Of a stretch of 64,000 nucleotides of DNA, positions 1 through 64,000 are shown piece by piece. Every line of letters starts with the position of its first letter. Position 1 is the stretch's first letter. The translations under genes were made by a program, and so were the position numbers. The notes beneath the pieces were generated by a model. It was not told where the DNA came from. It saw only the letters and a program-made list of their open reading frames with translations, and did no database searches. The stretch spans positions 2,660,201-2,724,200 of the forward strand of contig OZ014419.1 in NCBI GenBank assembly GCA_963965975.1. The letters run 5' to 3'. The DNA is from Xestospongia bergquistia. Taxonomy: Eukaryota; Porifera; Demospongiae; Haplosclerida; Petrosiidae.

Positions 1-212
1 CATTTATATATACTACACATATACCACATCAACTACAGTCAAATCCAGTCTTTGAAATTCAATTTTTGTGAAGTGTTTGATGGTCTGAAATAATTAGTAT
101 ATAATATACCAAAGATTTGTCCTTTTTGCTTGATCAAAGACTAAAAAAGCAATACATGAATGTTTAGTATGAGTACTAACAAGTATATGCTGTTAGTATA
201 TCATCTAATGAC

Positions 213-713
213 TTATATATAGTCATCATCAGTTGTAACTGTGTCTGGTAGTCTATCTGGTGGTAGAGGAGGGGGTTCAGTGTTAGTATCCACTCCAGTT
301 GAGTATGGTAGCTCCTCATATGTATGTATATCACTGGTTGTGATATAGGCTGGGTTGAATTGAGAAGATACAACACTAGTACTGTCCTGATACACTATGT
401 TAGGTGATATTTTAATTATTTCATTTCCTTCATTAGCTCTATAATAACAGATGAAAACATTGATTATAAATTTCACTGTTTCTTACTTAGTAGTAGCAAC
501 ATATTTTCCTTGTCTCATTTTATTTTGATACCACAATATCACTATACCAATAACAACTATTAATAAAACTATAACAATTATTATTACTGCTCCAATAATA
601 CCACCAACTACTGCACCACTAATTGAAGAACTATCTTGTCTACCATAAATAAGAGTCCAATTGATAATATCAGTAGAATTACTGGGAAATATTAAATAAC
701 TACCAACTTGAAC
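213..713 (-). pseudogene. Orphan transmembrane and tail exons of a family S receptor
   Basis: Two exons homologous to the 3' end of the Sema-PSI-IPT receptors: a helix exon (about 487-713) and a tail exon (213-438), separated by a short intron with GTAAG donor and TAG acceptor. The helix exon encodes a juxta-membrane segment starting VQVGSYLIF, then a long hydrophobic run, then NKMRQGKY. The tail keeps FNPAY, TYEELPYS, PPPLPPDR and a final DDDYI. No Sema, PSI or IPT exons lie upstream; the next block is an orphan family F exon. Homology to the preceding receptor exon (about 745-785) breaks off. I see an exon remnant rather than a gene, though both exons remain open and could serve as a splice cassette. 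Confidence 0.75.
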
Positions 714-839
714 CTAAACATAAAGTAGAAATGAACAATAGGGAAAATATTACAATAACTTTTATAACTGTATACTGATATTTAAGAGGCTAGGTGAAAA
801 AGACCTTAATTTGCCTTCTTACTTTAACTTCAATGTGTG

Positions 840-1050
840 TGCACATTAGGAAAGTACAAAACTAAGCTAAAGATGGCTGTGTGAAATGATCAAAAATCAA
901 ATCACATTGAATTATGTACTCAACTTCACAATTGCATGGCCAGTGTGGTTTGCACACATGAATCCCAATTGATTATCAAAGCACTACTCTGTCTATATGC
1001 TTAACATTTTACCAAATGAATACACTAAGTATGTGCATAGACATTTGTTA
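840..1050. repeat. Dispersed repeat of about 200 bp, copy 1
   Basis: About 200 bp that recurs at 44078-44286 and 48430-48630. The 48.4 kb copy is explained by the large segmental duplication, but the 44.1 kb copy lies in unrelated surroundings, so the piece has moved or been copied independently. It ends just inside the orphan family F exon. No clear terminal inverted repeats were seen. Confidence 0.6.
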
Positions 1051-1420
1051 GCTGGAGTATTAGAAACATCACAGAGAAGTGGGTTGTTGTTAATACTTTT
1101 GGTACAGTGAACATGCTGTCCATTAGGATTAATCCACTGCCCTCCAGACGAAGTGAAATTAGGTGACACACATTGGAGTGGTGAATAGTAGTAACCAAAA
1201 CTGCTTATGTTTGGTGTGATGTAGAGATGATTGATATAGGAGCCATTAGGATAACAATCTCCATTGAACATCAGGTAGATACCTAGAACATTATCAATAA
1301 ATGATTGACTATATTTCAAGCCACTTACCTGAGTCTGGTTGACAGTTACTAATAATTTCACTGACATATAATTAGAACATAGTAGCCAGTAGTAGTAGTG
1401 CTGACATTGTCATACCATCA
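993..1420 (-). pseudogene. Orphan first exons of a family F (Ig/FN3) receptor
   Basis: Homologous to exons 1 and 2 of the complete family F genes. The exon 2 part encodes GIYLMFNGDCYPNGSYINH and then a Cys-containing Ig-like strand. The exon 1 part (about 1325-1420) would start ATG TCA GCA with a Leu-rich signal-like stretch, but reaches TAA after 11 codons. No downstream FN3 exons follow in order, and the 3' side runs into the dispersed repeat. The same stop is present in the copy at about 48950, so the lesion predates the segmental duplication. Confidence 0.7.
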
Positions 1421-2075
1421 GAGCTAACAGAATCTATCTAGTTCAGTGCACACTGCCAATCTGTACACACATTGTTAAATATTAGATTATGATGAATACA
1501 CACCTCAGTAGTAATAATTAGTTACTGTTAACTACAATAATTTAATGTAGTCAATACTGTATATAATAGATTATCCAAACTTTTACTTCATATCCATTGC
1601 ATTTTAAAGTTGACTCTTCAAACAGGTACTCTACTGTATTCTTCAAACAGATAGTACTATAATTAACTGAATATTATACAATTATTGTTATTGCTCTATT
1701 TTGTTAATGGATTTCATTATGTGACATTTCATTATCAGTATATACTACAAACACAAACATGAGCAGATCTTTTGTAAAACATTTATTATTTCTATTATTA
1801 ATACAACTTACAATACTTCTGTAATTATTATTGATATAATATGTATTGATATGCTAGTTTTTTTAACATGGACATCTGAATATTGTAGCTGAATTTAATA
1901 GGTAGACAAAAATTTAATAGTTGAATGCATTATGAATTAGTCCAAAAATTATTTCACAACAGCAGCAAAAAAAGACCAAAATTAAAATCTGCTATAGACA
2001 GCAAAATATTCAATAAACTTCAAAATAGAACTAGCTACTATATTTCTGCACTCCATGTATGTGTTTACTAAAATA

Positions 2076-5000
2076 TCATATACACTCATATACACTGGTA
2101 TCTACTGGTGGTTGACACTCATCATAAATATCATCAGTTGGTTTAGACTGATGTAGACTGTAGGGCTCACAGACTTTCATTTCAATACCTTCATCAGGTC
2201 TATAGATAGACAGTGTATGAGTTAACACAAGATAACAGAAATATTACAACTTACCTACTGTCTGTTTCATGTTGAACTTTAGTGGTAGCAGTGACTGGTT
2301 CACTGAGTCTGCATCAAACAAAGAATAATTATTTATTGACATTATTAAATATCCATACCGTCTAATGTAAATAAACTGTAAGATATTCCCAACAACACTA
2401 ACTATCACTACAATCAACAGTATACCAACTAGTACACCCAGTACAGTAATAGTACTAGTGGTAGATGAAGTGACTGGAGAGATAATATAAACTTAGTAAT
2501 ATATCATGATTTTCTACATACCTTCATCTCTAGTACATAATGTTGGTTGAGGAGATATTGTTAACACAATGGTTGTGGATGGTAGCATTTGACTAGAAAT
2601 CACTGAAAAAAATAAAGCAGTATATTGATAACTTAAACTAAGCAACTTGCAACTCGATCAATGTTTGATTACCAATTACTGTCACTGAAAATACCCGTTG
2701 ATTACTAATTGCTGTCCATAGTCCATAACCTTTAACAGTGTAACCATGTACACCAAACAGATAACAGATGTTACCTATCAGCAGGCATGGGGTCAAATAC
2801 ATTGAAAAGTATTTAAATACAAATACAAATACCCTCAAAATATGAAATACAAAATACAAATACAAATACATCTAGCAGGAGTGTATTTCAAATACAAATA
2901 CTTTGAAAAGTATTTAAATACTTTTAAAATACGTCTTTGTACTATCCAGAACCTCCCCATTATTTGCTTTTACATGTAATCAACTAATCATTACAAATTA
3001 TTGATTGCATCTAATAAACATACGTTCTTCAAATGTTTTGTTGATTAGGCGACATTAATCCTATCTCACAGATAGTGTACTTGTTGGTACTTATAGGTGT
3101 CCATAGATCTTACACATAATTATGCAGAACAAAAAACAATTTAAAAGGGAGTATTTGAAGATTTCACGAAGTATTTGAAATACAAATACAAATACTTCCT
3201 GTTTCAAAAGTTCAAAATACAAATACAAATACAAATACTCAAAAAAAGTATTTAAATACAGCTAAATACAAATACTCATGTATTTGACCCCAAGCCTGCC
3301 TATCAGATCACTTATAGTCACATTTATACTACTTGTATTAGTTTTTATCATTGGATTAAACTCATCACTAGGAGAACAACTACTATTAGATTGATGAGTA
3401 GTGTACCCTATCTCATATGTGATAATAGGATAGTCTACAGGAATATAACTAGGTACACTCCATGAGATAACAGCCCATGTAGTAGACATCAAACTGGATA
3501 GTGTACTAACTAGACCAGGAACTGAGTACAAAGTACAACTGTTGTTCACTAGAACTGACAATGTATACTTACCAGTTCCAATCTGTACTTCAACAGGATC
3601 ACTGAAGGGACCTCTTCCAATAGAGTTCACACCAGCTACACTCATGTTATATACATTACCAAATCCTAGATCATTCACAATGACATATCTCTCACTACTG
3701 ATCAGGTTGTATGTGATACTATTGTTACTAATGATCACAATATACTCAATGATTCTACCATTACGTAGATGACAATCAACCTCTTCCCATGTGATATTGT
3801 TTGATGTCAAATTAACAGATGAAACCATGATTGACTTTGGTGATCCCATAGGTTCTAAAGTTGTATTAAATTTCTATTAAAACATTAAAAATATTATTTA
3901 CCTGTTGTTGGTTCTGTGTCACCTAATATCATTACTGGACTAGACTCTCCTAGTACATTACCAGCTCTCACTGTGATGGTATAGTTCATACCACTGAACA
4001 ATTCTCTTAATGTATAACTGAATGTTGTAGTGAACTGATGAGGAGTAACAGAGATCAATGTCACATTTACTGACGATAACTCAGGACAAGATGGACTATA
4101 GGAAATGTTGTAGTATGTTACATAGTTACCTTCTTCACTACTGGGACTTGTCCAATTCACTGTAATAGTAGTGGTTGAGACATCACTCACTGACAGACTA
4201 GTTACTGGTGTAGGAACTAGACAATCAAATAAAGTCACATTGTGTTTATGCAAACATCAACTCACCATCAAACCTTAACAATCTTTGTGTACTAGTAATT
4301 GAAGGAAGATCTTTATATGAGTACACACTGATCTCATAATATCTACTCAATGTTAGTCCATTGATTACAACTTCATCTTCTCTAGTAGATAATATCTTGT
4401 TGGTACCTAATCCAGTAGTAGAGTTAATGACAATCACATATCCTGTAGTCTGTGATGACATAGCCCAGTTGACTTTGATACTACTCTCATTTAAAATATA
4501 TGTCATCATATTAGATGGAGGACTACTGGGAACTAGAAAAGGATAAACCTAGTTACTAAATTTCGCATACCTTCTAGTATCACAGTGTCACTGTAGTTCA
4601 CTCCTTTATATATTGCTATACAGGTAACATTAACTGACACTCCCAGTGGATCAGGATATACCAGTAGTGTGTTGTTGTATATGAGGAGATCAGAATCAAT
4701 TAATGTATACATTGAGTTGTACTTCATTACTCCATTGACTAACCAGTAAACATCAGTAGTAACATTGACAGTAGTTGTGATACAATCAATATGATATTGA
4801 GTGTTTTGAAGTTCAGTAATGGATGAGACAAATGTCCAATTTATTGATGTAATAACTAAAAAATAAGTTGATAATGAGCAAATTTATAGAGATTACAATA
4901 CCTGATGATAATGTTTGTATACTGATTACACTACTAGCAGGTCCTAGTATATCCTGATAGGCTGTGATTGTGATGTTATAAGTTGTTGCTGGTATTAGTC

Positions 5001-6127
5001 CCTTCAGTGTTATCTCATTCTGACTACCTCCCTTTACCTGGTGTGTCACAGTGTGTATGTCACTAGTGACATTGACTACATATCCATCAGCATCAGATGG
5101 AACAGGTGTCCAATTGAGAGTGATAGTGGTAGCTGTCTTGTTGACCAGAGTAAGAGAGGGAGTAAATCCTGGAGCTGATAGGATTACATATGACATAATG
5201 TAACTATAGTAGTAAAAGTACTTACCAGTTACTGTAAGATAACGATTTCGTTTAATCTCTGCAGCTTTTACATAACACCTATGTACATGATCACCATTAT
5301 TGTTTGATTGGCTAAATATTACACTATTGATCTTCTCTGCATCCCAAGTAACAGTAAGTGCATGAAACATTGTATTGTTAATACCATATAAGAATTGAAC
5401 TGGGCCAATTTGACAGCTATATCCAAACTGTTGTGATATACAGTTGAGTTGAGTATTGTTATAATACCACTCAAAATTGTTATACCATCCACTATATACA
5501 CAATGAAGTCTGTATTGTTGTGGAACAACTGTCATATTAGAAGGAAGTTCAACAATGTTGAAGTCTGTGATCTCTACATGTCCTATAGTAGATCAGTAAC
5601 AAATGACAGTGTGTACTAGTACAATGAGATATAACTTACTGAATATATGAACAGTGATGATGTTGGCAGTAGGATCAGAACAATTACTGGGTAGACAACA
5701 CTTAAACATATCACCACCTATACTCTGTGAACCACTTATACTGACTTCATAAAATTGTTGGTGTCCACTAGGTCTATATACAGTGATGTTAGTAGGATTA
5801 TTAGATTCAATACAGCGAAGAGGATCACTGTCATTATTACTGTTACAGTTGACAGGTTGTCCAGTAGGATAGACCCACTCTCCTCCAGACAAATTAGAAT
5901 TAGGTAACACACACTGAAGATGTGATATATAGTTACTTCCTAGTGTGATGTAATTATGATTGATGTAGGAGCCATTAGGATAACAATCTCCATTGAACAT
6001 CAGGTAGATACCTAGAACATTGTTAATAAATGATGTACTATACATCAACTCACTTACCTGAGTCTGGTGGACAGTTACTAATAACTTCACTCACACATAA
6101 CAAGAAGATACCAGCAGCTGATAGCAT
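2076..6127 (-). CDS. Ig/FN3 receptor gene E, interrupted by a MITE
   Basis: Multi-exon type I receptor. In order: signal peptide exon (start about 6127), an Ig-like module with GDCYPNGSYINH, a second module with WYNNFEWYYN, FN3 (about 4910-5175), an Ig-like module, then FN3 domains around 4250-4510, 3900-4215, 3580-3850 and 3300-3500. A stalk exon, a helix exon (about 2360-2475) and a tail follow, ending PYSL, IYDE, VYECI. Most introns are phase 1. The ATG used by gene F (53118) is ACG here, so translation would start five codons later, still within a plausible signal peptide. A 517-bp hAT-type element (2782-3298) interrupts the last FN3 exon after DLIG and brings a stop, so the product as read lacks the helix and tail. 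Ligand and function are unknown. Confidence 0.75.
2782..3298. mobile_element. hAT-type MITE with 8-bp target duplication
   Basis: 517-bp non-autonomous element. Its ends are near-perfect inverted repeats: left CAGGCATGGGGTCAAATACA, right end reverse-complementing to CAGGCTTGGGGTCAAATACA. It is flanked by identical 8-bp CCTATCAG at 2774-2781 and 3299-3306, diagnostic of hAT-superfamily insertion. The interior is rich in short (A)AATAC-type repeats and has no transposase. The paralogous exon at about 50270 has an empty site with a single CTATCAG, which confirms the insertion. It is not in the duplicate block, so it inserted after the duplication or was lost there. Confidence 0.93.
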
Positions 6128-6261
6128 ATCTACTACTGACGTTGTCTTACTAATGTAGTTTATCTCTTAGTCTATGTGGACTGTAGTAAACACATAATTT
6201 CACACTATGAGTTTACTAAATACAATAACAAAAATATGAACAACAGAAAGTCATCATTTAT

Positions 6262-6365
6262 CCATCCATTTATCAAAAAATCCATCCATCTATCTATCAA
6301 TTTGTCTATCTATCTATCCATCCATCCATTGATCTGTCTATCTATTCATTCATCCATTCATCAAT
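6262..6365. repeat. CATC/TATC microsatellite
   Basis: Imperfect tandem CATC/TATC units upstream of family F gene E. The same tract lies upstream of gene F at 53236-53345 because of the segmental duplication; unit counts differ slightly. Confidence 0.9.
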
Positions 6366-6886
6366 CTATTCCATTATTCATCTATTCAATTGTTTAGTTA
6401 ATAAAAAATGTATCAGTTAGTTAGATGGCATAAGTTAATATTTCTGGTGACAGACACATGTAGCACTAACATCAAAATTAGTTCTACTATTGGCTATTAG
6501 TGGACTTCAAGAATGTTATATAAAAATTGAACAATATTATATTAATGTACAAAAAAAGATATGAGAATAAAGTTGCTGTCAATGCAGTCAATATACTATA
6601 GTTTTATTATTTTGGTCATGTGTGACTATTTGAAACATAACCCTGTGGTAGAATAAATTAAATAGAAACTAAAGATAAAAGCAACCAACAATAGAGATCA
6701 TTTCAGATTATAATATTAATGTTAGTATAAAGATATAACTACAGAGAGGACTGTTGTTCCTTACTTTATCTACCAAGATGTTTGTGTCCTCAGATTGAGA
6801 AATTTAATTATGTGTATGAGATAAATATACAATATAGACACAAATAGGACACATAATATATAATAAAAGATTAATTGATTTGATAA

Positions 6887-9800
6887 TCAGTCATTGTCTT
6901 TAATATTATAATTTCTAACTTTTTGTTTTCTACTCCGAGGTAAAGGAGCAGTATATTTTACTTGACCTCTCCCTCTAACTCCTCCCACTTTCTGATGACC
7001 CACTTGTTTTCCTTCAACAACTAATGACTGTTTCATCCTTCCAGACGTGGGTACTGCCTCCATCTCCTCCTCACTTCTTATTGGTGTAGAGGACTTGTGA
7101 TGAGGGATGGTCATTTCTTCATCTACTAACTGTAGAGTTTTATGCATAGCTTGTAAAGCACTAGTTTCTGATGAGTCTGAAATTTTTAATGGTGAAAGAG
7201 AGAGATTGTCATGAGGATCTGTATCATGTGTTGTAAGTAGTGATGGTCTTGTTTGAAAATGAGTTGTTGGCTCTGATAACACATGTGTTGTGGGTTCTGA
7301 ATGTGTTCTGGGTTTTGAGTGAATATTTGTAGGATGTTCTGATAAAGGTTGCTTTGTTTTGATGTGAATATCCAGTCTTGAAGATGAAGGAGGTTGATTT
7401 AGTAAACTATTAGGTTGGGAAGTCTTCTGTATATGTGATGTAGGTCTATGTCTAGTGTACTGAGGAGGTACATTCTCTTGTGACGTAGGTACTACCCATG
7501 GATTATCATTCTCTTCCTCAAGATGATCTTCATCCATCAAGAGAGGAGGATTACATGAGGTGTTCATGTTTTCTTGTTTGAGTTGTTCCTTTAATTGAGC
7601 TACATGACAAACCAGTTCCTCTTCTCGTATTTTCCATTCCTCTCTCTCCTTCACTAGTTGAATAATTACTTGAGTGGCTTGGAGGAGCTTCTGGCGGACT
7701 TTATCAAGAGGAACTTGTAATGCCTTCTCCATGTATACCTGTAGAACCATTAGTACGAGAACCAGTCAAACCTGAAATACCTCTTCTTGGTGGGTTCTGT
7801 GAGAAGACTCAAGTTGTCGTACTCTTGACCTCAACTGGGCAAGATCAAATTCATAAGTTGCTTTCTCCTTTTGAAAAGATGCTATGGAAAGTATTATCAC
7901 ATTTGTATAATATAGTCTTAATATATTCATACCTATTGCTGCCTTTAAAACCTGAGCTACCTGAGGATCCAATTTTGATTTCTTCTCTACTTTCTGAAAA
8001 GGAGGGGTAGGTGGCTTTCTATTTGGGTAGTGCATGTCATGAAACTTTTTATTCTCTTGTTTCAGTCTTTCCAGTTCTTTCTCTATATATCGTGTATAGC
8101 CTACAAAGAACATTTACTTTTTATAGCATATTGTCTGTTGCTCACTTTTTTGAGCAGGTGGTCTTCTTGACATCATATTCTTGTTCTTGATTTTCTGATG
8201 TAGCTAGTTGTTCTATTTCTGTTCTCATATGACTTATGACTTCTCTTAATTCTTGATTCTGACGTTGTAAAGACTCCAATGTACTACTAGATCCTCGACC
8301 TAATACAGGTAAGTAAACATGGTCTGTTAATAATCTCACAATTACCTAATAAAATGTCTTGAGCTAGTTCTGTCAGACCTTTCTTCTTTAGAGCATCAAG
8401 AGCAATGTCTCTCTCTTGTCTTATACACTCACACACTCTTACTCTCTCCATTAGTTTCTCTTCTACTTGTTTACATTGAACTAAAGCCTGTAACAATATG
8501 ATAACATAGTCAGTTAATGGTGACCTCATACCTCATCTCTGGCTACTGTGAGTGTTTTAATTAACTCTTCTTGTCGGCCATATTGATTTCTTTCCATCTC
8601 TTCTAGACGTACCTATATAGATGATTTAGATAAGTACTAATTTCGTAACTGGTTTAACCTGCCAGTCCAGTTCCATTTGAGCCTTGGAACGTTCTAGACT
8701 TCTCTCTCTTTCAGTAGCTAAATGTAACTCATGTTTATACCTACAAGACATGTTTTGTGATATTAATCAAGTTATTTATAAATATAAATAATTATCAATG
8801 AACTATAAAATTATTTCAAATTAGTTATTACAAGTTCATCCATCCTTACAGTAATTTATTATAATACAACAAATTTACCTTTCAATATCCTGTATTCTAG
8901 CATTAACATCATCTCTAAGTTTGTCACAAGATGTCTGTAATGACTGTAACTGGAGGTCATATTGGACTTTTTCTTGAGCATGAGTAGCTAACTGTCTCTC
9001 TCCTTCCTCTCTCACTCTCACTAACTCACTTTGTAACCTAGAGAGATTTATAAATGAATTATTTAGTATACTAGTAGATTCACTTTTCCATGGTTAGTTC
9101 TCTCTCTTTTAATTCATCTTTATGATTCATTCTTTTCGTCTTCCTTCCACTTCTAGTTGCTCAATTTGAGCTCTCATTTCTCCCACTTCTCTCTCTAATT
9201 CTGTCTCTCGTACACGATGACACTGAAAAAAAGAAAAATAATATAAATTATAATCAATATAATTTTACCTCCTTTGCTGTTTGAAGTGCTGTGTCTTTTT
9301 CTTTATCGCTCCAATTCAACACGTCTACACAAAACAAAGTCTATGAAAGTGTGTGTATTAATAATTGCTAGGTACTAAATTATCAATATGCTGTGAACTA
9401 TACCTGCAGTCAAATTCTACTCTGAGGTTTTTGCTAGTTGCCTCTGCATGTGATAACTGTCCCTCCAACTCTGATATTCTGAACACAACATAAATCAGTG
9501 AAATACAATGTATTCTAGTTATAATACCTGGCTTCTAAGGTGTTTACACTATCAATATGATCCTAGTCTTTCTCTCGTAGCAAACTCTCCAATTCTTTGA
9601 CTTTCTCCTCGACAGTAGAGGCAGTCTTCTGAGTCTGTTCCTTACAGCTCTGAACTGTTGACAGTTCTCTCTGTAACTGTCTGATGTGAGACTCCTTTGA
9701 TAAAAGAGTGGCTGCTAGCTCATCTAGCTAAGAGAAAAAGAAGAGGCAAGAGAAAGCAATACTTTTACATCATCAGAATTTCTTGTACATATATCTAGAT

Positions 9801-10502
9801 AGACGGTCATACCTTCGCTTGATGTTCTTGTCTCTGACTCTTCATGTTCTCTTCACTCTCAGTCATCAGTTGTTGTTTCTCACTCTCTAGTTCCTCCTCT
9901 ACTTGTAACAATCTCTGCTGTAGCTGTCGTTGGAGACGTTCATATTCTGTTCTTTGCTGTGTCACTTCAACGTCTTTAGATTTACTAGAAAGGAGGACAC
10001 AAAAAAGATGACTTCATATTGTTGATTAAAAATTGACTACTACTTATCTTACCAATATTGGTCCATGTGAGTTTGTTGTTGCTCCAGCCGCTGAATATAA
10101 TACTGTTTTAGTTGACCTTTTTCTTCCTCAGCTTGTTTCAATTTAGCTTGTAACTCATTAATCTGAACACGCAGGTCACTTAACTCAGCTATATAACTAT
10201 TGACAACCTGTCAGACAGGTTATGGATACTAATATGATATTTATTGGTAAGGTAAATACCTTCTTGAGCTCTTGAAAGATAGTATCATATCGTGCTAGCT
10301 CATGATCTCTTTGTTCTATGAGGGTGAGATTATACCTGAAGTCATCTTCTAAAGCCTTCCTTTTTTCTTTCTCTCTTTCTAGTTCCTCTTCACAAGACTT
10401 CAAAGATGTTTCTAGAGCATGATAGTGTTCTTCACGAATCTTATGAAGCTCTTGTTTCTTTTGAGTGGCTAGTTCTTGCAGTTTGCGAGCACCAGTGGTC
10501 AT
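6887..10502 (-). pseudogene. CCDC57: CCDC57-like coiled-coil centrosomal gene, apparently disrupted
   Basis: Recognised by several landmarks of animal CCDC57 in order. An N-terminal exon (10260-10502) carries DDFRYNLTLIEQRDHELARYD. Long coiled-coil exons follow, then QERDIALDALKKKGL (about 8370-8420), LQRQNQELREVISHMRTEIE (about 8205-8290), YIEKELERLKQENKKFH (about 8040-8095), and a Ser/Thr/Pro-rich last exon (6887-7750) ending in basic residues. Introns are short. CCDC57 is known as a microtubule- and centriolar-satellite-associated protein in centriole duplication. The middle exons are damaged: in-frame TAG at 9563-9565, a frame loss near 9303-9309, and another near 9127-9140. Flanking frames match the family, so these look like true lesions or assembly errors rather than wrong exon calls. 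Family identity is strong; whether it is functional is doubtful. Confidence 0.8.
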
Positions 10503-12100
10503 AACTGACAGTGGAGTAAAGACTGGATTCAAATTTACCGCCAAACCACACCCATTAATTACTATAAGAGTACTCATTACTGACACCACAGCTCTGGTGT
10601 TAGTAACAGAGTCAGAAATCACAATTTCTTGAGGTCATATAGAATTAGTAACAGGAATAACTTAAAGCGTGTCTGAGGCAGCCTCATCTGGACAATCATT
10701 ATTTGCATGACAGCATGCACATCAGCCTGAGTAAACATTCCATTCTCTAGTGTTTGAAACTGTAACTTGTTTATTGTCTGTATTGTAGGTAGACTAATCA
10801 TTCTATGGTAAAGTAAAAATGATAATATTATCTAGCTCATCTCTAGTTACTTTTAAATCTAAAGTAAATATGCTTATTTACTAATCATCCTCTTACTATC
10901 ACCATCAATCACTTATGTTTATCTCTGTCTCATTAATCATACTATATCCAGTACTTAATACTGTTTTGTTTATTATTGTTCTGTTTTCTGTTCTTTTTGT
11001 GCCCTTTAAGCTAGCAGTAGCTATTGGGCATTCATTTTGTCAATAAAATAAATTAATAGCAGTGGCTATTGTACAGCCAGGAAGTGCATACTTTAATAAA
11101 AATTAATACTATACCCTAGACCCTAACCCTAAATTAGAACCTAAATGTATTAATTCCAAACTGAAGTATATACTTACTTCCTGTGATGTAGGAATGTTAA
11201 TTGCCACTGTGTATTATATTTCATGCTTACTTTCAAAAAATAAAGAATAATTTTTTCTTGATTAGAGAGCACTACTGCCACACAAAAAGTTATGACAGTA
11301 ATAATGCCTCTAGCAACTGGAGTAACAAGTAGAAGGTTGTTGATAACAACAGGACTAAGACAGCCACCCCAATGTATGTCGCAGTGTAAGTTCTTCCTTG
11401 AGGAGCTGGACAACTTGTGGAATTTTTGGGTCCTATCTATGAGGATTCAATTTTCAGTATACCCTCCAATATTCATATACTTATTGACAATGTAAAGTAC
11501 TACTGCTCCACTTTACTGAAAGTATACTACAAAAATTAATACTTAGTGTGGATTGGACAAGACTAAGTCATTATTCATTATTAGTAATGTCAGTAAGAGT
11601 GGGATCAGAAAACAGATTCCATTCCTTTGGGGGCTCTCATACTCATTACTAGAGTCAATTACTGGACCAAAAGTAGCATTTTCTTGAAGTATCTGGTATT
11701 CATTTGTTAGTAACATCAAACTAAAACAGACAAAATCTCCCAAGCCCTCTGATATTCATTAGTAGAGTCAATCACAGGATCCAAAGTCACAAGCTCTTAT
11801 TCTTTTGTGTCAGTTTCATACACAGTGATCACAGTCTCTTGAGGGATCTGGTATTCATTTATGTCAGTAACACTGCAATCAAAAGTTACATTCTCTTGAT
11901 GTCTGATCTCCATTTGTTCTTTGTTCTTGACAATGATCAGGTCAATGTGTATTGTGTATAGAGATTGTTATCTGTATTTACAGATATGAGTAAAACACAT
12001 CATATTTAAAGTTACTCCTGACTGAAGATCATAGGCACAATGCATTGATCCCATTAAGTGAACATTTCAGATATGAGAAAGACAAATGTATTTAAAATTG
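10503..12100. other. Intergenic stretch with degenerate repeats
   Basis: No convincing gene. A 60-codon reading frame at 10619-10801 (minus) begins MISLPTIQTINKLQF and could be an extra 5' exon of the neighbouring CCDC57-like gene, but I cannot link it. At about 11620-11930 there are three or so degenerate copies of a roughly 110-bp unit containing (g/t)TATTCATT...AGAGTCAAT, partly also found at 12160-12200. The rest is AT-rich with nothing recognisable. Confidence 0.4.
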
Positions 12101-12113
12101 CTTCTTTAAAATT

Positions 12114-12410
12114 TTAAAGCTTAAATACTCGAGACCCAGTTGAATTAAGTCTAGTACATTCTCTTGATGTCTGATCTCCATTTGTTCTTGACAATGAATT
12201 CCTGCCAGCAAATCCATATTGACAAAAATTGATGCGTTGATTGTTATTGTTATAAGTCCCAGTGTAGAAACTTTCTCCTCCCCTAACACGAGCAGGAAAC
12301 AAGGCAATATTTTTTTTGATAAGTACACCAGGAGACATTATATCAGAAACGGTTCTGTTAGCAGTAGAACTAAGATCTGATCTGCTAATTAAGAGCTGAA
12401 CAAAAGCCAT
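12114..12410 (-). pseudogene. Fragment of a family S Sema exon
   Basis: Encodes a diverged piece of the Sema domain first exon: blocks such as GGESFYTGT and FCQYGFAG align with the same blocks in genes A, C and D (GGESFYTG and RQYGFAGSS). It starts and ends abruptly, has no signal peptide exon start and no following Sema exons. It is markedly more diverged from A, C and D than they are from each other, so it is an older relic. Confidence 0.7.
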
Positions 12411-12484
12411 AATAATAACACACTAACAACCATACATACATCCTATACAATATAATTATAATTAATAAAACTATACTCGTGGGA

Positions 12485-12935
12485 CATGTACAGAACAAAA
12501 TCATATAAATGCTTGGGATTCTTGCATGTTCACTTGATTCTAGTGCTCTAGTAGTGCACGTGATATCTTAAGCTCATTCAATTAATACAAATTAATTTCT
12601 TATTATTTATAGATTTACTCAAATTATTTGTACCAAAATTGTGATAGAGATGAATCTCTGTAGAAGAGTAAAAATAATCTCCACCTACATTAAGGTACTT
12701 TTATGCATAAATGCAATAAATATATGTAATTCTTGGTTCATTATAAAATTAATAATTATGACAATTTTAATATTTTGAAATTTTACTATAATTATAGGTA
12801 TAGGACAGAACACAATCTTATAATTGCTTTGGATTCTTGCATGTTCACTTTATTCTAGTACTCTAGTAGTGCACATAGTATCTTAAGTTCATTCAATTAA
12901 TATATACAAACTAATTTCTTATTCATGCAAATATA
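12485..12935 (+). repeat. Tandem duplication carrying a relic of RasGEF exon 2
   Basis: About 12612-12694 plus following intron sequence to about 12790 match exon 2 and intron 2 of the RasGEF-like gene (13600-13780), including RRV(K/R)IISTYIK and the GTACTTTTAT donor. Two flanking copies of another segment (about 12487-12610 and 12793-12935, both with TTCTTGCATGTTCACTT) bracket it, so the region arose by two nested duplications. The relic lacks the first part of the exon. Confidence 0.8.
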
Positions 12936-13122
12936 GTCATTATTAATGATTAAAATTTTATTATTGCTTAGCACCGAAATCGCGCGGTGCTGTATCTACG
13001 AACGTTTCTATGGTGAACAAATGCCACTTTTCTGCAAATAGATGTGCCCAGAAAATATAGAAATTCATTAACTGGCTGTTCGTTTCTTAAGAAGACTTTT
13101 TATTAGTTCTGACTAACAAAAA

Positions 13123-14838
13123 ATGCCGAAGTTATTAAAAAGAGTAAAACGTTTCCTGAGATTGTTTTTATGCTGCGTAAAAATGCAAACTACTACTGAT
13201 GACAAGATACCTGGACAAGAAGAGCTAGACAGCTCACTAGTAAAGTCCTCCAAATTCTCTTCGCCTTCAACAGAACAAATCCTCAATCAATCTAAACCCG
13301 AAGAAAATCAACTGACCTTGAGGAGAAAACTGTCTCGAAGACTGAGTCGTATAGTTCATCCTCAGCCATCTCAGATCAATAAAGTCTATAAACTTGATCC
13401 TCGTCATTTAGCCGAAGAACTAACACTACAAGATGCTCAGATGTTTACGAGAATCAATCTATCTGAACTCAAAAATGGAGCATGGACAAAAAAAGACAAG
13501 GTATATATAAAATTGTTATATAGATTCTATATTTTATTTGTTGTTTGATTCCACTGTAGTACATTACATCTCCTAATGTGCTTGTTATGGTTCAGGAGTT
13601 CAATAGATTGGCTCAAATTATTTGCAATGAAATTGTGCTAGAGATAAATCTCCATAGAAGAGTGAGAATAATCTCCACCTACATTAAGGTACTTTTATAC
13701 ATAAATGCAATAAATATATGTAATTCTTGGTTCATTATAAAATTAATAATTATGACAATTTTAATATTTTGAAATTTTACTATATAGGTTCTTGAACATC
13801 TTCACAAACTAGGAAACTATTATTCTATGACAGCCATTACTGCTGCATTGAGTCATCACTCTGTATATAATCTCAGTGAGACTTGGAATCAAGTATCATC
13901 ACGAAGAAAAAAGTGAGGACATCTAATAAACAAGTCCATTAAATGTTCATAATATTCTATTTTTCTAATACAGCAAACTAGAAAAGTTCATGTATCAAAT
14001 ATGTGGAGTAAACTGTGATGATGAAATACGTCATCACTTAGTAGGAAACATACATAACAACATCCCTTGTATACCTTATCTTGGCTGGCTTTTGAATTAT
14101 ATCATCAGATCTGAAACAATTGATAAAATCATGTCATACGACAAAGATGCTGATTGCTATCGATTCTCAAAGGAGAAAATCACTTACAATTGGATTGGTA
14201 ATAAACATACATACAATCCAGTTCGTCCCATCTCACCTTCATTTATTTGGAACAGTCTCAACTCTGTGGTTGATCCTTTAAGTGGTATTCTAAACAGCAC
14301 CAAACCAATCCCTGAGTTTCCAGTGAGACTAGCTAATGGTGACCAACCTGGATGTAGTGGTTGGCAACTTATCAAAAATATTTATGATCCTAAAAAGGGT
14401 TCATTTGATTACCAACTCAAGTTAGTTGTTAAACATCTCTCAGAAAGAGTCATACTTTTCTGGGAGAGAATGAATGGTGAAATGGAAGAGAAAAGAAGCC
14501 AGAGAGCTATGATTAGCAAAGGAAAAAGCAAAGCTTCATCTAACACCAAAGGAAAAGGAAAAACTAAAGAAACAAAGAAAGAAACATGGACTACAAGACC
14601 TTCTAATTTTCAAGACTCTAATCAAGTTGATATAATGGATCCCACACTCAAAGAACACAGTCATAATTACAATAACAAGTCTATTGATATTGTACTAGAA
14701 TTGGTACAGGGATTTCAAAAAAATGCTTCATGGTATGTGCACCATCTAAGAAGTCATTCTGAAGTGCTTAAAGTTGTTAAGTCTGTACCATGGACAATGA
14801 ATGACAATGACTGTCTTTGTGAATCCATGCAATTTTAA
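13123..14838 (+). CDS. RasGEF (CDC25-homology) domain protein
   Basis: Four exons that join in frame: 13123-13500, 13560-13688, 13788-13912 and 13974-14838, giving 498 residues with canonical GT/AG introns of about 60-100 nt. The CDC25-type signature is clear: LDPRHLAEELTLQDAQMF, then SPNVLVMVQEFNRLAQ, RRVRIISTYIKVLEHLHKL, a SALSHHSV-like segment (AALSHHSVYNL) and PCIPYLG. This family loads GTP onto Ras-like GTPases at membranes. The N-terminus is basic with a Cys pair (RLFLCCVK), a possible lipidation or membrane site. I see no REM, PH or SH3 domain. After PCIPYLG the sequence no longer follows the family, and a Lys-rich segment (GKSKASSNTKGKGKTKETKK) follows, so the catalytic module may be incomplete. 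A polyadenylation signal lies 108 bp downstream. Confidence 0.8.
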
Positions 14839-14945
14839 CCTGCAAACTGACTCTTTGAATGTAACAGTCTTATAATATTGTAATTGACTTTTAAATTACT
14901 AAATTAGTTTGTTTGTTAATTAAGTGTAATATACATTATTTTAGT

Positions 14946-14951
14946 AATAAA
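14946..14951 (+). terminator. Polyadenylation signal of the RasGEF-like gene
   Basis: AATAAA 108 bp after the stop codon, the first such hexamer on this strand after the gene; the next feature is a minus-strand receptor relic. Confidence 0.55.
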
Positions 14952-14999
14952 ACTTAGTTTACATAATCGAGCAGTGATGTGTATATATATCTTCCAGAC

Positions 15000-15240
15000 A
15001 AAGTGGAATTAGGTGACACAGATTGGAGTGGTGAATAGTAGTAACCAAAACTGGTTATGTTTGGTGTGATGTAGAGATGATTGATATAGGAGCCATTAGG
15101 ATAACAATCTCCATTGTGCATTAATTAGATACCTAGAACATTTTCAATAAATGATTGATTACATTTCAAGCCACTTACCTGACAGTTACTAATAACTTCA
15201 CTGACACATAACTAGAAGATAGTAGCCAGTAGTAGTATTG
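15000..15240 (-). pseudogene. Orphan family F first-exon fragment, third copy
   Basis: Third copy of the orphan exon 1/exon 2 piece found at 993-1420 and 48579-49000. It is truncated on the 3' side and its signal-peptide exon hits TAG at the same codon position where the other two have TAA. It shows that the spacer plus receptor block was copied together. Confidence 0.65.
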
Positions 15241-15950
15241 TTAACATTGTCATACCATCAGAGCTAACAGAGTCTATCTATAGTTCAGCGCACACTGCCA
15301 ATCAGTACACACACATTGTTAAATATTAGTTAGATTATGATGAATACACACTTCAGTAATAATAATTAGTTACTGTTAACTACAATAATTTAATGTAGTC
15401 AATACTGTATATAATAGATTTTCTAAGCATTTACTTCATATCCATTGCACTTTTAAAGTTGACTCTTGAAACAGGCACTCTACTGTATTCTTCAAACAGG
15501 TACTCTACTGTATTCTTCAAGCAGATAGTACTATAATTAACTGAATATTATACAATTACTGTTATTGCTCTATTTTGTTAATGGATTCATTATGTGACAT
15601 TTCATTATCAGTATATACTACAAACACAAACATGAGCAGATCTTTTGTAAAACATTTATTATTTCTATTATTAATACAACTCACAATACTTCTGTAATTA
15701 TTATTGATATAATATGTATTGATATGCTAGACATGAATTGACATCAACATCTGAATATTGTAGCTGAATTTAATAGGTAGACAAAAATTTAATGGTTGAA
15801 TGCATTATGAATTAGTCCAAAAATTATTTTACAACAGCAGCAAAAAAAGACCAAAATTAAAGTCTGCTATAGACAGCAAAATATTCAATAAACTTCAAAA
15901 TAGAACTAACTACTATATTGCTGCTCTCCATGTATGTGTTTACTAAAATA

Positions 15951-18345
15951 TCATATACACTCATATACACTGGTATCTACTGATGGTTCACACTCATCAT
16001 AAACATTATCAGTTGGTTTAGACTGATGTAGACTGTAGGGCTCACAGACTTTCATTTCAATATCTTCATCAGGTCTATAGATAGACATATATCATGATCT
16101 TCTACACACCTTCGTCTCTAGTACATAGTGTTGGTTGAGGAGATATTGTTAACACAATGATTGTGGATGGTAGCATTTGACTAGAAATCACTGGAAAAAG
16201 TAAGAAATAGTATATTGATAACTTGAACTAAGCAACTTGTAACTTAATTAATGTTCAATTACCAAATTACTGTCACTAAAAATACCTGTTGTATGTAACT
16301 CAACTAGAGTTTGGTTACTGTCCATAATCCATAACCATTAACATGTACACCAAACAGATAACAGCTGTTACCTATCAGATCACTTATAGTCACATTTATA
16401 CTACTTGTATTAGTTTTTATTATTGGACTAAACTCATCACTATGAGAACAACTATCATTAGACTGATGAGTAGTGTACCCTATCTCATATGTGATAATAG
16501 GATAGTCTACAGGAATATAACTAGGTACACTCCATGAAATAACAGCCCATGTAGTAGACATCAAACTGGATAGTGTATTAACTTGACAGGGAACTGAGTA
16601 CAAACTATAATTATTGTTCACTAGAACTGACAATGTACTTACCAGTTCCAATATATACCTCTTCCAATAGAGTTCACACCAGCTATACTCATGTTATATA
16701 CATTACCAAATACTAGGTCATTCACAATGACATATCTCTCACTACTGGTCAGGTTGTATGTGATACTATTGTTACTAATGATCACAATATACTCAATGAT
16801 TCTACCATTACATAGATGACAATCAACCTCTTCCCATCTGATCTTTTTTGATATCTTGTTTAATGGAAAATCCATAATTGATGTAGGTGGATCTGTGGAT
16901 TATTGTCAACATTAAACAGCCATATTATCATGTAAATTACTTGATGTTGGTTCTGTTTCACCTAATATCATCACTGGACTAGACTCTCCTAGTATATTAC
17001 CAGCTCTCACTGTGATGGTATAGTTTATACCACTGAACAATTCTTTTAATTTATAATTGAATATTGTAGTGGATTGATGTGGAGTAACAGAGACCAACGT
17101 CACATTTACTGATTATATATAACTCAGGACAAGATGGAATATAGGAAATGTTGTAGTATGTTACATAGTTACCATCATCACTACTGGGACTAGTCCAATT
17201 CACTCTAATAGTAGTGGTTGAGATATCACTCACTGACAGATTAGTTACTGGTGTAGGAACTAGATAATTAAATAAAGTCACATTGTGTTTATACTAATTT
17301 CAACTCACCATCAAATCTTAACAATCTTTGTCTACTATTAATTAAAGGAAGATCTTTATATGAATGCACAATGAACTCATAATATCTACTCAATGTTAGT
17401 TCATTAATTATAACTTTATTTTCTGTAGTAGATAATATCTTGTTGGTATCTATTCCAGTAGTAGAGTTAATGACAATCACATATCCAGTAGTCTCTGATG
17501 ACATAGTCCAGTTGACTTTGATACTACTCTCATTTAAAATATATATCATCACATTAGATGGAGGACCAATGGGAACTAGAAAAGGGTAAACCTAGTTAAG
17601 ATGAATAACTAAATTTCACATACCTTGTAATATCACAGTGTCATTGTAGTTCACTCCTTTATACATTGCTATACAGGTAACATTAACTGACACTCCCAGT
17701 GGATCAGGATATACCAGTAGTGTGTTGTTGTATATGAGGAGATCAGAATCAATTAATGTATACATTGAGTTGGACTTCATCACTCCATTCACTAACCAGT
17801 AAACATCAGTAGTAATATTGAAAGTAGTTGTGATACAATCAATATGATATTGAGTGTTTTGAAGTTGAGTAATGGATGAGACAAATGTCCAATTGATTAA
17901 TGAAAATACTAAAGAAAATTAATTTATAATGACCAATATTTGATGGATTATTAGAATACCTGATGTTTGTACACTAATTACATTACTAGCAGATCCTAGT
18001 ATATCTTGATATGCTCTGACTGTGATGTTATAAATTGTTGCTAGTATTAGTCCTTTCAGTGTCATCTCATTCTGACTACCTCCCTTTACCTGTTGTGTCA
18101 CAGTGTGTGTGTCATTAGTGACATTGACTACATCTTCATCAACATCAGATGGAACAGGTGTCCAACTGACTGTGATAGTGGTAGCTGTCTTCTTGACCAG
18201 AGTAGGAGAGGGAGTGAATCCTGGAGCTGAGAGGATTACATATGACATCATGTAACTATAGTAGTAAAAGTACTTACCAGTTACTGTAAGATAACGATTT
18301 CTTATAATGTCTGCACCTTCTGCATAACACCTATATACATGATCA
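15951..18345 (-). pseudogene. Ig/FN3 receptor pseudogene G
   Basis: Copy of the family F gene from the first FN3 domain to the tail. FN3 exons at about 17960-18235, 17305-17550, 16940-17265, 16665-16860 and 16310-16620 and an Ig-like exon at about 17625-17910 are recognisable. Lesions: an insertion near 17110 shifts frame in the third FN3; about 23 bp are lost at the end of the fourth (near 16655); a TAG ends the fifth (near 16305). The helix exon and the exon before the tail are deleted, so the tail exon (15951-16075) follows almost directly on the stalk exon near 16085. The N-terminal exons are missing and the 5' side is joined to family S sequence near 18370. Confidence 0.8.
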
Positions 18346-18375
18346 CCATTATTGTTAGACTGACTAATGATCTTC

Positions 18376-18960
18376 TCATAATGATATAATATTAAATATA
18401 TTTATTCTGTCCATGACTCTTACTGAAATCTCAAGTTCAACTGAATCTTGTCCAATTATTATTGTACGATGGACCACATTAGTTATATCATTAAAAATAG
18501 GATCTTTTTTGAGAGTAAGTCCGAACTCAGACTGACTACTGTCTGGTGAAGCAAATTGATCTAGTATCAATGTATAAGTCACTGTAGTATCAATGGCACT
18601 AGTCATATTAACTCCACTAATAGGAGGAGCTCTACATTGTAGTTTAGTACTACTAACATTAACACATTGCTATAAAAGAGAGAGAAATAAGATGATTACA
18701 TCACTGACTGAATAATAGGGGTCAGGAATCGCAACTGGGTACTACTGACATAGGTTGAGGTGCTGTAGTATTTATAGTTACATTGCTTATTATAGTATTA
18801 CTGTTATTAGGAGCAATACTAGATATTATTCTCTTCCCAGGCACATACAGATCTGGGTTAGAGGTGCATGTCCTATTGCCGAGGGTAACGGAGATGATAT
18901 CTGAGGACTGGATTCCCAAATTATTACCATATTGTTACTATCTTATTAGTACATATACTC
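18376..18960 (-). pseudogene. Chimeric scrap of family S IPT exons
   Basis: Two pieces of the Sema-PSI-IPT receptors in wrong juxtaposition. 18376-18700 matches the IPT-type exon of gene A at about 57349-57615 (VVHRTIIIGQDSVELEIS). 18716-18950 matches part of the large PSI-IPT exon (TCTSNPDLYVPGKRI). The connection skips several exons, and the second piece lacks its PSI half and most of its upstream IPT. It lies between pseudogene G and the 3' end of gene D. Confidence 0.75.
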
Positions 18961-19164
18961 ATCTCACTACACGTATTACTATCACACCAACTAGTGTATA
19001 AAAGACAGTTATGTTAATATTCTTTAAAATATTGTAATACATAACAACAAAGAAATAGACATGTCTATTAAAACTATAATATGTTGCCATATTAACTACT
19101 AACAAGATAAAAAACAGTATATCATCTAATGTCTTATATATAGTCATCATCATCATCATCATTA

Positions 19165-22100
19165 TCAGTTAACTGTTATTGGTAGTCTATCTGGTGGTAG
19201 AGGAGGAGGTTCAGTGTTAGTATCTGGTCCAATAGAGTAACGTGACTCCTCATATGTATGTATATCACTAGTTGTGATATGGGCTGGGTTGAATTGAGAA
19301 GGGACATCACTAGTACTGTCCTGATACACTATGTTAGGATTTATTTTAACTATTTCATTTCCTCCAATATCACTATGATAAAAGAATTAACTTGATAATA
19401 AATTTTACATTATCTTACTTTGCTGAGTTATTCCTTTTTCTTCTTAATTTATTTTTAAACCACAATATCACTATAACAATAACAACTATTAATAAATCTA
19501 TAACAATTATTATTACTGCTCCAATAATACCACCAATTACTGCACCACTAAGTGAAGAACTATCTTCTTGTCTATCATAATTAAGAGTCCAATTGATAAT
19601 ATCAGTAGAATTAATGGGAAATATTAAATAACTACCAACTTGAACCTAAACATTAAGTGGAAATGAACAATAGGAAATATGAGATATATATACTTACAGT
19701 AACATTTATAACTGTATCCTGATATTTAACTGGTGGTATACATGCTATGATCTGAGACATATATCACTTGATATCAATACATATTACATCATTCATACTT
19801 TATTTGATAGAGACTCAATTCTACATTCCTCAGAACCAACTTTCACACTTAATTCTAAACTAATCACAGATTGAATATTACTGCCCTGTAAACAAATGTG
19901 ATAAATTATATAACTACATTAAGTGGAGACACTGACTCTTATCCTAATAGTCTGTGAACTATCTCCTAAATTAACATTACGATCATTAGAATCAATTCCA
20001 TTGAAAGTAGGATTTGGTTTGAGAGTAAGTCTGAATTCACATTGACTACTGTCTGGTGAAATACCTCCATCTAATATCAATGTGTAAGTCACTGTAGTAT
20101 CAATGGCACTAGTGATATTAACTCCATTAATAGGAGGAGCTATACATTGTAGTTTAGTACTATTAACATTAACACATTGCTATAAGAGAGAAAAGTCAGG
20201 TGATTACATTAAACTAATATATCGGTCATACCTCAGTGGTAGTAGGAAATCTAGAGTCAGTGATATGGATTATAGGAGACTGGATTATATCTACATTAGT
20301 ACCAGTAAAGTTCAACTTGATGCCTCCACTATATAACAGACAACACATCACTTAGTCTCATAATGTACTCTACTTACGCTGGTATAGTTATTTGAGGAGT
20401 CAGTGAACTAAATGTGGGATCTGGTTTATAAAGATATGTCACTGTTGAATTACTAAACTCTGCTTCATTTACTGACACTATTATAGTCCTGGTACAATTA
20501 ACAGAAGAAACATTAGCTGAAGTACATTGGATTTGACTTGAATTAATGTTCCTGAGAAGAGAACCAATCTTATATGATACTAGTGTGTACTATAATAAGT
20601 CATTAACACTTACATAATATTGCACTCAATATCAGGACAGTGACTTCTCTTCTTCTTCCTCTTATTTGATGAGGACTCTCTCATGATTACTTTGGTCTCT
20701 TCTTTGTTACCAATGTCCAAGTTAGTTCCTTCTACTCTCACTATAGTACCTCCACTAACTGGACCAAATGTAGGACTCACTGACTGAATAATAGGGGTCA
20801 GGAATTGGAAGTGGGTACTACTGACAGCTGTCTTAGGTTGAGGTGCAGTAGTATTCACTGTCACAGTTATAGTTACATTGCTTGTTACAGTATTACTGTC
20901 ATTAGGAGTAATATTACATACTATTCTCTTCCCAGGTACATACAGATCTGGGTTTGAGGTACATGTCCAAATGCCAAGGGTAACAGAGAGGATCTCTGAG
21001 GACTGGGTACCCAAATTACTACCATATATTGTTACACGAGTTCTTCCTTGAGGTGGACCACTTGTAGGAGTAAAGTTAGTGATGACAGAATTAGGACAGT
21101 CTCCACTCATTGTGACTATATTATTAGTACATACACTCCTCTCATTACACATATTACTATCACACCAACTACAGTTAAATCCAGTGTTAATGTTCAGAGC
21201 TAGACATGAAGAACAACCATTAGCCAGTGTAGGACAATTGTATAGGACCACTATATATAAGACAGAATACTCAGTAGTTTACTTTATATATTAGACTTAC
21301 CATTAATAGTGTTTCCAGTAGTAGTCTCTATATCATAGGATTTGGTATTAGAGATCTGTCTGAAAATGAAAGGATTGGTCTGAGTCTGAGTATGACCTCC
21401 ACTAAATGACAACTGTAATAATATAATGACATATCTTCTATTAATACAATATATTTACCTCCTGACCACTGGGTATATTACATGTAATAATATTGTCACT
21501 AGTTTGTATACCAGTTCTAATCATGTTACCAAATAAACATTGGTATGTTATACCACTAGTCTGAATGGAGAGAGAGAGAGAGAGACAAATAGACACAGAG
21601 AGAGAGAGAGAGAAGAAACCAATTAACCTAAATGTTTTTTTATAAATCATATTCTCTTTCTAACATAACACGATGGATGTTTTCAGTGTGTTCAGTGAGT
21701 GTACTTATGACTAATACCTTTCCACTATATATGAGGCCTTAAAATACATCTATTTCTGTATCCAACTAGAATAACAGGATGCATCTGTCTATATTATTAA
21801 AGCTTAATTCCTGGTCTTCTCACAACAATTATATATCTCTCCCATTAACCTATCAAACATTTGTAGCATATGTGTTTTTTATACCTTTAGATTGCTTTCT
21901 CATCATACACATAATTATGATATTACTTACCATAGTATTAAGAGTTCTTAATTGTAGGTTCTTACTCACACCACCTGGTTGACTATAGCTATCACCATAT
22001 AAGGGAGGTTGTAGGAGAGGACAGAAATTAGTGGAATTCTTCTCACCAATTATCTGTGATAAAATGTACCAGTAATAATTATACTTTTATATTATAGGGT

Positions 22101-24550
22101 CTTACTCTTATCCAGTTATCACCTCCTCCAGTACAAGTAGAGTTATCTCCAGTACATGTAAAGTCTAACTGGCACCATCCACATATACCATCTGTTGAGA
22201 CACAAGAACTACATCTGAAATGAAAAGAGTTGAGAAATATTAGCAAAAAGCTCACATAACCTATCTGACCAAATAGTGTTTATTTTACATATAAAATAAT
22301 TCATCTAAAAAGCACTATAAACGCTATAGTCTTTAGGTGTGAGTGACTACTAGTCAGTTAGTATATTAATTAATTATATCCATTCTTTCCATTGCTCTAA
22401 TTATTGTAAACCATAACTCACATATGTGTGAGTAACAATTATTGTAACCATACCAAGTTAGGATAAATAATACATTAAACTCACACATGTATGAGGAACA
22501 AAATGTATACATGTCTATAAAAATCAAAAGTTAATTTTGTTTGTTATTGTTTATTAAAGGAACACATAACTGTATTACAGATTTACTTTGTAGGAACAGA
22601 ACAGTTATAGAAGATATAATGGTCAGTATGTATGAAGAACTTCACTCCAGTATGATTACTGTAGATACTAAAGGTAGTAACTAAAAGAGGAACATTAAAA
22701 GATAGTTAGTAATCAATGATATACTTTACCTAGTTGTATATCAGTGACTTGAGATATGACATTATCTACTTGACAAATGGCACTACTACCATTTACTTGT
22801 AATGGAATCAGTATTTCAATATTTAGAGATGTGTTATATAATACACAGAAATACTCCTCTCCTGATAACTTAAGAGGAGGACCAGCAGGAAAGAATATTA
22901 TCTTGATCTAAAGAGTAAGACCTTTTAAGAAAGAAATCTCAATATAACATAATACCTGGTATGATATTGATTCTAACTCCAGTACAAATTGAGGTGGATC
23001 AAGAGCGACAGTACTAATACAACTATCACTATTCCCTTGAGTCAAAAATCGTCCTGATACATCACTGTCCTGACAGAAGGATCTACGAGAACATTTACCA
23101 TCGACTACACACCAACCACACAGTGGATTACCCAGACTAACACACATAATACAACTAGTAGCACTAGTACACTCCTCTATCTTTAAACCAATTACCTATC
23201 AACAAACATATGTTATATAGTACAATATATATATACTAGTACTTACATCAGTAGTTCCATTAATACCATATATATAGTCTGAACTTTCTGACCAGGTAAG
23301 ACTAGTTATTGAACTAGATAACTCAACCTTAGTAATAAGACTAAGGTTTCCATTATTCCACAAATACTGTAGAACAAATTAACACATCAACTAGAGTATA
23401 GTATATCTCTCTGACCTTGTTAATATAGTGTTTGTTACTAGTAGAAAATGAAATATAAATGAAGTTGAGATTATCTATAGTCAGTCCAAGAATAGATGTT
23501 AGTCCATTACTTATTGTAGTGTTACTAATAATATTGGTAGACGAAAGAACACCAGTAGCACCTACTGCTGGGTAAGTACCAATAATATCACACTATAAAA
23601 GAAAGAACAATTAAATACGTTAAATATGTCATAATTTAGCTTACCATAGTACCAGATAATCCTGAACAAGACTGGGTCCCCCACTGAATGTTACTATTAC
23701 CACTATTACCTACTACACAGGACTGATAGGCATTGTCCATTCTGGAGTTAATAACTGTAAGATTATAGGAACAGACTCTACTAGGTGAACCTTGTGGTGT
23801 TATTGCTATCAGTAATGTCTCTCCATTTAACACTGATACACCTTTGATAGTGGGAGCAAAGAAACTATTTCCATCACAACCTAATACCACTTCATATTGA
23901 TTATTGAAATCACTGTTACCACTGTCAGCAGTACTGTTACATACTCTAACAATACGAAGTTCATGATTACCACTAGTTGTGTCTAGTACTATATAGTAAA
24001 CATATCCAAACTGGTAGAAACCATCATAAAATTCTCGATTACCACCTGATTGATAAGCAATTTCTTGTAATGATCTTGATATTGAACTACCAGCAAACTC
24101 ATATTGACAAAAATAGATTCGATTAGAATTATCAACAAAACTTCCAGTGTAGACACTTTCTCCTCCACTAACAGGAGCAGTGAACACAACAATTTTATCA
24201 TTGGCTTCAACACCAGGGAGTATATTAGAGACAGCTCTGTTAATAACACTGAGATCTGATCCATTAAGAGCTGAACAAGAGCCATTAGTATAACACACTA
24301 CCAACCATTGACCATCCTGTGTAGCAGCTAACCTCAGTATTTGATTGCAAAATGATGTCTGTTGTTGTTGTTGTAGATCAGATGATAGTTGGTAGACAGT
24401 ACTACCAGTAGTAGCAAACACTCTATCTCCACCAACAGCTAAAGAGCTAACACTATCAGATAAAGTGAAAGAAGAAGACTGAGTTCCAGCACTTATTAAC
24501 AAATGGAGTATCAGCAAAAGAGAGAGAACACTCATTTTTGTCTTATTCAC
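19165..24550 (-). CDS. Sema-PSI-IPT receptor gene D with altered helix and tail
   Basis: Signal peptide MSVLSLLLILHLLISAG, Sema (first exon about 23640-24550, continuing to about 23260), PSI (GNPLCGWCVVDGKCSRRSFC), linker, second PSI (GICGWCQLDFTC, about 22110-22215), IPT exons, and the large exon at about 20610-21251 with a third Cys-rich motif (CSSCLALNINTGFNCSWC) and two IPTs. More IPT exons follow, then one helix and a tail. Family members with Sema-PSI-IPT ectodomains (plexins, MET) signal through RasGAP or kinase domains; none is present here. All exons I checked are open. Compared with its paralogues, the helix has Asp in place of Val (about 19496-19498), the tail has NPAH instead of NPAY and YEESRYS instead of YEELPYS, and it stops at ITVN before the DDDDYI end. 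Probably membrane-bound with changed signalling. Confidence 0.8.
21560..21615. repeat. GA-rich microsatellite in an intron of gene D
   Basis: GAGAGA tracts next to the acceptor of the exon encoding TSGITYQCLFGNM. The equivalent intron is also GA-rich in genes C and A, with very different lengths. Confidence 0.8.
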
Positions 24551-25395
24551 GATGTATAGAAAAGATCAGCAACTGATATAAACCACTTCATTCCCTAGTC
24601 TAACCCACCCCCCCTTCCTCAAATATGCCCTAGAGGATATTATTATAATATTCCCTGGCTTTTTGTTTCCTTAATTTGGATCTAGAGCCAGTAGTAGATA
24701 TGTAAGACTATCACAATCAACATTTTTAACATCAAAAAGTTAGAAAACATTAAAAAGTTAATACAAAGGATATCAACAAATTTTAAAAAAAGGTAGTATT
24801 GAATTTATAGTAATTAAAAAATGATTAAGTTAATAAAGATAAATTAATTCATATGTTTTTTACATGTCTTTTTAATAAATAGAGTAATGTACTTGATTTT
24901 AATATAAAAGTGTCATAGAATATTTCATAGAGAGGATACAAAAGAAACAAAGAATTTTAAGGATGAGATATATAAAAAGGAACAGACAATATCAAGAAGT
25001 CAATTGATGACAAATTTTAATTTCATAATTATATTTAAAAAACATGTCTCAGTCCATTAATTATAAACAAGATAACAGACATGTACTACTACATACATGT
25101 AATAAAAATTAACATCAAATAAAGACTCTTATTATAATTAGTCATCTTATACATCATGATATAGTACTGGATACCTTGTATATATAGAAATGATCACTTT
25201 ATTTATCTTTTACAGTCTTAGAAGCCTTCACTATTGTTATATATTTTCATAAATTGTATATAAAGACAGTTATGTAAATATTCTTTAAAATATTGTAATA
25301 CATAACAACAAAGTAATAGACATATTTATTAACACTATAATATGTTGTCATGAGTAACAACTAACAAGATAAAAAACAGTATATCATCTAATGAC

Positions 25396-27822
25396 TTATA
25401 TATAGTCATCATCATCATTATCAGCTGTAACTGTCTCTGGTAGTCTATCTGGTGGTAGAGGAGGAGGTTCAGTGTTAGTATCCAGTCCAGTTGAGTAAGG
25501 TAATTCCTTATATGTATGTATATCACTGGTTGTGATATAGGCTGGGTTGAATTGAGAAGGGACAACACTAGTACTGTCCTGATACACTATGTTAGAAGAT
25601 ATTTTAATTATTTCATTTCCTTCAATAGCTCTATAATAACAGATGAAAACATTGATTATAAATTTCACTGTTTCTTACTTAGTAGTAGCATATTTTCCTT
25701 GATTCATTTTATTTTGATAACATAATATCACTATAACAATAACAACTATTAATAAAACTATAACAATTATTATTACTGATCCAATAATACCACCAATTAC
25801 TGCACCACTAATTGAAGAACTATCTTCTTGTCTACCATAAATAAGAGTCCAATTGATAATATCAGTAGAATTACTGGGAAATATTAAATAACTACCAACT
25901 TGAACCTAAACATAAAGTGGAAATGAACAATAGGAAATATGAGATATATATACTTACAGTAACATTTATAACTGTATACTGATATTTAACTGGTGGTATA
26001 CATGCTATGATCTGAGACATATATCACTTGATATCAATACATAGTACATCATTCATACTTTATTTGATAGAGACTCAATTCTACATTCCTCAGAACCAAC
26101 TTTCACATTTATTTCTGAAGTAATCACAGATTGAATATTACTTCCCTATAAACAAATGTGATAAATTATATAACTACATTATGTGGAGACACTGACTCTT
26201 ATCCTAATAGTCCGTGAACTATCTCTTAAATTAACATTACGATCATTAGAATCAATTCCATTGAAAGTAGGATTTGGTTTGAGAGTAAGTCTGAACTCAG
26301 ACTGACTACTGTCTGGTGAAGTAACTCCATCTAGTATCAATATATAAGTCACTGTAGTATCAATGGCACTAGTGATATTAACTCCACTAATAGGAGGAGC
26401 TATACACTGTAGTTTAGTACTACTAACATTAACACATTGCTATAAGAGAGAAGTAAAGTGATTATATTAAATTAGCATATTGGTCAAACCTCAGTGGCAG
26501 TAGGAAATGTAGAGTCAGTGATATGTATCATAGGAGACTGGATTACATCTACATTAGTACCAGTAAAGTTCAACTTGATACCTCCACTATATAACAGACA
26601 ACACATCACTTAGTCTCATAATCTACTCTACTTACGCTGGTATAGTTATTTGAGGAGTCAGTGAACTAAATGTGGGATCTGGTTTGTAAAGATATGTCAC
26701 TGCTGAATTACTAAACTCTGCTTCATTTACTGACACTATTATAGTCCTGGTACAATTAACAGAAGATACATTAACTGATGTACATTGGATTTGAGTTGAG
26801 TTAATGTTCCTGAGAAGAGAACCAATCTTATATGATACTAGTGTCTACTATAGTAAGTCTTTAACACTTACATAATATTGCACTCAATATCAGGACAGTG
26901 ACTGTTCCTCTTTCTCCTTTTATTTGACAAAGACTCTCTCATGATCACTTTGGTCTCTTCTTTGTTACCAATGTCCAAGTTAGTCCCTTCTACCCTCACT
27001 AGAGTACCTCCACTAGCTGGACCAAATGTAGGACTTACTGACTGAATAATAGGGGTCAGGAATTGGAAGTGGGCACTACTGACAGCTGTCTTAGATTGAG
27101 GTGCAGTAGTATTCACTATCACAGTTATAGTTACATTGCCGTTTACAGTATTATTGTCATCAGGAATAATACTACATACTATCCTCTTCCCAGGTACATA
27201 CAAATCTGGGTTAGAGGTACATGTCCAACTGCCGAGGGTAATAGAGAAGATCTCTGAGGACTGGGTACCCAAATTACTACCATATATGATAACTTGTGTT
27301 CTTCCTCGAGGTGGACCACTTGTGGGATTGAAGTTAGTGATAACAGGATTAGGACAGTCTCCACTCATTGTCACTATATTATTAGTACATACACTCCTCT
27401 CATTACACATATTACTATCACACCAACTACAATCAAATCCTGTGTTAATGTTCTGAGCTAGACATGAAGAACAACCATTACCCAGTGTAGGACAATTATA
27501 TAGGATCACTATATATGAGACAGAATACTCAGTAGTTTACTTTATATATTAGACTTACCATTAATAGTGTCTCTAGTAGTAGTCTCTATATCATAGGATT
27601 TGGTAATAGATATCTGTCTGAGAATGAAAGGATGTGTCTGAGTCTGAGTATGACTTCCACTAAATGACAACTGTAATAATATAATGATATATCTTCTAAT
27701 AATACAATATACTTACCTCCTGACCACTGGGTATATTACATGTAATAATATTGTCACTAGTTTGAATACCAGTTCTAATCATGTTACCAAATAAACATTG
27801 GTATGTTATACCACTAGTCTGA

Positions 27823-27878
<56 letters not shown>

Positions 27879-30849
27879 AATTAACTTATACGTGTTGTCA
27901 TTATTACAATGTTATTCTTTTTAACAAATTACATAACATAATGGACATTCTCAGTTTGTTTAGTGACTTGTACGTATGATCAATAACGTATCCACTATAT
28001 GTCAAGTGTTAAAATATATCAAAATCTTAAAATCAAACTATTGTCTCTTTTCTATTAGAATGGACCTTTCAAAGCTTAACAATATTGTACTTGAGTTTCA
28101 CACAATGTTTTCTTTCTCACTAGCTTATCAGACTTACAGTATAAGTGTACATTTTAGGTTATTTTCTCATCATTTGTAAATACTGTCCACACATGATATA
28201 CTTACCATAGTATTAAAAGTTCTTAAATGTAGGTTCTTACTCACACCAACTGGTTGACTATAACTATTACCATATAAGGGAGGTTGTAGGAGAGGACAGA
28301 GATCAGTAGAATTCTTCTCACCAATTATCTGTGATAAAATGTACTAGTAGTAATTATAATTTTATATTATAGGGTCTTACTCTTATCCAGTTATCATCTC
28401 CTCCAGTACAAGTAGAGTTATCTCCAGTACATGTAAAATCTAACTGACACCATCCACATATACTATCTGTTGAAACACAAGGACTACATCTGAAATGAAA
28501 AGAGAGAGAAAAAAACAACAAAAAAACATTTATATAAGCTTAGGTAAGGTATCTAACCAAATTTTATTTGACATCTATGAAATAATTCATCTATATATTT
28601 ATATTAGAAATTTATGTGTATATATTCAACAGGTATACTATATATTCAACAGGTGTGTGTTACTACTAGTCAGTTCATAGTCTTCTATTAATTCAATTAT
28701 TATATATTGTAAACCATACTATACTATACTATAAAAGACTAATAATTAATACATTACTATAATTGAATTAAGAATGCTTCCAATTCACATATGCATGAGC
28801 AATACAATATATGAATATATAAACCTTGTGATATGTCAAAGTAAAGTTGTAACCATTAGCAATACACAAGTCACTATAATTATTCGACATAAATTAATAG
28901 CTAATCTTGTTTTATTAATGTTCCTTATGAGACATAAAGATTTACTTTGTAAAAACAGAACAGTCATAGAAGATGTAATGATCAGTATGTATGAAAAAAT
29001 TCACTCCAGTATGATTACTGTAGATACTAAAGTTAGTAACTAAAAGAGGAACATTAAGAGATAGTTAGTAATCAATGATGTACTTTACCTAGTTGTATAT
29101 CAGTGACTTGAGATATGACATTATCTACTTGACAAGTGCCACTAGTACCGTTTACTTGTAATGGACTTAATATCTCAATATTTAGAGATGTGTTATTAAA
29201 TACACAGAAATATTCCTCTCCTGATAACTTAGGAGGAGGACCAGCAGGAGAAAATGTTATCTTGATCTAGAGACAGAGAGAACGTTGACAATGATGGATA
29301 AAACTGAGGTGGATCAATAGTGACAGTATTAATACAACTGTCACTATTCCCTGTCAAAAATCGTCCTGATATATCACTGTCCTGACAAAAGGATCTTTGA
29401 GAACATTTACCCTCAAGTGCACACCACCCACAAAGTAGATTAATATTACCCAGACCAATACACTCATTACAACTAGTAGCATTAGCACACTCCTTTATCT
29501 TTAAACCAATCACCTATCAACAAATATATAGTACAATATATATATATACTAGTACTTACATCAGTAGTTCCTTTAATACCATATATATAGTCCGAACCTT
29601 CTGACCAGGTAAGACTAGTTATTGAACTAGACATCTCACCCTCAGTAATAAGACTAAGGTTTCCATTATTCCACAAATACTGTAGAACAGATTAACACAT
29701 CAACTAGAGTATAGTATATATCTCTGACCTTGTTAATATAGTGTTTGCTACTATCAGAGAATGAAATATAAACGAAGTTGAGATCATCTACAGTCAGGCC
29801 AAGAATAGATGTTAGTCCATTACTTATTGTAATGTTAGTAATAATATTGGTAGAAGAAAGAACATCAGTAGCACCTACTGCTGGGGAATTACCACTAATA
29901 TCACACTATAAAAAGAAAGAACAATTAAATACGTTAAATGTATCATAATTTAGCTCACCATAGTACCAGATAATCCTGAACAAGACTGGGTCCCCCACTG
30001 AATGTTACTATTACCACTATTACCTACTACACAGGACTGATAGGCATTGTCCATTCTGAAGTTAATAACTGTAAGATTATAGGAACAGACTCTACTAGGT
30101 GAACCTTGTGGTGTTATTGCTATCAGTAATGTCTCTCCATTTAACACTGATACACCTTTGATAGTGGGAGCAAAGAAACTATTTCCATCACAACCTAATA
30201 CCACTTCATATTGATTATTGAAATCACTGTTTCCACTGTCAGCAGTACTGTTACATACTCTAACAATACGAAGTTCATCATTACCACTAGTTGCATCTAG
30301 TACTATATAGTAACCATATTCAAACTGGTAGAAACCATCATAAAATTCTCGATTACCACCTGATTGATAAGCACTTTCCTCTAATGATCTTGATATTGAA
30401 CTACCAGCAAACCCATATTGACGAAAATAGATACAATTAGCATTATCAACAAAACTTCCAGTGTAGAAACATTCTCCTCCATTAACAGGAGCAGTGAATA
30501 CAGCAATTTTATCACTAGCTTCAACACCAGGGAGTACATTAGAGATAGCTCTGTTAGTAACACTGAGATCTGATCCATTAAGAGCTGAACAAGAGCCACT
30601 AGTATAACACACTACCAACCATTGACCATCCTGTGTAGCAGCTAACCTCAGTATCTGATTGAACAATGATGTCTGTTGTTGTTGTTGTAGATCAGATGAT
30701 AGTTGGTAGACAGTACTACCAGTACTAGCAAACACTCTATCTCCACCAACAGCTAAAGAGCTAACACTACCAGATAGAGTGAAAGAAGAAGACTGAGCTC
30801 CAACACTTATTAACCAATGGAGTATCAGCAAAAGAGAGAGAACTCTCAT
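25396..30849 (-). CDS. Sema-PSI-IPT receptor gene C (one splice donor deleted)
   Basis: Same architecture as genes A and D: signal peptide MRVLSLLLILHWLISVG, Sema first exon 29950-30849, PSI exon near 29290-29513 (CNECIGLGNINLLCGWC), second PSI near 28390-28495, large PSI/IPT exon about 26870-27500 with a polybasic NKRRKRNSH segment, further IPT exons, helix (about 25690-25900) and a full tail with NPAY, YKELPYS, PPPLPP and DDDDYI. The tail Glu-Glu of YEEL is Lys-Glu here. One defect: relative to gene B about 38 bp are missing at the end of the PSI exon near 29288, removing the last codons and the GT donor. Read-through reaches a stop after about 20 codons unless another donor is used. The first Sema exon is nearly identical to those of D and A, pointing to recent duplication or conversion. 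Confidence 0.72.
27823..27872. repeat. (GA)n microsatellite
   Basis: About 45-50 bp of nearly pure GA repeat in an intron of gene C, longer than in the paralogues. Confidence 0.92.
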
Positions 30850-31716
30850 TTTGTCTTATTCACAATGAATAGAAAAGATCAACTGTTATTAAACCACTTT
30901 ATTCCTTAGTGTGTAATCCACCCCCTTCCTCAAATATCTCCTCTGAAGATATTATCCTCTGGCTTCTTTTAAACTTATTTTCTTATTTTTTATCTAGAGC
31001 CAGCAATAGTCATGTAAGACTATCACTATCAGGTTTTTTAAATAGCAAAAGTTATCAAATAGTAAATAATTTAATGCAAAGGATATTAACAAATTAAAAA
31101 AAGATAGTATTGAATTTATAGTGATTAAAAAAAGGTAATAAAGATAACAGTCACTGTGCTAATTTATATATTTCTTTACATGACTTTTAAATAAATAGAG
31201 TAATATACTTGATTTCAATATAATAGGGATATAGAATATTTCATAGAGAGGATGCAAAGGAAACAAAGAAGTTTAAGGAAACAGATATATAAGAAAGGAA
31301 AAGACAACATGAAAAAATCAATCGATAACAAATTTGAATTTCATAATTATATTTAAAAAAACATATCTCAGTTCATTTAATTATAAACAAGATAACAGTA
31401 ATAGTATCATTACTACATAGATGTAATAAAAAGTTGAAATCAAGCAAAGACTTTAAAGATAATTAGTTGTTTTATATATCATGATATAGTACTTGGTACC
31501 TTGTATATATAGAAGTGATCACTTTATTTTTTGTTTACCTTTCGCAGAGTTAAAAATCATTTTTACTATAAATTGTATAAATAAAGACAGTTATGTTAAT
31601 ATTCTTTAAATTATTGTACCACATAACAACAAAGTAATAGACATATTTATTAACACTATAATATGTTGTCATGAGTAACAACTAACAAGATAAAAAACAG
31701 TATATCATCTAATGAC

Positions 31717-31800
31717 TTATATATAGTCATCATCATCATTATTATCAGATGTAACTGTCTCTGGTAGTCTATCTGATGGTAGAGGAGGAGATTCAGTGTT
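31717..31800 (-). pseudogene. Fragment of a family S tail exon
   Basis: Last 27 codons or so of a receptor tail (SPPLPSDRLPETV and an acidic NNDDDDYI end), cut abruptly at 31800, where sequence related to the CCDC57-like gene's 3' exons/intron (compare 7845-7890) takes over. It marks another duplication breakpoint between genes C and B. Confidence 0.75.
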
Positions 31801-32049
31801 AATTATTTTAATTAGATCAAATTTATAAGATACTTTCTCCTTTTAAATAGATGCTGTGGAAAACAAGACAATGTTAGTATTATCACAGAGAATTCATGTA
31901 CACAATTTCTGCCTCATGCTGGCTCCCGCAAAAAACTTATTAGTGCATGAGCACACTTAAAAAAATTTAATGTAAACATTTATCAGATCTACAAACTAGA
32001 TTACAGTTGAAGTATAGTTACAGTATGTTTTGCTGAGGGAGAGATTTTA

Positions 32050-32132
32050 TGTTAGTATTGACCAAGACTATGTTGTCTGATGACATATTATGATACTGTT
32101 AAGTAATGATGGGTTCAATCAACTTAAATGTT

Positions 32133-32178
<46 letters not shown>

Positions 32179-32405
32179 AACATTTATTAGGACTTATTGA
32201 CAGGGAAATGAAACAGCATGAGATGGAGGCAAGATTAGAGGAGACTTTCGTCTTTTGGAAACAGACCTGTTTTCGTCTGGGCAATTGCAGCAGCTTGTAA
32301 CATTTTCTTTTCATAAGCAGTGAGTGGCCAATATTGACCAAGACTATGTTGTCTGATGACATATTATGATACTGTTAAGTAGTAATGGGTTTAATCAACT
32401 TAGGT
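32050..32405. repeat. Direct repeats flanking a TA-hairpin insertion
   Basis: A roughly 75-bp sequence (TATTGACCAAGACTATG...) occurs at 32057-32125 and again at 32330-32400. A single copy is present in the paralogous spacer at about 55070-55140. Between the copies lie a TA palindrome (about 32127-32187, arms AAATGTTGGTATATA) and about 150 bp with no similarity seen elsewhere in the window. Confidence 0.75.
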
Positions 32406-32775
32406 CTGCAGACTACATATATAGAAAAATAAGTGTATGCTCATATGTATAAGATAGGAGGATTGGCATTTTTATTAAGACAGTTTTAAAGTTGCTTTTC
32501 ATGAGATGCTCAAAATAATAGAAGACTTGGTTATAAATGGACATTTCCAATTAATAATTAGAAATTTCCATTTATATATACTACACATATACCACATCAA
32601 CTACAGTCAAATCCACTCTTTGAAATTGAAGTGTTTGATGGTCTGAAATAATTATTATATAATATACCAAAGATTTGTCCTTTTTGCTTGATCAAAGACT
32701 AAAAAAGCAATACATGTATGTTTAGTTTAGTATGAGTACTAGCAAATATATCCTGTTAGTATGTCATCTAATGAC

Positions 32776-35700
32776 TTATATATAGCCATCATCAGTTGTA
32801 ACTGTCTCTGGTAGTCTATCTGGTGGTAGAGGAGGAGGTTCAGTGTTAGTATCCAGTCCAGTTGAGTAAGGTAATTCCTCATATGTATTTATATCACTGG
32901 TTGTGATATAGGCTGGGTTGAATTGAGAAGGTACAACACCAGTACTGATACACTATGTTAGGAGATATTTTAATTATTTTATTTCCTTCATTAGCTCTAT
33001 AATAACAGATTAAAAACATTAATTGTAAATTTTACTGTTTCTTACTTAGTAGTAGCATATTTTCCTTGATTCATTTTATTTTGATAACATAATATCACTA
33101 TAATAATAACAAGTATTAATAAAACTATAACAATTATTATTACTGCTCCAATAATACCACCAACTACTGCACCACTAATTGAAGAACTATCTTCTTGTCT
33201 ACCATAAATAAGAGTCCAATTGATAATATCAGTAGAATTAATGGAAATATTAAATAACTACCAACTTGAACCTAAACATAAAGTGGAAATGAACAATAGG
33301 AAATATGAGATATGTATACTTACAGTAACATTTATAACTGTATAGTGATATTTAACTGGTGGTATACATGCTATGATCTGAGACATATATCACTTGATAT
33401 CAATACATATTACATCATTCATACTTTATTTGATAGAGACTCAATTCTACATTCCTCAAAACCAACTTTCACATTTATTTCTGAAGTAATCACAGATTGA
33501 ATATTACTTCCCTATAAACAAATGTGATAAATTATATAACTACATTATGTGGAGACACTGACTCTTATCCTAATAGTCTGTGAACTATCTCCTAAATCAA
33601 CATTACGATCATTAGAATCAATTTCATTAAAAGTAGGATTTGGTTTGAGAGTAAGTCTGAACTCAGACTGACTACTGTCTGGTGAAGTAACTCCATCTAG
33701 TATCAATGTATAATTCACTGTAGTATCAATGGCACTAGCGATATTAACTCCACTAATCGGAGGAGCTATACATTGTAGTTTAGTACTACTAACATTAACA
33801 CATTGCTCTAAGAGAGAAGTAAAGTGATTATATTAAATTATAACATATTGGTCAAACTTCAGTGGCAGTAGGAAATGTAGAGTCAGTGATACGGATCATA
33901 GGAGATTGGATTACATCTACATTAGTACCAGTAAAGTTCAACTTGATACCTCCACTATATAACAGACAACACATCACTTAGTCTCATAATCTACTCTACT
34001 TACGCTGGTATAGTTATTTGAGGAATCAGTGAACTAAATGTGGGATCTGGTTTGTAAAGATATGTCACTGCTGAATTACTAAACTCTGCTTCATTTATTG
34101 ACACTATTATAGTCCTGGTACAATTAATAGAAGTAACATTAGCTGAAGTACATTGGATTTGAGTTGAGTTAATGTTCCTGAGAAGAGAACCAATCTTATA
34201 TGATACTAGTGTGTACTATAGTAAGTCATTAACACTTACATAATATTGCACTCAATATCAGGACAATGACTGTTCCTCTTTTTCCTCTTATTTAATGAGG
34301 ATTCTCTCATGATCACTTTGGTCTCTTCTTTGTTACCAATGTTCAAGTTAGTTCCTTCTACTCTCACTAGAGTACCTCCACTAACTGGACCAAATGTAGG
34401 ACTCACTGACTTAATAATAGGGGTCAGGAATTGGAACTGGGTACCACTGACAGCTTTCTTAGGTTGAGGTGCAGTAGTATTCACTATCACAGTTATAGTT
34501 ACATTGCTTGTTATAGTATTATTATCATCAGGAGTAATACTACATACTATCCTTTTTCCAGGTATATAGAGATCTGTGTTAGAGGTACATGTCCTACTGC
34601 CAAGGGTAATAGAGAAGATCTCTGAGGACTGGGTACCCAAATTACTACCATATATGATAACTTGTGTTCTTCCTTGAGGTGGACCACTTTTGGGATTGAA
34701 GTTAGTGATGACAGGATTAGGACAGTCTCCATTCATTGTGACTATATTATTACTACATACACTTCTCTCACTACACATATTACTATCACACCAACTACAG
34801 TCAAATCCTGTGTTAATGTTCTGAGCTAGACATGAAGAACAACCATTAGCCAGTGTAGGACAATTATATAGAACCACTATATATGAGACAGAATACTCAG
34901 TAGTTTACTTTATATATTAGATTTACCATTAATAATGTCTCCAGTAGTAGTCTCTATATCATATGATTTGGTAATAGAGCTCTGTCTGAGAATGAAAGGA
35001 TGGGTCTGAGTCTGAGTATGACCTCCACTAAATGACAACTGCAATAATATAATGACATATCTTCTAGTAATACAATATACTTACCTCCTGACCACTGGGT
35101 ATATTACATGTAATAATATTGTCACTAGTTTGTATACCAGTTCGAGACATGTTACCAAATAAACATTGGTATGTTATACTACTAGTCTGAATAGAGAGAG
35201 AAAGAGAAACAATTAATTAACTTATATGTTTTGTCATTATTACAATGTTATTCTTTTTAACAAATTACATAACATAATGGACATTCTCAGTTTGTTTAGT
35301 GACTTGTACTTATGACCACTAACCTATCCACTATATATCAAGTGTTAAAATATATCAAAATCTTAAAATCAAACTATTGTTTCTTTCTATTAGAATGCAC
35401 CTGTCAAAGCTTAATAATATTGTACTTGAGTTTCACACAATATTTTCTTTCTCACTAGTCTATCAGACTTACAGTATAAGTGTACATCTTAGGTTATTTT
35501 CTCATCATTTGTAAGTACTGTCCACACATGATATACTTACCATAGTATTAAAAGTTCTTAATTGTAGGTTCTTACTCACACCAACTGGTTGACTATAGCT
35601 GTTACTATATAAGGGAGGCTGTAGAAGAGGACAAAGATCAGTAGAATTCTTCTCACCAGTTATCTGTGATAAAATGTACCAGTAATTATACTTTTATATT

Positions 35701-38522
35701 ATAGGGTCTTACTCTTATCCAGTTATCATCTCCTCTTATACAAGTTATTTCCAGTACATGTAAAGTCTAACTGACACCATCCACATATACCATCTGTTGA
35801 AACACAAGGACTACATCTGAAATGAAAAGAGAGAGAAAAAAACAACAGGAAGGAAACATTTATATAAACTCAGGTAAGGTATCTAACCAAATTGTATTTA
35901 ACATCTATGAAATAATTCATCTATATATTTATATTAGAAATTTATGTGTAATGATTAATATACTATATATTCAACAGGTGTGTGTCACTACTAGTTAGTT
36001 CATAGTCTCCATTAATTCAATTATTATATATTATAAACTATACTATACTATACTATAAAAGACTAATAATTAATACATTAGTATAATTGAATTAAGAATG
36101 GTTCCAATTCACATAAGCATGAACAATACAATATGTGAATATATAAATCTTGTGATATGTCAAAGTAAAGTTGTAACCATTAACAATACACAAGTCATTA
36201 ATCAATAGCTAATCTTGTTTTATTAATGTTCCTTATAAGAACATAAAGATTTACTTTGTAAAAACAGAACAGTCATAGAAAATATAATGGTCAGTATGTA
36301 TGAAGAAATTCACTCCAGTATGATTACTATAGATACTAAAGTTAGTAACTAAAAGAGGAACATTAAAAGATAGTTAGTAATCAATGATGTACTTTACCTA
36401 GTTGTATATCAGTGACTTGAGATATGACATTATCTACTCGACAAGTGGCACTAGTACCATTTACTTGTAATGGACTTAATATCTCAATATTTAGAGATGT
36501 GTTATTAAATACACAGAAATACTCCTCTCCTGATAACTTAGGAGGAGGACCAGCAGGAGAGAATGTTATCTTGATCTAGAGACAGAGAGAACGTTGAGGA
36601 AAGTTATTTCCAATATAACATAATACCTGGTATGGCAATGATGGATAAAACTGAGGTGGATCAATAGTGACAGTATTAATACAACTGTCACTATTAATAT
36701 TCCCTGTCAAAAATCGTCCTGATATATCACTGTCCTGACAAAAAGATCTTTGAGAACATTTACCCTCAAGTACACACCATCCACACAGTAGATAATTATT
36801 ACCCAGACACTCATTACAACTAGTAGCATTAGCACACTCCTTTATCTTTATACCAATCACCTATCAACAAACATATGTTACATAGTACTGTAAGTACATT
36901 GGAGTGTTACATAAGTAACACATAGTCTAAACTTTATAAGTTCATTCACAAGTAATTTTTTCTTATGAGTTTTGTATAACTGTGTGTTAAGCTACTACAT
37001 AGGAACAAAAATTATTGACTTAAATTGTATAACCTTAAATAATTTTATGAGCATTAAAATAAAGTACAATGAGACTAATTATTTCCATACAATCATTATT
37101 GTTGTTATTACTACTTGTCTGTTATGGCAATAGATATCATGTGTAGTAATGAATGGTTCTTACTGCATTAGATGTGAGAGAATACAGTACATCTTGTGAA
37201 AAGTGAATCTCATCAACTGCTGCTGTTCCATTTAAGTCAATAGTTTGAACATGACTTAGAGAATTACCAGTTGGAGTGGAAAAATAAAACTATATAGAAT
37301 TACTGAGACATTATTATTGTTACATTTGATTTACCTGTTCAATTGTTCCATCATTGTTTCCAGCAAAAATATATACATTATTGTCATAAGAAATAGCATT
37401 TATAGTTTGAAATGTAATTGATGAACTGAAAGTCTTGATATTTGAACCTGATATAGATGTGTCAACTTCCAATAGAACACTGACTACTCCTGGTCTGTTA
37501 CAAGAGTTTATTTTCTAAGACAGACATCATAATGATTGGATTAATCATTATTTTATTCACAACTTTATACTTACTTGTTTTTGGGAATCACTCAAACCAG
37601 CTGGACATGGACTTCTACTATTTCTGTTTAAGTTCCTTTGCCCTATACCATTTTTACATCTGTCAAGTTTCTCATCCATTACTTCATCAATCAAAGTGAC
37701 ATTAAAAGAACAAATGATATTACTTCCAATGCCTGAACCTGGACCACTGATCAATATTATAGGATCTCCATTGTATTCCAAAAAAGTTGCCACAGACTTG
37801 GCTGAATTAGAAATCCCAGAACATACTAGTTCTGCCTCTGTGTAAGTTGTTAAGACACGTTCACCAGAGTCTACTATTCCAGGATCTGCAATACAAACTC
37901 GTGCAACACGTATACTTGTTCCACTTAAAATAAACACATAGTACACAAAGCTATTGTAATGAAAATTTGTTATAAAGTCTCTGTCAGTGAAAATACTAGC
38001 TTCTCTCTGTTCACCAACTATGTTAAGTTGGAGATTTGACACTGTTGAAAAACTAAATTTAGTTATGGATGAACTAATCAGATTACTAATTATGTCTTTT
38101 CTTAAGCTTGCTACAAAGAATTCAAGATTTCCAGTGAATATAGCAGAGAGATCCTCTTGGCCTGAAAATAGTACTGATATCAAAAGTGGATTTGTAACAT
38201 TTGAGTTTGACAGCGTCTGAGAGCCAACAAGAAGACAACTACTCTCTTGACAAGAAAGAATGTTTTCTGTTAGATTAGTATTGTTGATTTGCAGCAAAAG
38301 CCGATTAACTTCTGATATTTGAAGAGATATCTCCTCATTCAATGTGGACCCCAATTTATACAGGTGAGTATTGGAGCCAACAAGCACTGCATCATTGTTA
38401 AGAACATGTAGATTTCTCAGAGACTGTCCATCGAACAGGTATACTTCTTGTGACGAAGATTTTACAATCAAAGTCAAATAGAATAATAGGAAAAAAAGAC
38501 TGAACAAGAGAGGTCGAGCCAT
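32776..38522 (-). pseudogene. Sema-PSI-IPT receptor gene B, divergent Sema and decayed 3' half
   Basis: The best start is the ATG at 38520-38522, giving MARPLLFSLFFLLFYLTLIV as signal peptide; the in-frame GTG upstream is not a plausible start. The Sema exon (about 37580-38522) and two more (37325-37515, 37165-37290) are only distantly similar to genes A, C and D, whereas from the PSI exon on (36600-36860, CNECLGNNYLLCGWC) the sequence is nearly the same as theirs. Lesions: 5 bp lost in the second PSI exon near 35740 (frame lost), 1 bp lost in the helix exon near 33242, and 5 bp lost in the tail exon near 32949, which removes NPAY, YEEL and PPPLPP from frame. The 5' half is intact, so a secreted Sema-PSI product is possible, but the receptor as a whole is broken. 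Confidence 0.7.
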
Positions 38523-38951
38523 AGCATTCTTTATGTCGCGCACAGACACTCACCTTGACTCTAGCCCCGAACCCAAAATATTGGAAGTAGAGTCGAAGAT
38601 CAATGGACGGACAAATCTATTCTCGGACACTTTTTCTTCTAAAAATTTGAAGACAGCTTATTGCTTCCGTACAATGTGGCGCTTGGTTATGCTCAATGAA
38701 TACACTTTCCTTGCACAGTTTCCTAACTAAACTCCGTGTTGTGAATGAGCTCCGTTTTTGGTGCTTGTACGGACTTAAATGTATTTGCGGACACGTGGTA
38801 TGTTTTGGCGGACAACACAACCTCAAGTTTAAACGTTAGCTAGGAGTTTTCTGTCAGTTTCTGAGTCTTTCTCTTTCTATCAACTGAATCTACCTCAAGT
38901 TAAACCTTATCCAGGACTCTCTCGTATTAACTATTGTGGAAAGAATCAAAC
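38523..38951. promoter_or_regulatory. Presumed divergent promoter region
   Basis: About 430 bp between the start of gene B (minus) and the likely first exon of the Tigger-derived gene (plus). It is less AT-rich than its surroundings and contains several CpGs (for example ATGTCGCGCACAG at 38532-38544 and scattered CGGAC). No TATA box is evident on either strand. The assignment rests on gene arrangement only. Confidence 0.4.
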
Positions 38952-39879
38952 ATGGTAATTTGTGATAATGTATAGATGTCCATGTGGAAGACTTGATGGC
39001 TTGAGCTATGTGTTAGCAATACCTTAGTCAACCCTGGCCATTTTAGTGATTAGTAAATATGTCTGTAATAACAGAGTCAGTTCACTTTTTTAATAATAAG
39101 AGTGTTGTACTAAGGCTTATAGCTGCTTGACTTTATGACTAACTTTACTATAAGTAGGTAAACATGTGATAGATAATTGAATTATAATAATCTGAGTGAA
39201 ATAAACTTTTAAATGATAATCAATTAATTATATGACAATATTATTTGTTTTTAATACCTTTGAGAAAAAAAGATAAAGTCATCCCGTAAACTAAAATATG
39301 TCATAGACCATGTATTATACTGTAGGTATGATGTTATAGTCACAAGAATAGGAGGAAGGGTAGGCAGATAACATGTTAAAGTCACTAGTCATTATTTTGA
39401 TAGAGAGATGAGTTCTAATGAGTTGCTTATTCAAAATTCATGATATGATCAATGGCTCTAAATATTTTGCAGTATATAGTTATATCACATGTAGTCATTG
39501 GTGCAATGTATAGTCTTTGTTATGTAGTAGAGAAGAGATGTATACCTTCAAACATACTAGTAGACATATCTGCCTTACTTATTTGTTTTCATCTGGTCTT
39601 ATTGAATCTTCAGAATGCAGTAGTCCACTACAATGAGCTAAAATCTTTCTATCTTTTATACATAACTAGGAGTCTCTATACAAAGCTATGACAATTAGTT
39701 GTGAAAAACCTTTGTACAAATGACTTATTGCAAACCATAAAGTTTATGTGCTTTAAGTGGGTGCTGAGACAATTAATTGTTTGAAAAGTGCAAGTCCTTT
39801 TTTAAGTGCCCCTGACATGAGTCTATTTTTCTTTGTTTATATATGATTTATTATGTTATAGTTACATCTTCTTTAATAG

Positions 39880-42800
39880 CCTAGGTTATCCTCTGGAGGA
39901 AAAAAGCCAAGGGATAGGCACTACAAGCGGTGGAGTGAGACCCAGTTAAGTATAGCAGCAAAGGACGTGGCTAAAGGACGATTTACTCTTAGAAAAGCTG
40001 CTGAAATGTATAATGTGCCAAAGTCAACATTATGGGATAGAGTGTCTGGTAATGTCTCTTTTGGTGCTCACAGTGGACCCCCTAGATACCTAAATGACAT
40101 TGAAGAAGAAGAACTAGTAACATTTTTGGTAGGTTCAGCTAAAATTGGCTTCGCTCAGACAAAGGAACAAGTTCTTTGTATTGTTAGGGCAGCACTAGCA
40201 AAGAAACATCAATGTGAAGTTGAAGATGTCAATGTCACTACTGGTTGGTGGGGCTCATTTGTGAAGCGGCATCCAAAACTACGATTAAGATATGGATCCA
40301 AATTAGCATATCGTAGAGTTATTGCAGCTAACCCAGATGTCATAAATCGATATTTTGACTTGCTTGAAGAAACATTGAAGTCTAATAATTTGCTTGAATC
40401 ACCAATGCTGATTTTTAACTGTGATGAGAGCGGGTTCCCATTGCAACATAAACCTGGCAAAATAATTGGAGTACAAGGTCAGAGAGATATTTCCTGTATT
40501 ACTAGTGGTGATAAAGCCCAAATTACTGTTTTGTCAGCATGCAGTGCTTCTGGTTACCTTTTGCCTCCGATGATAATTTTTGATCGGAAAAAACTCAAGC
40601 CCAATTTCACAACAGGAGAAATCCCAGGTACTGCATATGGGTTGTCTAAAAATGGATGGATAGATTCCGAATTGTTTCAGGAATGGTTTACTAATCACTT
40701 CTTACTTCACATCCCTCCACAACGACCCATCTTGTTACTCCTGGATGGACATTCTTCACATTACCAACCTCAATTGATCAGGACAGCTGCTGCAAATCAG
40801 ATCATCTTATTTTGCTTGCCACCTCATACAACTCATTTGTGTCAACTACTGGACAGGTCTTGTTTTAGCCCCTTAAAAAAGGCATACAATAATGAGTGTC
40901 ATCTCTACATGTCCTATAATCCTGGGAAAGCCGTTAATAGATTTAATTTCACCGAAATTTTTAGTCGAGCCTGGACAAAGGCAATGACACCAGCCAATAT
41001 TGTTGCTGGGTTTAGATCCACTGGTATATACCCCTTCAACAGGTATGCAGTATTACGTTACTTGCAACTTGAGGAGGATGGGAAAATAGATATGATAGCC
41101 TCCAAGATGGGACTGTTTCTTCCTCTTTATAGCCCAGCTAAGTCTCATCCTCGTACCTGTATTACTTCCGATAGTGAAAGCATTGATTATTATGAGGAAC
41201 ACACTTGTAGTGAAGACAGTACCTGTGGTTACTATGGTAACTTTTCTGCAGATGAAGATTGCATTACAAAAGTTCAGCCATCTACTCTTCATGATTTTCT
41301 TACTTTACCTCAGCTACCAAGTAATGAGAAAAAAAACCACAGTGCTCGTGTTTTAACAAGTTCTGAAAATCTTCAGTTGATAAGAGAAAAAGAAATGAAG
41401 AAAGCAGATGAATTAAAAGCTAAAGATCTTAGAAAGCAACAGCGAGAAAAGAAGGCAATGGAACGAGAACAGAAAAAGAAGGAAGTAGAGGAGAGAAAAA
41501 ATAAAAGAGCAGTTGAAAAAGCCGAGAAAGAGAGACAAAAGAAAGAAACAAAACAAAGTGAACAGAGTACATCAAAATTTGATTTTACAGAAGAAGAGCA
41601 CAGTCGGTTTTCTAGGAGGTATGAGAATGGTTATGATCTACCTGACATCAGATATGAAAAATGGAAAAAAATATTCCATCCTGAAGAATTATCTTTAGAC
41701 GCTACAGCATGTAAATCCAGTGATGGAGACATCAGTCTCAGTGAAGTAGATGAGAATAGTAAGTGATACAGCCTGAGGTTAATTATACTTTGAATTTATG
41801 GCTTGCTATTTTAGAAAGTGCACTAGAACAGTCACCCAAAAGTTCTCAAATTTCCAGTATGTGTAATGTATATATATATTGAAGTATTTATGAGTTAATA
41901 ATCCTTGTTACAGGGAGGAAGAGATGTACCAGAAGTACTAGCAAGAGAAGTGAAGAGATAGAACTCAGTGAATATGACAAGAATGGACTCAGTGATAATG
42001 GTGTGTGACATTTGATTATAATTAACCCTTGACTAGTGGCTTGCCATTTTAGAAACTACACTAGAACAATCAAAGACATTACCTAAAAATTCTCAAATTT
42101 CCAGTATGTGTAATGTATATATATTGAAGTATTTATGAGTTAATTATCCTTGTTACAGAGAGGAAGAGATGTACCAGAAGTACTAGCAAGAGAGGTGAAG
42201 AAGAGATAGGACTCAGTGAATATGACAAGAGTGGACTCAGTGATAATGGTGTGTGACATTATATTATAATTAACCCTTTAATAGTGACTTGCCATTTTAG
42301 AAACTACACTAGAGCAGTCAAAGACATTACCTAAAAATTCTCAAATTTCCAGTATGTGTAATGTATATAAATTGAAGTGTTTATGACTTAATAATCCCTA
42401 TTACAGGGAGGAAGAGATGTACCAGAAGTACTAGCAAGAGAGGTGAAGAAGAGATAGGACTCAGTGAATATGACAAGAATGGACTCAGTGATAATGGTAT
42501 GTGACATTATATTATAATTAACCCTTGACTAGTGGCTTGCCATTTTAGAAACTACACTAGAACAGTCAAAGACATTACCTAAAAATTCTCAAATTTCCAG
42601 TATGTGTAATGTATATATACTGAAGTATTTATGAGTTAATTATCCTTGTTACAGGGAGGAAGAGATGTACCAGAAGTACTAGCAAGAGAGGTGAAGAAGA
42701 GATAGGACTCAGTGAATATGACAAGAATGGACTCAGTGATAATGGTATGTGACATTATATTATAATTAACCCTTGACTAATGGCTTGCCATTTTAGAAAC

Positions 42801-43052
42801 TACACTAGAACAGTCAAAGAATAATCTGACAACCAGTATGAAAATATTCACAATATAATAATACAATTCATGTATTTTATTACAGAAAAACTATCAGCAT
42901 GTTCTAATAATTTATGTTTTCACACTAAAGCGACTAATTGGGTGGAATGTGAAAAATGTTTCCAGTGGTACCACATGATATGTGTTGGGATCAAGAAAGA
43001 AAAATCACTAAATTTTGTTTGTTTTATGTGTGACATAATAATTAACTGCTAG
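39880..43052 (+). CDS. Tigger/pogo DDE transposase-derived gene with tandem exon array and PHD-like finger
   Basis: Eleven exons splice in frame: 39880-41758, 41815-41856, 41914-42000, 42053-42103, 42159-42248, 42301-42351, 42407-42496, 42549-42599, 42655-42744, 42797-42835, 42886-43052; about 878 residues. A one-codon first exon (ATG at 38952-38954, followed by GTAATT) would supply the start; GTG at 39967 is not a start. Domains: psq-type helix-turn-helix (KRWSETQLSIAAKDV..., about residues 15-55), CENP-B-type region with WW and KRHPKLRLR, then a DDE core with Asp in NCDESGF, LLLDGHSSH and QLLDRSCFSPLKKAY (106 and 35 residues apart). A Lys/Glu coiled coil, repeated Ser-rich exons and a terminal Cys4-His-Cys3 finger (VECEKC, WYHMICVG, FVCFMC) follow. 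All three acidic residues are kept. No flanking inverted repeats were seen, and the introns suggest a host gene, though a live element is not excluded. Confidence 0.85.
41815..42835 (+). repeat. Tandem array of a two-exon unit, about 248 bp each
   Basis: Four full units plus a partial fifth. Unit starts are at 41815, 42053, 42301, 42549 and 42797 (238, 248, 248, 248 bp apart). Each unit contains a small exon (42-51 nt; TTLEQSKTLPKNSQIS) and a second exon (87-90 nt; RKRCTRSTSKRGEEEIGLSE), both bounded by phase 1 introns, so each unit adds 47 residues without changing frame. Exons and introns are equally alike between units, implying recent unequal exchange or conversion. Confidence 0.92.
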
Positions 43053-43102
43053 ACTTTTTTGTTGTAAAATTATTTCTTCATGCACAGTGAATTTGTATAA
43101 TT

Positions 43103-43108
43103 AATAAA
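43103..43108 (+). terminator. Polyadenylation signal of the Tigger-derived gene
   Basis: AATAAA 51 bp after the stop codon, with a second overlapping-type hexamer at about 43138 (TTAATAAATAAC). Confidence 0.55.
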
Positions 43109-44077
43109 CAGTATTTGTGATTGTCAAATTTGAGTTAATAAATAACAAGAACTTATCACCTACTTACTTCTCTTAAATGTCCGTTTATTCGTCCACGAGT
43201 TCATGTTTTCAAAGAAATGTATATTCAGAACTGTATGTAGAAATTTCTCCAAATTTTGACGGTTAATTCTTTACATCTTATATAGTGTTCAAAAGCAGAG
43301 AAAACGTTCAAGCTATAATTGTTACCAAGATATGGTCATCGTTCGAATCTACATAAGAATGTCCGTATTATAATTATCACAAGTGTACAGGATATATGCT
43401 TGTAAATTGTGCAAAGAGATTTCTTTTTCAGTATATTTTTTGCAATAACTATATGACGGATTGGGGCACTCGAAGCTGGTGTCGAAAGTCAGCTTCGAAC
43501 GCTCCGTTTATTTAAAAACAGTAAAAACACCAGAGTGTCCGATCATCGAGCCACGCCTCTACTGCATTAATTTTGCATTGTACTTCTAGTTTCGTGCTAC
43601 GCCCAAGGCTTTTTGCTCTGGGGCGTGGCACTCTTCAGTTCATTCGCTGATCAATGGAGTAGCTTAATTAAATAGTGAAGAAAAATAGAAACTACTTCAG
43701 TCCTTATACATTGCAATCTAGCTGTCTAAAGGATGTCTAGCTAAAAAGCAGCTTCCACAAAGCAATACTAGAGCGCCAAACATTATGTAAGGCAGGCTTA
43801 TTCATTGATACTAAAGCCTCAAAAACATTCTTTGGTTCAAAGACTGAAGACATTTTCATGAACACTGATGTTTCCAAACGATTTTCTAGAAAATATCACT
43901 GTTATACTTATAGTTTTTGTGGTTAAGGTGCACTGGTGGTGAGTGTAAGTGAATACCAATTTATACCAACTAGCCAAACAGACAGACCAACTAGCCAAAA
44001 CAACAAAAAAAACAACTAGCATTTTGGACGCAACTAGCCTTAATTTTAGGCCCTGATGTATGGGCAAGTTACAATTC

Positions 44078-44286
44078 AAGGAAAGTACAAAACTAAGCTA
44101 AAGGTGGCTGTGTGAAAACAATCAAAAATCAAATCACATTGAATTATGTACTCAACTTCATAATTGCATGGCTAGTGTGGTTTGCATATGTGAATCCCAA
44201 TTGATCATCAAAACACTAGTTTGTCTACATGTATATGGTTAACATTTTACCAAATCAATACACTAAGTATGTGCATAGACATTTGT
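44078..44286. repeat. Dispersed repeat of about 200 bp, copy 2
   Basis: Matches 840-1050 and 48430-48630 with scattered differences (starts AAGGAAAGTACAAAACTAAG, ends near GTGCATAGACATTTGTT). It is the only copy outside the large segmental duplication. Confidence 0.7.
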
Positions 44287-45431
44287 TTATGAACTAATAT
44301 AAATTTTAGTCTTGGTTGGTCAGACTTGATTCCTCAGTCAACTGAGTACAATACTTACATAAGCAGCATGCTCCAATATTCTAAGGAAGGGTATATATAA
44401 ATGTTGTGCTAAGGAACAAGTTTGGCTAGCCAAGAGTACAATGTTATCTTAGTAATAATAACCATACTCTAAGGTCAAAATGAAATCACAAAACCAGAGG
44501 AAATAAGTAACCACATATTAGATCACAAATAAGCAACACCTAAATTAAAGTCTAGAACCAAATGATTAACTAAACTAAAAATACAATATTTATGTACATA
44601 CTTTAAATCAATCAACTGTTGGGCTTGAGCCCTTGCATTCCTAGAACATTGGAGTGTGCTGTAGCTAATGTAAAATTAATGCATGTTGTACTCAGTTGAG
44701 GAACAAATTTTGGCTAGTCAGGACCATAATTTATCTTTGTAGCCATATCAGTGTACTCAAATGTTCTAGGAGGGAATAAAATATATAGGTTGTAGTCTTG
44801 GCTGGCCAAACTTGGGTCCTAAGCTGACTAAGTGCAACATGTACTCCAATTATTCTTCTATAGGAAAGCCAGGGTCTGGCTAGATTAGATTATAGCAATG
44901 TCACTAATTCAGATTAGTTGTAGTTACTTTTAGCCAAAATCAAACAATCTTTCAATGAAACACACACACTAAATACTAATGAATATAGTTGGTTCCAATC
45001 CCTTCTATAATAGAGTATTGATATAAACAATTTAGTAACCTATTACTAGACTTGGTCTGCATGAACCCTCCTCTATCTCTGTATAATGTATATTAATTAA
45101 ATTATCAAAACATTATCACTCCAAAACCTGTATAACATACTGTTATAGTCATTTTGCACTAAAAATGGCTGACTAATCAAGAACAATTAAAAACCTGACA
45201 TTGAATAAGGTCTATTTATGGGATGATTACACAAATTGCAATAGATTTATTGCTATACAAGACAATACACATGTGGCTATGCTATATATACAGGATAATT
45301 TTTACAATATATATATATATACCATGTCATATACCATGCCATGTCATTACAGGAATAGGTCATATCCCTACAGGACACTACAGGACTGTTTGGTAATAGA
45401 CCACATTTCCACAGGAATATCCTGCTATAGA

Positions 45432-45558
45432 CAGCATTGTTATAATTACAGGATGATTTGGTAATAGATCACATTTTTACAGAATGATATACTAGATGAT
45501 TTTTACAATGTATGTATACCATGTCATATTCTGTAATTATATAACAATGCTGTCTATT
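45432..45558. repeat. Inverted repeat within a minisatellite-like tract
   Basis: TAGACAGCATTGTTATAATT at about 45435 is mirrored as its complement at 45530-45556 with a 2-base difference, leaving a spacer of about 75 bp. It sits inside 45280-45720, where motifs such as ACAGGACACTACAG and AATAGA(C/T)CACATTT recur several times. Confidence 0.7.
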
Positions 45559-46183
45559 CCAGGATTTCATATTGTGTCATTACAGAAATAGATTTCATCC
45601 ATACAGGACACTACAGTACCATTTGTCAATAGACTGCATTGCTAAGGCCAATTTTGCAATAGATCACACATCTACTGGACCACCACAATACATATACCTC
45701 TCCATCCAGTCATCTGTCTGTCATGTGAACTGTACATTATTTATCTATCAACAAAAAAAGCTCTAGATGGCATAAGTTAAATTTTCTAATGCCGGCAGAC
45801 ATATAATCTTAAGATATGTGGTATCAATGCTGCAGTTCTACTACTGACTAATTAGAGGACTTCAAAAGTTATAAATCTCCCTTTAAAATTCAATTATTGT
45901 CAACACTATATTTTGGCCACGTGTGACTATTTTAAACATAATAGAATAAATTAAATAGAAACTAAAGATAAAAACAACCAACAATAAAGATTGTATTAAG
46001 AAAAGGTTTCAGAGTTTAATCTTAATGTTAGTATAAAGATATAACTACAGAGAGGACTGTTGTCCCTTACCAAAATGTTTGCGTCCTCAGATTGAGAAAT
46101 TTGATTATGTGTATGAAATAAATATACAATGTAGACACAAATAGAATACATAATATATAATAAAAGATTAATTGATTTGACAA

Positions 46184-47105
46184 TCAGTCTTTACCTTTAA
46201 TATTATAATTTCTAACTTTTTGTTTTCTACTCTGAGGTAAAGGAGCAGTGTATTTTACTTGACCCCTCCCTCTAACTCCTCCCACTTTCTGATGACCCAC
46301 TTGTTTTCCTTCAACAACTAATGACTGTTTCATCCTCCCCGATGTGGGTACTACCTCCCTCTCCTCCTCACTTCTTATTGGTGTAGAGGACTTGTGATAA
46401 GGGATGGTCATTTCTTCATATACTAACTGTAGAGCTTTATGCATAGTTTGTAAAGCACTAGTTTCTGATGAGTCTGAAAATTTTAATGGTGAAAGAAAGA
46501 GATTGTAATGAGGATCTGTATCATGTGTTGTAAGTAGTGATGATCTTGTTTGAAAATGAGTTGTTGGCTCATGTATTGTGGGTTCTAAATGTGTTCTTGG
46601 TTATGAGTGAATATTTGTAGCATGTTCTGATAAAGGTTGCTTTGTTTTGATATGAATATCCAATCTTTAAGATGGAGGAGGTTGATTTAGTAAACTATTA
46701 GGTTGGGAAGTCTTATGTATATATGATGTAGGTCTATGTCTTGTGTACTGAGGAGGTTACATTCTCTTGTGACATAGGCACTATCCATGGATTATTATTC
46801 TCTTCCTCAAGATGATCTTCATCCATCAAGAGAGGAGGATTACATGAGGTGTTCATGTTTTCTTGTTTGAGTTGTTCCTTTAATTGAGTTACATGACAAA
46901 CCAGTTCCTTATTTTCCATTCCTCTCTCTCCTTCACTAGTTGAATAATTATAATTATTCAAGCAATTACTTGAGTGGCTTGGTGGAGTTTCTGTTAGACT
47001 TTATCAAGAGGAACTTGTAATGCCTTCTCCAAGTATACCTGTAGAATCATTAGTAAGAGAACCAGTCAAACCTGAAATACCTGTTCTTGATGGGTTCTTT
47101 GAGAA
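46184..47105 (-). pseudogene. Copied and broken last exon of the CCDC57-like gene
   Basis: Homologous to 6887-7790. The C-terminal 86 codons (46184-46444) are open; upstream the frame is broken in several places (around 46580, 46670, 46755 and 46910, the last with loss of the EEWKIREE coding part). It ends at about 47105 within sequence matching the preceding intron/exon, then changes to spacer sequence seen also at 32400-32560 and 55140-55340. Confidence 0.85.
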
Positions 47106-47535
47106 GACTAAAGTTACAACTTTGGTCTGCAGATTACATATATAGAAAAATAAGGTATATGCTCATATGTATAAGATAGGAGCATTGGCATTTTTATTAA
47201 GACAGTTTTAAAGTTGTTTTTCATGAGATGTGTATACCAGATGCTCAAAATATAGAAGATATTACTGATTATTTTTGTCAATGTCAACTTGGTTATAAAT
47301 GGACATTTCCAATTAATAATTAGAATCTCCATTTATATATACTACAAATATACCACATCAACTACAGTCAAATCCACTCATTGAAATTGCATTTTGTGAA
47401 GTGTTTGATGGTCTGAAATAATTATTATATAATATACCTAAGATTTGTCCTTTTAGCTTGATCAAAGTAATACATGAATGTTTAGTTTAGTATGAGTACT
47501 AACAAATATATGCTGTTAGTATATCATCTAATGAT

Positions 47536-48297
47536 TTATATATAGTCATCATCATCATTATCAGTTGTAACTGTCTCTGGTAGTCTATCTGGTGGTAGAG
47601 GAGGAGGTTCAGTGTTAGTATCAGGTCCAGTTGAGTATGGTAGCTCCTCATATGTATGTATATCACTGGTTGTGATATAGGCTGGGTTGAATTGAGAAGG
47701 GACAACACCAGTACTGTCCTGATACACTATGTTAGGTGATATTTTAATTATTTCATTTCCTTCCTTAGCTCTATAATAACAGATGAAAACATTGATTATA
47801 AATTTCACTGTTTCTTACTTAGTAGTAGCAGCATATTTTCCTTGTCTCATTTTATTTTGATACCACAATATCATTATAACAATTAATAAAACTATAACAA
47901 TTATTATTACTGCTCCAATAATACCACCACCAACTACTGCACCACTAATTGAAGATCTATCTTCTTGTCTACCATAAATAAGAGGTGATATTTTAATTAT
48001 TTCATTTCCTCCAATATCACTATGATGAAAGAATTAACTTGGTAATAAATTTAATTTTATCTTACTTTACTGAGTTATTCCTTTTTCTTTTTAATTTATT
48101 TTTAATTCACATTATCACTATAATAACAACAACTATTAATAAAACTATAACAATTATTATTACTACTCCAATAATACCACCAACTACTGCACCACTAATT
48201 GAAGAACTATCTTCTTGTCTACCATAAATAAGAGTCCAATTGATAATATCAGTAGAATTATTGGGAAATATTAAATAACTACCAACTTGAACCTAAA
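47536..48297 (-). pseudogene. Orphan family S tail with tandemly duplicated helix exons
   Basis: In transcription order: a helix exon (about 48297-48063), the first codons of a tail exon (NDIGGNEIIKISP, about 48025-47985), then an abrupt in-frame join to a second helix exon segment (LIYGRQEDRSSISG..., 47984-47823), a short intron, and a complete tail exon (47536-47770) with NPAY, YEELPYS, PPPLPP and DDDDYI. Sema, PSI and IPT exons are absent. The in-frame join would make a product with two hydrophobic helices before the tail. I consider it an exon remnant unless transcription is shown. Confidence 0.75.
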
Positions 48298-48578
48298 CAT
48301 AAAGTGGAAATGAACAATAGGGAAAATATTACAATAACTTTTATAACTGTATACTGATATTTAAGAAGCTAGGTGAAAAAGACCTTAATTTGCCTTCTCA
48401 CTTTAACTTCAATGTGTGTGCACATTACAATTTAAGGAAAGTACAAAACTAAGCTAAAGATGGCTGTGTGAAATGATCAAAAATCAAATCACATTGAATT
48501 ATGTACTCAACTTCACAATTGCATGGCCAGTGTGGTTTGCACACATGAACCCAATTGATTATCAAAGCACTACTCTGT

Positions 48579-49000
48579 CTATATGCTTAACATTTTACCA
48601 AATGAATACACTAAGTATGTGCATAGACATTTCATAGCTGGAGTATTAGAAATATCACAGAAAAGTGGGTCGTTGTTAATACTGTTGGTACAGTAAACAT
48701 GTTGTCCATTAGGATTATCCTCTGCCCTCCATGTGAAATTAGGTGACACACATAGGAGTGTTGAATAGTAGTAACCAAAACTGCTTGTGTTTGGTGTGAT
48801 GTAGAGATGATTGATATAGGAGCCATTAGGATAACAATCTCCATTGAACATCAGGTAGATACCTAGAACATTGTCAATAAATGACTGACTATATTTCAAG
48901 CCACTTACCTGAGTCTGGTTGACAGTTACCAATAATTTCACTGACATATAATTAGAACATTGTATCCAGTAGTAGTAGTGCTGACATTGTCATATCATCA
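48579..49000 (-). pseudogene. Orphan family F first exons, second copy
   Basis: Duplicate of 993-1420, with the same TAA in the signal peptide exon (ATG at about 48990, stop 11 codons later). Its exon 2 lacks a few codons around the SGGQW site and has no following FN3 exons. Confidence 0.7.
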
Positions 49001-49653
49001 GAGCTAACAGAATCTATCAAGTTCAGTGCACACTGCCAATCTCTACACACATTGTTAAATATTAGATTATGATGAATACACACACCTCAGTAGTAATAAT
49101 TAGTTACTGTTAACTACAATAATTTAATGTAGTCAATACTGTATATAATAGATTTTCCAAACATTTACTTCATATCCATTGCACTTTTAAAGTTGATTCT
49201 TCAAACAGGTACTCTACTGTATTCTTCAAACAGATAGTATTATAATTAACTGAATATTATACAATTACTGTTAATGTTCTATTTTGTTAATGGATTCATT
49301 ATGTGACATTTCATTATCAGTATATAATACAAACACAAACATGAGCAGATCTTTTGTAAAACATTTATTACTTCTATTATTAATGCAACTCACAATACTT
49401 CTGTAATTATTATTGATATAATATTTATTGATATGCCAGACATAAATTGACATCGACATATGGATATTGTAGCTGAATTTAATAGGTAGACAAAAATTTA
49501 ATGGTTGAATGCATTATGAATTAGTCCAAAAATTATTTTACAACAGCAGCAAAAAAGACAAAATTAAAGTCTGCTATAGACAGCAAAATATTCAATAAAC
49601 TACAAAATAGATCTAACTACTACATTTGCTGCACTCCATTGTTTACTAATATA

Positions 49654-52600
49654 TCATATACACTCATATACATTGGTATCTACTGGTGATTGACACTCAT
49701 CATAAATATCATCAGTTGGTTTAGACTGATGTAGACTGTAGGGCTCACAGACTTTCATTTCAATACCTTCATCAGGTCTATAGATAGATAGTATATGAGT
49801 TAATACAAGATAACAGAAATATGACAACTTACCTACTATCTGTTTGTTGTTGAACTTTAGTGGTAGCAGTGACTGGTTCACTGAGTCTGCATCAAACAAA
49901 GAATAATTACTTATTGACATTATTAATAATATCCATACCGTCTGTTGTAAATAATCTGTAAGATATTCCCAACAACACTAACTATCACTACAATCAACAG
50001 TATACCAACTAGTACACTCAGTACAGTAATAGTACTAGTGTTAGATGAAGTGACTGGAGAGATAATATAAACTTAGTAATATATCATGATTTTCTACATA
50101 CCTTCATCTCTAGTACATAGTGTTGGTTGAGGATATATCGTTAACACAATGGTTGTGGATGATAGCATTTGACTAGAAATCACTGAAAAAAAAAGTTTGA
50201 TTACCAATTACTGTCCATAATCCATAACCATTAACAGTGTAATCATGTACATCAAACATATAACAGGTGTTACCTATCAGATCATTTATATTCACATTTA
50301 TACTACTTGTATTGGCTTTTATCATTGGACTAAACTCATCACTAGAAGAACAACTATCATTAGACTGATGACTAGTGTACCCTATCTCATATGTGATAAT
50401 AGGATAGTCTACAGGAATATAACTAGGTATACTCCATGAGATAACAGCCCATGTAATAGACATTAAACTGGATAGTGTACTAACTGGACCAGGAACTGAG
50501 TACAAAGTACAACAACAATTAGAACTGACAATGTACTTACCAGTTCCAATCTGTACTTCAATAGGATCACTGAAGGGACCTCTTCCAATAGAGTTCACGC
50601 CAGCTACACTCATGTTATATACATTACCAAATACTAGATTATTCACAATGACATATCTCTTGCTACTGGTCAGGTTGTATGTGATACTATTGTTACTAAT
50701 GATCACAATATACTCAATGATTCTACCATTACGTAGATGACAATCAACCTCTTCCCATGTGATTCTGTTTGATGTCAAACTAACAGATGAAACCATGATT
50801 GACTTTGGTGATCCCATAGGTTCTAAAGTTATTAAATTTCTATTAAAACATTAAAAGTATTATTTACCTGTTCTTGGTTCTGTGTCACCTAATATCATCA
50901 TTGGACTAGACTCTCCTAGTATATTACCAGCTCTCACTGTGATGGTATAGTTCATGCCACTGAACAATTCTCTTAATGTATAACTGAATGTTGTAGTGAA
51001 CTGATAAAGAGTAACAGAGATCAATGTCACATTTACTGACGATAACTCAGGACAAGATGGACTATAGGAAATTTTGTAGTATGTTACATAGTTACCATCT
51101 TCACTACTGGGACTAGTCCACTTCACTCTAATAGTAGTGGTTGAAACATCACTCACTGAGTGATTAGTTACTGGTGTAGGAACTAGACAATCAAATAAAG
51201 TCACATTGTGTTTATGCAAACATCAACTCACCATCAAACCTTAACAATCTTTGTGTACTAGTAATTGAAGGAAGATCTTTATATGAGTACACACTGATCT
51301 CATAATATCTACTCAATGTTAGTCCATTGATTACAACTTCATCTTCTCTAGTAGATAATATCTTGTTGGTACCTAATCCAGTAGTAGAGTTAATGACAAT
51401 CACATATCCAGTAGTCTGTGATGACATAGTCCAGTTGACTTTGATACTACTCTCATTTAAAATATATGTCATCATATTAGATGGAGGACCACTGGGAACT
51501 AGAAAAGGGTAAATCTAGTTAAGATGAACAACTAAATTTCACATACTTTGTAATATCACAGTGTCACTGTAGTTCACTCCTTTATACATTGCTATACATG
51601 TAACATTAACTGACACTCCCAGTGGATCAGGATATACCAGTAGTGTGTTGTTGTATATGAGGAGATCAGAATCAATTAATGTATACATTGAATTGTACTT
51701 CATCACTCCATTCACTAACCAGTAAACATCAGTAGTAATATTGACAGTAGTTGTCATACAGCTAACAGCATTTTGAAGTGTAGTAGTTAACAAAATCCAA
51801 TTGATAGATGATATACCTATAGCTATAAATTATTGAATTATCAAAATAATATATGAAAATCTATACCTGTAGTTAGATTTATATTGGTTTGTATACTGAT
51901 TGCATTACTAGCAGGTCCCAGTATATCTTGATAGGCTCTGACTGTGATGTTATAAATTGTTGCTGGTATCAGTCCTTTCAGTGTCATCTCATTCTGACTA
52001 CCTCCCTTTACCTGGTGTGTCACAGTGTGTGTGTCACTAGTGACATTGACTACATATCCATCAGCATCAGATGGAACAGATGTCCAACTGACAGTGATAG
52101 TGGTAGCTGTCTTGTTGATGAGAGTAGGAGGAGAGGGAGTGAATCCTGGAGCTGAGAGGATTATATATGATATATCATGTAACTGTAGTAGAAACAGTAC
52201 TTACCAGTTACTGTAAGATAACGATTTCGTTTAATCTCCACAGCTCTTATATAACATCTATGTACATGATCACCATTATTGTTTGACTGACTAAATATTC
52301 CACTATTGATTTCCTCTGCATCCCACGTAACAGTAAGAGTATGAAACTTTGTACTGTTAATACCATATAGGAATTGAATTGGGCCAATTTGACAGCTGTA
52401 TCCAAACTGTTGTGATGTACAGTCGAGTTGAGTATTGTTATAATACCACTCAAAATTGTTATACCATCCACTATATACACAATGAAGTCTGTATTGTTGT
52501 GGAACAACTGTCATATTAGAAGGAAGTTCAACAACATTGAAGTCTATGATCTCTACATGTCCTATAGTAGATCAGTAACAAATGACAGTGTGTACTAGTA

Positions 52601-53118
52601 CAATGAAATATAACTTACTGAATATATGAACAGTGATGATGCTGGTAGTAGGATTAGAACAATTACTAGGTAGACAACACTTAAACATATCACCACCTAT
52701 ACTCTGTGAACCACTTATACTGACTTCATAAAATTGTTGTCCACTAGGTTTATATACAGTGATGTTAGCAGGATTATTGGAGATAATACAGCGGAGAGGA
52801 TCACTGTCACTATTACTGTTACAGTTGACAGGTTGTCCATTAGGATAGACCCACTGTCCTCCAGACAAATTGGAATTAGGTAACACACACTGAAGATGTG
52901 ATATGTAGTTACTTCCTGGTGTGATGTAATTATGATTGATGTAGGAGCCATTAGGATAACAATCTCCATTGAACATCAGGTAGATACCTAGAACATTGTT
53001 AATAAATGATGTACTATACATCAACTCACTTACCTGAGTCTGGTGGACAGTTACTAATAACTTCACTCATACATAACAAGAAGATACCAGCCGCTGATAA
53101 CATATCTACTACTGACAT
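49654..53118 (-). CDS. Ig/FN3 receptor gene F, most complete copy
   Basis: Start ATG at 53116-53118 with signal peptide MSVVDMLSAAGIFLLCM, then NCPPDSG. Ectodomain in order: Ig-like module (52630-52990), second Cys-rich module (about 52205-52550), FN3 (51875-52150), Ig-like (51545-51815), FN3 (51230-51490), FN3 (50870-51190), FN3 (50545-50815) and FN3 (50206-50510). A stalk exon (50105-50182), a helix exon (about 49942-50055), a short exon (about 49836-49890) and a tail exon (49654-49785) follow. The roughly 60-residue tail has PYSL, IYDE and VYECI, possible SH2 docking sites, and no enzymatic domain. Most introns are phase 1, typical of shuffled extracellular domains. The intron between the last FN3 and the stalk is only 22 nt (50183-50204) against 70 nt in gene E; if it is not removed the frame shifts to a stop and the product ends before the helix. 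Confidence 0.8.
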
Positions 53119-53235
53119 TGTCTTACTAATGTAGTTTATCTCTTAGTTTATGTGGACTGTAGTAAACACATAATTTCACACTATGAGTTTACTAAACACA
53201 ATAACAAAAATGTGAACAACAGAAAGTCATCATTT

Positions 53236-53345
53236 ATCCATCCATTCATCAAAAATCCATCCATCTATCCATCCATCAATTTGTCTATCTATCCATCCAT
53301 CCATTGATCTGTCTATCTATTCATTCATCCATTCATCAATCTATT
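53236..53345. repeat. CATC/TATC microsatellite, duplicate copy
   Basis: Counterpart of the tract at 6262-6365, upstream of gene F. Confidence 0.9.
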
Positions 53346-53870
53346 CCATTATTCATCTATTCAATTGTTTAGTTAATAAAAAATGTGTCAGTTAGTTAGA
53401 TGGCATAAGTTAATATTTCTGGTGACAGACACATGTAGCACTAACATCAAAATTAGTTCTACTATTGGCTATTAGTGGACTTCAAGAGTGTTATATAAAA
53501 ATTGAACAATATTATATTAATGTATAAAAAAGATATGAGAATAAAGTTGCTGTCAATCCAGTCAACATAATATAGTTTTATTATTTTGGTCATGTGTGAC
53601 TATTTGAAACATAACCCTGTGGTAGAATAAATTAAATAGAAACTAAAGATAAAAGCAACCAACAATAAAGATCATATTAAGAAAACTTTTCAGATTATAA
53701 TATTAATGTTAGTAGAGATATAACTACAGAGAGGACTGTTGTTCCTTACTTTATCTACCAATATATTTGTGTCCTCAGATTGAGAAATTTAATTATGTGT
53801 ATGAGATAAATATACAATATAGACACAAATAGAATACATAATATATATTAAAGATTAATTGATTTGATAA

Positions 53871-54860
53871 TCAGTCATTGTCTTTAATATTATAATTTCT
53901 AACTTTTTGTTTTCTGCTCCGAGGTAAAGGAGCAGTATATTTTACTTGACCTCTCCCTCTAACTCCTCCCACTTTCTGATGACCCACTTGTTTTCCTTCA
54001 ACAACTAATGACTGTTTCATCCTTCCAGACGTGGGTACTGCCTCCATCTCCTCCTCACTTCTTATTGGTGTAGAGGACTTGTGATGAGGGATGGTCATTT
54101 CTTCATCTACTAACTGTAGAGTTTTATGCATAGCTTGTAAAGCACTAGTTTCTGATGAGTCTGAAATTTTTAATGGTGAAAGAGAGAGATTGTCATGAGG
54201 ATCTGTATCATGTGTTGTAAGTAGTGATGGTCTTGTTTGAAAATGAATTGTTGGCTCTGATAGTACATGTGTTGTGGGTTCTGAATGTGTTCTGGGTTTT
54301 GAGTGAATATTTGTAGCATGTTCTGATAAAGGTTGCTTTGTTTTGATGTGAATATCCAGTCTTGAAGATGAAGGAGGTTGATTTAGTAAACTATTAGGTT
54401 GGGAAGTCTTCTGTATATATGATGTAGGTCTATATTTTGTGTACTGAGGAGGTACATTCTCTTGTGACGTATGTACTATCCATGGATTATCATTCTCTTC
54501 CTCAAGATGATCTTCATCCATCAAGAGAGGAGGATTACATGAGGTGTTCATGTTTTCTTGTTTAAGTTGTTCCTTTAATTGAGTTACATGACAAACCAGT
54601 TCCTCTTCTCGTATTTTCCATTCCTCTCTCTCCTTCACTAGTTGAATAATTACTTGAGTGGCTTGGAGGAGTATCTGTGGGACTTTACTAAGAGGAACTT
54701 GTAATGCCTTCTCCAAGTATACCTGTTGAACCATTAGTAAGAGAACCAGTCAAACTTGAAGTACCTGTTCTTGGTGTGTTCTGTGAAAAGACTCAAGTTG
54801 TCATACTCTTGACCTCAACTGGCCAAGATCAAATTCATAGGATAGTTTCTCCTTTTAAAT
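53871..54860 (-). pseudogene. Copied last exon of the CCDC57-like gene, frame intact
   Basis: The 287-codon last exon (53871-54734) matches 6887-7750 over its whole length without a frame break, including EEWKIREEELVCHV and the basic VRGRGQVKYTAPLPRSRKQK end. About 100 bp of the preceding intron and exon follow to about 54860; then homology stops and the receptor spacer begins. No other CCDC57 exon is present, so it cannot make the protein on its own. Confidence 0.85.
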
Positions 54861-55552
54861 AGATGCTGTGGAAAACAAGACAATGTTAGTGTTATCACAG
54901 AGAATTCATGTAATAATTCAATTTCTGCCTCATGTTGGCTCCCGCAAAAAACTTATTAGTGCATGGGCACACTTAAATAATTTAATGTAAACATTTATCA
55001 GATCTACAACTAGGTTACAGTTGAAGTATAGTTACAGTATGTTTTGTTGTGGGAGAGATTTTATGTTAATATTGACCAAGACTATGTTGTCTGATGACAT
55101 ATTATGATACTATTAAATAGTGATGGGTTCAATCAACTTAGGTCTGCAGACTACAAATATAGAAAAATAAAGTGTATGGTCATATGTATAAGATATGAGC
55201 ATTGGCATTTTTATCAAGACAGTTTTAAAGTTGCTTTTCATGAGATGGGTATATCAGATGCTCAAAATATAGAAGATTGCTGAATATTTTGTCAATGTCA
55301 ACTTGGTTATAAATCGACATAATAATTAGAAATTTCCATTTATATATACTACACATATACCACATCAACTACAGTCAAATCCAGTCTTTGAAATTGCATT
55401 GTGTGAAGTATTTGATGGTCTGAAATATTTATTATTTAATATACCAAACATTTGTCCTTTTTGCTTGATCAAAGACTAAAAAAGCAATACATGTATGTTT
55501 AGTTTAGTATGAGTACTAACAAATATATGCTGTTAGTATATCATCTAATGAC

Positions 55553-58500
55553 TTATATATAGTCATCATCATCATTATCAGCTGTAACTGTCTCTGGTAG
55601 TCTATCTGGTGGTAGAGGAGGAGGTTCAGTGTTAGTATCCAGTCCAGTTGAGTAAGGTAATTCCTCATATGTATGTATATCACTGCTTGCGATATAGGCT
55701 GGGTTGAATTGAGAAGGGACAACACCAGTACTGTCCTGATACACTATGTTAGGAGATATTTTAATTATTTCATTTCCTTCAATAGCTCTATAATAACAGA
55801 TGAAAACATTGATTATAAATTTCACTGTTTCTTACTTAGTAGCAACATATTTTCCTTGTCTCATTTTATTTTGATAACATAATATCACTATAATAATAAC
55901 AAGTATTAATAAAACTATAACAATTATTATTACTGCTCCAATAATACCACCAACTACTGCACCACTAATTGAAGAACTATCTTCTTGTCTACCATAAATA
56001 AGAATCCAATTGATAATATCAGTAGAATTAATGGGAAATATTAAATAACTACCAACTTGAACCTAAACATAAAGTGGAAATGAACAATAGGAAATATGAG
56101 ATATATATACTTACAGTAACATTTATAACTGTATACTGATATTTAACTGGTGGTATACATGCTATGATCTGAGACATATATCACTTGATATCAATACATA
56201 TTACATCATTCATACTTTATTTGATAGAGACTCAATTCTACATTCCTCAGAACCAACTTTCACATTTATTTCTGAACTAATCACAGATTGAATATTACTT
56301 CCCTATAAACAAATATGATAAATTATATAACTACATTAAGTGGATACACTGACTCTTATCCTAATAGTCTGTGAACTATCTCCTAAATCAATAATATGAT
56401 CATTAGAATCAATTCCATTGAAAGTAGGATTTGGCTTGAGAGTAAGTATGAACTCAGACTGACTACTGTCTGGTGAAGTAACTCCATCTAATATCAATGT
56501 ATAAGTCACTCTAGTATTAATAGCTTTAGCGACATTAATTCCACTAATGGGAGGAGCTATACACTGCAGTTTAGTACTGCTAATATTAACACATTGCTAT
56601 AAGAGAGAGAAGTCAGGTGATTATATATTAAACTAATATATTGGTCATGCCTCAGTTGTAGTAGAAAATCTAGAGTCAGTGATACGAATCATAGGAGATT
56701 GGATTATATCTACATTAGTACCAGTAAAGTTTAACTTGATACCTCCACTATATAACAGACAACACATCACTTAGTCTCATAATGTACTCTACTTACGCTG
56801 GTATAGTTATTGGAGGAGTTAGTGAACTAAATGATGACTTTAATTGGTAGGTAATCACCCATTGTGATGCTCCTTTGTCACTTTCAGGTGGGAAGACAAG
56901 ATTTTCTCCAACAAAAACCTAACAGAAAACAAATATTAACATTACTATATTGAGATTTTAAATATAATGTAGGAAGAAGTCTTTTATTATGCTTGTTGAG
57001 CCTTATTGAAATTTGGAAATTGTCATTTGCTCATTAAAATGAAATCAAGCTTAATTTTTTACTTGTAAAGTATTTGCTCAATATTTTAATACATATACTA
57101 CTTAATATTTAATGATGTACTCACTTTAACTGGCAATATTATAGGTGTAGTTCTAGTAGGTGGTTTACAGTCAATAGTCTAGTTTATTAAGAAATAAAGT
57201 AAGTACAATAGTTAGAGAACTATAAATACTCACTGTAGAAGATGTGGTTGTTAGAATACATTTCTCTTCACCAACAAATATTCTTATCTCTGAACGATCT
57301 ACAGAGTCAATGTTTGCTCCCTAAACACAAATATAATATTAAATATATCAATTCTGTCCATGATTCTTACTGAAATCTCAAGTTCAACTGAATCTTGTCC
57401 AATTATTATTGTACGATGGACCACATTAGTTATACCATCGAAAATAGGATCTGGTTTGAGTGTAAGTCTCAACTCAGACTGACAACTGTCTGGTGAAGTA
57501 ACTTCATCTAATATCAATGTATAAGTCACTGTACTATCAATATCACTAGCGACATTAATTCCACTAATGGGAGGAGCTATACACTGTAGTTTAGTACTAC
57601 TTATATTAACACATTGCTATAAGAGAGAGGAGTCAGGTGATTATATATTAAACTAGTATATTGGTCAAACCTCAGTCGTAGTAGAAAATCTAGAGTCAGT
57701 GATATGGATCATAGGAGACTGGATTACATCTACATTAGTACCAGTAAAGTTTAACTTGATACCTCCACTATATAACAGACAACACATCACTTAGTCTCAT
57801 AATGTACTGTACTTACACTGGTATAGTTATTTGAGGAGTTAGTGAACTAAATGTGGGATCTGGTTTATAAAGATATGTCACTGCTGAATTACTAAACTCT
57901 GCTTCATTTACTGACACTATTACAGTCCTGGTACAATTAATAGAAGTAACATTAGCTGAAGTACATTGGATTTGAGTTGAGTTAATGTTCCTGAGAAGAG
58001 AACCAATCTTATATGATACTAGTGTGTACTATAGTAAGTCATTAACACTTACATAATATTGCACTCAATATCAGGACAATGACTGCTCCTCTTTCTCCTC
58101 TTTTTTGATGAGGACCCTCTCATGATCACTTTGGTCTCTTCATTGTTACCAATATCCAAGTTAGTTCCTTCTACTCTCACTAGAGTACCTCCACTAACTG
58201 GACCAAATGTAGGATTCACTGACCGAATAGTAGGAGTCAGGAATTGGAAGTGGGTACCACTGATAGCTGTCTTAGGTTGAGGTGCAGTAGTATTCACTGT
58301 CACAGTTATAATTACATTGCTTGTTACAGTATTATTATCATCAGGAGTAATACTACATACTATCCTCGTACCAGGTACATACAGATCTGAGTTAGAGGTA
58401 CATGTCCTACTGCCGAGGATAACAGAGAGGATTTCTGAGGACTGGGTACCCAAATTGGTGCCAATTATAGTAACACGAGTTCTTCCTTGAGGTGGACCAC

Positions 58501-61500
58501 TTGTGGGAGTAAAGTAAATGATGACAGGATTAGGACAGTCTCCATTCATTGTGACTATATTATTAGTACATACACTCCTCTCACTACACATATTACTATC
58601 ACACCAACTACAGTTAAATCCAGTGTTAATGTTCTGAGCTAGACATGAAGAACAACCATTAGCCAGTGTAGGACAATTGTATAGGACCACTATACATAAG
58701 ACAGAATACTCAGCAGTTTACTTTATATATTAGACTTACCATTAATAGTGTCTCCAGTAGTAGTCTCTATATCATAGGATTTGGTATTAGAGATCTGTCT
58801 TAGAATGAAAGGATAGGTCTGAATCTGATTATGACCTCCACTAAATGACAACTGTAATAATATAATGATGTATCTTCTAATAATACAATATACTTACCTC
58901 CTGACCACTGGGTATATTACATGTAATAATATTGTCACTAGTTTGTATACCAGTTCTAACCATGTTACCAAATACACATTGGTATGTTATACCACTAGTC
59001 TGAATAAAGAGAGAGGGAGGAGGAAGAGAGAGAGACAGAGAGAGAGAAGAAAGCACTTTTTTATAAATCATATTCTTTTTCTAACGTAACATGATGGATA
59101 TTTTCAGTTTGTTTAGTAAGTTTACTTATGACCAATAAGACATCCACTATATATGAGGCCTTAAAATACATCTAAACAATGTGATGTGACTTCAAAATCT
59201 TGACATCAAACTATTTCCTATCCAACTAGAATAACAGAGTGCACCTGTCTATATTACCAAAGCTTAATTCCTGAACTTTTCACAACATTTATATCTCTCC
59301 TACTAATCTATCAAAGATTTGTAGTATATACATTTTTAGATTGCTTTCTTATCATACACGTAATTATGATATACTTACCATAGTATTAAGAGTTCTTAAT
59401 TGTAGGTTCTTGCTCACACTAACAGGTTGACTATAACTATTACCATATAAGGGAGGTTGTAGGAGAGGACAGAGATCAGTGGAATTCTCCTCATCAGTTA
59501 TCTGTGATAAAATGTACCAGTAGTAATTATACTTTTATATTATAGGGTCTTACTCTTATCCAGTTATCATCTCCTCCTATACAAGTGGAGTTATCTCCAG
59601 TACATGTAAAATCTAACTGACACCATCCACATATACCATCTGTTGAGACACAAGGACTACATCTGAAATGAAAAGAGTTGAGAAATATTAGCAAAAAGCT
59701 CAAGTAAGCTATCAAACCAAATTGTGTTTATTTTATCTATAAAATAATTCATTTACAAAGTACTTGTCATGAGAATGAGAATATTATTATAAATATATAA
59801 ACACTATAGTCATCAGGTGTGTGTAGCTACTAGTTAGTTAGTACATGAAATAATTATCCATTACTCTAATTATTGTAAACCATAACATATGAGTAACAAT
59901 TATTATAACCATATCAAGTTAGGATATAATACACTAAGTTCACACATGTATGAGTAACAAAATGTACGTATGACTATTAAAATTAAGAGCTAATTTTGTT
60001 TGTTATTATTTATTAAAGGAACACATAACTGTATTATAGATTTACTTTGTAGGAACAGAACAGTTATAGAAAATATAATGGTCAGTATGTATGAAGAAAT
60101 TCACTCCACTATGATTACTATAGATACTAAAGTTAGTAACTAAAAGAGGAACATTAAAAGATAGTTAGTAATCAATGATGTACTTTACCTAGTTGTATAT
60201 CAGTGACTTGAGATATGACATTATCTACTTGACAAGTGGCACTAGTACCGTTTACTTGTAATGGACTTAATATCTCAATATTTAGAGATGTGTTATTAAA
60301 AACACAGAAATACTCCTCTCCTGGTAACTTAGGAGGAGGACCAGCAGGAGAAAATGTTAAGTCAATCTAAAGAGAGAGAGAGAGAGAGAGATTAAAAAGA
60401 AAATGGTTCATATAATAGTACCTGGTATGGTATTGATTCTAACTCCAGTACAAATCGAGGTGGAACAAAAGCATTTGTATCAATGCAACTATCACTATTC
60501 CCTTGAGTCAAGAATCGTCCTTGTATATCACTGTCCTGACAAAAAAGTCTACGAGAACATTTACCTTCAACTACACACCACCCACATAATGGATTACCCA
60601 GACTAACACACTCATTACAACTAGTACCACTAGCACACTCCTCTATCTTTAAACCGATTACCTATCAACAAACATTATGTTATATAGTACAATATATATA
60701 TATATATATATACTAGTACTTACATCAGTAGTTCCATTAATACCATATATATAGTCTGAACCTTCTGACCAGGTAAGTCTAGTTACTGAACTAGACATCT
60801 CAACCTCAGTAATAAGACTAACGTTTCCATTATCCAACAAATACTGTAGAACAGATTAACACATCAACTAGAGTATAGTATATATCTCTGACCTTGTTAA
60901 TATAGTGTTTGTTACTATCAGAGAATGAAATATAAATGAAGTTGAGATCATCTACAGTCAGTCCAAGAATAGATGTTAGTCCATTACTTATTGTAGTGTT
61001 AGTAATAATATTGTTAGAAGAAAGAACACCAATAGCACCTACTGCTGGAAATGTACCACTAATATCACACTATAAAAAGAAAGAACAATCAAATAAATTA
61101 AATGTCTCATCATTGAGCTCACCATAGTACCAGATAATCCTGAACACAACTGGGTTTGCCACTGAATATTACTATTACCACTATTACCTACTACACAGGA
61201 CTGATAAGCATTTTCCATTATGGAGTTAATAATTGTAATATTATAGGAACAGACTCTACTAGGTGAACCTTGTGGTGTTATTGCTATCAGTAATGTCTCT
61301 CCATTTAACACTGATACACCTTTGATAGTGGGAGCAAAGAAACTATTTCCATCACAACCTAATACCACTTCATATTGATTGTTGAAATCAATATTACCAC
61401 TGTCAACTGTACTGTTACATACTCTAACAATACGAAGTTCATCATTACCACTAGTTGAATCTAGTACTATATAGTAAACATATCCAAATTGGTAGAAACC

Positions 61501-62013
61501 ATCATAAAATTCTCGATTACCACCTGATTGATAAGCATGTTCGTCTAGTGATCTTGATATTGAGCTACCAGCAAACCCATATTGACGAAAATAGATACGA
61601 TTAGCACTATCAACAAAAGTCCCAGTGTAGAAACTTTCTCCTCCAATAACAGGAACAGTGAACACAGCAATTTTATCACTAGCTTGAAAACCAGGAGGTA
61701 CATAAGAGACAGCTCTGTTAGTAACACTGAGATCTGATCCATTAAGAGCTGAACAAGAGCCATTAGTATAACAGACTACCAACCATTGACCATCCTGTGT
61801 AGCAGCTAACCTCACTATCTGATTGAACAGTGATGTTTGTTGTTGTTGTTGAAGAACAGATGATAGTTGGTAGACAGTACTACTAGTACTAGCAAACACT
61901 CTATCTCCACCAACAGTTAGAGAGCTAACACTACCAGATAGAGTGAAAGAAGGAGACTGAGCTCTAACACTTATTAACAAATGGAGTATCAGCAAAAGAG
62001 AGAGAACACTCAT
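55553..62013 (-). CDS. Sema-PSI-IPT receptor gene A, intact
   Basis: About 23 exons, roughly 1,500 residues. Signal peptide MSVLSLLLILHLLISVR; Sema exons 61123-62013, 60893-61069 and 60724-60843; PSI 60422-60661 (CNECVSLGNPLCGWCVVEGK); linker 60189-60366 and 60046-60139; second PSI 59554-59662 (GICGWCQLDFTC); IPT exons 59379-59501, 58898-58999 and 58740-58851; large exon 58053-58689 with a third Cys-rich motif, two IPTs and a polybasic KKRRKRSSH; then 57817-57990 and several small IPT exons. Helix exon about 55846-56063, tail 55553-55795. The tail carries VYQDS, FNPAY, TYEELPYS, PPPLPPDR and DDDDYI. Unlike its paralogues it repeats one IPT set (about 56203-56800 and about 56797-57615), including a second VxVGxxLxF exon that normally precedes the helix. 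The ectodomain resembles plexin/MET, but no RasGAP or kinase follows. Probable membrane receptor; ligand unknown. Confidence 0.85.
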
Positions 62014-62085
62014 TTTGTCTTATTCACGATGTATAGAAAAGATCAGCAACTGTTATTAAACCACTTCATTCCCTAGTCTAACCCA

Positions 62086-62098
62086 CCCCCCCCCCCTT
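62086..62098. repeat. Poly-C tract upstream of gene A
   Basis: A run of about 12 C residues 70-85 bp upstream of the gene A start. The same place has 7 C in gene D (about 24609) and 5 C in gene C (about 30921), so it is a length-variable homopolymer. Confidence 0.8.
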
Positions 62099-62597
62099 CC
62101 TCAAATATGTCCTAGAGGATATTATTATAATATCCCCTGGCTTCTTGTTTCCTTAATTTGGATCTAAAGCCAGTAATAGACATGTAAGACTATCACAATC
62201 AACATTTTTAACATCAAAAAGTTAGAAAACATTAAAAAGTTAATACAATGCAAAGGATATCAACAAATTTTAAAAATGATAGTATTGAATTTATAGTGAT
62301 TAAAAAATGATTAAGTTAATAAAGATAAATTAATTTATATGTTTTTTACATGTCTTTTTAATAAATAGAGTAATGTACTTGATTTTAATATAATAGTGTC
62401 ATAGAATATTTCATAGAGAGGATACAAAGGAAACAAAGAATTTTAAGGAGGAGATATATAAAAAGGAACAGACAATATCAAGAAGTCAATTGATGACAAA
62501 TTTTAATTTCATAATTATAATTAAAAAAACATGTCTCAGTCCATTAATTATAAACAAGATAACAGACATGTACTACTACATACATGTAATAAAAATT

Positions 62598-62752
62598 CAT
62601 AACTGTCTTTATATACAATTAATGAAAATATATAACAATAGTGAAGGTTTCTAAGTCTGTAAAAGATAAATAAAGTGATCATTTCTATATATACAAGGTA
62701 TCCAGTACTATATCATGATGTATAAGATGACTAATTATAATAAGAGTCTTTT
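62598..62752. other. Micro-inverted intergenic segment
   Basis: This 155-bp piece is the reverse complement of 25116-25270, while the sequence on both sides matches the region around gene C in direct orientation (about 62380-62595 with 24880-25105, and 62753-62880 with 25271-25400). The copy near 31440-31600 has the gene C orientation, so the inversion occurred here. Confidence 0.85.
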
Positions 62753-62872
62753 TAATATTCTTTAAAATATTGTAATACATAACAGCAAAGTAATAGACAT
62801 GTCTATTAAAACTATAACATGTTGTCAGGAGTAACATCTAACAAGATAAAAAACAGTATATCATTTAATGAC

Positions 62873-63840
62873 TTATATATAGTCATCATCATCATTATCA
62901 GCTGTAACTGTCTCTGGTAGTCTATCTGGTGGTAGAGGAGGAGGTTCAGTGTTAGTATCCAGTCCAGTTGAATAAGGTAACTTCTCATATGTATGTATAT
63001 CACTAGTTGTGATATAGGCTGGGTTGAATTGAGAAGGTACAACACCAGTACTGTCCTGATACACTATGTTAGGAGATATTTTAATTATTTCACTTCCTCC
63101 AATAACACTATGATGAAAGAATTAACTTGATAATAAATTTAATTTTATCTTACTTTACTGAGTTATTCCTTTTTCTTTTTGATTTATTTTTACAAGTAAC
63201 TCCATCTAATATCAATGCATAAGTCACTGTAGTATCAATGGCACTAGTGATATTAACTCCATTAATAGGAGAAGCTGTACACTGTAGTTTAGTACTATTA
63301 ACATTAACACATTGCTATAAGAGAGAGACATCAGGTGATTACATTAAACTTGTACATTGGTCAGACCTCAGTGGTAGTAGGAAATCTAGAGTCAGTGATA
63401 TGGATCATAGGAGATTGGATTACATCTACATTAGTACCAGTAAAGTTTAACTTGATACCTCCACTATATAACAGACAACACATCACTTAGTCTCATAATG
63501 TACTCTACTTACGCTGGTATAGTTATTTGAGGAGTCAGTGAACTAAATGTGGGATCTGGTTTATAAAGATATGTCACTGCTGAATTACTAAACTCTGCTT
63601 CATTTACTGACACTATTATAGTCCTGGTACAATTAACAAAAGAAACATTAGCTGAAGTACATTGGATTTGAGTTGAGTTAATGTTCCTGAGAAGAGAACC
63701 AATCTTATATGATACTAGTGTGTACTATAGTAAGTCATTAACACTTACATAATATTGCACTCAATATCAGGACAATGACTGCTCCTCTTTCTCCTCTTAT
63801 TTAATGAGGACTGTCTCGTGATTACTTTGGTCTCTTCTTT
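62873..63840 (-). pseudogene. Family S receptor remnant with in-frame loss of the helix
   Basis: Contains, in transcription order, the end of the large PSI/IPT exon (63774-63840, ending NKRRKRSSHCPD), the next IPT exons (about 63515-63690 and 63368-63460), an IPT exon that breaks off at LDGVTC (about 63194), and a tail exon (62873-63100) with NPAY, YEKLPYS, PPPLPP and DDDDYI. At about 63194 the IPT exon is joined directly and in frame to the juxtamembrane codons KNKSKRKRNNSV, so the stalk and hydrophobic helix are gone. The 5' side is cut at 63840, where RasGEF sequence in opposite orientation begins. Confidence 0.8.
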
Positions 63841-64000
63841 GCTGTTTTTCTAATACAGCAAACTAGATAAGTTCATGTATGAAATATATGGAGTAAACTG
63901 TGGTGATGAAATACGTCATCACTTAGTAGGAAACATATATAACAACATCCCTTGTATACCATATCTTGGATGGCTTTTGAGTTATATCATCAGATCTGAA
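63841..64000 (+). pseudogene. Partial second copy of the RasGEF-like gene, runs off the window
   Basis: From TTTTTCTAATACAG onward it matches intron 3 and exon 4 of the gene at 13123-14838 (NKLDKFMYEIYGVNCGDEIR against NKLEKFMYQICGVNCDDEIR, then PCIPYLGWLL). Exons 1-3 are absent on this side, being replaced by receptor sequence. The frame is open to the window edge. Whether exon 4 continues intact cannot be seen. Confidence 0.8.

Follow-up and report, generated by a model that had tools for sequence, protein, structure and literature searches.

A plexin-type receptor array with tyrosine-bearing tails in the sponge Xestospongia bergquistia and its apparent derivation from two neighbouring RasGAP plexins

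Receptor genes in the window

The window analysed here is a stretch of 64,000 nucleotides from Xestospongia bergquistia (contig OZ014419.1, positions 2,660,201 to 2,724,200). It contains four Sema-PSI-IPT genes (SemaA to SemaD), three Ig-like/FN3 genes (IgA to IgC, IgB being partial) and several fragments, and the genes and fragments of both families lie on the minus strand. In pairwise alignments that extend over kilobases, SemaA to SemaD are 83-95% identical in DNA, which is far beyond chance. The gene content, common strand and near-copies described in a previous sequence-only reading are all borne out. In the following list, plexin(+) and plexin(-) are two RasGAP plexins located elsewhere on the same contig, and TM stands for transmembrane.

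213..1409, minus strand: apparent relic, orphan Ig-like exon with Sema-type TM and tail exons
2076..6127, minus strand: IgA, Ig-like/FN3 receptor; has a TM and tail of its own, and an insert divides one exon
2782..3298, no strand given: hAT-like insert in the IgA FN3 exon, 517 bp, with terminal inverted repeats
12117..12432, minus strand: relic, head B fragment
15954..18401, minus strand: IgB, partial, damaged Ig/FN3 copy
18379..18992, minus strand: relic, Sema-gene IPT exons
19165..24535, minus strand: SemaA, plexin-type; head B, PSI-IPT backbone and TM; tail frameshifted and ending early
25396..30849, minus strand: SemaB, head B, backbone, TM and tail; the 3' end of the first PSI exon lacks 38 bp including the donor
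26197..26439, minus strand: SemaB exon e14; plexin(+) DNA homology stops inside it, at window 26255
32776..38522, minus strand: SemaC, chimera, head C on the same backbone as the other Sema genes
36888..37159, minus strand: SemaC head/backbone junction; plexin(-) DNA homology stops at 37159 and plexin(+) homology begins at 36888
38522 to 37164, minus strand: SemaC head C exons
47536..48989, minus strand: apparent relic, orphan Ig-like exon with a tail exon and a partly duplicated TM exon, both Sema-type
49654..53118, minus strand: IgC, Ig-like/FN3 receptor; 12 of 12 exons open, GT/AG ends, own tail
55553..62013, minus strand: SemaD, head B, backbone, TM and tail; 18 of 18 canonical exons intact
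55787-55553, minus strand: SemaD tail exon with NPAY, YEEL, PPPLPPDR and an acidic DDDDYI end
56062-55836, minus strand: SemaD TM exon
62876..63849, minus strand: relic, Sema-gene 3' end (IPT exons and tail)

Only SemaD and IgC are intact in the window by an exon-by-exon check, which for IgC, its own reference, covers stops and splice dinucleotides only. SemaD is the one gene of the four Sema genes with all 18 exons, and its backbone carries an additional parent-like IPT block. SemaC shows frameshifts in exon e7, in the TM exon and in the tail. All 18 exons are kept in six of the 17 Sema loci checked, the other 11 being damaged, and two of nine Ig loci are intact. The insert that splits the IgA exon is flanked on both sides by the 8-bp direct repeat CTGATAGG.

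The window is one part of a receptor array of about 0.4 Mb (C9:2.48-2.88 Mb). In the 284 kb read, cluster matches span from -119.9 kb to +148.5 kb in window coordinates. The full-length plexin backbone exon (209 aa) is present without stops in at least 22 array copies, the plexin(-) backbone having been left out of the queries behind the copy counts. Further relics, mostly stop-bearing, are found at C9:3.33-4.20 Mb. The cluster first noticed in the window is real and bigger than described.

Domain composition

A profile of the four Sema heads matches plexins (plexin A) in the PDB with E=6.4e-15, and the SemaB and SemaC heads show 82-84% protein identity to those of the RasGAP plexins. Pfam finds the PSI domain and the IPT repeats in SemaC and SemaD, and does not report its Sema domain for these two genes or for SemaB's first exon; a genome search with PF01403 returns a single place, on C8. 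The Sema gene models lack RasGAP and end in a short tail. No kinase was detected by Pfam in SemaC, SemaD or IgA, nor in C9:1.9-2.9 Mb among the 129 of 1201 genome candidates that were scored. The claim that the Sema cluster genes carry no known signalling domain holds for RasGAP and kinase, neither of which was found. On sequence grounds, the Sema genes encode the ectodomain of a plexin, and their RasGAP-bearing parents can be identified on this very contig.

Classical plexins and the Sema genes share a Sema-PSI-IPT ectodomain and a single TM, but the latter lack RasGAP, possess a short Tyr/Pro tail and form a tandem array. The receptor kinases MET and Met-LP likewise combine a plexin-type ectodomain with a different cytoplasmic part; unlike them, the Sema genes have no kinase domain. 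Unlike semaphorins, which contain Sema and PSI without the IPT series, they have IPT repeats.

In the Ig-like/FN3 genes, FN3 is confirmed (PF00041 in IgA, E=6.4e-39) and the Ig fold is putative. Pfam and PDB sequence matches of the three 'Ig' exons all stayed below significance, the best being Ig_ADGRF3 with E=0.17 and one PDB chain with E=1.1, and two structure models (pLDDT 35, for an AlphaFold model of one 'Ig' exon, and 38) are too poor for use. This family is dispersed, one exon having 101 genome matches. No kinase-linked relatives appeared among the matches listed, with 129 of the 1201 kinase candidates scored. The copies combining an Ig-like exon with Sema TM and tail were considered as a third gene type, which was rejected: the gene finder recovered a signal-peptide exon in none of four, and the TM exon is interrupted in two of four. 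These copies look like relics.

Derivation from two RasGAP plexins

Plexins are textbook RasGAP receptors. In this genome PF08337 (RasGAP) is clear at only two loci, C9:1.934-1.937 Mb (minus strand) and C9:1.958-1.960 Mb (plus strand). These two plexins are located back to back, divergently transcribed, 0.7 Mb from the window. Since plexin(+) matches head B and the backbone, and its neighbour plexin(-) matches head C only, the SemaC-type genes are chimeras.

SemaB aligns with plexin(+) at 86% DNA identity over 1991 nt, from the head to exon e6, and at 93-94% over two more backbone stretches (315 and 1625 nt), where the short introns align too; the two long introns in between do not. The SemaC head is 87% identical to plexin(-) over 1317 nt of DNA, while its backbone is 84-93% identical to plexin(+). 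Between B and C, DNA identity is about 45-51% before the PSI exon and jumps there to 97%. All six full-length C heads of the array have a plexin(+)-type backbone exon downstream, on the same strand and within about 10 kb, although behind one of them this exon is broken. As far as sequence comparison can tell, the Sema genes are shown to be plexin duplicates in which RasGAP was replaced by a tail, and exon e14 of SemaB is the joining point of the tail cassette.

Head and backbone trees are in conflict in three of four AU tests (p 0.0036, 1.3e-5 and 8e-9); in the fourth, {SemaB, S04B} in the head tree was not rejected (p=0.086). Such conflict points to recombination or gene conversion.

The cytoplasmic tail

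The tyrosine-motif tails are retained in the Sema copies: NPxY is kept in 20 and YEEL in 17 of 21 tails in 284 kb, relics counted. The tail pN/pS is 0.55 (0.30-1.02, 15 rows), an interval that touches 1. We take NPAY to be a PTB motif, YEEL and the other tyrosines SH2 motifs, and PPPLPPDR an SH3 motif. An ITAM consists of two YxxL/I motifs 6-12 residues apart; inspection by eye of the Sema tail revealed one YEEL and no second YxxL/I at that spacing.

The genome-wide tail search that the sequence-only reading had proposed gave 58 matches, all of them on C9, and an origin of the cassette was not found among them. The NPAY-YEEL-PPPLPP tail occurs in the Sema genes and in the orphan Ig-like relics, but a tail common to both families is rejected for intact genes, since the Ig/FN3 genes end differently, in ...DDIYDECQ..VYECI. 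A second, unlinked plexin-like locus on C6 gave no PF08337 match and ends in a tyrosine-rich tail where YxxM occurs four times, a number reached by 0 of 5000 shuffles. This locus hints that a change of this kind may have taken place more than once in the lineage.

Selection and constraint

The large head exons gave pN/pS ratios of 0.76 (0.57-1.00) and 0.51 (0.37-0.68), with no exon-wide positive selection. Upper bounds of 0.68 and 0.67 were obtained for head C exon 1 and the large IPT exon, respectively. Ratios above 1 appeared in five of 20 exons (head B e3 1.14, head C e2 1.61, TM 2.00, FN2 1.84, Ig/FN3 tail 6.17), small exons calculated without intervals and to be taken as leads only. With more rows, FN2 fell to 1.15 (0.63-2.94) and the Ig/FN3 tail to 1.17 (0.66-2.73). 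The TM exon ratio of 2.0 (1.01-6.02) could be due to lost constraint or to adaptation. One head-B window has pN 0.116 against pS 0.031, again only a lead (one of 20 overlapping windows, uncorrected). A head loop varies in length between copies.

Exon divergence is about equal to that of short introns. An acceleration of exons over introns, hinted at by three short introns, disappeared in the fuller comparison. Because 11 of 17 Sema loci are damaged and exons diverge approximately as short introns do, net constraint is weak.

Alternative explanations

The array could be an assembly artefact in which two haplotypes were placed end to end, as the 93-97% identity of the five longest repeated blocks (8-11 kb) might indicate. 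This is highly improbable: within the 284 kb, no two stretches of the receptor region are as much as 97% identical over 1 kb, block order is not collinear, and the copies have two head types and indels of their own. Duplication and decay that are mostly neutral, with unequal crossing-over acting on a duplicated plexin and hardly any or none of the copies in use, would account for the low number of intact loci of both families, the stop-bearing relics at 3.33-4.20 Mb and the intron-like divergence of exons. However, the 22 stop-free full-length copies of the 209-aa exon and the pN/pS upper bounds for head C exon 1 and the large IPT exon are against it, and we regard this explanation as unlikely.

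The copies might also be decoys that take up the ligands of both RasGAP plexins and so titrate or dampen these receptors, with a tail that does no more than anchor or traffic the protein. In favour of this, the heads of SemaB and SemaC share 77-84% protein identity with those of the RasGAP plexins, and RasGAP is absent from the copies. A pure decoy needs no such tail, but most copies keep the tail motifs and the unlinked GAP-less locus on C6 likewise has a long tyrosine tail; a decoy role seems improbable. Polymorphic immune or self/non-self receptors, with heads varying among individuals under diversifying or balancing selection, would fit the tandem array, the two head types, the length-variable loop, inter-copy recombination, the single head-B window and the small exons with ratios above 1. 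In another sponge, the available text of one report describes a plexin-group receptor that has an A. queenslandica homologue, and a Sema gene, as increased 6 h after LPS (PMC8242945). Nevertheless, the large head exons are below 1, FN2 and the Ig/FN3 tail approach 1 with more rows, and a word search of the main text of an A. queenslandica graft transcriptome returned no plexin, immunoglobulin or fibronectin (PMC5450542). We consider such receptors quite unlikely. The proposal of a lineage-specific recognition cluster stands as to an expanding, lineage-specific receptor cluster devoid of RasGAP and kinase, but its immune or allorecognition part is unsupported; the large head exons show no exon-wide positive selection.

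Related systems

Allorecognition receptors of Hydractinia and Botryllus are encoded by clustered, duplicating genes whose products join extracellular modules to a transmembrane segment with a short tail, and their polymorphism has been shown. The present array shares these features of clustering, duplication and architecture; however, those receptors are not known to have a plexin ectodomain and are polymorphic, whereas the array is known from one assembly.

GAP-less plexins are already known from the sponge Amphimedon queenslandica, whose Plexin-A1 to -A4 have a plexin ectodomain and a short intracellular part with no conserved domain, as here; two full-length plexins are present besides, the same number as found here (PMC6374515). 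Four GAP-less plexins are counted there, against 22 or more copies of the backbone in the single array described here. The text available for that report gives no description of a cluster, of parent genes, of head exchange or of the tail (PMC6374515). In Schistosoma mansoni, a subtelomeric cluster of 49 copies with a PSI domain also consists of segmentally duplicated membrane proteins with a plexin repeat, but the accessible part of the source names neither Sema nor IPT and states no derivation from a nearby RasGAP plexin (PMC10900676). The cluster is unreported in the titles and abstracts of the literature searched, a partial collection. The array, its derivation, the chimeric heads and the tail swap are new.

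Proposed origin and significance

In the account that we favour, an ordinary plexin (head B, PSI-IPT, TM and RasGAP) was duplicated, and everything 3' of a point inside the last IPT region was replaced by a cassette with a new TM and a Tyr/Pro tail of about 75 residues. One copy also acquired the Sema head (head C) of the adjoining divergent plexin, and these forms were amplified alongside the Ig-like/FN3 receptors into a recombining, decaying array of about 0.4 Mb. Intact copies may be surface receptors for the kind of ligand bound by their parents (semaphorin-like, or another plexin ectodomain), but their signalling may run over adaptors that dock on the tail by phosphotyrosine or SH3 binding, whereas the parents would turn Ras/Rap off with a GAP of their own. 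This whole account, up to the putative adaptor-docking receptors, appears reasonably probable.

A putative recognition role of the array is plausible. Its most developed form is a plexin-built system with two heads from a back-to-back pair, one homogenised backbone and a tail for phosphotyrosine docking. Such a system would have been amplified and shuffled with Ig-like/FN3 receptors in about 1 Mb, its RasGAP parents still exchanging sequence with the array, and would serve self/non-self or symbiont/microbe recognition; in this full form the idea is unlikely. Parents and derivatives are located on one contig, so the steps from a GAP receptor to a receptor with a docking-type tail, including the use of a neighbour's head, can be read directly. 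The array offers specific candidate recognition receptors for a group of animals whose genes of this kind are poorly known.

Receptor Genes of the Window

Window genes were modelled by listing open reading frames, by self-comparison and with a small splice-aware gene finder; genome searches covered 146 Mb in 21 contigs. The window, on contig OZ014419.1 (C9:2660201-2724200), contains four Sema-PSI-IPT genes (SemaA to SemaD), all on the minus strand and with mostly short introns, together with two long Ig-like/FN3 genes, part of a third and several fragments. The sequence-only reading had counted three Ig/FN3 genes beside the four Sema genes, which holds except that the third is incomplete. Each Sema model opens with a signal-peptide-like stretch and closes with a transmembrane (TM) exon followed by a tail of about 75 residues containing NPAY, YEEL, PPPLPPDR and an acidic end; the SemaA tail is frameshifted. 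The Ig/FN3 genes terminate in a different TM segment and tail, so the idea of one tail common to both families is abandoned for the intact genes. In Pfam, SemaC and SemaD have PSI and IPT matches, and the Ig/FN3 gene IgA has FN3 matches. No Sema domain was detected by Pfam in SemaC, SemaD or the first exon of SemaB, and PF01403 (Sema) matches a single place genome-wide, on C8; a profile built from the four Sema heads matched plexin structures (E=6.4e-15).

Other elements are found among these genes (window coordinates):

2782-3298: hAT-like insert with an 8-bp target repeat, within an FN3 exon of IgA
6887-7765, 46184-47035, 53871-54749 (-): coiled-coil-like coding piece close to receptor genes, at 14 places over 284 kb; the first copy has no Pfam match
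13117-14838 (+): RasGEF-like gene piece, its first part a weak RasGEF match (E=1e-4); more copies at 86880-88604 and 89503-91218, cut copies at -18206 and 63854
39880-41766 (+): long transposase ORF (DDE_1, HTH_psq)
41834-42820: 248-bp tandem repeat, four copies, after the transposase ORF

Extent of the Array

The array exceeds the window. When a further 220 kb were read and searched with the window proteins, window-type units were found, in window coordinates, from -119.9 kb or further left to +148.5 kb, with no left edge in the sequence read. The right part, from about +105.8 kb to +148.5 kb (C9:2.766-2.88 Mb), is inverted, and a 200-N stretch (+105777 to +105976) separates the two orientations. 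The observation that nearly all copies share one strand is valid for the window (minus); in the right part of the array the copies are on the plus strand.

In whole-genome searches the 209-aa PSI-IPT exon has at least 22 array copies that are full-length and free of stops. Two Sema head types, B and C, were distinguished; head-B exon 1 has at least 18 array copies that cover 290 or more of its 297 residues, one of them carrying a stop, and head-C exon 1 has at least six full-length ones. Head-B matches lie on C9 in 69 of 70 cases, and the genome-wide search for the Sema tail suggested earlier placed 58 of 58 there. Relics, most with stops, occur at C9:3.33-4.20 Mb.

The Ig/FN3 family is dispersed. 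Its tail has 85 matches (E<=1) on C9, C2, C8, C7, C1 and C4, and one Ig-like exon has 101 (E<=0.001), mostly in two arrays on C2 (4.95-5.12 and 6.84-6.96 Mb) as well as on C9, where 31 lie at 1.99-2.48 Mb, between the plexin pair described below and the Sema array. Two C2 members that were read resemble the window genes in architecture and tail.

Origin from Two RasGAP Plexins

Clear matches to the plexin RasGAP family were found at two loci only, apparently full-length, divergently transcribed plexins:

C9:1.934-1.937 Mb, minus: RasGAP match of plexin(-)
C9:1.958-1.960 Mb, plus: RasGAP match of plexin(+)

A further match, on C12, is weak (E=0.57). The Sema gene models end in the short tail and carry no RasGAP domain, in agreement with the sequence-only reading of no known signalling domain. 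Plexin(+) shares 86% DNA identity with head B through exon e6 and 93-94% with two more stretches of the backbone (the PSI-IPT exons), short introns included; its homology stops within exon e14, beyond which the array genes have a new TM segment and tail. SemaD and another head-B locus, S20B, as read by eye, retain an extra parent-like IPT block ahead of the array-type end.

The Sema region of SemaC shows just about 27-32% protein identity with the other Sema genes. Against SemaB, its DNA identity is 45-51% across the Sema exons and jumps to 97% at the PSI exon. Head C matches plexin(-) (87% DNA identity over 1317 nt), whose backbone differs, with protein identity of 33-38% in three short stretches. 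Since their head matches plexin(-) and their backbone plexin(+), SemaC-type genes are chimeras, with the junction between window positions 37159 and 36888. When SemaC is aligned as DNA with the head-C loci S11C and S03C, the alignments cross this junction without a break, which suggests that the fusion arose once and was then co-amplified. A search with a plexin(+)-type backbone exon found it after all six full-length array C heads, broken in one.

Exchange, Decay and Selection

Exon shuffling, already noted from the sequence, is supported for the Sema copies by conflict between the head and PSI-IPT exon trees in three of four AU tests. The tree of the large PSI-IPT exon does not unite the C-head genes in a single clade (p=0.0036). 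A grouping of S05B with S06B and plexin(+), seen for the heads, is likewise rejected by this exon (p=1.3e-5), and the head rejects the clade of S20B, S06B, S08B, SemaD and the plexin (p=8e-9). The fourth test, of SemaB with S04B in the head tree, gave no rejection (p=0.086). Resolution of the head-B tree is poor, with 12 of its 15 inner branches open. The RasGAP plexin clusters with particular copies of the array in both trees. The plain reading is recombination or gene conversion between copies.

Judged by canonical exons, 17 Sema loci include six with every exon intact (S03C, S07C, S08B, S11C, SemaD and S17B), a count that excludes S19B and smaller relics; two of nine Ig/FN3 loci are intact, one being the reference itself. 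Assembly errors might account for some of the single-base frameshifts but are less likely to explain the 5-bp deletion in the SemaC tail and the SemaB deletion of 38 bp.

With intervals from codon bootstrap, pN/pS was 0.76 (0.57-1.00) for head B exon 1 (18 rows including the parent), 0.51 (0.37-0.68) for head C exon 1 (seven rows), 0.48 (0.35-0.67) for the large IPT exon, 0.55 (0.30-1.02) for the Sema tail (15 rows), 2.00 (1.01-6.02) for the TM exon, 0.56 (0.41-0.77) for the first Ig-like exon, 1.15 (0.63-2.94) for the Ig/FN3 exon FN2 and 1.17 (0.66-2.73) for the Ig/FN3 tail. Among array copies only, without intervals, the ratio exceeds 1 in five of 20 exons (head B e3, 1.14; head C e2, 1.61; TM, 2.00; FN2, 1.84; Ig/FN3 tail, 6.17). 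In this comparison among copies of one genome, ratios above 1 occur in small exons, and the large head and IPT exons remain below 1; over whole exons, pN/pS revealed no positive selection in the large head exons. Copies diverge by 1-8% in exons, 2-13% in short introns and about 20% in two long introns. From these values and the pN/pS ratios, overall constraint is weak.

Possible Functions

Plexins with and without RasGAP are known from another sponge: Amphimedon queenslandica has two plexins of full length and four others whose intracellular part is short (PMC6374515, consulted in part), a pattern that the X. bergquistia genome fits. Plexin-like exons, unlinked to the C9 array, were also found by genome searches at C6:1.32-1.34 Mb (some near 1.323 Mb), a locus of which the 3' part was read. 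This 3' part (C6:1331000-1340499; 4 kb read) has IPT-like exons, a TM segment and a tail of some 300 residues in which the YxxM motif occurs four times, a number reached in none of 5000 shuffles; the genome search with PF08337 (RasGAP) gave no match there. Among the kinase matches listed for the genome, strong ones of tyrosine-kinase type form clusters at C6:1.62-1.70 Mb and C11:5.92-6.07 Mb. The literature searches listed no publication describing the array, the head exchange or the Sema tail.

The comparisons described here show the structure and history of the array genes; the functions that follow are proposals. The genes may act as decoys, or they may serve immune or self/non-self recognition. 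In Halichondria panicea, a Sema gene and a plexin-group receptor that has a homologue in A. queenslandica were up 6 h after LPS (PMC8242945, in the part consulted); however, the words plexin, immunoglobulin and fibronectin are absent from the main text of an A. queenslandica graft transcriptome paper (PMC5450542). The array may also reflect largely neutral turnover. Decoy action, recognition and neutral turnover are compatible with one another. With moderate confidence, the array genes are predicted to be receptors that would bind ligand with plexin heads but signal through adaptors on the tail.
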